From: Uranotaenia lowii
Lineage: Eukaryota; Arthropoda; Insecta; Diptera; Culicidae
Assembly: GCF_029784155.1 (NCBI RefSeq)
Contig: NC_073693.1
Coordinates: forward strand, 20,930,002 to 20,994,001
Length of the DNA: 64,000 nucleotides
Direction: 5' to 3'
The notes below the pieces were generated by a model, which had not been told where the DNA came from, did no database searches, and saw only the letters and a program-made list of their open reading frames with translations. Made by a program: the position numbers and the translations under genes. The stretch's first letter is position 1; each line of letters begins with the position of its first letter. Shown here piece by piece: positions 1 through 64,000 of the stretch.

Positions 1-1844
1 TGTCAGTCGTGTTGAGTTGAATAGTACCGGTTTATAAAATCTTTATAAAGGCTTCAAAAAAAATTATGGTAGAGCCATTTGTTTGTTCTTAAAGTAAGCC
101 AATTTATGAAACGATAGGAAGCGGCTGATCTGGTATGAACTTGAAAAAAATGTGAATCAAATAACATTATATTTTAGCCACAAAAAAAAAGTAAAAAGGT
201 TTCAAAAGCTTGTATGCAATAAAATTGCATACTATGTAAATTGCACAAAAACAAAACTGATACAATTGAAGCAAGGATACTGAGTTAGTAAAGAAGACTG
301 CTTAAGCATGTTGAATATTAAGATAAGAGCCCCCAAAAAATGGCAACCCTATCGGAAATGGCTGGTTCTACCAAGCCATGCTTAACTGTTGTTATGATCA
401 GCAGCCAACAACTTGGTGGGCATGGAAGCTACAGCATCCAATGATGCTTTTTTTGCTTCTTCATTCACTGCAGTAGGACTAATTGACCAACACTTCTTCT
501 CGGGTTTTTTTTATATCCAATGCATAGTTTACATTTTTATTGGGTGTGCATTACGTTCCGCTGCGTTACATCACCCCCAAACCGGAATTCTGTAGCATAC
601 ATTTTAAAATGATGTTTAGCTGTTTAAACGTGGTTATGATTTGTTTCAGTGTGGTTACTGAAATCTTTGGAAATGTTGAGGAGTTTATCAAATTTGAGTT
701 AAATTTTTTCATTCAAAACCTTCCGTCTAGAGTCGTACTGCGAGTTATTTTCAACAAATGTCAAGAATAAGGTACCAACTTCAAAAAAAAAACACACACA
801 AACAAGGAAGAGAGTAGGTTTGCAGGCAGAGCTTGTAGACAATCTGCTGGATTATGATCTTTGATCGCTTGACCGGTTCGCACATTCATTGGCTTTTCTT
901 CAATCCGTCTCTCGAATGTATGGAGCTACCCATTGGGCGTTTGTTCTGGTATGAAAACATGAGGCTGTGGGAACATTCGGCGGAACGATGACGACAATCA
1001 CAAGGCAACGGAATCAACTTACATGCAAACGAGTTTCTGGTGACATTTTAACGGGACGGAATAATTGTTCATCCGAGACTGGTCGATCGGATGTGTCCCC
1101 TTCCTTTCTAGACTTGAAGCCAGCAACCATTCTTCTTCACAAATTAGTTGCCTAGTTTTCGCTAAGTCACGAGCGACCGATAAGGCGCAATCACTTATGG
1201 AAGAGAAGCTGAAAACTTTAAACAGTAAGACGTTCAATGAACCTCTATTATATCGACGGTCAAAGTCGGAAGACACCAAGAAGCGATTTGATTAATGTCA
1301 ATAATTTAAAGCTTTCCCGGAATGGCGTCCGTCTCCCTTTCTTTCTTGAACCGCGAAGTGGCTTAGCCATCAAGCCATCAAGAGATCTCGGGAATAATCC
1401 CGGGGAATTCGCTTCTCGCGATTCAACGAGATAAAAAAAAACGCAAAGTTTACAATGTTCTTCAAAGATGCACCCAGTCCCAGCCAGTTCATCATGGCCA
1501 AGGCAAAGGCGCAAAAAAAAAGAACCCGGAGAAGAACGTTGTTGCAGGCAAATTCCAAACTGCCGCCCCATTTTGACCCCGCTCATCATGATCAAGAAGC
1601 GGACAAACTTGTTCTGGGGACTGTATTTATTTCAGAAAGAAGTAAGCATCAAATTTGAGTTGTTGATGGGTGGAATCTTATCATCTTTGAAGATGAGATG
1701 ACGAGTTCGATTCCTGTTGATTAAGCAAGCTTGCAGCTTCTTTGCAATTAAGAAAAATTTACCACAATCAATTAAATTCCATCAAGCATTCTAGTTTATG
1801 TTAAAGTTCTGCAGATTTAATAGTTGTCTTTTTTGTGTAAATTA
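1..1844. other. Unique AT-rich DNA, no gene recognised
   Basis: Apart from a short fragment of the Harbinger-like MITE near 204-250, I see only short chance open frames on both strands. None carries a recognisable domain or a consistent codon pattern. A phrase resembling a tRNA B box near 1703-1714 has no matching A box. Confidence 0.6.
204..250 (+). repeat. Fragment of Harbinger-like MITE interior
   Basis: The phrase around GCTTGTATGCAA and the following TTGCATA...TTGCACAAAA is nearly the same as the interior of the full MITE at about 31918-31965. No terminal repeat is present here, so this is a short internal relic. Confidence 0.5.
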
Positions 1845-1975
1845 TGAATTAATTTGTTTTTTTTTCATTGTTGTGTCAATTCTATGTAATTTTTTTTTTA
1901 ATTTTGGGTAAATTTCATGATATTTTTCTGTCATTTCTGTGCCATTTTTGTATGAGTTTTGTAACAATTTTATGA
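1845..1975 (+). repeat. Decayed edge of TGTCA tandem array 1
   Basis: Imperfect runs of T5-9 separated by GTCA, GTAA and GCCA phrases lead into the regular array. This looks like an old, mutated border of the same repeat. Confidence 0.6.
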
Positions 1976-2335
1976 CATTTTTGAGTCACTTTTGTGTCAT
2001 TTTTTTGTCATTTTTTTGTCATTTTTGTGTCATTTTTGTGTCATTTTTGTGTCATTTTTGTGTCATTTTTGTGTCATTTTTGTGTCATTTTTGTGTCATT
2101 TTTGTGTCATTTTTGTGTCATTTTTGTGTCATTTTTGTGTCATTTTTGTGTCATTTTCGTGTCATTTTTGTGTCATTTTTGTGTCATTTCTTGTCATTTT
2201 TTTGTCATTTTTGTGTCATTTTTGTGACATTTTTGTGTCATTTTTGTGTCATTTTTGTGTCATATTTGTGTCATTTTTGTGTCATTTTCGTGTCATTTCT
2301 GTCATTTTTGTGTCATTTCTGTCATTTTAGTGTCA
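1976..2335 (+). repeat. Array 1, 11-bp unit GTGTCATTTTT
   Basis: About 30 tandem copies of an 11-bp unit, GTGTCATTTTT, with occasional single-base changes and shortened units (9 or 10 bp) near 2190-2215 and 2297-2330. The T5 tract recurs every 11 bp, close to one helical turn. Open frames spanning it (for example 1939-2922) are artefacts of the repeat. Confidence 0.95.
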
Positions 2336-2908
2336 TTTTTGTCATTTTTGTCATTTTTGTCATTTTTGTCATTTTTGTCATTTTTGTCATTTTTGTCATT
2401 TTTGTCATTTTTGTCATTTTTGTCATTTTTGTCATTTTTGTCATTTTTGTCATTTTTGTCATTTTTGTCATTTTTGTCATTTTTGTCATTTTTGTCATTT
2501 TTGTCATTTTTGTCATTTTTGTCATTTTTGTCATTTTTGTCATTTTTGTCATTTTTGTCATTTTTGTCATTTTTGTCATTTTTGTCATTTTTGTCATTTT
2601 TGTCATTTTTGTCATTTTTGTCATTTTTGTCATTTTTGTCATTTTTGTCATTTTTGTCATTTTTGTCATTTTTGTCATTTTTGTCATTTTTGTCATTTTT
2701 GTCATTTTTGTCATTTTTGTCATTTTTGCCATTTTTGTCATTTTTGTCATTTTTGTCATTTTTGTCATTTTTGTCATTTTTGTCATTTTTGCCATTTTTG
2801 TCATTTTTGTCATTTTTGTCATTTTTGTCATTTTTGTCATTTTTGTCATTTTTGTCATTTTTGTCATTTTTGTCATTTTTGTCATTTTTGTCATTTTTGT
2901 CATTTGTG
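2336..2908 (+). repeat. Array 1, 9-bp unit GTCATTTTT
   Basis: About 60 nearly identical 9-bp units, with only two GCCATTTTT variants (near 2727 and 2790). The change from the 11-bp to the 9-bp unit occurs near 2336 by loss of the GT dinucleotide. The near-perfect identity suggests recent expansion or homogenisation. Confidence 0.97.
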
Positions 2909-3345
2909 TTATTTTTGTTTAATTTTTGTTTAATTTTTGTGTTATTCTTGTGTCATTGTCGTGTTATTTTTCTGTAATTTTTGTGTCATTTTTGTCATTT
3001 TTTTCATGTTTGTCATTTTTGTCATTTTTGTCATTTTTGTCATTTTTGTCATTTTTGTCATTTTTGTCATTTTTGTCATTTTTGTCATTTTTGTCATTTT
3101 TGTCATTTTTGTCATTTTTGTCATTTTTGTCATTTTTGTCATTTTTGTCATTTTTGTCATTTTTGTCATTTTTGTCATTTTTGTCATTTTTGTCATTTTT
3201 GTCATTTGTGTTATTTTTGTTTAATTTTTGTTTAATTTTTGTGTTATTCTTGTGTCATTGTCGTGTTATTTTTCTGTAATTTTTGTGTCATTTTTGTGTC
3301 ATTTTTGTCATTTTTTTCATGTTTGTCAGTTTTGTCATTTTTGTT
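2901..3345 (+). repeat. Array 1, duplicated junction block (about 302 bp)
   Basis: An irregular block beginning CATTTGTGTTATTTTTG and ending near a TTTTTTCATGTTTGTCA phrase occurs at about 2901-3018 and again at about 3203-3330. The two are separated by roughly 22 perfect 9-bp units. The offset is close to 302 bp. The second copy has one extra GTGTCATTTTT unit and ends in unique sequence at about 3345. Confidence 0.9.
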
Positions 3346-4270
3346 ATTTTTGCTGCGAGCCTTTCGGGAAATTAGAGTCTTTTTATAACCCTGTTTTTTC
3401 CCAAACAATCTCAAAAATGGAGAACTAAAACAAGCAGGAAGCATCGTTGTAGCTGGCCTGCAGTAATGGCACATTACCAACTATGTCGTGGAGCCAAAAC
3501 ATCAGGGTTATTGGATCATCCGGCCAAGAAATTCAGGTTTGGCCAGTTCCGATTTAGCCGCACCGCTACAAACACCCGCTCGATAAACATATAAATTAGA
3601 TCGTGTGTTGTGTTTAGAAGGCAGCAACCTCTCAAATGGATGATTGCTAGGAATTTTGTGCTCAAGTTTCGCGGGACCGATTCTGGAAGATTGCCGGGCG
3701 GAAGAAATGTCTTCGCTATAGGTTGATTAGAGCGACGGGGGGTTAACGACGGTGAATTATTATTATTATTACCCACTATCATAGTGTCAATATAAACCAG
3801 TAAACTGACAGCAAAAGTGGCACATCCACTAAGCTTAGCCACCGCCGAAGACCAACCGGTCTTAAATACTTTTATAGTCCGCCACTTTTCGCGAGATTGC
3901 TCGCGCAGATTGAGAAAGTTTGTCTCCATCCCATGACCAATCGAATCATATGCGAGTATGCACGTTTTCCTGCAGTCGCGGGGATTCGATTTGCATTTTA
4001 TATGACAATTCGAATCGGGGGGTCCCATATGTGAGTAATGATTCCGATAAATGGTGCTTACTGATGGTGGATTGGTTTCGCCCATTTGTTCAATTTCTCT
4101 TGAGTTGAGGTCATCAAATTTATGATTAGCAATAAAAGTGTTGGAAAAGTTTAATTGATTTAATTAAAGCCAAAAGAGTACGATGAAAAATTTCTACTTT
4201 TGTTTAAGGTTTTAGTGCTCAATATTTGAACAAGCATTTGAATACTCGAATCTATAGAAAATCGTATAAA
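3346..4270. other. Unique DNA with short (TTA)n tract
   Basis: No gene is recognised. A five-copy TTA/ATT microsatellite lies at about 3755-3771. The minus-strand open frame at 3516-4085 (189 codons) has no recognisable domain and an ordinary composition, so I do not call it a gene. Confidence 0.5.
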
Positions 4271-4302
4271 TTCTAATTTTTTTTTCACTTACAGGTACGT
4301 CT
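4271..4302 (+). promoter_or_regulatory. Candidate recursive splice (ratchet) site
   Basis: A branch-like TTCTAAT, a T-rich tract and CACTTACAG are followed directly by GTACGT, so an acceptor (AG at 4293-4294) abuts a donor (GT at 4295-4296). This is the zero-length-exon layout of recursive splicing in long insect introns. A second donor, CG/GTAAGC at 4331, would alternatively define a 36-nt micro-exon 4295-4330. An almost identical junction occurs at 63624/63625. The donor has C rather than A at +4, which weakens it. Confidence 0.4.
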
Positions 4303-4339
4303 TTGACCCTTCCCCAAAAGTTATGTTACGGTAAGCAAT

Positions 4340-7300
4340 TCATCATTTTTATTATCTGTGCCATCGATATCGGCGTCAAATTTTTGGTTCATGATACGAA
4401 TTTCTCTCAACTCTCACTGTTTTTCATCTCCAACATTATTCTCAAAGTCTCGCTCGAAACTCCATTCTGCGTGCTCAAGGTAGGCATCTTCATTTGCCTC
4501 CAAACTTACCTTATTTTTCTCGTGCTCGAACTGGCTGACCTGGTGGAGACTGCTCCACACCACGTTTGTTGATAACAACGCCAAAAACCCGTTTAGGCTT
4601 CTTTCGCCAAACCACACTGAACGGCACAATTTCTCCAAAGGCTTTCTCAGCTCTTTTTCGGTTTCTCTCTGCTCTGCCAGTATCATTGAAGTCAGAAGCT
4701 TAGGTGGGTTCATGACAATGTGAAGTTATCGAACATGTAAGAACATATTTTTAAAATAGTATATGTGAACCCGAGTCCCTTCATGAAATATTATAGTGCT
4801 TTTTAGTCACTTTTGTACTCTTAGAATGCCTTAGACTGCATTCTAAGGGCAGCGTATTTTATTTTTGCGGATCTCTGAAGCATTAGGAATAACAAATTCA
4901 TGTCTATAAGTTGTACTACCTGGACGTACAAATACCTAAAAATCAAATTTAGCTTAGTTAAACATGGCTTTAAAGCCGTAAAAAGAGTTGATTAACGACA
5001 GTTAATGTGAGATGTTTCGTGGGTTTTAGTTTCTTTAATCACAATTTCTCCATTTTTGTTCAGTTTATTGCCATATTACATACCTGACTTTTCAAAAAGT
5101 TGTTTCATCTTTGCAGAAGATCCAAGTCAATTGACTAATAAATTGTGTTTTTTTTTTATTTTAATAAATTTACACCAATTTTAAAAAATAATAAAACCGT
5201 TAAGTTACTGTTTTTATCCCGATATTAACTTTTGAGAGCTAGAACATGGATGAATCATAGACGTTTCGGCAAAACAAATGCTACTTTCGAATATCTGGTT
5301 GGACTTAACAAACTTTACAAACTAAATTAAAAAAAAACAGAGCCATATTTGATTGTGGCTCATTCATAAGCCTTGGAAATTTCTTTTTAAAACTGTTTCT
5401 CGAATAAACGAATAAACCAGTCAAATACAAACATGACTCTGCATAGAAAATTTCGTCGAATTTTTCGCAAAAGTGGCTGCAAAATGCGCAGTATGATCCA
5501 TGGTAGCCATGAATTTTGATACTTATTATACAAACGTAAATAAAAATAAACAACCGGGCGTAGTGATGACAGTAAAATTTATCATCGTTTTCTAGAAGAT
5601 TTCGAAAGTTTAAACGTCGAAAAACGGCTAAACCCTCGGAATCTCTGAAATTCAGACTACGAATTTTATTGAAATTGGACTATTTGATCGAAAATTGTGG
5701 TTTGGTTCAAGGTGTGTGTGTGTATATATAGGAGGTGTATCGATATCTCAACTTCGCGATTCAGCCATTTTGGTATTGCAACTGCGGACATCTTGGAGTT
5801 TGTTTACCAACAAAGTCCTCAGTTCAAACAAATTTACCGATGTTTACAAACAAACTCATCTTAAAATTTTACTGTTCCAAAATGATTTCACCCAAATTGA
5901 TAAAGTATGTTTTATTCACTTGAAACAAGTTTGCTTATTGATTTCCGATGGCGATAGTTTCAGAACAAGATGGAAACAAGTCATTTGTCTAAAAGTACTT
6001 TATTGGTTTCTCCAGTGATAATTCGATCTATATCTCCTGTATATCACTGCTTTCATCCCGCAAAATTTCCATTTATTTTTTGAGGATTTATCAGCTTTGC
6101 GTTTGGTTGCCCATAACTTTTTAGGTCCATTCGCATTCATTTAAAACTGCACTGCATTGAACCGCAGGGAGGTGAACGGCAGTATCATCTCCTCACCATA
6201 CGAAGAATATTCTATTTTTCTTCTAAAGAAAAAAGGCTAGCCAGCATTCCCTGCGGCAATCTCGATAGATCATCCGTATTAGCATCTGTAATAAAACAAA
6301 GTTTTCGTTCGTATTCGAATTGTATCTAGACTTGAGATTAGTATAGCTTACCTGTAGAAAATTTGTTTGAATATAAATAATCAACTAACTATAACTGTTT
6401 GTTATCAACGAGCCTGTGCTGCAGACATTGGCCATCAATCTAGTTAAACACTGGAAAAAAGAGCGTCCAGTCTGTATAAGTCTGTGCTAATAGCAAATCA
6501 GAAGGATGCAACCTTCTACAAACCGTGTGGCGAACGTCTATGAGATTTAAGTTTTTTTTTATCAGATTTAAGCTTTTCAGATGTTTTTAAGCTTTCGTCT
6601 CCAATGCTATAAAGGCAAAACTTCACTAACACTTAACAAAAATATGTAGGTCACACGTTTTGTAGAGTATAAGCACTGATCACACTGATATGACGCTTAG
6701 AACCAAAGTTCGACCATTTTGTGCCTAATTGTCAACTTTTGCAGGTTCGAAATACCGACGGTAGGTAGCAAATCAGCAAAATTTGACAAAAAAAAATCCC
6801 CTGTAGGAGAAAAGTACCTGTTTAGACCTATTGTATCGTAGAAATTGCTTATATTTTTTGAAAGTTGGACGAAACTTTCTAACTGGGATAGCATTTCTTC
6901 AAATCGACCGATGCGCACTCTGGAATCGACATTGCGTAGGTACTGTTGGAAAAGTTATCCAACAAACGAAATCGAGTGTCCAGTCAGTATGGTCAGTGGT
7001 ATAAGGTTGCATCGTCTTGCAGGGAGCTAAGTTGGCCTTGGTATTTTTTCCGCGGTCGCGTTTTACGTCGTGATTCCTCGAAATTTACTCGACCAAGTTT
7101 CAATAAATTAAAACAGTGCGATGAATTCTTTTATCTCAATCGAGTTATATCCATTCCGTGTCGATATTTTCTGAAGGTTCACTACTATGACGGACAAAAC
7201 TGGATTCCCACTTGCATTTGTGTAGATCTGAGAAGAAAAAGCACGCTCTCCAAATGTGAAAAATAAAGGATTTGAATCCACGAATCCAGCTAAATTTCTT

Positions 7301-7811
7301 TTGTGATAGTGATGAAAAGGGAAAAACTTTCAATATCTTTTCAAAAGTTCCCTTATCCGGGTTTTGTGAAAGGATTTTTTTTGTTTCGATTATAGTCGTT
7401 TTAACATCTTCATGTCATTCGCGACTTATATCAACGATGAAATTGGCGGACAATTCATTGAAAAACTTATCCGGTACAACTGTAATCGATGTTTACTCTT
7501 AGGCTCGAACTCACGGATATCGTTTGCGACATTGAGGTAAAAAATGAAATTCCAGCGCCGGTGAAGAATGGTTTTTGTTTTGGTGGCCTGCTTAGGTTTG
7601 CTCATTATTAAAGCAAAGAGCAGAAAACAGGATTTGAAAAATCAAGGTAGAATATTAATTGGGTTTCAAAGAAAGTGTTTTTGGTTCATATGTGTCGTAA
7701 CTCTCGATATTAATAATATTTTAAAATATTTTCCATTTTACTGGTCAATATTTTCCATTTTACAATAAATATTTGATTCTTCTTTACTACAATATGATAG
7801 TTAAATAACAC
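4340..7811. other. Unique AT-rich DNA; possible decayed coding remnant
   Basis: Mostly featureless. A short GT/TA microsatellite lies at about 5709-5728. Between about 6846 and 7502 several overlapping short plus-strand frames (6946-7266, 7272-7502) read as moderately complex protein broken by stops and frame changes. This could be an old pseudogene or transposon relic, but I recognise no family. Confidence 0.35.
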
Positions 7812-7887
7812 AAAGTGTTGTTTTAGCACAAAAGATTAACAAAACAAAACTGCATTAAATAAAAACGCGACTTTCACTCATTACATT

Positions 7888-7900
7888 ACTTAACAGATTT
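7888..7900. repeat. LINE target site duplication, left
   Basis: The 13-mer ACTTAACAGATTT occurs here and at 11245-11257, exactly flanking the LINE. It lies at the centre of the host palindrome. Confidence 0.9.
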
Positions 7901-8270
7901 AGTGTAAGTAGTGGTCAGTGGTCGTAGTGGTCATATCACCTCTTGTCTGCAACTCCGATTCTCTACCTCCCCGTGGTGCTAGCTGGGGTGCGAGCAACCT
8001 TAGCGGAGATCGGGTACCCAACCCCGGTGGATGCTTTAGTCGCATGCAGACTGAGTTAGGGGGCTTCGTACGCGTCTGTTCTCCATGTCAGGGGCGGCGT
8101 GCGGAGTGCAACAGCGTCCTGGTGGTGTTCGGGACCCAAAACAGCAACATAACGACGGTCCTCCTGCGAGATAGTGGGGTTAGCTGCGGGCCTTGCGAGC
8201 CTGTGACTACAAAAAAACATAAGCAACGAGCAACGAACAACAAATTTCGGATGGAAATCGGCAAAGACCC
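7901..8270 (+). other. 5' region of LINE copy 1
   Basis: A GC-richer leader upstream of the endonuclease. An open frame at 7918-8328 (136 codons) overlaps the endonuclease in another frame. It has a CxxC-like cluster near its middle but no recognised domain. LINE copy 2 lacks the first roughly 120 bases of this segment through 5' truncation. Confidence 0.6.
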
Positions 8271-9310
8271 ACGCGACGAAAAGGGACTAGCGATTGGAAA
8301 CTTGGAACATGGAACTGCCGATCTCTAAATTTTGTGGGCAGTACCCACGTGCTCTCCAACGAATTGAAGAGCCGCAAATTCGACATCGTAGCGCTGCAGG
8401 AGGTATGCTGGAAGGGCTCCACGGTACGAACGTACCCAGATGGTCGTGCCATCTACCAGAGCTGCGGCAACACACACGAGCTTGGAACAGCTTTTATAGT
8501 GATGGAAAAGATGCAAAAGCGCGTGATCGGGTGGTGGCCGATCAACTCACGAATGTGCCGGTAAAGAATCAAGGGCCGGTTCTTCAACATCAGCATCATC
8601 AACGTGCACAGCCCTCACCTCGGAAGTACCGGTGGAGACAAAGACGAATTTTACGCGCAGCTGGAGCGTGAATACGACCGTTGCCCAAAACATGATATCA
8701 AGATCGTTATCGGGGATTTCAAAGCTCAGGTCGGCCAGGAGGAGGAATTCAAACCGACAATTGGAAGGTTCAGTGCTCCGGTAGTAGTAGGTTCAAAACT
8801 CTCCGTAGTAAACAACACGCGAAACTGGCGCCCGCCTCGGTTAAATATCGCGCGACTGAAGCAACCTGAGGTCGCGGCAGACTACGCGCAATCGGTCGAA
8901 GCAGAGCTGCCGGCAGAGGGCGAGCTTGACGAAGCCCCTCTCGAGGACTGTTGGGATACCATCAAAACAGCCATCAACAGTGCTGCGGAGAACGTCATCG
9001 GTTATGTGGAGCGAACTCGACGGAACGACTGGTTCGACGAGGAGTGTAGGAGGGTGATGGACGAAGAGAATGCCGCGCGGGCGGCAGTGGTGCAAAGAGG
9101 CACCCGTCGAAATGTGGAAAATCACCGACAGCGGAAGAGGCAGCGAGTCCGAATTTTCCAGGAGAAAAAGCGCCGCCTGGAGGAGGAGGAGCTCGAGGAG
9201 CTGGAGCAGCTGCATCGTTCCCAAGAAACACGAAAGTTCTATCAGAAACTCAACGCATCCCGCAAAGGCTTCGTGCCGCAAGCCGAAATGTGCCGGGATA
9301 AGGACGGGGG
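8271..9310 (+). pseudogene. LINE endonuclease domain, copy 1 (broken)
   Basis: AP-like endonuclease of a LINE, which nicks target DNA to prime reverse transcription. Visible motifs: KLGTWNCRSL at about 8298, FDIVALQEV at about 8376, and GDFKAQVG at about 8715. In copy 2 the last motif is GDFNAQVG, so the likely catalytic Asn is Lys here. A TAA stop at 8562-8564 replaces a TTG codon of copy 2; the frame then reopens. Between FSA (about 8778) and LSVVNN (about 8799) some 84 residues present in copy 2, including the DHVL and SDHYLV motifs, are missing. About 16 bases of unrelated filler sit in their place. The rest, rich in Glu and Arg, runs to the MITE at 9313. Confidence 0.88.
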
Positions 9311-9312
9311 TA

Positions 9313-9551
9313 CACAGTAAACGAAAATTACCGAGTTCGGTAATTTTTTTACCGAAATCCTAACATGTGTAAGTCGTTAAACTGTTCGGTATTTTTTTCG
9401 GTAAAAATTAAACGAACATCGGTAAATGAGGAATCGATTTACCGATGTTCGTTTATTTTTTACCGAAAAAATTACCGAACAGTTTAACGATTTACACATG
9501 TTAGGATTTCGGTAAAAAAATTACCGAATTCGGTAATTTTCGTTTACTGTG
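9313..9551. mobile_element. 239-bp hairpin MITE inside LINE copy 1
   Basis: Almost perfect palindrome with arms of about 110 bp and a loop of about 10 bp near 9429. The ends are CACAGTAAACG and CGTTTACTGTG. TA dinucleotides at 9311-9312 and 9552-9553 are the target duplication. LINE copy 2 has the uninterrupted site (GGGGGTATCCTGACGG, minus strand near 44070), which proves the insertion. The arms are packed with the word TTACCGA and its complement. A TA duplication and CAC-type ends suggest a Tc1/mariner-driven element. Confidence 0.93.
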
Positions 9552-9553
9552 TA

Positions 9554-11214
9554 TCCTGACGGACTATCGTGAGGTGATGAAAAGGTGGAAGCAGCACTTC
9601 GATGAACACCTGAACGGCGCACATGCAGGAGATCAAGACGGTGGGGGAAGGTACATCGCCGGCGTAGCCAACGACGAAGAGGAGCCACTCCCAACGATGA
9701 GTGAAGTTAAGGAAGCGATTCGCCAGCTGAATAGAAACAAGTCGGCTGGGAAGGATGGCATCGCAGCTGAACTCATCAAAATGGGCCCGGACAGGTTGGC
9801 CGATTGCCTACACCGGTTGATAATCCGGATCTGGGACATAGAACAGCTACCGGAGGAGTGGAAAGAGGGGGTAATATGCCCCATCTACAAGAAGGGCGAC
9901 AAATTGGACTGTGAGAACTACCGAGCGATCACTGTCCTCAACGCCGCCTACAAAGTGTTGTCCCGAATCTTACTCCGCCGCCTAACGCCACAAGCAAACA
10001 GATTCGTGGGAAGTCATCAGGCCGGCTTTATGGAGGGACGGTCTACGACGGACCAGATATTCACATTACGGCAAATCCTCCAAAAATGCCGAGAACACCA
10101 AGTCCCTACGCACCATCTATTCATCGACTTCAAAGCCGCATACGACACGATCGACCGTAACGAGCTATGGAAAATCATGGACGAGAACGGCTTTTCCGGG
10201 AAGCTGATCAGACTGATTAAGGCGACGATGGATGGAACGCAGTGCTGTGTGCGGACTTCGGGTGAATTGTCAAGTTCATTCGAATCGCGCAGGGGGCTTC
10301 GACAAGGTGATGGTCTATCCTGCATGATGTTCAACGTGGCGCTAGAAGGTGTTATTCGACGAGCGGTGGGCGAAATGCGGGGCACGATTTTCAACAGATC
10401 CAGTCAACTTATCTGCTTTGCCGATGACATTGATATAGTCGGCAGATCATCTGCGGCGGTGGAAGACATCTACCGCAAACTGAAACGCGAAGCAGGAAGG
10501 ATTGGGTTGATGATTAATACGTCCAAGACGAAGTACATGCTGGCGTGCGGATCCGAGGCCGACCGAACCCGCTTGTCCAGTAATAACAAGGTCACGATCG
10601 ACGGCGACGAGCTGGAGATAGTCGAAGACTTTGTCTATCTCGGCTCCCTGGTGACCGCAGACAATGACATCAGCCGTGAGATTTGGAGGCGAATTATCAG
10701 CGGAAGTCGTGCCTACTATGGACTCCACAAGCAACTGCGGTCGAGAAGACTTAGCCCTCGCACGAAGTGTAACCTGTATATGACGCTCATTAGACCGGTT
10801 GTTCTCTACGGGCACGGGACATGGATATTGCTCGAGGAGGACCTGCGTACACTCGGAGTATTCGAGCGACGAGTGTTAAGAACCATCTTTGGCGGCGTAC
10901 AGGAGAACGGAATGTGGAGGCGAAGGATGAACCATGAGCTCACGCGACTCTACGGCGAACCCAGTATCTAGAAGGTGGTGAAGGCTGGCCGGATACGCTG
11001 GGCGGGAAATGTTGCGAGAATGCCGGACGACTGTCCTGCAAAACAGGTGTTCGCTACGAATCCGGTAGGAACAAAACGAGCGGGGGCGCAACGAGCGAGG
11101 TGGTTAGACCAAGTGGAGCGTGATCTGGCGAACGTGGGGTGCCCGAGAAATTGGAGAACGGTTGCTATGAACCGAGTGAATTTTAGGAATTATGTTCGTC
11201 AAGTTATGTCGTAA
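9554..11214 (+). pseudogene. LINE reverse transcriptase, copy 1 (broken)
   Basis: Reverse transcriptase of the RTE-like LINE. An uninterrupted frame of 465 codons (9574-10971) carries KSAGKDGI (about residue 53), FIDFKAAYDTIDR (about 185), RRGLRQGDGLSC (about 240) and FADDID (about 282). A TAG at 10969-10971 replaces CAG of copy 2. The same frame then continues (KAGRIRWAG...) to the true stop at 11212-11214. The C-terminal part contains RIRWAGNVARM and RARWLDQVERD, usual for this LINE type. There is no RNase H. One nonsense mutation is the main RT defect, but the joint to the endonuclease is lost at the MITE. Confidence 0.92.
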
Positions 11215-11244
11215 GACGGAATACTATGTAAATAAAAAATAAAT

Positions 11245-11257
11245 ACTTAACAGATTT
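11245..11257. repeat. LINE target site duplication, right
   Basis: Second copy of ACTTAACAGATTT, directly after the LINE A/T tail. Confidence 0.9.
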
Positions 11258-11335
11258 CTGTTAAGTAATGTGATGAGTGTTTTTATTTAATGCAGTTTTG
11301 TTTTGTGAATCTATTGTGCTAAAACTACAGGGTGT

Positions 11336-11830
11336 CACTACAAATGTTATGTGGTTTTTCCTTATTTTTTTGCATGTGCATGTGAATTTCTCAAACCCTG
11401 GGGTCTAAAAAACTTCGTCTTGGTCCAAAACTCATTTACATGAGTAAATTTGACTCTTAGGTTTGTATGGGAAAATTGAATATTTATTACTGAAAAATCA
11501 ACATCAACAAGATACCAAGTTACGGTCTTCGATAATGTTGTTCAGCGGAAAATTTCCTTCAGGAATTTTTTAAATTTTCACAAAAACCATTAGCTGGCTT
11601 GGTTCTACAGACGAAACAAAAATGATGTTGATTTTTCAGTACAAAATATTCAATTTTCCCATACAAACCTAAAAGTTCAAATTTACTCATGTAAACGTTA
11701 CTTAAAAATTCTGCAAAAAATCATGGATGAGTTTTGAACCAAGACGAAGCTTTTTAGACCCCAGGGTTTGAGAAATTCAAAAATGACCCCAAATTGACTC
11801 AGTCTAATGTGCAATCACAGGATAGTGGAA
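11336..11830. mobile_element. Foldback repeat with about 110-bp arms
   Basis: Left arm at about 11381-11508 and right arm at about 11628-11787 are reverse complements. They share TTTCTCAAACCCTGGGGTCT, AACTTCGTCTTGGT, TTTACATGAGTAAATTTGA and GGTTTGTATGGGAAAATTGA. The right arm has an extra segment of about 35 bases near 11695. A spacer of about 120 bp separates them. There are no coding motifs. The exact ends and superfamily are not clear. Confidence 0.75.
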
Positions 11831-13060
11831 TATTATTTACGAAATTGTGGCTTATGAATATGCGGTTCCAAATTAGCGAGAAATGTTTGCTGTCAACCTT
11901 TTTAGTGAGATCCAACCTTTTTACGATTTAAACTTCTGGAATGTATAAATTTTATAAAGTTATTTTCTTCTTTCTTCTTCTTCTAACACCAACATGGCCA
12001 AAACTTGCATGCATCCTGGAAAATGAAAAACTTGCGTTCCTCATTTTTCTTTTCAACATAGTATCTGATACATAGAACATGCATTGCAGATACTACTACG
12101 GCCAGGCCAACCATGTGATGAAAACGCAAAAGATACAGGAACAAGGGAGAGATGAAGCGTGGAGTTCCCTGCCAAACACTTCTTATGATTATATAGGATC
12201 AGGGCATAAAGTGATAATGTTTAAAATGTACAGTTGAAATCAGAAATAAAAACAAAAAAAAATGGATTGATCTCACCAGAAACTTCTTAGGTTGACGCTT
12301 ATCCAGGCAGGTCTGGGACGTTGATCTCTTCCATCGGTATTTTTGAACCGGTGAATCCTGATCTCCTACTCCGGTAAAATCCCATTCGTCACTTTTCACT
12401 TCGTACCCCAAATTTGTTCCCGAGTTCATCGCTAAAATCAACGTTCCTGGAAATGTACTTTTCCTTGAGCTTTTTTTATGATTCATCGGTCGTTATGTGT
12501 AGACGCTCGATGCTCTCAGTACAAGGTTCTTCATCATTTCTAATCAGCTCTGGCACCGGCCCCAGCTGTTGCAGCGGCCAGTAGACATCATCCACCAATT
12601 TTGGAAGTAAATAATGATTGTACACCTCAAAACATCAACTTATCAAGAATCAACACGATGCAAACTCAGAGCATCAATTTTCTAACCATTTTCAACACAA
12701 AACAAAACAATTTTTTCTGTATAAATTTTATAAAGTTATTGTTCATAAAGCATATGAATCGTTTGGAACTCCACGCTTCATTCCTCCCCAAAAACTTATT
12801 CCAGTATCTTTCGTGATATTTACCACACGTTTGGCTTGGCCATAGTATTCTCTATAATGCAAAACAAATGTACAGTGGAGGTTTGTTTTTTGGTTTACAG
12901 CGTTGAATCGTTATTCCCAGTTTAGTTAAAATCTTAAAATCGCTAAAATTTCTAGTAAAATAGATAGAATTTGTTTCTGTGTTCTTCAAGAACTCAGAAA
13001 CTACTAGACCAATTGATGGGGAATTTGGCAAGTAGTGGTTTTTCGAGTATACAGTTGTTC
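11831..13060. repeat. Inverted repeat pair in otherwise unique DNA
   Basis: About 90 bases at 12088-12178 (CTACGGCCAGGCCAACC ... GATGAAGCGTGGAGTTCC) recur in reverse complement at about 12760-12850. They probably mark the two sides of an old element of about 760 bp. The minus-strand open frame 12199-12486 between them has no recognised domain. Confidence 0.55.
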
Positions 13061-13074
13061 CAATGAAGTTTTGA

Positions 13075-13795
13075 GTACAACCCATCTAAGGGAGAGAGAA
13101 CTCTCATACAAAATAATCGGAAAATACAATTGAAATCTTTTTAATTTGATCAGTTGAGAAGTAGTGCTTATCAAGTTTTATGAAAATGTATTTATTTGCA
13201 TTTCAGGATAATTTAAAGAACACAATAGCCCCTCCAATCAAAGAAGGAAGATCCCCATTCAATATAAAGAGAACATGAAACTAAATTTGCCAGAAAACAC
13301 CCAGAGTAATTTTCATAGTATAATAAACAAGAATATGTGATTATTTATTACATATAATGGACCCTCCCCCTTCAATATTGGGAGTTGGGGGTGCTTTAGT
13401 CTATAATTTTTTTTATAACTTATCAAATATATTGATTGCTTTCAAATTCAAGAAACCCACGTTTTTTAAACGGTTTGCTTTATTTGTTTGTGAAGTGCTT
13501 TAGGAAGCACTTCACTATAATCACTTTCATTAATCTATGAAACTTACCCTGAGTGTTTTCTGGCATTTTTTCTCATGTTTTTTTTTTGTATTGAATGGGG
13601 ACCTCCCCACTTTGATGGGAGGGGCTTTTGTGTTCTATAAAATATCCGAAAATGCAAATAAATACATTTTCACAAAACTTAGTCAGAACTACTTCTCAAT
13701 TCATTGAATTAAAATTAATATTGTTGTATTTTTTTATTGTTTTGTATGGGAGGCCTCTATCCCTTAGATGGGATTTACCTTTTTTGGACAGAACA
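13075..13795. mobile_element. Foldback element, arms about 270 bp
   Basis: Left arm about 13075-13345 and right arm about 13500-13795 are diverged reverse complements. They share CCCATCTAAGGG, GAGAAGTAGT, TGAAAATGTATTTATTTGCA, ACACAA-AGCCCCTCC and CCAGAAAACAC. The spacer is about 150 bp. No transposase is seen, so this looks like a non-autonomous DNA element or relic. Confidence 0.7.
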
Positions 13796-13929
13796 TTTAA
13801 GAAAAACCTAATTCAATTTGGCAAAACTGAGGAACAACACAAACTTTGTGAGGTTTAGATTCTAAATAATGTGAGAAACAACTTTTTTGTTTTTCTAGAT
13901 AGGAATCCAACTATTTTTGCATCACAGCA

Positions 13930-14085
13930 TGGGAAAAAAGGACATGTGTTTTAAAAAATTGGACGGCCAAAGCTCTTGAAAATATTTTTACGTGAAAAAA
14001 ATTTCAAAATGGGTTACAAGTGTCAAAATTTATACCACTTTTCCCAACATTAGTGTACTTGCTCTAATAATGTGTTCAATCCAAA
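13930..14085 (+). repeat. Diverged interspersed repeat, shared with 25270-25430
   Basis: The segment around AAGTGTCAAAATTT, TACCACTTTT and CTCAACA/CCCAACA resembles the right portion of the module at about 25270-25430. It is an old dispersed copy without visible ends. Confidence 0.45.
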
Positions 14086-14676
14086 ACCGTATTTCAAGAT
14101 TTTGGTGCCAAAACAGTCGATAAATATTTTGTTTACAAAGTAAAATCGAATTATACAATGACTAATTAAAAAAAACTAGAAAGACCAATTACAAAATTGT
14201 TAGGCAGTTGAAAATTCTCCTTCAAATTACCCAATTCGAGACGGATTAGTATTGGAACTTTTTTTTAAATATTTAATTTGATTTAAAATCAAACGACCTC
14301 AAAGTTATCTGAAAGTCAAGTGTTCCGTATTTGAGAAAAATGCTCTGTCTTGAGTGAGTTCAGCTTGAAAAGAAATTTGTCTAGTTATCTATTTTATTTT
14401 ATAAAAATTGAGGAACTATCATAATAAAAAGCTTGAACTGAGATGGCTATGATTGTTCATTGAATCACCCTAACGCTGTATCCACAACGTCTCATAATTC
14501 GCTCATCAAGTTGGCGAGCGTATGCATGCTCAGTGATGCCACATTTCAATCGGTATTTTTGAACCCAAAAAAATCTTTTTTCGGTATGGAAATCCGAAAA
14601 ATCGGTATGAAAATCGGTATTTTAAGGTGATTAAAAAAAATTTTCTTCTGAATTCTGAAGTCTGTTATTTAATACT

Positions 14677-15452
14677 CAGTGTTCGGCACAAAAGCGCTAA
14701 TCCGCTAGTTAGTCCGCTAACTTTTTTTTAGCGGTTGTTTTTGGCGCTAAGTTTTGGTTGAGCTAGCGAATTAAAAAGCTCCGCTAATTTTTGGTTCCGC
14801 TTATTCATGACCGCTAACCTCCATATATTTGCATCAATATTTCGAATTATTACTGATAAAATACTTATTAAGTTAAGGTGACATTGGGTATCATTCTGAC
14901 CCCAATATGCGCTGTTAATTCTAATGATCTCAGTGGAGGAATGAGAGAGAGAGAGTCAAAGGAAATATGTATTTTTGGCCATTTGTTCCCTCTGGCGTTA
15001 AACAATACAGAACGATTCTCAATATCCTCCAATCAGCTGTTTGCTTTTAAGTTGTGAGACGTTTATTTTTCACAATACAGTATTTTTTACTGATTACGTT
15101 TGGCAATGCGATGTTTGGAAAAAGTGAAACATTTAAAATGAGCAAATTAAAAAAAATAATAATACAAAAGAATACTATTGGAATAAATTTCACAAAAGAT
15201 TTCGTGCAACAAAATTGCATAAAACCGAAAAACGATTTTTAATTTACCCCCTTGTGACAAATTTACTGCAAGTGACAAAAGAAGGATTTGAAATTTATTC
15301 CGGCCTTATTTTTGATCAACATTTAGCGCTTTACGCTTGAAGCGATAACTTTTTCGGCACATTTAGCGTTTTTAATTAGCGATCGCTAACTTTGAATGAG
15401 TTAGCGTTTGAACTAGCGGCGCTATTTTTCCAGTTAGCGATGCCGAACACTG
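14677..15452. mobile_element. Nested hAT-like element, 776 bp
   Basis: Ends CAGTGTTCGGCA and TGCCGAACACTG are perfect 12-bp inverted repeats. They are flanked by perfect 8-bp duplications TTAATACT (14669-14676 and 15453-15460). Subterminal regions are full of GCTAA/TTAGCG words, as expected for transposase-binding clusters in hAT elements. No transposase is present. It inserted into the 14531-16544 element. Confidence 0.92.
15190..15305 (+). repeat. Harbinger-like MITE fragment inside the nested hAT
   Basis: AGTGACAAAAGAAGGATTTG...CCGGCCTTA at 15272-15308 is the terminal repeat of the MITE family seen whole at 30344 and 31792. The left end is missing, so it is a truncated copy. Confidence 0.7.
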
Positions 15453-16559
15453 TTAATACTATAATAATAAATGCCTTATAGTATTTTGTGTGTGCGTTTT
15501 TTTTTTGTTATTATACATTTTTACTCGTTTTTTAAAGTTCTTAGAAGGTTTTTAGTGTTCTTTCTTCTCTATTATCATTTCTGGAAAAATTTTATAAACT
15601 TTGGATTTTCATAATTACTGCATTGATGCCAAAAAGCTTAAGTGCATAAAATCAAATATCGAGAAAAAAACATTTTTGGTAATTTTCCATACGTTTTAAA
15701 ATAATTTGTATTTTTCTTCCGAACATAAAGGTATGAAAATAAATTTCTAAAAATCTGAAGAAATCACGAAATATAGTTTGAAACATGAAAAATCGTTCCG
15801 TATTATTAACTCATGGATCATTTGCTCTTATTCTCTTTTGGCTCTGTGGGTAATTTGGTAATTTAAAAAAAATCGCATACTGAAAGTTTTTGTGGACAAA
15901 AAAAAACCTTGAAGCTTCCTCGTAATATTCTCAATCATAAAATTTCTTCATGTTATCGATTAACACATGATTCCTTATAGGTGTAATCCTTATAGATTGT
16001 TTTACATTTTTTTAAGTGTTTCCAAAATTCTGAAACTCATACATATTCAACCTCATTAGATTAATTTCCGCTGGCTATCTTGGCGCAATTATAAATATCA
16101 TAGAGTATGTTATAGAAAACGAGAGTTTTTCAACATTCTCAATGGAAAAATTACCTCCAAATTCCAACGGATAGTGAAAAATTTAATCGTAGACTTATCT
16201 TTTAAAATTCAATTATCAAAAACAAAATGCTTCTTTCCTTTAAAATTTGAGAGTTTCGATTGAAATATTGAAAAACGTGCACTTATCATGAAAGCTTCAA
16301 CTGTTTCTTACTTAGCTAACGCCAAATAATATCATTTGGTCGTCTTCAATTTAACAGAAACCCAATATTTTCTATAGTCTTGCTTACACTGAAATATATT
16401 TTACAGTTTGTATCAAAATTCTCAAAAATCGGTAGGAAATCGGTATGTTTTGCCAAAAATCGGTATTCGGTATATACCGATTCTTGGATAAAAATTTGCT
16501 CAAAAATCGGTATGAATACCGAAAAATCGGTAGGTGTGGCATCTATGCATGCTCCCCAG

Positions 16560-17733
16560 AAAAATGAGCAGATACCTACCGATGGCTTAAGCCGTTGCGC
16601 GTTAGTTGTTTGGATTGGATCTTCTCCAACAACCGCAATCGGAGAGCCGCCTGTTTCGGGCGCTTTGGCTCCCCTTTGCTTTAGTCTACAGCACGTTGCG
16701 GACTTGTACGGTACCCATCGGTGGTCCATCGATGTTCGTGTGTCTGTCTAATGGCGGGTGACGACGAGTTGTGTCCGGCGCGTTAGTTTGTTATCTATCT
16801 ATCAGGTACAGTCCTAAAGTGAGTGGAAGGATTAAATTCTGCGAGAGACGCGGCAACGGAAGTGTTTGGATAGTTCGTTTGGATTGTGGTAGCCGTATCT
16901 AAGCAGAAATGGCGGAGGTGTTGAAGTGATAAGGATCTCTTGAAACGGTCAACTATCTCGGGCCAAGAGTATTCAGCGGGGATGGTGAAGGAAGCAATTA
17001 TCTGTGTATTTTTGTGTTCGAATGACCCGCTTCTTCCTGCCACCACAGAGACAGGTAGAAGAAAGGGTGAAGTCGATGGAGTGTTGTTTGTTGATGCTCT
17101 TGAGTGCGAAATTGTGGTATAGCCAAAGATAAGCGAATTTCTCCGCTCGATTTTGCTGGTTGGTGTTGTTAAAATTGATTGGCTCCCAGCCATCGAATTA
17201 GGAGCGTATTATTTGGTGGAAGTGCTGCTACTTTTTTTTCCTTCGATTTGGATCCCGAAATACAATCGATGGGTCGGTCGATTTGAGGCAGGTTACGATC
17301 ACTAATTGTTACGACCTTGGTGGAAAGTTGAAACTTGGTTTATATTTTTTGCTGTTCGTGGAGTTCGAATTTCACGCTGAGTCAACGGCGAAATCGATCA
17401 AATTCGATACGCTTTCAGTGGAATACTACGTGAGCTCATTCCTGGATTGCTGAAGTGTTTTGTTGAATTGACACACAATATGTGTTACTTACTATTAAAA
17501 GTGGATGAATCTTAAAAATTTGAATGTTTTGTTGATGACTAGTGTCCCAGAAGTTCTGATGATCTATGGATGTGTGAAGTTTGGTTAAAACCTACTAGAA
17601 TGTTTTTGTTTGTGTCAACGGAGTTTGGAAAAAGCTACCCACTGAAAATTTTGGATTAAAAATCATCACAACAACCGGATCTGGATCAATCGGATAGCTG
17701 ACGCATCGCTGGAATTATTCAAATCATCCAAAG
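16560..17733 (+). other. Candidate 5' leader exon (non-coding)
   Basis: This stretch is GC-richer than its surroundings, free of repeats, and lacks a long plus-strand frame. It ends CATCCAAAG/GTAGGAAC, a good splice donor with GT at 17734-17735. Composition and the tail of short ATG frames resemble long insect 5' leaders. A promoter is not defined; a CATCGATG-rich segment and an acceptor-like ATCTATCAG/GTACAG lie near 16790-16806. The alternative is simply conserved intergenic DNA. No protein start is proposed. Confidence 0.35.
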
Positions 17734-18377
17734 GTAGGAACGGATCAAAAATCCAGAATCAGTATTGAAAACCCGATCATCTTCAATTTTTGCTCTCAAA
17801 ATCCGCGGAACATTTCCAGAACAGATGATCACCAAAAGTTCGTGTGGCCATCAACATCATATCAGTGTGTCGAAATTGACATCTCGAAAGCATTTTAGTC
17901 GAAGGTGTGGCCAGTTCAGGACCGGTTTTTGCTCTTCTCGCTACGCGATCTTCAGCTCGCTTCTGAATATTTTAAAACCGGAATATGATCTGGGTCCTGA
18001 CCTTCGATCTTTGCGATCGATCAGAATTCATTTGCCAAAGTTATACGATTTTGATTTTGTTGACAGAACTCTAAAATGCTAACAATAATATTCTTCATGT
18101 TTGAAATAATGAGGTTTATGTTATCAACCGTTTGTGATGTTATATATTCTATTTTTGCCATTTTTCGGTCTCGGCTTTCAAGCAAACAACTTTCTTTGTG
18201 AAACAAGTAGGTATTTCACAAAGAAATTGTTTGCTTGAAATCTTAGGCCGAAAAACAGCCAAAAATAGTCTATAAAAATTTGAAAAAAATACGTGTAGAA
18301 GACAGAAATTAGAGATACAGAAAATTTAATATATTGGATTTAAATTTTTTTTAATAAAAAGACAAACAGAATTATGT
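17734..18377. other. Unique DNA
   Basis: No gene recognised. A local hairpin lies at about 18168-18250, where AAGCAAACAA-TTTCTTTGTGAAA is followed by its reverse complement. The short open frame 17765-18082 has no identifiable domain. Confidence 0.45.
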
Positions 18378-18381
18378 TTAA

Positions 18382-20501
18382 CCCTCATCCGTCCCAGAGA
18401 TTTTTGCCCGTTACAGTCCCTGGAGTGTTAAAATGAGGCTCCTGACTAAAACCAATATATCTCTCTTGTTTCCCTACCGATTTCTACAAATATTTTGGAA
18501 ACCTCGTAATATAACTCAAATGTTATATTTGTGTAAAGTATTGCGTCGGTAATGAAATTACACCACTAGAATCGGTATGAAATTTCCTTTCTGGTAAATA
18601 TAAAATTGCGAAAATTTTGAATGAATCTACTTAAAATCCAGTGCAAAGTTGCGCAAGAAGCGCAAGAAAATCTGAGAAATTGCAAATTGACAAAAAGTTC
18701 GAAAAACAGCTACCCTATCAAATTTCGCCGAAAATTCTGTGTTTCGTATTTTGAATATTTCGTAAGTGTAAAAATTTGCTAAATTACGTCAACTTTTCAA
18801 AATTTTCAAAATTAATATACAGTGAGCGAAATAAGAATAGCTCCACTATGTGTTTTGCTTGTTAAAATATGAATGATTGAAAATTACGTAAATTTTCTTC
18901 CACAGTTTGTTCTGAATCGCTGAACAGATAAATCAAGCATAAGTTTACTTTTTTTGGACGTAGCAATTGACATTCAGAACCAAAAATGTGAAAAAAGGGC
19001 TGCAAAATAAGAATAGCACCACTTGAGTTTTTCAACAAAAACAAGATTATGTTTAAAATTTACTGTGTAAACGTGAATAATAATGCTTCTACGAATTATT
19101 TGAATAGATAACTGCATTTAAGGAGTTTTCCAGAATTCCAAAGGTTTTCAAAGGTATTAAAAGAGTGTTTTAAGAGATGCTCCTCTAGCGTTAAAGAATT
19201 TTATATTTAAGCTAAAAAACTTTATCAAACTACTTGATTTCTTCATTAACATTCAAAATGATGAAACATAGATTTGAGGCTGAGTTTGAACTCAAAAAAC
19301 AGACTTCAAATTCAAAAATAATAATGTTTTTTAATAGTCAAACACTGTTTCTCTAGTTTTAAGTCATAGATGGCAGCACTTTCTTGCCATTTAACCAAAT
19401 TCATGCCCATTTTCGAATATCCGGGTTAATTAGGGAGTGCTGGATGATTTAGGTCAAGAAATAAATACATGTACCGTGTGAACGCTTTGGAAATTCTAAG
19501 ATCACTAAATCCAAAAAAAAAAAATAGAATTGCGTCAAGGTCACTAAAAGTGAATTTTTTGGACCGATTATCAGGGAAAAGTTATACTTTGCGATGGAGC
19601 TTGATGGACCAGACGGCTAGCAGTATTATTGGTATGATTTGCAATTGAATCGGAAGTTGAGATGAGCAGTAATTTTGGCGGTTGTACATTTTTGCGCTGG
19701 TGATTCTTTTGCAAACCTGGAAAAGCTTTCTGCAGCGTGAACTTCCACAAAACTGTGATGGAAAAATACCTCAAAATGATAAATATGGGCATAAATAAAC
19801 CTGGAAAATCAATATTGAGACTAAATTTAGTTTTAACTGCAAGATAGTGCTGCCATCTACGACTTGAAACTGGAAAAAGTGAGGTTTACTGAACAAACTC
19901 AAAGTTTTTGATTTCCAACCTATTTTTTTCTGATTCAAAATTTATCCCGAATGTTTGTTTCATCATTTCACGTCATTTTAATGAAGAAAGTAAGTAGCTT
20001 GGTGAAGAATAACTGCTCAAATATCAAATTCCTTAACGCTTGAGGAGCATCTCTTAAAACCCCCTTTTTAAACCTTTGAAACCCTTTGGAATTCTGGAAA
20101 ACTCTTTAAAATGCAGTTATCCAATAAAATAATTCGTAGAAGCATTATTATTCACGTTTACACAGTAAATTTTTAAAAATAATCTTTTTTTGTTGAAAAA
20201 CTCAAGTGGTGCTATTCTTATTTCGCAGCCCTTTTTTAACATTTTTGGTCCTCAACGCCAATTACTACGTCCAAAAAAAGTAAACTTATGCTTGATTTAT
20301 CCGTTAAGCAATTCAGAACAAACTGTGGAAGAAAATTGTCGTAATTTTCAATCATTCATATACCAACAAGCAAAACACATAGTGGTGCTATTCTTATTTC
20401 GCTCACTGTAGTGCAACTTAAACAATTTTGACGGTTCATTGATTTAAAAGTTCGGTCAAACTTCCAATAGTGTCATATTGACACTCAAGAGCAGATTAGG
20501 G
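18382..20501. mobile_element. piggyBac-like non-autonomous element hosting a foldback
   Basis: TTAA (18378-18381) then CCCTCATCCG on the left and GATTAGGG then TTAA (20502-20505) on the right match the piggyBac pattern of a TTAA duplication and CCCT ends. After removing the nested 18820-20408 element it is about 530 bp long and non-coding. Only about 8 terminal bases match well, so the assignment is provisional. Confidence 0.55.
18820..20408. mobile_element. Long foldback Tc1/mariner-like element, 1589 bp
   Basis: Ends CAGTGAGCGAAATAAG and CTTATTTCGCTCACTG lie next to TA duplications at 18818-18819 and 20409-20410. The arms are about 600 bp each (about 18820-19425 and 19795-20408), diverged by a few percent. 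The phrase AAATAAGAATAGC.CCAC is repeated near the outer end and again about 180-190 bp in. The central 370 bp is unpaired. It contains a minus-strand frame (19571-19792) that I could not match to a transposase with confidence. Confidence 0.88.
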
Positions 20502-20505
20502 TTAA

Positions 20506-21401
20506 GACTATTTGAATGAAAACACTTTTGAACATTCGCCAATTTTGCGATTAATCAATCTAAACTAACAAGGGTCCTAAATTTTAGACTGTTTTGCCAT
20601 TTCACAGTCACTTATTTTTTTCTTTTCTTCGGTCATATGATATAGATGAAAAAAAAAAAAAACAAGGGACCCACACAAGCTCTGGACTCTGAAGATTCTC
20701 TCATAGCGATAAATTGGGATTTGGATTTGGCACTAACAAGCTTAGATCGAAAGGCATGAAATTTGGCGGCGAAGGTTTCACGTTTTTGCAAACGTACATA
20801 CTTGTTTAGAAGCTGTTTTCTTTCAAAGAAATGATCCAAAACATATGAAGCAGCATCACAATTTTTAATTGATCAATTCGCATAGAAATGCAGGATGTAA
20901 AATTGAATTTAATTCGGAACTGCAATATTTTTTTTTTACTTTTCTACAAATATGTTTATTTCTACAATCTGGTAATACTTTTAAGTAAAAAGTTCTAACA
21001 ACGGATATTTAAAACAATATTTGGGAAAAGTTCGGTCCAGCTCGGTTTTCTTACCCTTTGTTTGATAAAAATCCGGATTAATTCACATTATTTGCAAAAT
21101 ATGTAATAAAAAACTCAAGTTGATTTTTTAAGATGTTTGAAGAGAATTTTGCGTCTAAAAACAAAATTTTTCAAACAAATTTTCTAACTAACCAACGTTT
21201 TAAGGTAGTCTGTTATGTATTTCAAAACCTGCTCATGTCATCACATTTGCCCAGATAATACCGAGCATTTTCACACGATATTCATTGTTTGTTTTTTATT
21301 GGAGTCTAATGAAGCATTCTTAACTTTTTCAAAATAACCAAAATAATATATTTAGTAAAAGCTGTATTTGCCTTTCCAAAACTGCCCCAAAATAAAGGGT
21401 A
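20506..21401. other. Unique DNA
   Basis: Nothing recognised beyond A/T-rich sequence and homopolymer runs (for example 20648-20662). A minus-strand frame at 20633-20839 appears to be chance. Confidence 0.45.
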
Positions 21402-21403
21402 TA

Positions 21404-22319
21404 CTGCCGTTGGAAGCATAATTGTCACATGTTACAAAAAGGCAAAACGAGAAAAATGCAATTAAAGTTTCACTAAAACATTTTGCTGTTATCGCACAGT
21501 TTCGCAACTTTTGTTGACTTCAATGCCGTAGATCTCTAAAGTATACTCCTATCATATGAGCCTCGATCAAATTTTTCGAAAATGAACTATTTTTTCAATG
21601 AAAACCGTTGTGTGACATTTATGCCGCGAAATTCTATGAACAGTCGAAAAGTGGACGCATATTTGTCACACCACGAACATTTTCTCAGTATAGTTGTTTG
21701 GTTTGGAATTTCGTGCGTAGCTCTTGTGTTTTATTCGGTCCTGGAAAAAGTTCCGGATGAAGTAACTCTGGCGGCATACTTCGTAAACATAAAAAAAAAC
21801 ATACATCTCGGATTTTGCGAGGTGCGTCAAAATTAAAACTCAAAGTAAAACCAAAGAAGAAATGGTCTGCTAAAACCACCGACAATCACTTATGGCCATC
21901 CTGGACAATTTTGGATTACAGTTCCACGGCGCCGGAAGAGTAATATTTGACTAATGTTGTGAAGTGGGTTTCCTTTGCATGCACTCTTCCAAGCGCCAGC
22001 AGCGAACCCGAAGCATTTGCAGAGTTTTTCTTTCTATTTCCATGATCCCCTCGCGACTATCAAGGACACGTATGCCAAGTTTGGCGATAATCTATTTAGA
22101 CGTTCCGAAGTTATAGGTACATTCATTTATTGAGTGTGACAAATATGCGTCCATTTGTCTCAGTGTGACAAATTGATTTTGAATTTTTCTCGACATTTCT
22201 AGAATAAACTTTATGTTTCGACAAAGAATTTCAATAATACGTATCAAATTATCACGATTGGCATCAAAAAGTAAAAAACGTCAAAATGTCATATGTGACA
22301 ATTATGCGTCCAACGGCAG
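21404..22319. mobile_element. Tc1-like element with paired terminal repeats, degraded
   Basis: Outer inverted repeats CTGCCGTTGGA(A/C)GCATAA start at 21404 and end at 22319, with TA at 21402-21403 and 22320-21. A second pair, GTGGACGCATATTTGTCACA near 21650 and its complement near 22137, lies inside. All four share GGACGCATA-TTGTCACA, like the inner and outer transposase sites of Tc1-family elements. A plus-strand frame at 21582-21836 (VVWFGISCVAL) and a later LWPSWTILDY phrase are reminiscent of a decayed DDE transposase. Confidence 0.65.
21582..21960 (+). pseudogene. Possible Tc1-type transposase remnant
   Basis: The phrase VVWFGISCV at about residue 38 of the 84-codon frame resembles the VWGGIS region of Tc1/mariner transposases. 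A following phrase LWPSWTILDY in another frame (near 21890) resembles the region before the last catalytic acidic residue. Stops and frame changes break it. The match is by eye and weak; the position inside a TIR element with TA duplication is the main support. Confidence 0.3.
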
Positions 22320-22507
22320 TATAATGAATGTTTAAAAAGTTGCAATAGTATTGCTAAAGCTTCAATAAAACACATACTTTCCTGTTTTTATTAGAGCTTT
22401 GGTACCAGTTTTAAGAATGCGCTCAATGCGCTTTTCAAACTAGCGTTCAAGCCAAGTTGAAAAACTGTTTTATTGGAACAGTGAATGTAGGCATGATAAA
22501 ACTAAGT

Positions 22508-22740
22508 GCAAGGCCGGATTAAGGGGGGGGGGCAATAGGGGAAATTGCCCCGGGCCCCCGGATTGGGGGGGGGGGGCGAGGGAAAAAAGTTATAACATTA
22601 CTTTAATTTCTACAAATCTATGAACAAAATCAAAACCAGAATATTGAAATTAAAATTTGAAATATAACAAGTAAAGGGCCCCCAAAAAATAAAATTTAGA
22701 GTAGTTTTTCTCTTACATAAGTTAAGGGGGCCTCCTAGTG
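22508..22740. repeat. G-rich interspersed repeat fragment
   Basis: It begins AAGGCCGGATTAAGGGGG and contains GCCCCGGGCCCCCGG, followed by a G12 run near 22565, then A/T-rich DNA and a CCTCC end. GCCGGATT...GGGCCCC repeats are widespread in animal genomes as non-autonomous DNA elements, but I see no second terminus here. Confidence 0.5.
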
Positions 22741-23390
22741 TAAGCAGTGAAAGAGTTTTATCGTATTTATTGGGCTGAGAATTTCCAAATCTTGGTATTG
22801 AATTTCAAAATTTTCAACCCAAAATCTGGACAAGAATTATATAAACCGGATTCGAAAAAAACAAAGAAGAATATGAGGAAAAACATCTCAAATTTTAATT
22901 TTTTTATCGAAACATGTCAGTTAGGATAATCTGTACAAAACAGGCAGATATATAAAGAAAAAACATCTCCTCTTTTTCATAACATACGAACGTCTTGCAT
23001 ATTAATAATGTTTATTATTACGTTAACTTTCCAAATAATAGTTACTGCACTGAAATAGCAGCTAATTTCACCAAAACTAGCTCACAGTGCTAAGAGAGAA
23101 CAGAGAAGCTTTATGATAAACATTTCAAAATTTTACCCGGGCAGTATCCGGGTAGATACCGAGTATTATTATGAGTTTTTATCATTATTATTGAAATATC
23201 CGTTGGTTTATAAATTGTAAACCCATTTCCCACTCTATTTTTGAAAATAATATCTATAAAAAAAACTGAAGTTGCTTAAATTGGACCAATCGACAGTACT
23301 GAGTTTCTTTTTTGAATTTCCATCCCAATATTTGTCTTAGACTTGAAATTTGTTTCGAATCATTTTCAACTAATTTAACCAATATTTCTA
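22741..23390. other. Unique DNA
   Basis: AT-rich with no recognised gene. A short inverted phrase CCGGGCAGTATCCGGG lies at about 23139-23154. Confidence 0.45.
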
Positions 23391-23620
23391 GCGTGAGCTT
23401 TCATTACGTCGTATGAAACAAAATGTAAACAAACAGTTTTATTACCAAAAAATATGAAAACTAACACAAACTAGTAGCAACTTTTTTCCATTTAGAATAT
23501 TTTGTCTGGACAACATGATCTATATAATGAGACACAAATTTAAAATTTGTTTTGACAACTTTTGCGGCAGTTTTCTGTGAATTCTTAAGATGTTTCATAA
23601 CACGTAATGAAAGCTCACGC
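23391..23620. mobile_element. Small MITE, about 230 bp
   Basis: GCGTGAGCTTTCATTACGT at the left and ACGTAATGAAAGCTCACGC at the right are perfect 19-bp inverted repeats. Pairing continues imperfectly through GTATGAAACA. The interior is AT-rich and non-coding. A target duplication is not obvious, so superfamily is open. Confidence 0.75.
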
Positions 23621-24773
23621 GAGATTTTATCACTTAAGTAAACATCCTGAATTTAACATATTATTTTCCGAATGATCATTCTCAAATTATCATAAAACGA
23701 TCTCATAGTCATCTCAAGTCTTGTGTTGTTTCTTAAGTTGCTTAAGTTCAGTTTCATGATTTTTTTGAATTTTGAGAACTTTGAGGATCTTTGTTTTAGG
23801 TAATAAACTGATTTGGATTCCTTATTTGATTTTTTTAATGATTTGTGTTTTAATCTTTGTTCTGAATTTTTGTTTCAACCGATCATTTTTTCACTTATAC
23901 TTCTTTGGCTTTGGGGGCATCGAATGAAACTTTTGTCGCGAATAATAATTTGATTACAATTTTTTTATCTGATAAAAACCATATTTAAAAACATCTCAAG
24001 AAAACGTTTTTTTTTTTTTTTGTATTTCAAAAATATAAAATTTAATTACACATTTCGTACAATTTCTGCTTTGGCTCTGATTGGAACTTTGAATCTCTCA
24101 TTTTTTATTCAATTTTTATTTTGTTTCTCAAAACTTGATATGAAATTATGATTTAGATTTGAGACACTTAATTGAGTTTCTGAAGATAACATAACGTCTA
24201 TAAAATTTCATAAATTTCAGATATTCTTACCAAAAACGACATCACTTTTCGCCGCAATCACATCAATCGAAAATAACCTTTAATTTAACCACGGTGTTGA
24301 AGGAGTTTCGGCACCTTTTTGAGCGGATCAATTAACACCGTATTTGTGGGTGAATGATAAAGCTAAAACTACAAACATCGTTTATTAAAGATTGTACGTT
24401 ATCGTACTTAGATAATTCAACTTACAATTTATGGTGTCCAAATTAACACGTCCTAACCTTCAAAAACCTTGGCAAATTCTTATCTCGGAATAAATCTGAA
24501 CAAAGGTGCTGCAGCTTAATATTTAGTAAATCATCGAATTATATTATGAACTACTTACTATCCTCAAATAAAGAATTCACTTTAATTCCGATAAAAGCTA
24601 CTAGCATGGAAAATAAATTCGGCACGGATTCTACAGGATGACTTCGCAAATTTGCTCTCGGTGACCGTTCTTGCGCTTTTTCCTTCTTCCAGACAAAATG
24701 TCAAGCGTGAGCATTGGCGTAGATCTTTTCAGTTAGTAGGTGGGTTTGGAAGATCGGTCGTAGCTACCGCAAC
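23621..24773. other. Unique DNA with one short hairpin
   Basis: ACGGTGTT at 24293-24300 and AACACCGT at about 24334-24341 form a short inverted pair. Otherwise no feature is recognised. Confidence 0.45.
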
Positions 24774-25548
24774 ACACGGTAAAGAAAAGTTCAGATACTG
24801 ATATTTCGATAGCAACTTACTATCTTCTTCTGTGAGCGTTTTCGATTGATAAATGTGTATCTTTTCCCTCCCTGAAATTATCCGAGTTTAAAGGAAATCT
24901 TTCGATTGCTTTGATGCAGTAGAATTATTCAACCAAGTAGGCTCACAACACATATTAGAGTGAAAATGGCCTCCAAGCCGCCCGAGCCAAATACTTTGTA
25001 ATGCTGAAAAAGTGTATCGCGGGGTTACGGAAAAACAGAACTAGGGTAATCCAGAAGAGGGAAACGATACACATTTATCAATCGAAAACGCTAACTAAAT
25101 AAGATAGTAAGATGCTATCGAAATACCGGTATCTAAGTGCAAGTTCACTGGTGTTGGTAAAAAGTGGTAGAAAAATTGGTTTACTATGTGAAATTGTATT
25201 CTAGATCTTTGGGCGTTTTATTTTTTTACAGCGCTGTTTCTATTTCAGCCGTATGTGATAGAAATATTGCTAATTTTGCATAACAGCATGCGAATATATA
25301 ACACGTGTTGTAAACAACTTGAAGGCCCCATATCTGGAAAATGTTTTTGAATGGTAAAGTTTTCCAAATTTGCTGGAAGTGTCAAAATTTCTACCACTTT
25401 TTCTCAACACGAATGAGCTTGTTTTTAGATACTGGTATTTCGATAGCAGCTTACTATCTTCTTCAGTGAGCGTTTTCGATTGATAAATGTGTATTGTTCC
25501 CTCTTTTGGGCTAAACTTTTCTTACACCGTGGTCGAATTAAAGGGAAT
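24774..25548. repeat. Three-part inverted repeat cluster
   Basis: An 80-bp module containing TATTTCGATAGC, TTACTATCTTCTTC, GAGCGTTTTCGATTG and ATAAATGTGTAT occurs at about 24797-24870 (+), 25065-25137 (-) and 25430-25505 (+). ACGGTAAAGAAAAGTT at the left and AACTTTTCTTACACCGT at the right bracket the cluster. It looks like two or three overlapping insertions of one foldback element. Confidence 0.7.
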
Positions 25549-26784
25549 CTTTTGATCACCTTCTTTCCTGATGATGATAAAAATAGAATTAATCCAAATA
25601 TTTAGAAAAGACCACCTCCTAAAGTCTGTGTCCGAATTCTCAAGCAAATGTTTCGGGAGTGCCACCGCGTGCTTGTCAATGCAGTCATTCAATGCCATTC
25701 AACTTTTATCGGTGGTCGAAAAAACGGGTATTTGACGGTCGATTGTTCATGGCATTTTTTCCAGCGAGTTAACTGTCAACAAAACTGCACAGACGGACAA
25801 ATTTGTGGGAGAAAAAAGCCAAATAAAACAAAAATAAATCTACCACGCCGCCAGGAAGAAGGTCAAACTTGGAATCGATTTCCATCTTTTGCGGGTGTCT
25901 TGCTGTCCGTTAAATGTGGAATAATTGCGACGATCTGGCGGTGTGGCGTGGTGGTTTTTTATTTTATTTTATTTTTATTAAAGCTTGTTTTTCTAGTCAA
26001 GTTCAGCTGGAATCATCGCAGGCAATTTCTATGCTAAGCGGATTAACGGTCACGGTTAAGGTGCGAAGTCTGCGAAGTCTGCGAAGAGAACATTATGGCT
26101 AGCAGCCTTCAGTGAGAACAGCCAGACACTTGCTACCAGCGTCTTGAGGCTCGGATACTGCGCCTTTGCCAAATTCGTGATCAGGTTGGTTGGTTGGATT
26201 AGAAATTCGAGAATGTCAAATGAATTTTTATGAGAATATTCCATTTTCAAGATCTCCTCTGACAATTGAGTTAAATTCGAGACAAGTTGACCGTGAATTT
26301 TGTCAATTTTGAACAATTTTAAAAATAATTCTAAAGTATCATAAAATTGTTTTGACAACTTTACAATTGCTTTTAAATTCATTTTGCATTTTCTTTTCAA
26401 TTGTTTCTTTTTTTATTTATATAAATTTTCTTCATATATCTTAGTCTTGGCGAAAAACACTTTCAGCTGAATTTTTTAATTAATTTACGTCAATTTCAAG
26501 TAACCTTTTCTCATTTTTATTCAAATTCAAATCACATCACAAAACACAGGTTCTACCTTTTGACTTATCAGGATGCAATATTTTAATTGGCAGCGAAAAA
26601 ATATTCAGAGCTTGAAATTTTACACTGTATGATATAATAAGAAAGTTTATAAACGTTTCATTTATTTTTATTATTTTGAATCATCAGTTAATTTATGAAG
26701 AGTTTATGCAATGATTACAAGTATCAACTTCAAAACAAAATTTCAGTGTTTTCAGAGCTTTATTTTTTTTCAATATTGACAACA
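25549..26784. other. Unique DNA next to array 2
   Basis: There is a three-copy 9-bp direct repeat TGCGAAGTC at about 26061-26087. Scattered CAATTTTGA phrases between about 26290 and 26350 may be decayed array 2 units. The minus-strand frame 26056-26400 (114 codons) has no recognised domain. Confidence 0.4.
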
Positions 26785-29600
26785 TAAACTCTGACAATTT
26801 TGACAAATTTGACAATTTTGACAAATTTGACAATTTTGACAATTTTGACAATTTTGACAATTTTGACAATTTTAACAATTTTAACAATTTTAACAATTTT
26901 ACCAATTTTGACAATTTTGACAATTTTGACAGTTTTGACAATTTTGACAATTTTGACAATTTTGAAAATTTTGACAATTTTGACAATTTTGACAATTCTG
27001 AAAATTTTGACAATTTTGACAATTTTGACAATTTTGACAATTTTGACAATTTTGACAATTTTGACAATTTTGACAATTTTGACAATTTTGACAATTTTGA
27101 CAATTTTGACAATTTTGACAATTTTGACAATTTTGACAATTTTGACAATTTTGACAATTTTGACAATTTTGACAATTTTGACAATTTTGACAATTTTGAC
27201 AATTTTGACAATTTTGACAATTTTGACAATTTTGACAATTTTGACAATTTTGACAATTTTGACAATTTTGACAATTTTGACAATTTTGACAATTTTGACA
27301 ATTTTGACAATTTTGACAATTTTGACAATTTTGACAATTTTGACAATTTTGACAATTTTGACAATTTTGACAATTTTGACAATTTTGACAATTTTGACAA
27401 TTTTGACAATTTTGACCATTTTGACAATTTTGACAATTTTGACAATTTTGACAATTTTGACAATTTTGACAATTTTGACAATTTTGACAATTTTGACAAT
27501 TTTGACAATTTTGACAATTTGGACAATTTGGACAATTTTGACAATTTTGACAATTTTGACAATTTTGACAATTTTGACAATTTTGACAATTTTGACAATT
27601 TTGACAATTTTGACAATTTTGACAATTTTGACAATTTTGACAATTTTGACAATTTTGACAATTTTGACAATTTTGACAATTGTGACAATTTTGACAATTT
27701 TGACAATTTTGACAAATTTGACAATTTTGACAATTTTGACAATTTTTACAATTTTGAAAATTTTGACAATTTTGACAATTTTGACAATTTTGACAATTCT
27801 GACAATTTTGACAATTTTGACAATTTTGACAATTTTGTCAATTTTGACCATTTTGACAATTTTGACAATTTCGACAATTTTGACAATTTTGACAATTTTG
27901 ACAATTCCGATAATTTTGACAATTTTGACAATTTTGACAATTTTGACAATTTTGACAATTTTGACAATTTTGACAATTTTGACAATTTTGACAATTTTGA
28001 CAATTTTTACAATTTTTACAATTTTTACAATTTTTACAATTTTTACAATTTTTACAATTTTGACAATTTTGACAATTTTGACAATTTTGACAATTTTGAC
28101 AATTTTGACAATTTTGACAATTTTGACAATTTGACAATTTTGACAATATTGACAATTTTGACAATTTTTTACAATTTTGACAATTTTGACCATTTTGATA
28201 ATTTTGATAATTTTGATAATTTTGATAATTTTGACAATTTTGACAATTTTGACAATTTTGACAATTTGAAAATTTTGAAAATTTCGACAATTTTGACAGT
28301 TTTGACAATTTTGACAATTTTGACAATTTTGACAATTTTGACAATTTTGACAATTTTGACAATTTTGACAATTTTGACAATTTTGACAATTTTGACAATT
28401 TTGACAATTTTGACAATTTTGACAATTTTGACAATTTTGACAATTTTGACAATTTTGACAATTTTGACAATTCTGACAATTTTGACAATTTTGACAATTT
28501 TGACAATTGTCAAAATTGTCAAATTTGACCATTTTGACAATTTTGACAATTTCGACAATTTTGACAATTTTGACAATTTTGACAATTTTGACAATTCCGA
28601 TAATTTTTACAATTTTGACAATTTTGACAATTTTGACAATTTTGACAATTTTGACAATTTTGACAATTTTTACAATTTTTACAATTTTTACAATTTTTAC
28701 AATTTTTACAATTTTTACAATTTTTACAATTTTTACAATTTTTACAATTTTGACAATTTTGACAATTTTGACAATTTTGACAATTTTGACAATTTTGACA
28801 ATTTTGACAATTTTGACAATTTGACAATTTTGACAATTTTGACAATTTTGACAATTTTTTACAATTTTGACAATTTTGACCATTTTGATAATTTTGATAA
28901 TTTTGATAATTTTGACAATTTTGACAATTTTGACAATTTGAAAATTTTGAAAATTTCGACAATTTTGACAGTTTTGACAATTTTGACAATTTTGACAATT
29001 TTGACAATTTTGACAATTTTGACAATTTTGACAATTTTGACAATTTTGACAATTTTGACAATTTTGACAATTTTGACAATTTTGACAATTTTGACAATTT
29101 TGACAATTTTGACAATTTTGACAATTTTGACAATTTTGACAATTTTGACAATTTTGACAATTTTGACAATTTTGACAATTTTGACAATTTTGACAATTTT
29201 GACAATTTTGACAATTTTGACAATTTTGACAATTTTGACAATTTTGACAATTTTGACAATTTTGACAATTTTGACAATTTTGACAATTTTGACAATTTTG
29301 ACAATTTTGACAATTTTGACAATTTTGACAATTTTGACAATTTTGACAATTTTGACAATTTTGACAATTTTGACAATTTTGGCAATTTTGACAATTTGGA
29401 CAACTTTGACAATTTTGACAATTGTGACAATTTTGACAATTTTGACAATTTTGAACATGTTGTAAATTTTGACAATTTTGACAACTTTGACAATTTCGAC
29501 AATTCCGTCAATTTTGACAATTTTGACAATTTTGACAATTTTGACAATTTTGACAATTTTGACAATTTTGATAATTTTGATAATTTTGACAATAAATCTT
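26785..29600. repeat. Array 2, 9-bp unit GACAATTTT (family B)
   Basis: About 310 tandem 9-bp units. The core 27000-27520 is nearly invariant. Variants form patches: GATAATTTT, TACAATTTT, GACCATTTT, GACAATTTC and GACAATTCC. The patch order at about 27846-28290 recurs at about 28527-28980, an internal duplication of about 680-690 bp. Near 28505-28525 two units are inverted. Both strands have long open frames (up to 707 codons, 26760-28883), all artefacts of a stop-free repeat with unit length divisible by three. Confidence 0.97.
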
Positions 29601-30340
29601 ATAGATATTGAAAAAAAAATTTTTTTTTAAGTTTGAAAATGTTTCTTTGTATTTAATTTAATTTTTATAGGGTTTCAAATTGTTGAACTTTTTATTATTT
29701 TTTCAATTATGCAATATTTTTAAAATCATCAACTTAGTTACCTTATGTCGTCAATTTTCTTTTTTTTAATTAAATTTTTTTGTTTTCTGAATTGTCTTAA
29801 ATTTCTAAATTTAAAAAAAAATATTGAATTCGATTCTTTTTAACATCAAGATATTTAAGAATATGTATATGCTTATATTCTTAGTTTGCTAAGCTAAAAA
29901 ACATTGTAATTTTCAAAATTTAAATAAATTGAAAATTTTCTTATTTTTCATGTTGGAGGCATTTTCGGTTTTTTTTCAATTTTTTTAACTTTCTTCATTT
30001 TGCAAGTTTTATTAATTTTTTTGGTTTGTCAAATTGTCTAATATTATAGTTTTTTTTAATGATTTTCTAAACTTGTTAAATTTTACAAATTTTAAATTTT
30101 TTTAAATGCTTTTCTTAAATTTTCTAAGTTTAGAATTTGGATGATATGGCAAATTTTCAACTAGAAATTAAAAACTCAAAATTTTGAAATCTTGTATATT
30201 TACCTAATGCATTGTTTTCTTTTTTCTTTAAAGTTTTAAATTTTCTTAAATTTTAAAAATTTGGAACTTATTTTAATATTTCTAATTTTTTGATTTGATT
30301 TTTTTATTCAACAAATTTTCCAAATTTTATATGAATTTAA
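29601..30340. other. Very AT-rich DNA
   Basis: Homopolymer-rich A/T sequence with no gene or clear repeat structure. It may be old low-complexity decay at the edge of array 2. Confidence 0.45.
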
Positions 30341-30343
30341 TAA

Positions 30344-30733
30344 GGCTGGAACAAATATCAATTTCTTCTTTTGTCACTCCCCCCCCTTCGAAATTTCCCA
30401 AATCCCGAAGGGGGGAATAAATAAAGTTTGAATTATTTTAGGTAAATTTAAAATTAAAAATTCAAATACCCGAAAGATAACAAGACCAAGAACCAAATTT
30501 TGGAAAATGGAAGTTAATTCACATTTTGTATTCTTGATTTGATTGAATTTTTCGATAAAAAATACATGATTTATAAGTTTTATGCAATAATATAGTATGC
30601 AATTTGGTTACATACAAGCTTTTGTGCAATTTATTCCAATTTATTTGTTTTTCGCATTATTTTTTATTGTCCCCCTCCCTCGCGATGTTCCAACTCCGAG
30701 TGACAAAAGAAGGATTTGAAATTTGTTCCGGCC
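30344..30733. mobile_element. PIF/Harbinger-like MITE, 390 bp
   Basis: The left end GGCTGGAACAAAT and right end ATTTGTTCCGGCC are inverted repeats. Pairing extends about 40 bp through CTTCTTTTGTCACTC. TAA at 30341-30343 and 30734-30736 is the target duplication. A 3-bp TWA duplication and GG-type ends are typical of PIF/Harbinger. The interior has C/G runs near each end and is non-coding. Confidence 0.8.
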
Positions 30734-30736
30734 TAA

Positions 30737-31788
30737 TTTTCTTATTTTTCTGAGCTTTCTCCAATTTTCAAAATTTCTTAGTTCTTTGAATTTTAATTCA
30801 TTTAATTGATTTGATTTTTCTATTTTTTTTCAAATTATTTTTTTTTAAACTAAAACAATCCGGAAATTTTTAAATTGTCCAAAATGTTTGGGTTTGAATC
30901 TGTAGGATTTAGCCGTAGATCGGAATGGATAAACCAACTACTAGGTTTAACGGTTAAATAACAACTGTGTTTTTATTACCAGAAAATTCGTTCTTAAATA
31001 CTAACTTATTCTAAGTCATGGCATGCTGAGGTTGTCTGCCGTTATTCGGAACTGCATGTTCAACAGAATCTAATTTTTCAATTATTTTTTTCAATTTTCT
31101 TGTTTATCAAACGATCAAAGTTCTTGATTTTTCATTGTCTTCTAAATGTTCGAAATTATTCAAAATTTATTTAAAAATTCAAGAATCCCTGACTATATTT
31201 GACATTTTTAGGAATTAATTTAGCCTGTGCTCTTATATCGATTAAATTTTTGACTTACTGGATTAATTTTGCATTTTTGGTATTGTTATTATTTCTAGCA
31301 AAATTTGAAGCACTCGCAATGGCCTTTATCACGAGCAGGATCAAAGTGAAAGAGATGAATTTCTGAGATCCTCAGTAAGGTCGAAAATTTTTTGATATAT
31401 TGGTTTAGTTCAAAGGAATTCCGATGATCTCCGAAGACGGTCATTGACCTTTCGAGCTTCGGTTCGTGTCATAGATACGCTCTCGGCACAGATTGGTAAT
31501 ATCCCTTTCATTCTCACGTAAATCAATCTTCCCTTTCATCCCGATTTGCCCTTGAATCTCTACATTTAAAATCTGTGAGTTCGACTTCATTTGAGTTTGC
31601 GAAGTTGTATTCAAGGTTGTTTGGCTCAAAACGAATAGTTTGAATTCATTCTTTTTATTGAAAAGGCTTATTCGGTCTAGTTACATTTTGTTGGTAATCT
31701 ATCTAATTATAAATAAATAATCAACAAATATTAAATAAACAAATAACAAATAACAAATAAGGAAATGTATACAAATATATCCATGCAA
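30737..31788. other. Unique AT-rich DNA
   Basis: No gene recognised. An AAATAACAAATAACAAATAA tract lies near 31740-31760. The minus-strand frame 31441-31629 has no known domain. Confidence 0.45.
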
Positions 31789-31791
31789 TTA

Positions 31792-32192
31792 GGCCGGAAC
31801 AAATTTCAAATCCTTCTTTTGTCACTCGGAGTTGGAACATCGCGAGGGGGGGGTGGGGGGGGGGGGGCAATAAAAAATAATGCGAAAAACAAATAAATTA
31901 GAATGAATTGCACGAAAGCTTGTATGCAACAAAGTTGCATAGAATATCATTGCACAAAACCTAAAAAAACAAGTAATTTTTTATCGAAAAATTCAACAAA
32001 ATCAAGAATACAAAAGGTGGAATAACTTCCATCTTCAAAAAATTGTTTTTTCGTCTTGTAATCTTATGGATTTTTGAATTTATTTTTCGAAATTTACCTT
32101 AAATACTTCAAACTTTATTTATTTCCCCCTTCGTGTTTTTGGTAATTTCGAAGGGGGGGTGACAAAAGAAGAAATTAATATTTGTTCCAGCC
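31792..32192. mobile_element. PIF/Harbinger-like MITE, about 400 bp, inverted copy
   Basis: GGCCGGAACAAATTTC at the left and ATTTGTTCCAGCC at the right, with TTA at 31789-31791 and 32193-32195. It is the same family as 30344-30733 in the opposite orientation. It contains a G-run of about 20 bases broken once (about 31846-31867), and a GAAGGGGGGGTGACAAAAGA phrase at the far end. Confidence 0.85.
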
Positions 32193-34516
32193 TTATTTAC
32201 GATCTACGTTTTTGGCCACATCATGAATTGAGACAGTTTTACTACTGGCGTAGGCACGCAAAACTTTCCGGTCCAAATTTTTGTCCACCGGTTTTCGCCC
32301 AATTTTTTTTTCTATGAAGCTGCTTTCCTCTCCATTCTTCCGAATCGAATTTAAGATCATTTCAATGCATACTTCTTTCGTTTTCTCCAACTGATTCAAC
32401 GAAAAGCGGGGGATAGAACACCATTTGTGCACGATATTTCTGCGATTTTCCCAGAAAATGCAAATCATTTTCAGGAAAATGATGAAAACTGCAGCTCACG
32501 ATACACAGAGTCTTAGGTTAAACTGTAGACAACAACACCCAGCGGAGAGCAGCTGTCAAAATTGTCAAAACTGTCAAAATGACACAAACGTGACACAATA
32601 TATAACAAAAAATTACAAAAAATGCGCCAAAATGACTGAACAGTGACAAAAAAGGACACCATTAACTACACAAAGCTTTGGTATCAGTTATCAGGAGAAA
32701 TAAAAATTACTGAAATGATAAAAATGTCCAATTCTTTTTTCAAATTTCAATTTTGTATTATAATCTTAGGGAACTTAAAATGTGTACTTCCAATCACCGC
32801 TCTTTTTCCAACCATTAGTCCATGTACAGTTCAGCGAGTCTGGAACGTGAGTTGCCAACCAAACGGCCGCATTTGTTTTGGAATTCCCGGATGATCGTTC
32901 GGATGTGCCATTCTGGGGGTTCCTCAATCGGTCATTGGCAATAACAAAAGTACTATGACAATGAACCAATCCACACGTGAATGATTTTTGAACTTCATGA
33001 GTTCTTTTTTTGTTTTCCTGTCTGTCTTGCATTCGTGTAATTTTCAAGTGTTCTTTTCCTTGTTTGATAAAAACATATCACTAATGGATAGTCGATTTAA
33101 TTCGTACAGACCGGCTATTAAATTGTTGCAACTTTTATCACTTATAATTTCAATTGATTGTCACCGGACGTATCAGTCACGTTATGGTCACTTAAAATTT
33201 GCTCGTTAATTTTGCGATGTGTGAACACTTAAGATGAGATGATGACCACCATCATCATCCTTTGAACTTTAAGAGAAAAAAGTTATTCAGACAAGTTAGT
33301 AAGACGGTTGAAGTTAATCAACGAAACATCTCCCGGCAGCGAGTGGAGTTTGGAATCTCGTCCGTCTGACATCGAAAAGAGTGGCGTCCGACGACAGTTT
33401 CAAAACGGAAGCTACGGAATAATTTTATTAAAAGTTGACACGCGTTCAGTCTTGATCTTGTCTTTTTTTCCTGTTTGTCCCCGATCCTCGCAAAGGTTTC
33501 GCTTTCGTACAGCAAGTTGGCTGTCATCCCAAAGTGCCCTCAACCTATCACGTTGGTCAAAACTTGGAAAGCCGGAGTTGAGCCCTTTAGGTCTTTGATA
33601 TGCGCGGAGAAATGATTTAAAAAAAACATGTTTGCCACATTCCCGTCCCTCGTCTTTGGAGCCGTGCACTTGTTGGGCTTCTTGGAAGCAAATAAGGCTA
33701 AAAAACAGAACTGAGAGCTAGCCAGCTTTCTAACATCAACTGTTAACCCTTGCCTTAATCGACTGGCTAGTAGTACACCTGTTTCACTTTCTGCTGCTGT
33801 TACTGTTGCCCTATTTCAGCTGCGGGCTCTCTCTCCTCGGAAGCCCTCGGAACGGACATGACCGGATTTAGTTACCATACCTGTATCGCATGAATGTATG
33901 TAAACATCGGTGCCAACTGGATATAGATCCCTCACGCAGTCCGGTTTGCTGAACTAACGATACTGTTTTCTTTTTTCAGACAGATGTTGTCTGATATTGA
34001 AACTCTAAAATTGGTTTATTCAGAAATAATGATCCGGATTAAAATAAAAAATAGGTTAGAAAAATTGGTCAATCAACTCATGTAGTAGCTTAGTAAAGTT
34101 CCCGAAAATTAGCTCACAAACAAATCTTGCGATTCTTTAAAGCAACTAACTGGCACAATTTTCCGGCTATAATTTAAGATATCAGGATGGAAAATTTACG
34201 GATTCAAAATAATCTGGAGCACTATCACATCAACAATATTAGACATGAATAATAACAACATCATAACTGAAATGAACTTTTGTAAACAAAATTGACCTTT
34301 ACTTGACCCCAAATATTATTCTATAATATTTCTGGTCAAGATAAGGTAATTTTATTTTTACAAAAGTTCATTCATCTTACATTTCTATTTAAACTAAATA
34401 CTAAAAAATAATAATATTAGAACATCCTTATTAAATTTTATGAATTATTTAAGGACTTCACCTTGTAGTGTGAAATATCATTATCGATGTTGATGGGAGT
34501 TTTATAATAAAGATTT
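32193..34516. other. Mostly unique DNA
   Basis: Contains the small mixed TGTCA cluster at 32553-32660 (listed separately). A GC-richer stretch of about 33290-33700 looks leader-like but has no defined exon. Short frames in both directions (for example 32193-32468 minus, 33308-33598 plus) show no recognised domain. Confidence 0.4.
32553..32660 (+). repeat. Mini-cluster with both TGTCA unit types
   Basis: Starting at AGCTGTCAAAATTGTC, about three GTCAAAATT-like units (family B) are followed at once by ATGACACAAACGTGACACAA and further A-rich TGAC phrases (family A, reverse strand). This is the only place in the window where both unit types sit together at low copy number. Confidence 0.65.
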
Positions 34517-35535
34517 CATTGAATTTTTCGATAAAAAATTATTTGATCTATAGGTTTTGTGCAATGATATAGTAGGCGAGAGTGGGGTAACGTGGGCCAT
34601 GGGGAAACGTGAGCCACTCTAAATATCTCAGCTGTGTGTTGAGATAAAAATCTCAATCCAACTGTCATCGTCGTCGCTTTGCGTAAGCATGTTTTTCTAT
34701 ATGTTGTTGACTTATTTTCGTATCATATTCATTTTTTTTATTTAACAAGCCTAGAAAAATGTAGGTACTCACATAATTAAATAAGCACCTGCAAATTGCA
34801 TCCGTGAGAGACCTAAAGCACATAACAAAAATATGCTCATACGTTTATAACCTTAGTTTTGTCATGTTCTTTCACGTGGAAAAGGAATTTTTGATGAAAA
34901 ATCAATAAGTCACACAAACGCAACACATTTGCAAATCATAGCTTATGGAGAATCATGGGCCACATTTTGTGGGGTATCTAGGGCCACCTATATTTTGGTG
35001 TTTTATACACATTATGAACTTAAAATACATTTTTCCTATCTGCAAAGTTTTCTTATGCCAAATGAAGAGTTGTGAAAATATATTTTGTACATTTTTTCCA
35101 ATGCGATAGAGACGAACAAAAATCCTATAAAAGGAATTTGCACGTTATCTTATCAATTTTGATTTTGTGGCCCACGTTTCCTCACAGTTTTTAAAAATCC
35201 CAAAAAAATACTTTTTTTAAAACAGTCAGAACTCGAGAAATTCATGTGTTTGAAAAATATTTAAAAAATAATCAACAATGCCTAATGATACCTCAAAAAT
35301 GTAGAAAACCTTTCCATTTTTTTTTATCTTTTATGATAAAGAAGTTATGAAGCAAGGAAAAAAAGTGGCCCATGATACCCCACTCTCCCCTGTACAGTTT
35401 TGTTGCATACAAGTTTTCGTGTTTTTTTCCATTTATTGTTTTTTTGCATTATTTTTTATAATCCTCCACCCCCTCCCCCCCTCGCGATGTTCCAACTCCG
35501 AGTGACAAAAGACGGATTTGAAATTTGTTCCGGCC
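34517..35535. mobile_element. Harbinger-like MITE split by another element, left-truncated
   Basis: The left portion begins inside the family (GAATTTTTCGATAAAAAATT at about 34525). The right end ATTTGTTCCGGCC finishes at 35535, followed by TTA. It is interrupted at the phrase ATATAGTA by the 34575-35392 element and resumes at TTTTGTTGCATACAAG. Confidence 0.75.
34575..35392. mobile_element. Nested TIR element, about 820 bp
   Basis: Left GGCGAGAGTGGGGTAACGTG and right CCCACTCTCCCCTG are inverted repeats that continue as GGGCC/GGCCC. TA at 34573-34574 and 35393-35394 may be the duplication. The words GTGGCCCA and GGGGCA-like variants recur inside (34967, 35168, 35367). No transposase is seen. 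It disrupts the Harbinger-like MITE, so it is younger than that MITE. Confidence 0.75.
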
Positions 35536-35699
35536 TTATTAGGTAGTAAACCGAAAGGACACCAGCTTGTAACTATTAGGCCTTAAAAGATGTGAAGTTA
35601 CGATCTTCGATAAAGCTGTTCGTTCAGCCAAAAATTCCTATGAAAAAATGTATACATCGGCTTCAAAAAGGCTAGATAGCTCAGATCGAGAGAACAAAG

Positions 35700-37980
35700 A
35701 AAAGTCATGTTCGTATTAAGGAGCAAAATTTTAAATAAAGACTTTTCAGGCAGTATACGTCTTTGAAATCTTTGGCCATACGAAACAAGAATCCAAGGCT
35801 TCGAGAAGCTTTGTCGACAACATAGTTCGTATGAATCTTGAACTCCAGCCTTCGGTCGAGAATAACGCCCAGATCGTTGATATGGTCCACCCGGATGATG
35901 GTTTGGTCTTCGAGGATGTACTCTGCATGAAGAGGATGCCGCTTACGGGTGAACGATATTACTGAGCATTTACTGCGGTTCAAGGGCAAGCAATTGATAT
36001 CGCACCAGTGGGCAAAAGCGGTGAATTGCTGTTGGAGGAAGTTGATGTCGTCTTGGCCGTTTATAGTGTGAAAAAGTTTCAGGTCATCGGCATAAGCGAG
36101 CTTTGTGCCACTGAGGAGCGAGAGTACATCATTAAAATAGATCACGAAAATGATCGGTCCCAAATGACTTCCTTGAGGCACTCCTGAAGAAGCAACGAAC
36201 TGCCTAGAAAAGGATTCACCAGTACGAACGGATAACTTTCGTCCCATTAAGTAACTCCGGAACCAATCCAGTAGGGAACCACTGAAGCCTAATCGTTCGA
36301 GCTTTGCAATTGCAATTTCGTGGTTCACCTTATCGAACGCAGCAGAGAGATCTGTGTAAATGGCGTCTGTTTGACTTTTCTTGGCAAAGCTGTCCTGCAC
36401 GAACGATGTAAAGCTCAGTAGGTTTGTAGTCGTGGATCTTTTAGGCATGAACCCGTGCTGATCGTTGGAGAAGTGATGCTTGCAAAATGAGAAAAAGGGA
36501 TCCAAAACAACTAGTTCAAACAATTTGGCGATCGCGCATAGAGCGGAGATTCCACGATAGTTGCTCACGTCTCTCTTATCTCTTTTTTTGTGGACAGGAA
36601 ACATGTGAGCTTCTTTCCACAATGAAGGAAAGATTCCGCCATCCAGCGATGATTGAAAGATATGCCTGATAGGTGTCAGCAAAGATGGCATAAAACGCTT
36701 CAAAAAGGTAGCTGGTATACCGTCCGGACCCGTAGAAGATGAATTTTTTAGCTTAGCTGTCGCTTTTAGGATGGCTGCATCGTCGACCAGAATACCATCC
36801 AAAGATGAACCTAGGGGTGATATATTCCCTACAGCTCTGGCCAGTTGCTCCAAGGAAATTCCCCCAGTTGTGAAAATACTAGAAAATTTCTCGGCAAAAA
36901 GCTCACAAATTTCTGGATCAGAATTCGCTGTGTCGCTGTCAAGGAACATGTAGGACGGAAGCCCTTGTTTTTTCCGTTGATTTTTTACGTGCTTCCAAAA
37001 AGATTTCGGACTGGTCTTGAAATTCCTTTGTAACCGATTTATATAATTCAAGTAGCTACGCTTACTGACTTTTTTATAAACAGAGTTTAGTTTGCGGTAT
37101 TCTCCCTTAGTGTAAGGGGATTTGTGCTTGTTGTAGTTTCGGAGTGCACGTTTCTTGGCCGTCTTCAGTCGCCGCAGTTCTTTAGTGACCCAGGGAGCCC
37201 GTAGATCAGTAGCTACCCTACGTTTCGGAACATGGCAATCAATAACGTAGTTAAGAATGTTCGAAAAAGTCTCAGCAGCTGCATTTGGATCAGAAGGATC
37301 GAGCTCAACTTCTCATTCGATGGACTCAAGAACGAGAGATATAGTTTCGAAATCCACGTTTTTGAAATCTTGATAGAAGGATGCCGTTTTCTTTACTGGA
37401 GCATATCTCCTTGCAGCAGCGAAAGAGGCCACTAAGGCTGGGTGATGTGGAACAGCTTTGACAAGGGGAGCGGGAGCTAAGTCAATCGTCGAAATCCAGA
37501 AACCTTCGTTAACGAAACAGAGGTCGAGCATACGTCCGTTTTCATTCTCGATATTATTTATCTGACGTAAAGTCGCTGTACTCAGGGCGTCTAAGTATAC
37601 GCTAGAAGATGCCGAGAACGAAGAGTGCACAGGATCTGGAAACAGAAAGCCACCTCGTGAGGAGCACCATTTTAGACCGGGCATGTTGAAGTCGCCAATG
37701 ATAAGTATGTCATCCTCAGGAGAGCAAAAGGAGATGACTTTATACAGGCAACGCGAAAAGGACTCTGCTAAAACCAGATCGCCAGAACGATCAGGAGGCA
37801 CGTACACTACGCATAGATAGAGTTTCCGATTACCGAAATCAATGCGGGTCCAAAGAATCTCCAGATCGTCCCAGGAAACGTCTTCGATAAGCACAGCCGG
37901 GAGTTTAGATCTAACAGCAAGTAACACTCCACCACCAGTAGATTTTTTGCTGTTGAGGGGGCTACGGTCGCTATAAAATT
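35700..37980 (-). pseudogene. Jockey/CR1-group LINE ORF2 fragment (endonuclease plus RT)
   Basis: Read on the minus strand, an AP endonuclease part (from about 37976: RSPLNSKKSTGGGVLLAV, then IIGDFNMPGLKW near 37690) is joined in one frame to a reverse transcriptase. The RT motifs are SSSTGPDGIP, SQTDAIYTDLSAAFDKVNH, SSGVPQGSHLGP and KLAYADDLKLF (about 36090). A single TGA at 37313-37315 interrupts an otherwise open frame of some 760 codons. It lacks the endonuclease N-terminus and ends abruptly after LKFCSLIRT (35705) before the RT is complete, so both ends are lost. It differs clearly from the RTE-like copies. The exact clade (CR1, jockey or other) is uncertain. Confidence 0.88.
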
Positions 37981-37984
37981 GAGT

Positions 37985-40900
37985 TAAAGATTGAGTTAAA
38001 ATCATGGGTGAGTTTTTCAAAATGGCTCAGTCTAATGTACATAGTATGTATGTATAAATGTACTTTTAAGTTGTTTATCTTTCTATTTACTGGCTCACAT
38101 ACAAAAAATGGCGACCGTGAAAAATGGACGCCCTCCAATAGAGCGATCTCATTCAATAAAAAAAAAGTCAGAACAGTAGTGCTAAGTGTCACATCAGTGG
38201 AAAATCTGTAACAATTTTTTTTTATTTTTTTTATATAAACTTTTTTGTATTATAAATTTTAACAAGCCGCTTTTTTGGTTAGGTTTTTTCACCAGAGATT
38301 TTTTTTTCCTAAACTTATTTCTAAAGTATACAAAAATCTTGTGATTATAAGTTATTGTACTGATAATGGTTTTAATTGGCATTGATCTCAACTTAGCCGC
38401 TTAGAGACATACAAATCTTATGAGCTTCCATATTTTCAATCGTTTAAACGAGAAAGGTGAATGGAAAAATATCACGCGAGGCATGAAAATAAACAACAAC
38501 TTGCCCTTTCGTTACTTTAAGATTTGTTTCAAGAGGAGTCTGATGAACAAATTCTAAATTTCACATATCACAAAAAAAAATAGAACAAAGCGACAAAGCG
38601 AAAGTTGAAACAGCCAATAACGCAAGTTTTAACACCAAATTCTAGCCAGATTCAAGACCGAATTGCCCTCGGCAGGAAAACAGGTATTAGTAGAAGGTGT
38701 CAACAATTTGTTCATAAAAAAAGACTGAATACTACTAATTTCACAAAATTTGATTTATTTGGTAGCTTTGAACGGGAAACACTTAGAAATTTATGTGAGA
38801 TCCAGTTGGCGTTTCATGTCAAATAGCTTTGCTGCAAATCGCCAATTGAACTTACTGGAATTATATTTTGAATTCAATGTTTTTTTAACCAACTGAATTA
38901 TCGACAAGAGTTTATCAATCAAAACTCAAGATGATAGAATATCTTAATTTCATCAAAATGCACATTTGTTCAAAATTTTAATGAGGCACATATATTTATG
39001 AATATTTTTTAAATTGAAAACTTTGTTATGTTGAAACTAAATTTCCAACAGATTATACATATGTAAAATATAACGAAAACATTGTAGTTTCCTTGAGTAA
39101 CTAGATTCGCCTGCAAATTTTTCGATCGGTCAAAAATGTACATAAATCTTTTTCACACCTTGTTTTGTACGTTCTTGAATTATATGTTTACACATAAATA
39201 TCAGCCGGGAACTTTGCAATGTGATTATGTAAGATTTAGGAATTTTCATTCGCAGTCAAGCTGCGTCCACACAAAGACTGCAAGATAAACGAATTTGATT
39301 TTTCAAGCAAATCAGGTCTCTCATAATGTTCATGAGACTTGAAAAACGTGAATTGAATGAATTACCAACGGTAAAAGCTTAAATCGAGTACAAATATGAC
39401 AAACTTCAGCCACTTACCAAGTCAATGAAATCATGCGTTTTCCTGACCAATTTTGTCCCCGTTATAATAGGTATTTCGGAAGGAATATTTTTATACTTTT
39501 GAAAACAAATAAGATTTCTTTTGGATATACCTACATTTATATAAGGGTCCCATTTTATTTTTGATATAATTTAATTTATAGCCGTTTATTTCATAGTTTG
39601 AATGTTCAGTGCGAAGGACCCATTGTTTTGCCAACCATCTTAGAATTTCGTATAGTTCCCTAAATTCAATTTCCACAATCTGAGTCAGAAGTCAGAACAT
39701 CCTCGAGTCGAGAACGCAGAGCCAAAGCCGCTGCAGCGCTTGCTCAAACTGCATAAATGAGTATTAGGGAGATCCAAAATCTACCGAAATACCAGAATTT
39801 GATTTTTATAGTTTCTGTAAATTAGTTCTTCCCAAAACGATATCGTTTGCAATAACTTTAATTTTATCTGGAAATCTGGAAATGAAATAATTATTAAAAC
39901 AGAGAATCAACGAAACAAATTACCTCAATATGTCGAAGTTCATTTTTTATCATTATTTTCTTTTTATTTCACATGACTGACTTGATTGCTTTGATTGTTA
40001 AATTTGTTTTTTCGTATGGTTTTCAAGAGACGTACTAATATGAAGGTGAGAAAAAAAGTACGAAATCGTAAGGCGAAATTCGAGATTGAAGAAATTTTTG
40101 TGTGAAAACTCTAGCGCAAGAAAAAAATCACAATACTTAACTTCAATATTTCCCAGAAGAACGGTTCACTCCGAACGTTACTCCTTCGCTTAGTTGAACG
40201 ATCGACAGCAATCAAGAAGTTTTGAGATTTTATATCGAGTAACACCATCTAGATCCCGCTCCGGATGTCCATTAATTTCTTGAGAGTAAATCGAATTTAA
40301 AATGTGTTTCTTGTCACATTTCAAAACTCTCAGGCACAAAATAAACATTTAAATTTATGTTTAGAGATTCTTGAAAATTTCCCAGCTAAAAAATAACACA
40401 ACCGTCATCGACGGCCACAGCCTACCAAGTTTTCGTTCAAACTCCAGCAGTTATAGTATTAAAACAAAAGTTGAGTGACAGGCCAAATGTTTCTCATTTT
40501 TACTATCATCAATAGTAAATCAGAATAATGTGGGGATTAGGAACATTCCAATTTCATGATAATATTTTGATCTTAAACCTTAAAATTATTCATAAAATTC
40601 TATGCCCAGTAACTTTTGTCAAACATAACAAACATATCTACACAACGCGAATCAGGAACGCAGAAAAGGAGAGTTTTCTTCTCGGAATGCTGTCTAGTGG
40701 GAGCCTTACACTGCTACTAGAAAAACAAGTTAAACCTTAAATGAGGAGAGGAATCCATGTAAGCATGTTCGTTCATTTATTGACTGACAACTAACTAACC
40801 AGCTCAAAAACTTGTTCAGTTACCTATGAGCGTGACTAGTAAAAGTGCAAAGCAACACGAAGAAAAACTTCATACATAAAAAGCGTTTTGTGTGTCACTT

Positions 40901-42556
40901 CACTTGCATCGATCCGTCTTCATACATCTAAGTGTGTGCTGCTCTAATATGCGTGCTAGGCCAGCGTAAGGTTTTCTCATAAATCTGCGCTGCTTTCGAA
41001 TGCAAATCATGGTTTTCCTACACGTGCTGTCAACCTATATTCGATGAACGACTCACAGGTTACTAATGTTGGTTATGGGTATCATATTTTGAGACCTTTT
41101 TTCTAAAAACAATTTTTTGTCCAAGTTTTTGAATTTTTTAAAATGTGTTTAAAAATATGTTTCTATAGGTTCAATTTCTTGTGCCGTCCTTTTCAAGTAT
41201 TTCCGGAACATTGACATCAGTCTGTAATTTAAATTCAATTTACAATCAACCTTGAGTAAAAACCCACAACAAACATACCAAATCAAAAAAATCGTCAACC
41301 AAAAACAGATTAACTAATGAGTTGAATCATTAGGATCGTCTTCATTAGCTTCAGTTTGTTTCTCTGTTTTTTTTTCGCGACCATTCCTAATTATTTTTCA
41401 GTCACCAAAAACTGCACCCGGAGAGAATGCTCGCTCAGGTATCATCCGAAAGGTGCTCGTAACGTGACAAAAATGTTCAACAAGTTTCGTACCGCAAAAG
41501 GTAAACACTTCTTTAATCACCCGGGCCATGTGAATAAACGCTGGGTAGGTTCATAGATAGGTTGAAGATTGTTCAAGCTTAGGGGGGGACTCTTATTGAG
41601 ATTAGCACGTTCCCTCCTAAGTCAAACCGTCTGAATCTAAGCTAAGATGACCTTCGTACGTTGAGTTCACCTGGTCTTCCACCTAGCGACTTCGAGATTG
41701 TCAATCTAAAACTATGTCAGGTGTTAAGGGAAGCATTTTGAATACCTTTCGTTTGCCCCTATTGACGTAGAGCATTAGGGTGGCTCTACTGTAAGATATC
41801 CATTTTTTTCGGTACTCAACTAACGTTGAATGACCTTTGTAGAAAAATTGTTTTTCAGACATTTTTCCCCCTAAAATTATTCCATCTGTCACCCTAACCA
41901 TCGTTTTGGGGTGCCGCATAGGTATGCAGCCAGTTATTTTGCGAGATTGTTTTGTCAACAAACTGCATGCAACAAGCACGCTAGAATATGATGCCTTCAA
42001 ATTACTCATTACATGCACACCGGCACGTTCTAAAGCACACCCAGAACGATTCTGTTAGGAAGATATCTATTATGCAACACGGAAGGTTATCTACTCAGAC
42101 TTAAGTACATACACATGCAATCCTGGGTCAAGACCCTTTCTCTTTTGCACAGAGAGCTGACGGAAAAAATGGGGTTTTGAAACACAGAAACGTGGTTGAA
42201 TTCTAAGCTAGCCGAATTCGGGGATCGTTTTCAGTGTTACAATTTAAAAAAGAGCGTGCTTTAACACAAATTTTGGTTCGCGTTTCTATCAAAAGTTGAA
42301 CAGGGGAAAAAATAAACATTTTGAAAGTCCGATTAAGTAATCAGAACACGTGAACAAAGAATAAACGTCCAAAGTTTAGGTCAAAGACGATGTTCTAAAA
42401 AAAAAGGAATTTTAATTTTGTATGAAATGTTTGAAACCATTTATTTTTTATTTTTGGCTTGTTTGAATGTTTGAAACCAATAAAAGTTGAAACATCTCTT
42501 AGAGACAAAAAATATATCATTTACGGTTTAACAGCATATCTCTACCGATCTTAATC
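37985..42556. other. Unique DNA, no firm gene
   Basis: About 4.5 kb between two LINEs. A short direct repeat ATTGAGTTAAAGATTGAGTT lies at about 37978-37998. GCTCAGTCTAATGT at about 38024 matches the phrase at about 11798. A minus-strand frame at 41701-42018 (105 codons) is GC-richer, but I do not recognise it. The only exon-like signal is 41402-41500. Confidence 0.4.
41402..41500 (+). other. Weak candidate exon, 99 nt
   Basis: ATTATTTTTCAG ends at 41401 and a donor AAAAG/GTAAAC follows at 41501. The 99-nt interval is open and GC-richer than its flanks. In one frame it reads TKNCTRRECSLRYHPKGAR. There is no known domain. A length divisible by three would make it skippable. Chance is a real alternative. 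Confidence 0.2.
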
Positions 42557-42570
42557 TGAAAAAAAAATTA
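42557..42570. repeat. LINE copy 2 target duplication (3' side)
   Basis: TGA9TTA: TG, nine A, TTA. The matching site at the other end of the LINE is TGA25TTA at 47275-47304, so the A run differs in length. Confidence 0.6.
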
Positions 42571-42603
42571 TTATTTTTTATTTTATTTACATAGTATTCC
42601 GTC

Positions 42604-44090
42604 TCACGACATAACTTGACGAACATAATTCCTAAAATTCACTCGGTTCATAGCAACCGTTCTCCAATTTCTCGGGCACCCCACGTTCGCCAGATCACGC
42701 TCCACTTGGTCTAACCACCTCGCTCGTTGCGCCCCCGCTCGTCTTGTTCCTACCGGATTCGTAGCGAACACCTGTTTTGCAGGACAGTCGTCCGGCATTC
42801 TCGCAACATGTCCCGCCCAGCGTATCCGGCCAACTTTCACCACCTTCTGGATACTGGGTTCGCCGTAGAGGCGCGCGAGCTCGTGGTTCATCCTTCGCCT
42901 CCACACTCCGTTCTCCTGTACGCCGCCAAAGATGGTTCTTAACACTCGTCGCTCGAATACTCCGAGTGTACGCAGGTCCTCCTCGAGCAATATCCATGTC
43001 TCGTGCCCGTAGAGAACAACCGGTCTAATGAGCGTCATATACAGGTTACACTTCGTGCGAGGGCTAAGTCTTCTCGACCGCAGTTGCTTGTGGAGTCCAT
43101 AGTAGGCACGACTTCCGCTGATTATTCGCCTCCGGATCTCACGGCTGGTGTCATTGTCTGCGGTCACCAGTGAGCCGAGGTAGACAAAGTCTTCGACTAT
43201 CTCCAGCTCGTCGCCGTCGATCGTGACCTTGTTATTACTGGACAAGCGGGTTCGGTCGGTCTCGGATCCGCAGGCCAGCATGTACTTCGTCTTGGACGTA
43301 TTAATCATCAACCCAATCCTTCCTGCTTCGCGTTTTAGTTTGCGGTAGATCTCCTCCACCGCCGCAGATGATCTGCCGACTATATCAATGTCATCGGCAA
43401 AGCAGATAAGTTGACTGGATCTGTTGAAAATCGTGCCCCGCATTTCGCCCACCGCTCGTCGAATAACACCTTCTAGCGCCACGTTGAACATCATGCAGGA
43501 TAGACCATCACCTTGTCGAAGCCCCCTGCGCGATTCGAATGAACTCGACAATTCACCCGAAATCCGCACACAGCACTGCGTTCCATCCATCGTCGCCTTG
43601 ATCAGTCTGATCAGCTTCCCGGAAAAGCCGTTCTCGTCCATGATTTTCCATAGCTCGTTACGGTCGATCGTGTCGTATGCGGCTTTGAAGTCGATGAATA
43701 GATGATGCGTAGGGACTTGGTGTTCACGGCATTTTTGGAGGATTTGCCGCAATGTGAATATCTGGTCCGTCGTAGACCGTCCCTCCATGAAGCGACTTCC
43801 CACGAATCTGTTTGCTTGTGGCGTTAGGCGGCGGAGTAGGATTCGGGACAACACTTTGTAGGCGGCATTGAGGACAGTGATCGCTCGGAAGTTCTCACAG
43901 TCCAATTTTTCAGCTGGCGAATGGCTTCCTTAACTTCACTCATCGTTGGGAGTAGCTCCTCTACGTCGTACCTTCCCCCACCGTCTTGATCTCCTGCATG
44001 TGCGCCGTTCAGGTGTTCGTCGAAGTGCTGCTTCCACCTTTTGATCACCTCACGATTGTCCGTCAGGATACCCCCGTCCCCAGTGAACAT
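42604..44090 (-). pseudogene. LINE reverse transcriptase, copy 2 (broken)
   Basis: On the minus strand, 44090-43907 encodes MFTGDGGILTDN...KEAIRQL, then 169 bp (copy 1 positions 9732-9900, carrying KSAGKDGI and ICPIYKKGD) is missing, shifting the frame. From 43905 the frame is open for 433 codons to the natural stop at 42604. Motifs: FIDFKAAYDTIDR, RRGLRQGDGLSC, FADDID (about 43393) and RIRWAGHVARM. A 9-bp deletion changes VGSHQAGF to VGSRF, and a further small deletion lies near 43962. Unlike copy 1 there is no stop in the C-terminal half. Confidence 0.9.
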
Positions 44091-45749
44091 TTTGGTCTGT
44101 ATATTTCAGTTGTTTCTGAGATATACACACTTTTGTACAATCTGAATAAGTTGTATAGAATATTCTATATGAGCCTGTACGTACCAAAGTGGAGGCAATA
44201 TACGGACCAAATTTTGCTCACCTTGAAAATATAAAACTTTGTATTGTGTTTTCAACAATTTGATAGCAACTTTGCTTTGCATAAAATCTTAGGATTGTAC
44301 AACTTACAACTTTCTATTGCCTGCCCTACAATTTGATTACAATTTCTTTTGCAGGTAGCCTGAGGTTTGTACAACTTTCTTCGCCATTTAATACAATTTA
44401 TTGTTACTGTATCCCAAAGCAATTATATTGTTCCTTTATTACGATTTTACTATGAATCGCCGTGAACATTAATACAATAGAATTTAATGTTTCCTGCGAA
44501 AAAAAATTGAACCATATACAACTTTATGTGTCTCTTTATCCTCAGTCTCGAACTCACAACGTTCCGATCCCTGTCCTTCGATACTTCCTCTGCGCCATTT
44601 CATGTTGATACTAACAAGCAAATTTGTTCATGTACAGTTGAGAGTTCCGTTTAAAAATCAGTTGATCGTATAAAATACCACTGACTGCATCATATCGGAC
44701 TCCAAAACTATTTATAGACGCCGTTTTTTGAAATACAACTTTAACCTATCTCATAGACAATTCGATTACAATCAATAATTGTATTCAGCGCTGTGCGATC
44801 TTAGCTAGCTATTTACTGTACTGTTAAACAATTCGACAATCTGCAGATTGTTCAAATTCCATTATACGATGTTCTTACAATTACTGTACGACCTTTCATG
44901 GAAATAATATGTCATCATAGATCGCAAGCATGAAATATTGCTTAATTGTACAGTGGGACTAAACAACTTTAGTGATCTTTCTATACGGTTAACAAAATAT
45001 TATCGTATATATTGAACTATACAAACCATAAATTATAAAATATAACTTGGTTAAGCTACAACATTATGTTTATACAATTCCAATCAAAACTGGATGCTTA
45101 TACAATCTACAATGAACAATGCTTTACGATTTCTGGTTATCTGAAATCATTTATCACCGAACCGGATTTTTTTAAGCGTCGCCTGTGTTTTTGCAAACGC
45201 CGACTGTATGTGCCATTTTTTTTTTTCATTTTTATAATTTTTTTCTAAATTAAAACTGCCTTCATTTTTGCAACAAAATTCGTCCAGAATTTCGAAATTT
45301 TGCAATTGTTAACATAAGATGATTACGATATCACTAAGCATAGGAATTGCATTATTGACAATTATTTACCGATTAAGTTTTTCTCAATAAGTAACTTTGA
45401 ATGACATGTATAAATAGATTGTTTAAATTCCATTGTACAATTTTCTCACAATTACTGTACGACCTTTCATGGAAATAATATGTCATCTTAGATCGCAAGC
45501 ATGAAAGATTGCTTAATTGTACAGTGGGATTAAATATTGAGCTTTACACAATTCTACTGCCATTCAAAACAACTTTATTGATCTTTCTATACGATTAACA
45601 AAATTTTATCGTTTGCAATGAATTATACAAACCATAAATGATAAAATACAACTTGGTTTAGCTACAACATGATGTTTATACAATTCCAATCAAAACTGGA
45701 TGCTTATACAATCTACAATGAACACTGCTTTACGATTTCTGGTTATCTG
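44091..45749. mobile_element. 1.66-kb insertion in LINE copy 2, unclassified
   Basis: AT-rich sequence between the GTGAACAT and GTCCTTATC parts of the LINE. It carries a long direct repeat: about 44866-45147 and about 45434-45749, both ending TACGATTTCTGGTTATCTG. The second repeat ends exactly at the LINE junction. The words TACAATTT and TTGTACA recur throughout. No transposase, TIR or duplication is clear. A Helitron-like, satellite-carrying or composite element are all possible. Confidence 0.65.
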
Positions 45750-47010
45750 GGTCCTTATCCCGGCACATTTCGGCTTGCGGCACGAAGCCTTTGCGGGATG
45801 CGTTGAGTTTCTGATAGAACTTTCGTGTTTCTTGGGAACGATGCAGCTGCTCCAGCTCCTGGAGCTCCTCCTCCTCCAGGCGGCGCTTTTTCTCCTGGAA
45901 AAGTCGGACTCGCTGCCTCTTCCGCTGTCGGTGATTTTCCACATTTCGACGGGTGCCTCTTTGCACTACTGCCGCCCGCGCGGCATTTTCTTCGTCCATC
46001 ACCCTCCTACACTCATCGTCGAACCAGTCGTTCCGTCGAGATCGCTCCACATAACCGATGACGTTCTCCGCCGCACTGTTGATGGCTGTTTTGATGGTAT
46101 CCCAACAGTCCTCGAGAGGGGCTTCGTCAAGCTCGCCCTCTGCCGGCAGCGCTGCTTCGACCGATTGCGCGTAGTCTGCCGCGACCTCAGGTTGCTTCAG
46201 TCGCGCGATGTTTAACCGAGGCGGGCGCCGGTTTCTCTTGTTGTTCACTACGGAGAGTTTTGGGCGCATCTTCACCATCACCAGATAATGGTCCGACTCG
46301 ATGTTGGCGCCCCGACAGGATCTGACGTCGATGATGTCCGAAAAGTGCCGGCTGTCGATCAAAACGTGGTCGATCTGTGATTGCGTTTGGTATGGTGATC
46401 TCCAGGTGTACTTGTGTGGGAGGCGGTGCTGAAAAAAGGTACTACGTACGGCCATTCGTTTGGAGGCGGCGAAATCAATAAGTCTGAGGCCGTTTTCGTT
46501 GGTCAGCTGGTGCGCGCTGAACCTTCCAATTGTCGGTTTAAATTCCTCCTCCTGGCCGACCTGAGCATTGAAATCCCCGATGACGATCTTGATATCATGT
46601 TTTGGGCAACGGTCGTATTCACGCTCCAGCTGCGCGTAGAATTCGTCTTTGTCGTCACCGGTACTTCCGAGGTGAGGGCTGTGCACGTTGATGATGCTGA
46701 TGTTGAAGAACCGGCCCTTGATTCTCAACCGGCACATTCGTGAGTTGATCGGCCACCACCCGATCACGCGCTTTTGCATCTTTCCCATCACTATAAAAGC
46801 TGTTCCAAGCTCGTGTGTGTTGCCGCAGCTCTGGTAGATGGCACGACCATCTGGATACGTTCGCACCGTGGAGCCCTTCCAGCATACCTCCTGCAGCGCT
46901 ACGATGTCGAATTTGCGGCTCTTCAATTCGTTGGAGAGCACGTGGGTACTGCCCACAAAATTTAGAGATCGGCAGTTCCATGTTCCAAGTTTCCAATCGC
47001 TAGTCCCTTT
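45750..47010 (-). pseudogene. LINE endonuclease domain, copy 2 (near intact, cut off)
   Basis: On the minus strand the frame runs without a stop from DWKLGTWNCRSL (46998) through FDIVALQEV, GDFNAQVG (about 46570), SQIDHVLIDSRHF and ESDHYLV (about 46290) into an Arg/Glu-rich linker. It then runs into the 1.66-kb insertion, where it stops at 45730. All the visible AP-endonuclease motifs are kept, including the Asn that is Lys in copy 1. It cannot reach the RT, so the protein would be endonuclease only. Confidence 0.9.
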
Positions 47011-47274
47011 TCGTCGCGTGGGTCTTTGCCGATTTCCATCCGAAATTTGTTGTTCGTTATTCGTTGCTTATGTTTTTTTAGTAGTCACAGGCTCGCAAGG
47101 CCCGCAGCTAACCCCACTATCTCGCAGGAGGACCGTCGTGATGTTGCTGTTTTGGGTCCCGAACACCACCAGGACGTTGTTGCACTCCGCACGCCGCCCC
47201 TAACATGGAGAACAGACGCGTACGAAGCCCCCTAACTCATTCTGCATGCGACCAAAGCATCCACCGGGGTTGGG

Positions 47275-47304
47275 TGAAAAAAAAAAAAAAAAAAAAAAAA
47301 ATTA
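47275..47304. repeat. LINE copy 2 target duplication (5' side) with A25 run
   Basis: TG, 25 A, TTA, directly next to the truncated 5' end of the LINE. It pairs with TGA9TTA at 42557-42570. The longer A run may reflect slippage after insertion. Confidence 0.55.
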
Positions 47305-48000
47305 AGCTTCTTAAATCTGTGGATTTTTATGTGTCATTTTTCAGTCATTTTTGTGTAATTCTTGTATCATTTTTGTGTCATTTTAAAGTGTCATTTGTGT
47401 CTTTTTTATGTCATTTTTGTGCCCTTTTTGTGTATTTTTGTGTCATGTTTATACCATTTTAGTTTATTTTTGTGCTTTTTGGAATTTTTGTACCATTTTT
47501 GTTTTATTTTTGTGTCATTTTTGTGTTTTTTTGTGTCATTATAGTAACATTTTTGTGTAATTTGGTGTTTTTTGCCATGTGTCATTTTTGTTCATTTTTT
47601 TTCATGTTTGTGTCATATTTGAATTTTTAAAATTCCGTATTTATACGATATTTAAGCCATTGCCATTGCCGTTTAAGCGCCATTTTTATGCCACTTTTAT
47701 GGCTTTTTAAGTCATTTTTGTGTCTTTTGGAGTTAGTTTGTGTAATTTTGTTGTCATTTTTTATCATGTTTATGACATTTTTTAACTTTTTTGACATTTT
47801 TGAATAATTTTTTAGTTTTTTTTTGTGTTATTTTCGTGTCATTTTTGTGCCAATTTTATGCCAGTTTTGTTTTGATTTTTGTGTCATTTTGGTCATTTTT
47901 TGTGCCTTTTTTGTTTTTGTGTGCCTTTTTATATTTTTGTGCCATTTTTGAGGAGTTTTGGGCAGTTTCTGTCATTTTTTAAAAGTTTTGGCATTTTTTG
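47305..48000 (+). repeat. Array 3, decayed left flank (11-bp type)
   Basis: Irregular TTTTTGTGTCATTTTTGTG-like units with many substitutions and gaps. The unit is closest to the 11-bp GTGTCATTTTT form. It grades into the regular core at about 48001. Confidence 0.8.
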
Positions 48001-50110
48001 ATATTTTTGTCATTTTTGTCATTTTTGTCATTTTTGTCATTTTTGTCATTTTTGTCATTTTTGTCATTTTTGTCATTTTTGTCATTTTTGTCATTTTTGT
48101 CATTTTTGTAAGATTTTTCATTTTTGTAATTTTAGTCAATTTTTGTCATTTTTGTCATTTTTGTCATTTTTGTCATTTTTGTCATTTTTGTCATTTTTGT
48201 CATTTTTGTCATTTTTGTCAGAAAAATGACAAACATTTTTCTCTTTTTTTTTGTCATTTTTGTCATTTTTGTCATTTTTGTCATTTTTGTCATTTTTATC
48301 ATTTTTGTCATTTTTGTCATTTTTGTCATTTTTGTCATTTTTGTCATTTTTGTCATTTTTGTCATTTTTGTCATTTTTGTAAGATTTTTCATTTTTGTAA
48401 TTTTAGTCAATTTTTGTCATTTTTGTCATTTTTGTCATTTTTGTCATTTTTGTCATTTTTGTCATTTTTGTCATTTTTGTCATTTTTGTAATTTTTGTAA
48501 TTTTTGTCATTTTTGTCATTTTTGTCATTTTTGTCATTTTTGTCATTTTTGTCATTTTTGTCATTTTTATCATTTTTGTCATTTTTGTCATTTTTGTCAT
48601 TTTTGTCATTTTTGTCATTTTTGTCATTTTTGTCATTTTTGTCATTTTTGTCATTTTTGTCATTTTTGTCATTTTTGTCATTTTTGTCATTTTTGTCATT
48701 TTTGTCATTTTTGTCATTTTTGTCATTTTTGTCATTTTTGTCATTTTTGTCATTTTTGTCATTTTTGTCATTTTTGTCATTTTTGTCATTTTTGTCATTT
48801 TTGTCATTTTTGTCATTTTTGTCATTTTTGTCATTTTTGTCATTTTTGTCATTTTTGTCATTTTTGTCATTTTTGTCATTTTTGTCATTTTTGTCATTTT
48901 TGTCATTTTTGTCATTTTTGTCATTTTTGTCATTTTTGTCATTTTTGTCATTTTTGTCATTTTTGTCATTTTTGTCATTTTTGTCATTTTTGTCATTTTT
49001 GTCATTTTTGTCATTTTTGTCATTTTTGTCATTTTTGTCATTTTTGTCATTTTTGTCATTTTTGTCATTTTTGTCATTTTTGTCATTTTTGTCATTTTTG
49101 TCATTTTTGTCATTTTTGTCATTTTTGTCATTTTTGTCATTTTTGTCATTTTTGTCATTTTCGTCATTTTTGTCATTTTTGTCGTTTTTGTCATTTTTGT
49201 CATTTTTGTCTTTTTTGTCATTTTTGTCATTCTTGTCATTTTTGTCATTTTTGTCATTTTTGTAATTTTTGTAATGTTTGTTATTTTTGTCATTTTTGTC
49301 ATTTTTGTAATTTTTGTCATTTTTGTAATTTTTGTCATTTTTGTAATTTTGTAATTTTTGTAATTTTTGTAATTTTTGTAATTTTTGTAATTTTTGTAAT
49401 TTTTGTAATTTTTGTATTTTTTGTAATTTTTGTCATTTTGTCATTTTTGTCATTTTTGTCATTTTTGTCATTTTTGTCATTTTTGTCATTTTTGTCATTT
49501 TTAACATTTTTGTCATTTTTTTCATTTTTAACATTTTTGTCATTTTTGTCATTTTTATCCTTTATGTCATTTTTGTCAATTTTGTCATTTTTGTCATTTT
49601 TGTCATTTTTGTCATTTTTGTCATTTTTGTCATTTTTGTAATTTTTGTAATTTTTGTAATTTTTGTAATTTTTGTAATTTTTGTAATTTTTGTAATTTTT
49701 GTAATTTTTGTTATTTTTGTAATTTTTGTAATTTTTGTAATTTTTGTAATTTTTGTAATTTTTGTAATTTTTGTAATTTTTGTAATTTTTGTAATTTTTG
49801 TAATTTTTGTAATTTTTGTAATTTTTGTTATTTTTGTCATTTTTGTCATTTTTGTCATTTTGTCATTTTTGTCATTTTTGTCATTTTTAACATTTTTGTC
49901 ATTTTTTTCATTTTTAACATTTTTGTCATTTTTGTCATTTTTGTCATTTTTGTCATTTTTGTCATTTTTGTCATTTTTGTCATTTTTGTCATTTTTGTCA
50001 TTTTTGTCATTTTTGTCATTTTTGTCATTTTTGTCATTTTTGTCATTTTTGTCATTTTTATCATTTTTGTCATTTTTGTTATTTTTGTCATTTTTGTTAT
50101 TTTTGTCAAT
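48001..50110 (+). repeat. Array 3 core, 9-bp unit GTCATTTTT
   Basis: Some 230 units. Long perfect runs (about 48500-49150) alternate with variant patches of GTAATTTTT (about 49340-49430 and 49632-49830). Irregular blocks are duplicated: one with AAGATTTTTCATTTTTG at 48111 and 48381, offset 270 bp or 30 units, and one with TTAACATTTTTGTCATTTTT at 49501 and 49887, offset 386 bp. A short inverted segment lies at about 48220-48240. Long frames such as 48226-49641 are artefacts. Confidence 0.97.
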
Positions 50111-50895
50111 TTTTGCTGTTTTTTCCTTTTTTTCATGTTCATCATTTTTGTTATTTTCGTGTCAATTTGGGTGTCATTCATGTGTCATTTACATATTTGT
50201 GTAATTTATGTCATTTTTGTCTTCTTTATCATTTTTTGTCATTTTTGTTATTTTTGATTGATTTTTGTGACAGTTTTGCGTTTTTTTTGTGTCATGTCTG
50301 TGTCATTTCTGTGTTATTTTTTATCATTTTGAGTCATTTTTTGTCATTTTTTGTCATTTTTATCTCATTTTTGTGTCTTTTTTTGTCATTTTGATGTCAT
50401 TTTTGTTTGATTTTTCAATTTTGTGTCATTTGCTTGTCATTTTTGTGTCATTTTCTTGTCATTTTTGTGTCAATTGCATGTCATTTTTGTTTCAATTTAA
50501 TGTTATCATTGGCCATTTTTGTCTCCTTTTTGTTTATTTTTGTGCCATTTTTGTGTCATTTTTGATTGATTTTCATTCCATTTCTGGGTTATTATCTTGT
50601 CATGTTTGTGACATTTCTGTGTAATTTTTTGTCATTTCTTGTGTCATCTATGGGTCATTTTTATGTCATTTTTGTGTCATTTTGGCGTCAAATTTATGTC
50701 ATTTTGATGTCATTTTTGTGCCATTTTTGTTTCATTTTTGCGTCAGTAAGTTTTTGTCATTATTTTTTGTGCCATATTTGCGTTATTTTTGTCGGTGTTA
50801 TTTTTGTGTCAATTTTGTGTCAATTTTTTGTTTGTATTGTGTCATTTTTTGTCATTTCTGTGTTATTTTTGTGTCATTTTTGTTTTATTTTTCAA
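50111..50895 (+). repeat. Array 3, decayed right flank
   Basis: The regular 9-bp core breaks down into imperfect 11-13-bp units (TTTTTGTGTCATTTT-like) with increasing mutation. It stops near 50895 in unique DNA. Confidence 0.8.
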
Positions 50896-52705
50896 CCCAT
50901 CTGCACAACGACTGTGATGGCAAAAGCAATATCTGATTATCTATTTTTAAGTTGTTGTGTTTGCCGTTTATCCATATATTTGAAATTTGTCGTATTTTCT
51001 GAAGATCTCGTATATTTTTCATCTCAGCATTATAAATTAGCTGAGTATAACGATATAAAAAAGGAATAAATCTTCTAATTATGAACATTCTACCATCGAT
51101 GTTTTTTCCATTTGCCATAAGTTTGAAATTTTTTAGATATTCCAGATCCAAGTGACGAGCTTTCCGTTGCAATGGATTTACTCTCTATTTACAAAGTTGT
51201 TTCTTACAATGCATAGTAAGAATCAACTTTTTAAGTAAAGAGCAAATTACTTTCAACTTTTCAAACTTTGACAAATTTACCATTCGTTATCGAAAAGTTC
51301 TTAAGCACATTCTATTCAATTTTGATATTTAGTTCCTCATTCTGAATTAATCGTTAGAAAACTATCTCTCTCACAGGGTAGAAATTGCGAGTTGCAATTA
51401 ACAAGTCTACAAATTAACAATTTTTTCCAAATCGTGGGTTTTCTAGATAATGATGGTTGCAAAATAAATTGTGGCCAAAAAAAATTGAATGGAATAAAGG
51501 CTAAATATTGAAAAAGACCATTTTTAGTGAGATTGAACTTTAATGTTTCATTAGTTTTGCTTCAAATGTTACTCATTTAAAAATGATCGTCTTTTGAGTC
51601 ACGTAATGAAGCATAAAATTGGGTGTTGAAATATTTTGCATACGCACAAACTGTATTGAACCAATTCAAGTAGGTACCCAATTTCAGAAGCAGAAGAAAA
51701 GGCATCTTCACATACCTTCAAAACTACTCGACTGAAAAAAAAACAAAATAAAAAAGAACCGTAAACCGTTTAACCAAATCGAGCGAACGAAAGCTCGGCC
51801 TTTAATCGAGGTAAAAAAAAGGAAAGAACCCAAAAGAGCAGACCATTCGTCAGAAATTCCTCCCTTCCACATTCCGTTTTGCGCTTCTAAAAGTCTCGAC
51901 CTTCCGGAGAACCCGTTTGTGGAGCCAAGGAGGTAAAAAAAACAACGAAAACAAACTAAAACCAATCCAGATCCAATAGGTTGGGTAGGCCGAACTTGAA
52001 TCGTTGGAGGCTTTCGACGACTCCGGCTGACCATCGCGAAATCGGCGCGGGAATTCAGTAGAGTTGGCCATATCTAGGTCAGCCCCAATGATCCCCATCG
52101 TAAATATAATCTTCAGGCCATCAGCAAAGCCGCGCGCCGCCACTTTCAGATCTACTCGATCGAGATCGGGTTCGGCGCTATTGGTCGTTGTGGGCTTTCA
52201 GCAACTTTAAACTTGAATTTTTTTTCTCACTATTTCTCTTTCTATTTTGCCGAAGTTGAAAACCAAATTAGATTTCAAGAAACTTAAACCGTACACAAGT
52301 TTTCTCCTCAATTTGGAGTACTGGAACAGCCAAGGCGGCCGAAACTTGAAAAAGACTTTTCCCGATGCCTATTAGTTTTATGAGGTGCCGAGAAGAAAGT
52401 GTTTGTATTTTGAAGTAGGCAGATATTTGAGGAATTTTTCGACACTTTCCGAGGCTGCTGCACCTATATATGTATATCGATAAGTTTGCTGTTGTGGAGT
52501 TGGGAGGAAACGAGGGGCCCAACAACGATTGGTCGTCGTGACAGTTATTAATAGGCCAGGAATGTTGCACTTCGAGTTGTGAATGCGTGTCAGTCCCGTT
52601 TCCTATCGGTCACGTTTTGGGAAAGTCGAAAGTAAACAAATTGCACAAAACGCGTAAATATAGTTGGGATTTTCATCAGAAAATTAAGTTTAATGTTTTA
52701 AATAA
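50896..52705. other. Unique DNA, no firm gene
   Basis: A moderately GC-rich part at about 51780-52150 and a CTATATATGTATATCGAT phrase near 52463 stand out. Minus-strand frames at 51708-52034 and 51850-52143 overlap each other in different frames and have no recognised domain. I see no repeat ends. Confidence 0.4.
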
Positions 52706-53405
52706 GTCAAAATTGTCAAAATTGTCAAAATTGTCAAAATTGTCAAAATTGTCAAAATTGTCAAAATTGTCAAAATTGTCAAAATTGTCAAAATTGTCAA
52801 AATTGTCAAAATTGTCAAAATTGTCAAAATTGTCAAAATTGTCAAAATTGTCAAAATTGTCAAAATTGTCAAAATTGTCAAAATTGTCAAAATTGTCAAA
52901 ATTGTCAAAATTGTCAAAATTGTCAAAATTGTCAAAATTGTCAAAATTGTCAAAATTGTCAAAATTGTCAAAATTGTCAAAATTGTCAAAATTGTCAAAA
53001 TTGTCAAAATTGTCAAAATTGTCAAAATTGTCAAAATTGTCAAAATTGTCAAAATTGTCAAAATTGTCAAAATTGTCAAAATTGTCAAAATTGTCAAAAT
53101 TGTCAAAATTGTCAAAATTGTCAAAATTGTCAAAATTGTCAAAATTGTCAAAATTGTCAAAATTGTCAAAATTGTCAAAATTGTCAAAATTGTCAAAATT
53201 GTCAAAATTTTCAAAATTTTCAAAATTGTCAAAATTGTCAAAATTGTCAAAATTGTCAAAATTGTCCAAATTGTCCAAATTGTCAAAATAATCGAAATTG
53301 TCAAAATTGTCAAAAATTTCAAAATTGTCAAAATTATCAAAATTGTCAAAATTGTCAAAATTGTCAAAATTGTCATCATTGCCCAAATTGTAAAAATTTG
53401 TAAAA
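52706..53405. repeat. Array 4, 9-bp unit GTCAAAATT (family B, inverted)
   Basis: About 75 units, essentially perfect from 52706 to about 53205, then with variants TTCAAAATT and GTCCAAATT. It is the reverse complement of the array 2 unit. Frames 52587-53291 and its complements are artefacts. Confidence 0.97.
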
Positions 53406-56400
53406 ATTTTTAAACTGTGACCCAAATATGGGTCTTGACTCAAACATTTTTTTTTTCGCATGTTTTTCAACATCAATTTTCCCTTATCTAGTCCCTGAAA
53501 TTTCATCTAAGTTGGATTCATTTCTCTACAAAAAAAAAAAAAAATTTGTAAAAATTTCCAAAATTTTTAAAATGCTCGAAATTCTTCAAGTTATTTTTAT
53601 TGTTATGAATCTGTAATTTTTTAGTTATTTTTTATATTTTTTTGTCTTATTTGTAATTTTTTCAATTATTCTCATTTTTTTTCTCGTCATTTCTTGAAGT
53701 TTTTTTTTCCTTTTTTTCCGAATTTTTTGTCAGTTTTGTTATGTTTTGTCGTTTTCTGTCATTTTTCGTCATTTCTGTCATTTTTTTATTTTTTTTTTCA
53801 TTTTTTTTTAATTTTTTGTCATTTTTTTTAATTTTCTGTAATTTTTTGTTTTTGATCGTAATCTTTTTTCAGTTCTATGTCCTTTTTTGTTTTTTTTATT
53901 TTTTTTAATTTGTCATTTTTTTCAGATTTCTTTAGTTTTAAGTTTTTTTTTGCCACTTTTAGCGTTTTCTGTCACTGAAATATTTTTTTATTTTTTTTTA
54001 TTTGTAATTTTTGTTTTTATTTTTGTTATTTTGTGTTATTTTATGTAACTTTTAGTCATTTTCAGTCGTTTTAAATTTTTTTTTGTTATTGTCTGTCTTT
54101 TTTTTAAATTTTACTGTTGGTTATTTATTGTATGAATTCATTTGTCAATTTTTGTCTTTCTTATTTTTGTTATTTTCTATCCTTTTTTTTCATTTTATGT
54201 CTTTTATTATAATTTTTTGTCAGTTTGCATCGTTTTCTGTCTTTTTTGTCATGCTTATTATTTGTATCATTGATTACAAGTTTTTGTTATATTTTTATTT
54301 TTTGTCAATTTTTGTTATTTATATTTTTTTGGAAATTTTTGTAATCTTTTTATTTTATGTTATTTCAGTTATTTTATGTTTCAGTTTTAATCATGTTTAT
54401 GTCATCTTTTGTTATATATTGATTTAATTTTTTGGCAATTCTTGTCTCTTCTTTTGTTGTTATTTGTCATTTTCTGTCATTTTTTAATTTTTGTGTTTTT
54501 TTGTCAGTTTTTGTAGTTTTTTTTTGTATGCTTTTGAAATTTTTTGTCATATTTTGTCATTTTTTCAGTTATCTGTTAGTTTTTGTAGTAAGTAGTGTTG
54601 TTAGTTTTTGTCTGTTTCTGGCATTTCTTTTAATCACTTTTCGCTTTTTCTGTCGTTATTTCTCGTTTTTGTCACTTTTGAATTTTTTTTGTAATTTTTT
54701 GTAATCTTTGGATTTTTTTTGTCTTTTACTTTGTTTTTGAATATTTTTTGTCATTTTTGTAATTTTTTGTAGTTTTCGTCATATTTTGTCACGACACAAT
54801 TTTTTGTCATTTTTTTCAATTTTCTGTTATTTTTTGGCTCTTTTTTGTTACTTTTTCACGTTTCATGTTATTTTCTGTTATTTTCGGTTAATTCTGTAAT
54901 TTTTTATCAATAGTTATAATTTAAAAAAAAGTTTATCGTTTTTTGTCAATTTTTGTCATTTTCTGTAATTTTTTATTATTTTTGTCAGTTTTCTTACTTT
55001 TATTTTACTTTTTTGTCACTTTTAAATGTTACTATCATTTTTTGTGACTTTCGGTAAATTTTTGTCATTTTCTGTGAATTTTTTGTTTTTTTTTAAGTTT
55101 TGTCATTTTAGTCATTTTTGTAATGATAAAATTTCCGTGTCATTTGGGTCATTTTTTGTCATTTTTGTCTTGTTTTGTGTTCTCGTATCACTTTTTGTCA
55201 TTTTATGTTAATTTTTTGTTATTTTTTCTTTTTTTATATTTTCCTAGTAGTTTGGACTTTTTTTCGCGTTTTTGTCGTTTTCTGTCGTATTTGTCATTTT
55301 TTATGAATTTTAGACATATTTTGTAATTTTTTCTCAGTTTTTGTCATTTGTTTTAATGACAAAATTTTTGTCTGATTTTTGGTCATTTATTCAGGTTGTT
55401 GTTATTTTTGTCTTTTATATCATTTTTGGTTTCTTTCATCACTTTCCGCGTTTTCTTTTTTTTTGCATTTTTGTCAATTTTTGTCTTTTTCGTCATTTTT
55501 TTAAGTTTTCTGTTATTTTATGTTACTTTTTGTCTTTTATTCTATATTTTTGTCAATTTTCGTCTTTTTATAAAATTTTTGTTTATTTTTTACATTGTTT
55601 GTCGTTTGTTTGTAATTTTTTATATTTTGGGGTTTTCGTTAAATTATGTCATTACACAATTTTTGGGTTCTTTTTTTTCAATTTTCTGTCATTTTTTTGT
55701 CACTTTTTCGCGTTTTCTGTCATGTTCTGTAACTTTTTGTTATTTTCTGTTATTTTTTATCATTTCTGTAATTTTTTGTAGTTTTTAAACATTTTTTGTC
55801 GTTTTTTGTTAATTTTTGTCATATTCCGTAATTTTTTGTCATTTATTGTAATATTTTGAAATTTTTTATCACTTTCATATCATTTTTTTGTATATTTTCT
55901 TAATGACAAAATTTATTTGTTCTTTTTTTCAGTGTTCTGTCTCTTTTTTTCTTTTTTCAATTTTTTCGCGTTTTCTGTCATTTTTTGTCATCTTTTGTCG
56001 TTTTTTTAATTTTTTTTTATAATTTTTTAGTCTTTTGGTGAATTATTGGCATATTTTGGAATTTTTTGTAATTTCTTGTGATTTTTTGTCATTTTTTCAG
56101 CTTTTGTCATTTTCAGTAGATTTTATCATGACAAGGTTTCTGTGTCAATTTTGGTCATTTTTTGTCATTTTGTGTCACTTTTTGTCAACTTATGTCGTTA
56201 TCTTCCATTCATTGATATTTTCTGTTTTTTGTTTTTTTTTTTTTTTTTTGAAAACTTTATATCATTTTTTGTCTTTTTTTCGTTTTAACCTTTAAAGTCT
56301 TTTTATTGTCCCTTTCTGTAATTTTTTTGTTTTTTGTTTTTGTAATTTTTTTGTCATTTTTTGTTATTTATATTAGTTGTAATTTTTTCACATTTTTTGT

Positions 56401-57000
56401 CATTTTCGTAATTGTTTGTCAATGTTTGTCATGACATAATTATTGTGTAATTTTCAGTGTCCTCCTATGTCATTTTTTAACTTTGTTCAGTTTTCTGTTT
56501 TATGTAATGGTTGTTTTTTTTTGTAATTTTTCATTTACTTTTTGCAGGTTTCTGAAGTTTTGTCTCTTTTAGCGTTTTTTGCCATTTTCAGTCATTTTTC
56601 GTCATCTTTCTCAGTTTTTCAGTCATTTATTCATATATTTTTAGATTTTTTTTTTATATTTTTTTGTCTTTTTGTGTATTTTTTCATCATTTTTTTGTCA
56701 TCTTCTGTCGTTTTCTCTAATTTTTGCCTTTTTTGTCTTGTAATTTATTGAAGGTAATTTTTTGTGTTTTTTTTTAAATTTCTTGTCCTTTTTTGCCATA
56801 TTTGATTTTTTTTTTTTGTCCTTTTTTGTCATTTTTGTCAGTTTTTTTGTAATTTTTTGTCGTTTTCTGTCATTTTTTTGTATTTTTTTTCATGAAATTC
56901 TTTGTTATGTTTGGCCTTTTTTGTCATTTTTGTTATTTTTGATCATTTTTATCGTGTTTGTCATTTTCTTTAATTGTTTGTCATTTTTGTCATTAATTAA
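53406..57000 (+). repeat. Array 5, strongly decayed TGTCA/T-rich array
   Basis: About 3.6 kb of T-rich sequence with GTCATTTTTT-like words at irregular 10-15-bp spacing. Many units have become GTAATTTT, GTTATTTT or GTCGTTTT. It is clearly derived from family A, but no phase is kept. Short frames rich in Phe, Leu and Ser are by-products. Confidence 0.85.
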
Positions 57001-58429
57001 CTCAATACCTCAAGAAGTTTTAGAGTTGTAATTTTGAATTTAATTGCACTTAGACTTTTGTATCGAAAGCTTCGTTAATATTCCACAATTGAAACGTTAA
57101 ACCTCGAGCTAACAGTCTCTCCAGTGTTTTTTTTATTTAAAATAAGAGTTATTTCCGTTAGATCATGTTATTTTTCCAGGAAAAATGAGCCTAAAATTTG
57201 AATATTTAAGTTTTGCAATAACTTATCCGGTACGATTTTTTTTGTTTCCTGAATCAAATTGATTAAAATGTAAACAATAAACAAGTCGAATGCATTAATC
57301 CAACCGGCAAACCAAACAGCATCCAGCGACTGATGAATGCAATCAAGTTCACCATTAGAAAAGGTCAATCATCTCCCTCAGGGCGGGAAGTTTTTTTTTT
57401 TTGTTTTGCAGCAGCCAGCCAACGATTTATTAAAAAGCCTAGCTACCGACTGAAGAGAATTACCAAATCGCCATGACTTATTGTTGTTGCATCTCCTATG
57501 TATTCAGACAATGGAAAACAATCGGTTGCAAAAATCCTTCTCTTCTGCAAATGCAGTCCAGAGGAAAAATTAATACCACTTAGTTAATGCGCCGGTCCAT
57601 TCGTGCAGACAGACAAATTTATCAGGAGGAAGAGGAAAAAAATCGTAACGACAAGAGAACCCTTCCATTCATGATAACAGCAACAAGATCAACATCAACA
57701 ACAAGAAAAAAAACTGTTCATGGGCGCGCGAGCACTTCGGAACATTAGTCAATGAACAATGTTGTTGATTCAGCAGAGGTCTCTTTTAGTGTAGTTTTTT
57801 TAGTCGTTCAACTGTTCCGTTTCATCTTTGGCCGTTTGGTTTGGCTGAAACTGCATCTCTTGAGATGAATTGTTGCATTTCACGGAACTGGTAGCATTGC
57901 AGTGATGAATAAAGGAAACACAACGACGAAGTCAGAGAAAGAAAGAAAGAAGATGTAAGAAAAACGCTTCCAACATTCCGCCATAACAAATCTTAAGCGT
58001 GTACAATAAGATTGCAATCTTGTGTGGCGATGATGATGGTTGGCTTTTTGGGGAGGAAAACAATCGAAGCCAAGTGAATGAACCTTTTAAGCCGGGGAGC
58101 GATCGCATTTTAAGAATAAATTTATTAGATAACATTAAATGGAAAACTCCGAATAACCCGGGTGGTTGCAAGGTCTCAAATAAATTTAAAAAAAATTGAA
58201 TGGGAAAAAGGCTCTTCGTATAGCTTGAAAGTTTAATTCAAAAATGAAAGTTCCAATTTAAGCATCAAAAGCTTTTGAAAGATCTTTATCACCCAAAATT
58301 TCATTAGAATGTACAGGAAAAACGACGAGATCCTCTTTAAAAAATACCACTGCTCAATGTCAAATGTCTAGAACAAACGAACGAAAGATTTACAAAATTT
58401 AAAAACTTAAAAAAGTTATGAAAATAAAA
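57001..58429. other. Unique island between two decayed arrays
   Basis: About 1.4 kb of ordinary sequence. A GGCGCGCGAGCACTTCGG phrase lies near 57723 and a (GAAA)-type run near 57936-57953. I see no gene with confidence. It separates array 5 from the oppositely oriented array 6. Confidence 0.45.
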
Positions 58430-61400
58430 CTGACAAAAAAGTTACACAAAATTTGACACAAAAATGATATAACAAATTGACACAAAAATTGAAATAAAAA
58501 TGACACAACAAATTTACACAAAAATTGACTTAAAAACTGACAAAAAATGACACAAAAATGACAAAAAAAAAATCACAAAACATACCAAAAAAGACACAAA
58601 AATATCACAAAACTTACACAAAAATGACACAAAATCGACACCAAAAAAAACAAAATCGGCATAATAATAGCAAAAATATGAACCAGAAATGACTCAAAAT
58701 GGCTAAAAAACGAAAAATAATGACACAAAAATAACACAAAATTGGACACAAAAATGACACAAAAAATCGACCCAAAAAATGGCAACAAAATGACTAAGAA
58801 AAATGACACAAAAATGACTCAAAAATTGACACGAAAGTAACAAAAAATGATACAAAAATTACACAAAACTTACACCAAAGCGACACAAAATTGGCAAAAA
58901 AATTGACAAAAAAAAATAAATAAATGACACAAAATTGGCAGAAAATATAGCACAAAAATTACCAAAAATTGACACAAAAATGACCAAAAAATGACACAAA
59001 ATAGCACAAAAATGGTAGAAATGACACAAAAATGCAAAATAAAAACACAGAAATTACACAACGTAATAAAAACAGAACAAAAATAACATAAAAATGGAAC
59101 AATAAAACAAAAATGACACCTAAATGACACAGAAATGGAACAAAAATGACACAACAATGGAATAAAAAGGACAAAAATGAAACAAATTTATTCAAATCCG
59201 ACACAAAAATGACACAATGACAAAAATGACAAATAGAAAACAAAAACGACACAAAAAAGGCACAAAATTGGTACAAAAATGACAAAAAAATGGCAAAAAA
59301 CTGTCACAAAGGTGGCATAATACTGGTAGCAACTTGACACAAAAATGGCAGAAAATGACACAAAAATTAAAAAATATAACACAACACTGGCACGAAAGTG
59401 GCAAAAAAATGTCATAGAAATGGCATAAAAATAGCACAAAAATCACACGAACTTGACAAAAATGACACAAAAATGGCGCTTAAATAAAACACAGGAAAAC
59501 ACAAAAATGACAAAAAAGACACAAAAATGCAAAAAAATAGCAAAAACATAACCTAAAATTTACACAAAAATGACCCAAAAATGGAACAAAAATAACACAA
59601 AAATGATACACAAAGGCATAAAAATAAAAATATAATAAAAATAACACAAAATAAACCAACAATGGCACAAAAAAGTCCCAAAAACAAAACAAAAATGATT
59701 CAAAAATGGCTTGAAATTGAAAACATTTACACAAAAATTACACAAAATGTGACACACAATTTGACACAAAATTAACACAGAAAATTCACCCAAAAATGAT
59801 GAAAAAAAAACCAAAACAAATTGACATAAAATTTGGCTCAAAAATTGACACAAAAATAACACAAAAATGACACAAAAACGACACAAAAATTACACAAAAA
59901 TGACACAAAAACGACACAAATATGGCACAAAAAAATTACATAAACACGACAAAAAAAAGACACAGAAATGATACAAAAATTTCACGGAAAGCCATAAAAA
60001 TGGCTTAATGAAGCATCAAAATGACACAAAATAAATTCCAAAATGATAAATATGGCACAAAAATAACATAAAAACGACACAAAAATTGGCACAAAAATGG
60101 CAAAATATGACACAAAATGACACAACATTGACACCACAATGACACAAATAATGTCATAAAAATGACAGAAAAATGAAATAAAAATGACACCACAACGACA
60201 AAAAAAAATGAAAAAAAATCACCAAAAATGACACAAATCATACAAAAGATGTCATAAAAATGACACAAAAATGGAACAAAAATAAATCAAAAATGGCATC
60301 AAAATGACACAAAACACCCCAAAAATGTACAAAAATGACACAAAAAAACAAAATAACACCTAAGTGACACAAAAATGACACATAAATGGCACAAAAATGA
60401 CAAAAATGACACAATATTGACACCAAAGTGACAACATGATGTCAAAAAAATGACATAAAGATGACACCAAAGTGACAAAAAAATGACCAGAAATGACAAA
60501 AAAGATGCCATAAAATTGACACAAAAATGAAACAAAAATTACACAAAAAATACTTATAAATGACAAAAGATTAACACAAAAACGACACAAAAAATTAAAC
60601 AAAATCGACACAAAATTTACACAAATATGACATCAAAATTAAACAAAAATACCACAAAAATAAAGCAAAAATAGCAAAATAAAACACAAAACCAAAACTA
60701 AAATTACACAAAAAATTGACACAAAAATTGCAAAAAATTGAAACAAAAATTATAAATTTAAAAAAAAATTGTCAAAAAAATCGACATAAAAATGAAATAA
60801 AAATAACACAAAAGTAACCCAATAACGACAACAAAATGATACAAAAATGAAACAAAATTGACAAAAAAATGACACAAAAACGACACAGAAAGGTACAAAA
60901 ATGGCAAAATAATGTTTTAAAAATGGCATAAAAATAGCACAAAAATGATTAAAAAGTGACACAAAAAGAACATAAAAACTACACAAAAATGACAAAATGC
61001 CAAGAAATGACACAAAAAATGACACAATAATGACACAATTATAATATAAAAATGGTAAAAAAGACACAAAAATAACAGAAAAATTACACCTAAATGACAC
61101 AAAAATTGGCACAAGACTGGAATAATAAAGAAACAAAAATGATACAAATCTGACACAAGAATGACAAAAAAGACCATTATGATACAAACTAACACAAAAA
61201 CGACCAAAAACGGCACAAAATTGGTACCAAAATGGCTCATAATTGACACAAAATTACACAAAAATTACTTAAAACTATCACAAAAATGACACAATTATTA
61301 CACAAAAGTGACAAAAAATTGATGATACCTGAAATAACACAAAAATAACACAAAAATGTTACAAAAATTACATAAAACGACACAAAAATTACACAACAAT

Positions 61401-61930
61401 GACATAAAATTGTTACAAAAATGGCAAAAATTCGGCACAAAAATGCAACAAAATTGATAAAAAAATGACACAATAATTACACAAAAACTACTCAAAAATT
61501 TCACAAAAATTACACAAAAGTTACACAAAATTGATTTAAAATGAACACAAAAAGTGACAAAAAATTATTCAAAAACGACATAAAAATGACTTAAAATAGA
61601 AAAAAGAATGACAAAAAAATTACACAGAAATGACCAAAAGTTTCACAAAAATGACAACAAAATAACACAAAAATGACATACAAATGACACAAAAATGGGT
61701 CAAAAACGACACAAAAATAATACAAAAATAACACAAGAATGACAAAAAAAAATCATAAAACGACACAAAAATGGCATAAAATGATAAATAATGACACAAA
61801 AATGCCACAAAATTTACATAAAAATGACAAAGTGACACAAAAATGACACACGAATGAAACCATAATGACTTAAAAAATACCTTAAAGTGACATAAAAATT
61901 ACACGAATATGACAAAAAATTGACTCAAAG
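58430..61930 (-). repeat. Array 6, decayed 11-bp array, opposite orientation
   Basis: About 3.5 kb built from TGACACAAAAA-like units, the reverse complement of the 11-bp GTGTCATTTTT unit of array 1. Spacing is mostly 11 bp with indels, and substitutions are scattered evenly. All open frames here (minus strand, rich in Phe, Val, Cys and His) are artefacts. Confidence 0.9.
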
Positions 61931-63610
61931 TAGAAACATTTCTTTCAGATTTTGACGTAAAAATTAAAATTTGAGACTTGTGAAAAATCGTGTAGAATTT
62001 ACCGATAACTTTTCACCACAAACCATCGATTAAGTAGAGCATCAGCCAAAAGGGACATCCTTCTATGGCGCGGCGCACGTTTGAATTAATGTGTCGCACG
62101 CATTTCTTGAGCCTTCTCTTCGTCTGCCCTCTCGATTCCATATGGGGGAAACCGGGTTGTTGAGGAAATGCAAATTTCGAGATTGTCATTCGCCTACCGA
62201 ATGCAATCTGCATTCCCAAACAAGAAAGCAAGCAAAACCATCCGCATCATGGAAGAACCAAACAAAACAACGAAAAAAATAAGACCACAATCGTGGCAGT
62301 GACACAGATGAATATTTTATGGGTTTTATGTCAAGTCTTCTGGTTGCTTGTGAACATACTACGTTTGAAGTTTGAAGTTTTGCATACTAAGGCGCATACT
62401 AAACGTGGCGTATGTGCTAATCGCAAAATTGATGCCTTACTTCTGCCATTCTTCGAAGGGTGTGACATAAATTGAAAATTTGCAGTCACCTGGTTGCGTA
62501 ATGAATGTGTTTGATATGAAATTTTATTTTTTGAAGAATTGTAATTTCTGGATTTTAAAAATATTTACCAACTTAATAGTAGAAAAACTTAATAGTAGAG
62601 TTCTTAATTTAAAATAGGTACCTTAATTGACCCATGAACCTAGAATCAAAATTAACTCCTGATAATAATAATAATAATAATAATAATAATTATAATTATA
62701 CGAAGTCTGACAAGACAAAAGAAGAATACACATCTTTGAATTCATTTTCTTCCAATTGAGTAATTTTCTTATTAAATTCCTTCAACAAACAACTCAAAAT
62801 GAAACTTCTTCTTATTTCTGTAGAAAGCTGGTAACCGTTTTTGTCCGGCTTAAATGGGTTTGTTTTCTTTTACAACGCCATAACTCTTCGAATGGATTTA
62901 TTTTCATTGCTGAGTGCTTCAGTTTTCGTTGATTAGAGAAAAGTCAGAAATAAGACGAAGAGTAACTATAGTGCTTTTCACGTTTTCAATCAAGGATTTA
63001 TTTTTAGATGAAATTTCTTCCCGTAACTAAGTTGTTTTTTTTTTCGTTTGGATGCAAATACTAACTAATCTAATGAACTTTTCACCCAAGCCGATGAGAG
63101 GAAGTAAATTACCAATTTCGTTAAACTTTAGTAAACTCTTTTTTATTGTTTCTGACATGAGGTCGATCTCCGTTTCATCTCTCCAACTTGGGCTATTCGA
63201 CTAAATTATGAAGAAATGCAACAACGAAAAAAGATGATAGGAAAAAGAGGATATGAAACTGATACTTAGGTTCACTATTATAGCTGACTCATACTGTTTC
63301 TCGTTCAATGTAGTTGAGGAGCTCTGCTGTTGTGCAATCTGATCAATATAATAGGCTCGCTATCTCAAAGTAGTTGAGAAAAGCGATTGAAGAATCGTTT
63401 ATTGATAATTTAGTTGCACAACTTGATAGTTTCTAATGAAAAGCTGAACGATTTAAAAGTACTTCCACTTGTAAATTATAGGAGTATGATATATGATAGA
63501 AATATGATGTTGAACAATTTTAATCAAAACTGTGTTTTGTACCTTCTGTTATATATATCATTATTTAATTTTAGAATAATTGTTGAAGAATTTTCACTGA
63601 TAATTGGCTT
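61931..63610. other. Unique DNA with (TAA)n microsatellite
   Basis: An ATA/TAA run of about 10 copies lies at 62661-62692. A GC-richer block at about 62030-62220 (GGCGCGGCGCACGTTTGAAT and following) stands out from its flanks and could be a conserved non-coding element. No protein-coding feature is recognised. Confidence 0.45.
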
Positions 63611-63632
63611 TTTTCTCATTACAGGTACGTTC
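63607..63632 (+). promoter_or_regulatory. Candidate recursive splice (ratchet) site
   Basis: GCTTTTTTCTCATTACAG is followed directly by GTACGT: acceptor AG at 63623-63624, donor GT at 63625-63626. The core TTACAGGTACGT is identical to the one at 4289-4300, and both lie on the plus strand after a T-rich tract. The flanks are otherwise unrelated, so they are not copies of one repeat. Confidence 0.42.
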
Positions 63633-63759
63633 CCGAAATAAGTTCACATATTGAATTCTGATTCAGGTAATTTACAGGTGTCATTGTTTAGTTTGATAAG
63701 TCCTAAAACCTTTACCAAATAAATAAAGCTTCAATGGTCCAGGAATGAAGAAAAATGTT

Positions 63760-64000
63760 TTTAGATTTTCGGATGACCCCTTTTGAAGGGGGTCGTCCAT
63801 ACAACACAAATGTTGTTTTAGCTATATTGACGTAATTACACAGCGGATTGAAATGAAAATTTGCACATGAGTGTTTTGAGGGATGGAGATTTGATTTCAG
63901 GTTTCAGATTTTGTATAGGAGGCCGGCAAAGGGGGTCGTCCATATAAACTGTTTACTGTTGTTGCGATATTCACGTTATTATACATTGAATTGAGATGCA
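63760..64000 (+). repeat. Start of a longer-unit tandem repeat, runs off window
   Basis: GGGGGTCGTCCATA occurs at 63788 and 63931. The sequences after it are alignable (ATTGACGTAATTACACAG versus ATTCACGTTATTATACAT). The unit is about 143 bp and diverged. The array continues beyond the window. Confidence 0.65.

Follow-up and report, generated by a model that had tools for sequence, protein, structure and literature searches.

Dispersed arrays of very short AT-rich satellite units in the genome of Uranotaenia lowii

Background

In the life-cycle and library models of satellite DNA, as presented in PMC10048060, old arrays decay, a diverged unit gives rise to a new homogeneous array, and array ends are homogenised less. 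The same review describes the dispersed satellites of Crassostrea gigas and the euchromatic satellites of Triatoma infestans, which lie outside classical heterochromatin blocks. The arrays of Uranotaenia lowii described here are likewise dispersed, and share features with the life-cycle and library models; they differ in that single arrays, only a few kb long, show several stages. The C. gigas satellites are linked to Helitron-type elements, whereas no carrier was seen at the U. lowii flanks tested. The U. lowii family resembles simple satellites and minisatellites in its short AT-rich units, its long homogeneous arrays, its single-step variants and its high copy number, and differs from them in being dispersed along all three chromosomes in separate arrays, and in comprising several co-existing one-step subfamilies.

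None of the literature matches listed deals with repeats of U. lowii, and a term search in PMC12699852 gave no match. Among the matches listed, Uranotaenia and satellite DNA co-occur only in a barcoding paper.

Results

Six arrays were delimited by Tandem Repeats Finder (TRF), the source of array calls and match percentages, in the window, i.e. the whole 64-kb stretch of DNA analyzed. They total 15,200 bp (23.75%), which bears out the initial annotation, where six arrays had been said to fill about a quarter of the stretch. Arrays 1 to 4 are head-to-tail rows of near-identical units (89-96% matches), as satellites and minisatellites are. Array 1 (2002-3352, + strand; family A, 9 bp, 91% matches) consists of 11-bp units (TTTTTGTGTCA) at ~2017-2330, pure 9-bp units (TTTTTGTCA) at 2331-2905, and a mixed remainder holding a segment duplicated at a shift of 302 bp. 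Array 2 (26792-29593 by TRF, 26792-29610 as annotated here, - strand; family B, 9 bp, 95% matches) is made up by units reading ATTTTGACA on the + strand and TTGTCAAAA on the - strand, includes internal blocks of the variant ATTTTTACA (28000-28061 and 28663-28751), and has a segment duplicated at shifts of ~663-690 bp. Array 3 (47326-50892, + strand; family A) has a 9-bp core (TRF row 47986-50468, 89% matches), with sub-blocks of TTTTTGTAA at 49347-49416 and 49632-49828, and degenerate 11-bp-type edges (47326-47970 and 50151-50892); segments are duplicated at shifts of 271 and 386 bp. A small inverted patch lies near 48220. Array 4 (52706-53408, + strand; family B, TTGTCAAAA, 9 bp, 96% matches) is nearly pure, and opposite in orientation to array 2. 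Both array 5 (53722-56994, + strand; 58% matches, spacing of ~10 bp) and array 6 (58426-61929, - strand; 11-bp type, TTTTTGTGTCA on the - strand, 63-65% matches) are degenerate members of family A. Long open frames result from 9-bp units that lack stop codons; the array translations gave weak protein matches only, none to a named known protein. An Rfam search gave no match at gathering scores.

Exact triple units (27-mers) were counted on both strands of the U. lowii assembly GCF_029784155.1. Family A (TTTTTGTCA) amounts to 2,099,898 and family B (ATTTTGACA) to 526,758 exact 27-mers, the strands being balanced for both; the reversed controls of the two 27-mers have zero copies genome-wide. Together, the 2,626,656 triples cover ~23.6 Mb, and this single, high-copy short-unit family alone makes up at least ~2.2% of the genome, U. 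lowii being the one mosquito searched for it. The window contains 195 A and 225 B exact triples, ~5.9% of its bases vs. 2.2% of the genome, and is thus dense but not exceptional: the unusual density read from it earlier holds as density, not as an exception. The case named at that time as contrary, units occurring only here, did not arise, exact 27-mers being found genome-wide.

Among 80 random points of 600 bp, drawn from the three large contigs only, six fell inside arrays (95% interval 2.8–15.6%), and all three contigs were hit (C1 at 12.0, 111.8 and 198.9 Mb; C2 at 406.0 Mb; C3 at 40.1 and 67.4 Mb). In five of the six, TRF called an array across all 600 bp; L064, the sixth, was judged by eye. 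Measured in bases, arrays make up 7.5% of the random points but only ~2.4% once eleven fixed 10-kb pieces are added, in which TRF detected ~255 bases of the family (at L015), almost none; the array fraction of the genome is uncertain, roughly 2–8%. Contig C2009 had been a mitochondrial candidate, but its first 10 kb are not mitochondrial. The arrays seen vary in length from 0.7 to at least ~8–11 kb, and one C2 region features B-type, A-type and ATTTTGTCA units inside ~8 kb. Since A and B units reside on all three chromosomes and on both strands, the window captures a dense portion of a family spread through the genome. The local process invoked in the initial annotation to seed the arrays was not borne out, the counts and the random sampling ruling it out. 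Nor do the positions of the arrays hit by the random points fit a telomeric or centromeric repeat, which would be confined to chromosome ends or to one block per chromosome.

The arrays are best explained as one dispersed simple-satellite family with 9-bp units [A/T]TTTTG[T/A][C/A]A, accompanied by a mostly decayed 11-bp relative, TTTTTGTGTCA. Judged by the sequences of the two units alone, the relation between families A and B is weak. TTGTCA, thought to be common to both, is indeed shared in a register matching at 6/9 residues, but the best register pairs opposite strands, A (TTTTTGTCA) matching the reverse complement of B (ATTTTGACA) at 7/9. As many as 1,011 of 20,000 shuffled units reach 7/9, so that the relation rests on intermediates. 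Both single-step intermediates between A and B are abundant, ATTTTGTCA being found as 234,447 and TTTTTGACA as 61,700 exact triples genome-wide; the variant TTTTTGTAA accounts for 152,333, the 11-mer TTTTTGTGTCA for 6,322. The three counted one-step variants of A that keep or raise the AT content thus span 61,700-234,447 exact triples, whereas the one GC-raising neighbour counted, TTTTTGTCG, has 443, fewer by a factor of 139 to 529. Its rarity indicates, from one control neighbour only, that the choice of expanding variants is not explained by unbiased copying. Diverged units were amplified as homogeneous sub-arrays, as the life-cycle model has it, in blocks of TTTTTGTAA, ATTTTTACA, ATTTTGTCA and ATTTTGTAA. 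At L144, degenerate TTACAAAAA (reverse complement TTTTTGTAA) gives way to pure ACAAAATTT (rotated reverse complement ATTTTGTAA), the two units differing by a single letter.

Neighbouring identical variant units were counted in ten usable segments and compared with shuffles (300 for array 2); segments w1 and L008 could not be used because of phase slips. Identical variants were adjacent above shuffles in six of the ten: array 2 (22 vs. a shuffled mean of 1.46, maximum 5), array 3 (25 vs. 5.76, maximum 13), L073 (11 vs. 3.72, maximum 9), L141 (3 vs. 0.13, maximum 2), L025 (4 vs. 0.29, maximum 2) and L145 (4 vs. 0.41, maximum 3). The other four did not exceed the shuffle maximum, w4 equalling it, and L095, L057 and L142 showing no excess. 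By an exact-word test, which is blind to old duplications, block duplications at shifts of ~270–690 bp were found in three of the four purer arrays (1, 2 and 3), and none in the pure array 4. TRF reports repeats of 69–98 bp inside arrays 5 and 6, hence duplication extends beyond the young arrays. Variant clusters and block duplications together support the repeated re-expansion that had been preferred over one founder array.

Ends are more diverged than cores at array 3, L008, L143, L144 and L145; the edge of L142 is abrupt, not decayed. In array 3 the ratio of GTGTCA to TTGTCA is 10:1 and 15:10 in the edges, and 0:168 in the core. The presence of a pure 9-bp core inside degenerate 11-bp-type edges agrees with the different ages assigned to the arrays at the outset, and likewise with re-expansion.

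On the sense strand TGTCA is far above composition shuffles in all six arrays (251 vs. 1.8 in array 2; 60 vs. 2.4 even in the degenerate array 5). In 617 in-phase units, pooled from the pure stretches of arrays 1–4, the most substituted letters are the G (24) and the C (27) of TGTCA, each remaining unit position having 4–10 substitutions. The excess is driven by arrays 2 and 3; array 1 has its highest number of substitutions (5) at the first T, and the C of TGTCA is never substituted in array 4. The statement that all arrays keep TGTCA is therefore correct as to frequency, and incorrect as to conservation; as a conserved motif TGTCA is ruled out, its G and C changing most often in the pooled pure stretches.

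Discussion

The arrays amount to a sizeable instance of an already known type of DNA, not to a new local mechanism. An ordinary satellite life cycle in a dispersed family, made up by decay, single-step variants and local re-amplification, is the probable explanation, and the units appear to have been re-expanded again and again. Old arrays would decay through point mutations, and a mutated unit would be copied onto its neighbours in short steps; an occasional variant may grow into a long pure block, helped by the duplication of segments hundreds of bp long, and such a block would decay in its turn. Replication slippage and unequal exchange are the likely copying mechanisms, and the spread to many loci presumably involved some form of unit dispersal, by way of extrachromosomal circles, through ectopic conversion, or as passive cargo of other DNA. 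The 11-bp form TTTTTGTGTCA is presumably older than the 9-bp units.

Each array might have been born independently by slippage from AT-rich DNA, the same units recurring through a preference of the mutation process. The flanks tested have no carrier in common, and several edges (L008, L143, L144) fade into AT-rich DNA, as such births would predict. Yet independent births should yield a wide spectrum of units, while a single exact 9-mer prevails among millions of units, no copy of its reversed control occurs, and the one-step neighbour TTTTTGTCG is rare; we consider this origin doubtful. Carriage by a transposable element, with tandem repeats within or at the end of the mobile element, is unlikely. 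TE-borne arrays are described in reviews (PMC10048060), a repeat family with inverted ends sits within the degenerate array at L015, a relative of it (~75% identical) lies near the L144 array, and a LINE copy ends ~50 bp from array 3. However, 20 near-identical members of the L015 family, taken from 39 other matches at 98–99%, were inspected at one end (90 bases each), and none adjoins an array there; at L015, array-like DNA in the same orientation lies on both sides (seen for ~90 bases on the right), as expected for insertion into an existing array; the inverted-end element was rejected as a carrier on the 0/20 count. So was the window LINE; neither the other LINE copy of the window nor the L019 copy has an adjoining array. 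Comparison of 19 one-sided array flanks, some overlapping, revealed no shared carrier, matches being limited to two window pairs that overlap and to a 32-bp stretch; dispersed repeats, of different kinds, occur in four of the 19.

A selected protein-binding role of TGTCA, e.g. at centromeres, in heterochromatin or in gene regulation, would turn the arrays into functional platforms. Both families, as written, contain the motif, and it stays frequent even in degenerate arrays; but its G and C are the letters most substituted in the pooled pure stretches, arrays of TTTTTGTAA and ATTTTGTAA, which lack TGTCA, were amplified too, and the arrays are dispersed rather than forming a single block per chromosome. 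This role is highly improbable, and TGTCA presumably has no sequence-specific function. That the arrays are collapsed or invented by the assembly is hardly credible. The random array L022 runs into 500 N in L141, hence the assembly lacks sequence at some arrays of this kind; but the arrays have individual structure, visible in their internal variant units, block duplications and graded edges, and comparable arrays turn up at separate random places. That U. lowii tends, throughout its genome, to amplify very short AT-rich units, the amplification choosing among variants, is also doubtful. Such a tendency would fit the scarcity of the one GC-raising neighbour counted, and the presence at distant loci of another short-unit family, unrelated and formed by the 13-bp unit AATCTGAATCTGA; if true, it would suggest a sequence bias in a process of replication or repair that affects the whole genome.

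With the satellite life cycle as the preferred explanation, one genome offers a natural series of arrays for following decay, copying in short steps and amplification of blocks, and one-letter intermediates are preserved. Should reads or relatives show length change, the arrays would be a good system for measuring the birth and spread of short satellites, and for learning whether some units are copied in preference to others.

Distribution in the genome

The six tandem arrays of the window were located with Tandem Repeats Finder (TRF) at 2002-3352, 26792-29593, 47326-50892, 52706-53408, 53722-56994 and 58426-61929 (arrays 1 to 6). Their summed length, 15,200 bp, is 23.75% of the 64 kb, so that the six arrays and the share of about one quarter reported in the initial annotation hold, on a scale beyond what that annotation could see. 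A search of Rfam gave no family at threshold.

Exact triples, that is, exact 27-mers made of three units of one 9-mer, were counted in 1,077,602,043 bases, three large contigs (C1, C2 and C3) measuring 216.2, 437.1 and 370.3 Mb, with the window at C3:20930002-20994001; the assembly of this culicine mosquito, Uranotaenia lowii GCF_029784155.1, is tabulated at 1077.64 Mb in a table of PMC10981705. Family A (TTTTTGTCA) totals 1,031,792 forward and 1,068,106 reverse triples, family B (ATTTTGACA, in the register of A) 267,781 forward and 258,977 reverse, and neither reversed control gives a single triple genome-wide. At nine bases per triple, A and B make up about 23.6 Mb, or 2.19% of the genome; for the family as a whole this is a minimum. 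Measured likewise, the window contains 195 triples of A and 225 of B, equal to about 5.9% of its sequence. The local process earlier proposed to seed and expand the units is unsupported, A and B units being spread genome-wide.

On the three large contigs, 80 random points of 600 bp were sampled, and 6 fell in family arrays (95% interval 2.8-15.6%), at C1 12.0, 111.8 and 198.9 Mb, C2 406.0 Mb, and C3 40.1 and 67.4 Mb. The array at C1 111.8 Mb is made of the variant ATTTTGTAA, and that at C1 198.9 Mb was judged degenerate by eye. Among 11 fixed 10-kb pieces only L015 carries a family array, degenerate and about 255 bp long by TRF. Random points and fixed pieces combined give an array share of about 2.4% by bases. 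Lengths were taken from eight edge pieces and from forty probes placed about the six randomly hit arrays. The L057 array, read throughout, spans about 2.9 kb, and those at L022, L025, L073 and L095 would extend over at least about 8 to 11 kb, provided that the sequence separating the probes is array as well. Two of the six, L057 and L095, have a further family array no more than 20 kb away.

Relationships among units

In the register of the initial annotation, A and B have TTGTCA in common, six letters of nine. With B on the opposite strand the alignment is closer (TTTTTGTCA vs. ATTTTGACA, 7/9). The 7/9 match is weak by itself, because shuffled units reach it in 1,011 of 20,000 trials; intermediates are the stronger evidence of relation. 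The intermediates ATTTTGTCA and TTTTTGACA form 234,447 and 61,700 exact triples genome-wide, the reversed control of the latter 242, and B-type, A-type and ATTTTGTCA units occur together within about 8 kb of C2 near 406.03 Mb. Also amplified are the one-step units TTTTTGTAA (152,333 exact triples) and, as local blocks, ATTTTGTAA and ATTTTTACA. The one GC-raising neighbour counted, TTTTTGTCG, is scarce (443 triples); its rarity suggests unequal expansion among variants, although a single control is too little to establish this. For the 11-mer the genome-wide count is 6,322.

Sense-strand TGTCA is far more frequent in all six arrays than in shuffles of the same composition, and the motif, said earlier to be kept by all units, might have been under selection. 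The substitution pattern in the pure stretches contradicts this. In 617 in-phase units from arrays 1-4, G was replaced 24 times and C 27 times, the other positions 4-10 times each; the counts are not independent, as variants are copied, and are driven by arrays 2 and 3. G and C of TGTCA are thus the most substituted residues and the motif bears no sign of special retention. Units lacking TGTCA, moreover, have been amplified as well.

Computed single-strand folds indicate that B units and ATTTTGTCA can self-pair, B units as hairpins, and that the T-rich strand of A cannot. Orientation flips within a B array were seen at L057, L145 and L146 (C3 40.11 Mb); as a guess from the folding model, the two may be related.

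Structure of the arrays

TRF matches are 89-96% in arrays 1-4, which include pure stretches, and 58-65% in the degenerate arrays 5 and 6. Array 3 has a rim of 11-bp type and a 9-bp core; in the core the GTGTCA:TTGTCA ratio is 0:168, in the two edges 10:1 and 15:10. A small inverted patch lies within this array near 48220. Array edges fade gradually at L008, L143, L144 and L145, and are abrupt at L142. The long, pure array of A units at L141 (C1 near 12.01 Mb) gives way to exactly 500 N, probably an assembly gap.

Adjacent identical variant units were compared with 300 shuffles of unit order in twelve segments, two of which (array 1 and L008) were unusable owing to phase slips. The shuffle maximum was surpassed in six of the ten others: array 2 (22 vs. 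a mean of 1.46 and a maximum of 5), array 3 (25 vs. 5.76 and 13), L073 (11 vs. 3.72 and 9), L141 (3 vs. 0.13 and 2), L025 (4 vs. 0.29 and 2) and L145 (4 vs. 0.41 and 3). The array 4 segment equalled its maximum, and L095, L142 and L057 had no excess over shuffles. Exact 30-base marker words in common revealed block duplications in array 1 (shift of 302 bp), array 2 (about 663-690 bp) and array 3 (271 and 386 bp), none being found by such words in arrays 4, 5 and 6. TRF reported internal repeats of 69-98 bp in arrays 5 and 6.

Origin and spread

The arrays are a known kind of DNA. A satellite life cycle is summarised in PMC10048060, according to which arrays decay, a diverged unit gives rise to a new homogeneous array, and array ends are less homogenised. 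The facts observed here fit this cycle. We infer that copying would proceed by slippage and unequal exchange, that the 11-bp form would be the older one, and that the family would have reached its many loci by some dispersal route.

Independent births of arrays would explain part of the data. They would account for unrelated flanks: in a comparison of 19 one-sided flanks, drawn from the window and elsewhere, the sole matches were one of 32 bp and those between overlapping windows, of which there were two pairs, and four flanks contain dispersed repeats of differing kinds. They cannot account for the dominance of one exact word among the units counted. Assembly artefact is unlikely, because the arrays are individually structured.

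Carriage by transposable elements has partial positional support and did not pass the tests applied to it, which were small. Two LINE copies of the window (8016-11245 and 42572-47275), in opposite orientation and about 97% identical where they match, both encode a reverse transcriptase domain, an endonuclease domain being found in the 42572-47275 copy. About 50 bp separate the end of one copy from array 3; no array borders the other. Within the degenerate array of L015 sits a high-copy repeat with inverted ends (1638-2134 and 9350-9846, 98% identical), which may resemble piggyBac elements. Array-like DNA of the same orientation borders it on both sides, the right one seen for about 90 bases only, and near the L144 array there is a relative with about 75% identity. 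The end of the L015 repeat is found in at least 40 places at 98-100% identity (40 scored of 2,399 first-look candidates); of the 39 besides L015, 20 were checked, and in no case do the 90 bases past that end show an adjoining array. The most likely reading of the L015 repeat is that it inserted into an existing array.

Other repeats

Another LINE is present in the window at 35708-38026. A reverse transcriptase of the window matches a Uranotaenia lowii relative with 92% identity across 64% of the query. A segment at 53449-53537, lying between arrays 4 and 5, is repeated in another genome piece (L072:93-185), where it follows a stretch resembling, by eye, the promoter box of a tRNA-derived SINE. 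A second short-unit family was met at L015:8060-8857 (C2 30.0 Mb), L116 (C1 111.78 Mb), L012:1600-2269 and L016:163-545: two distant loci have the 13-bp unit AATCTGAATCTGA in common, and similar words of TCTGAA type recur in 7-bp and 15-bp arrays.
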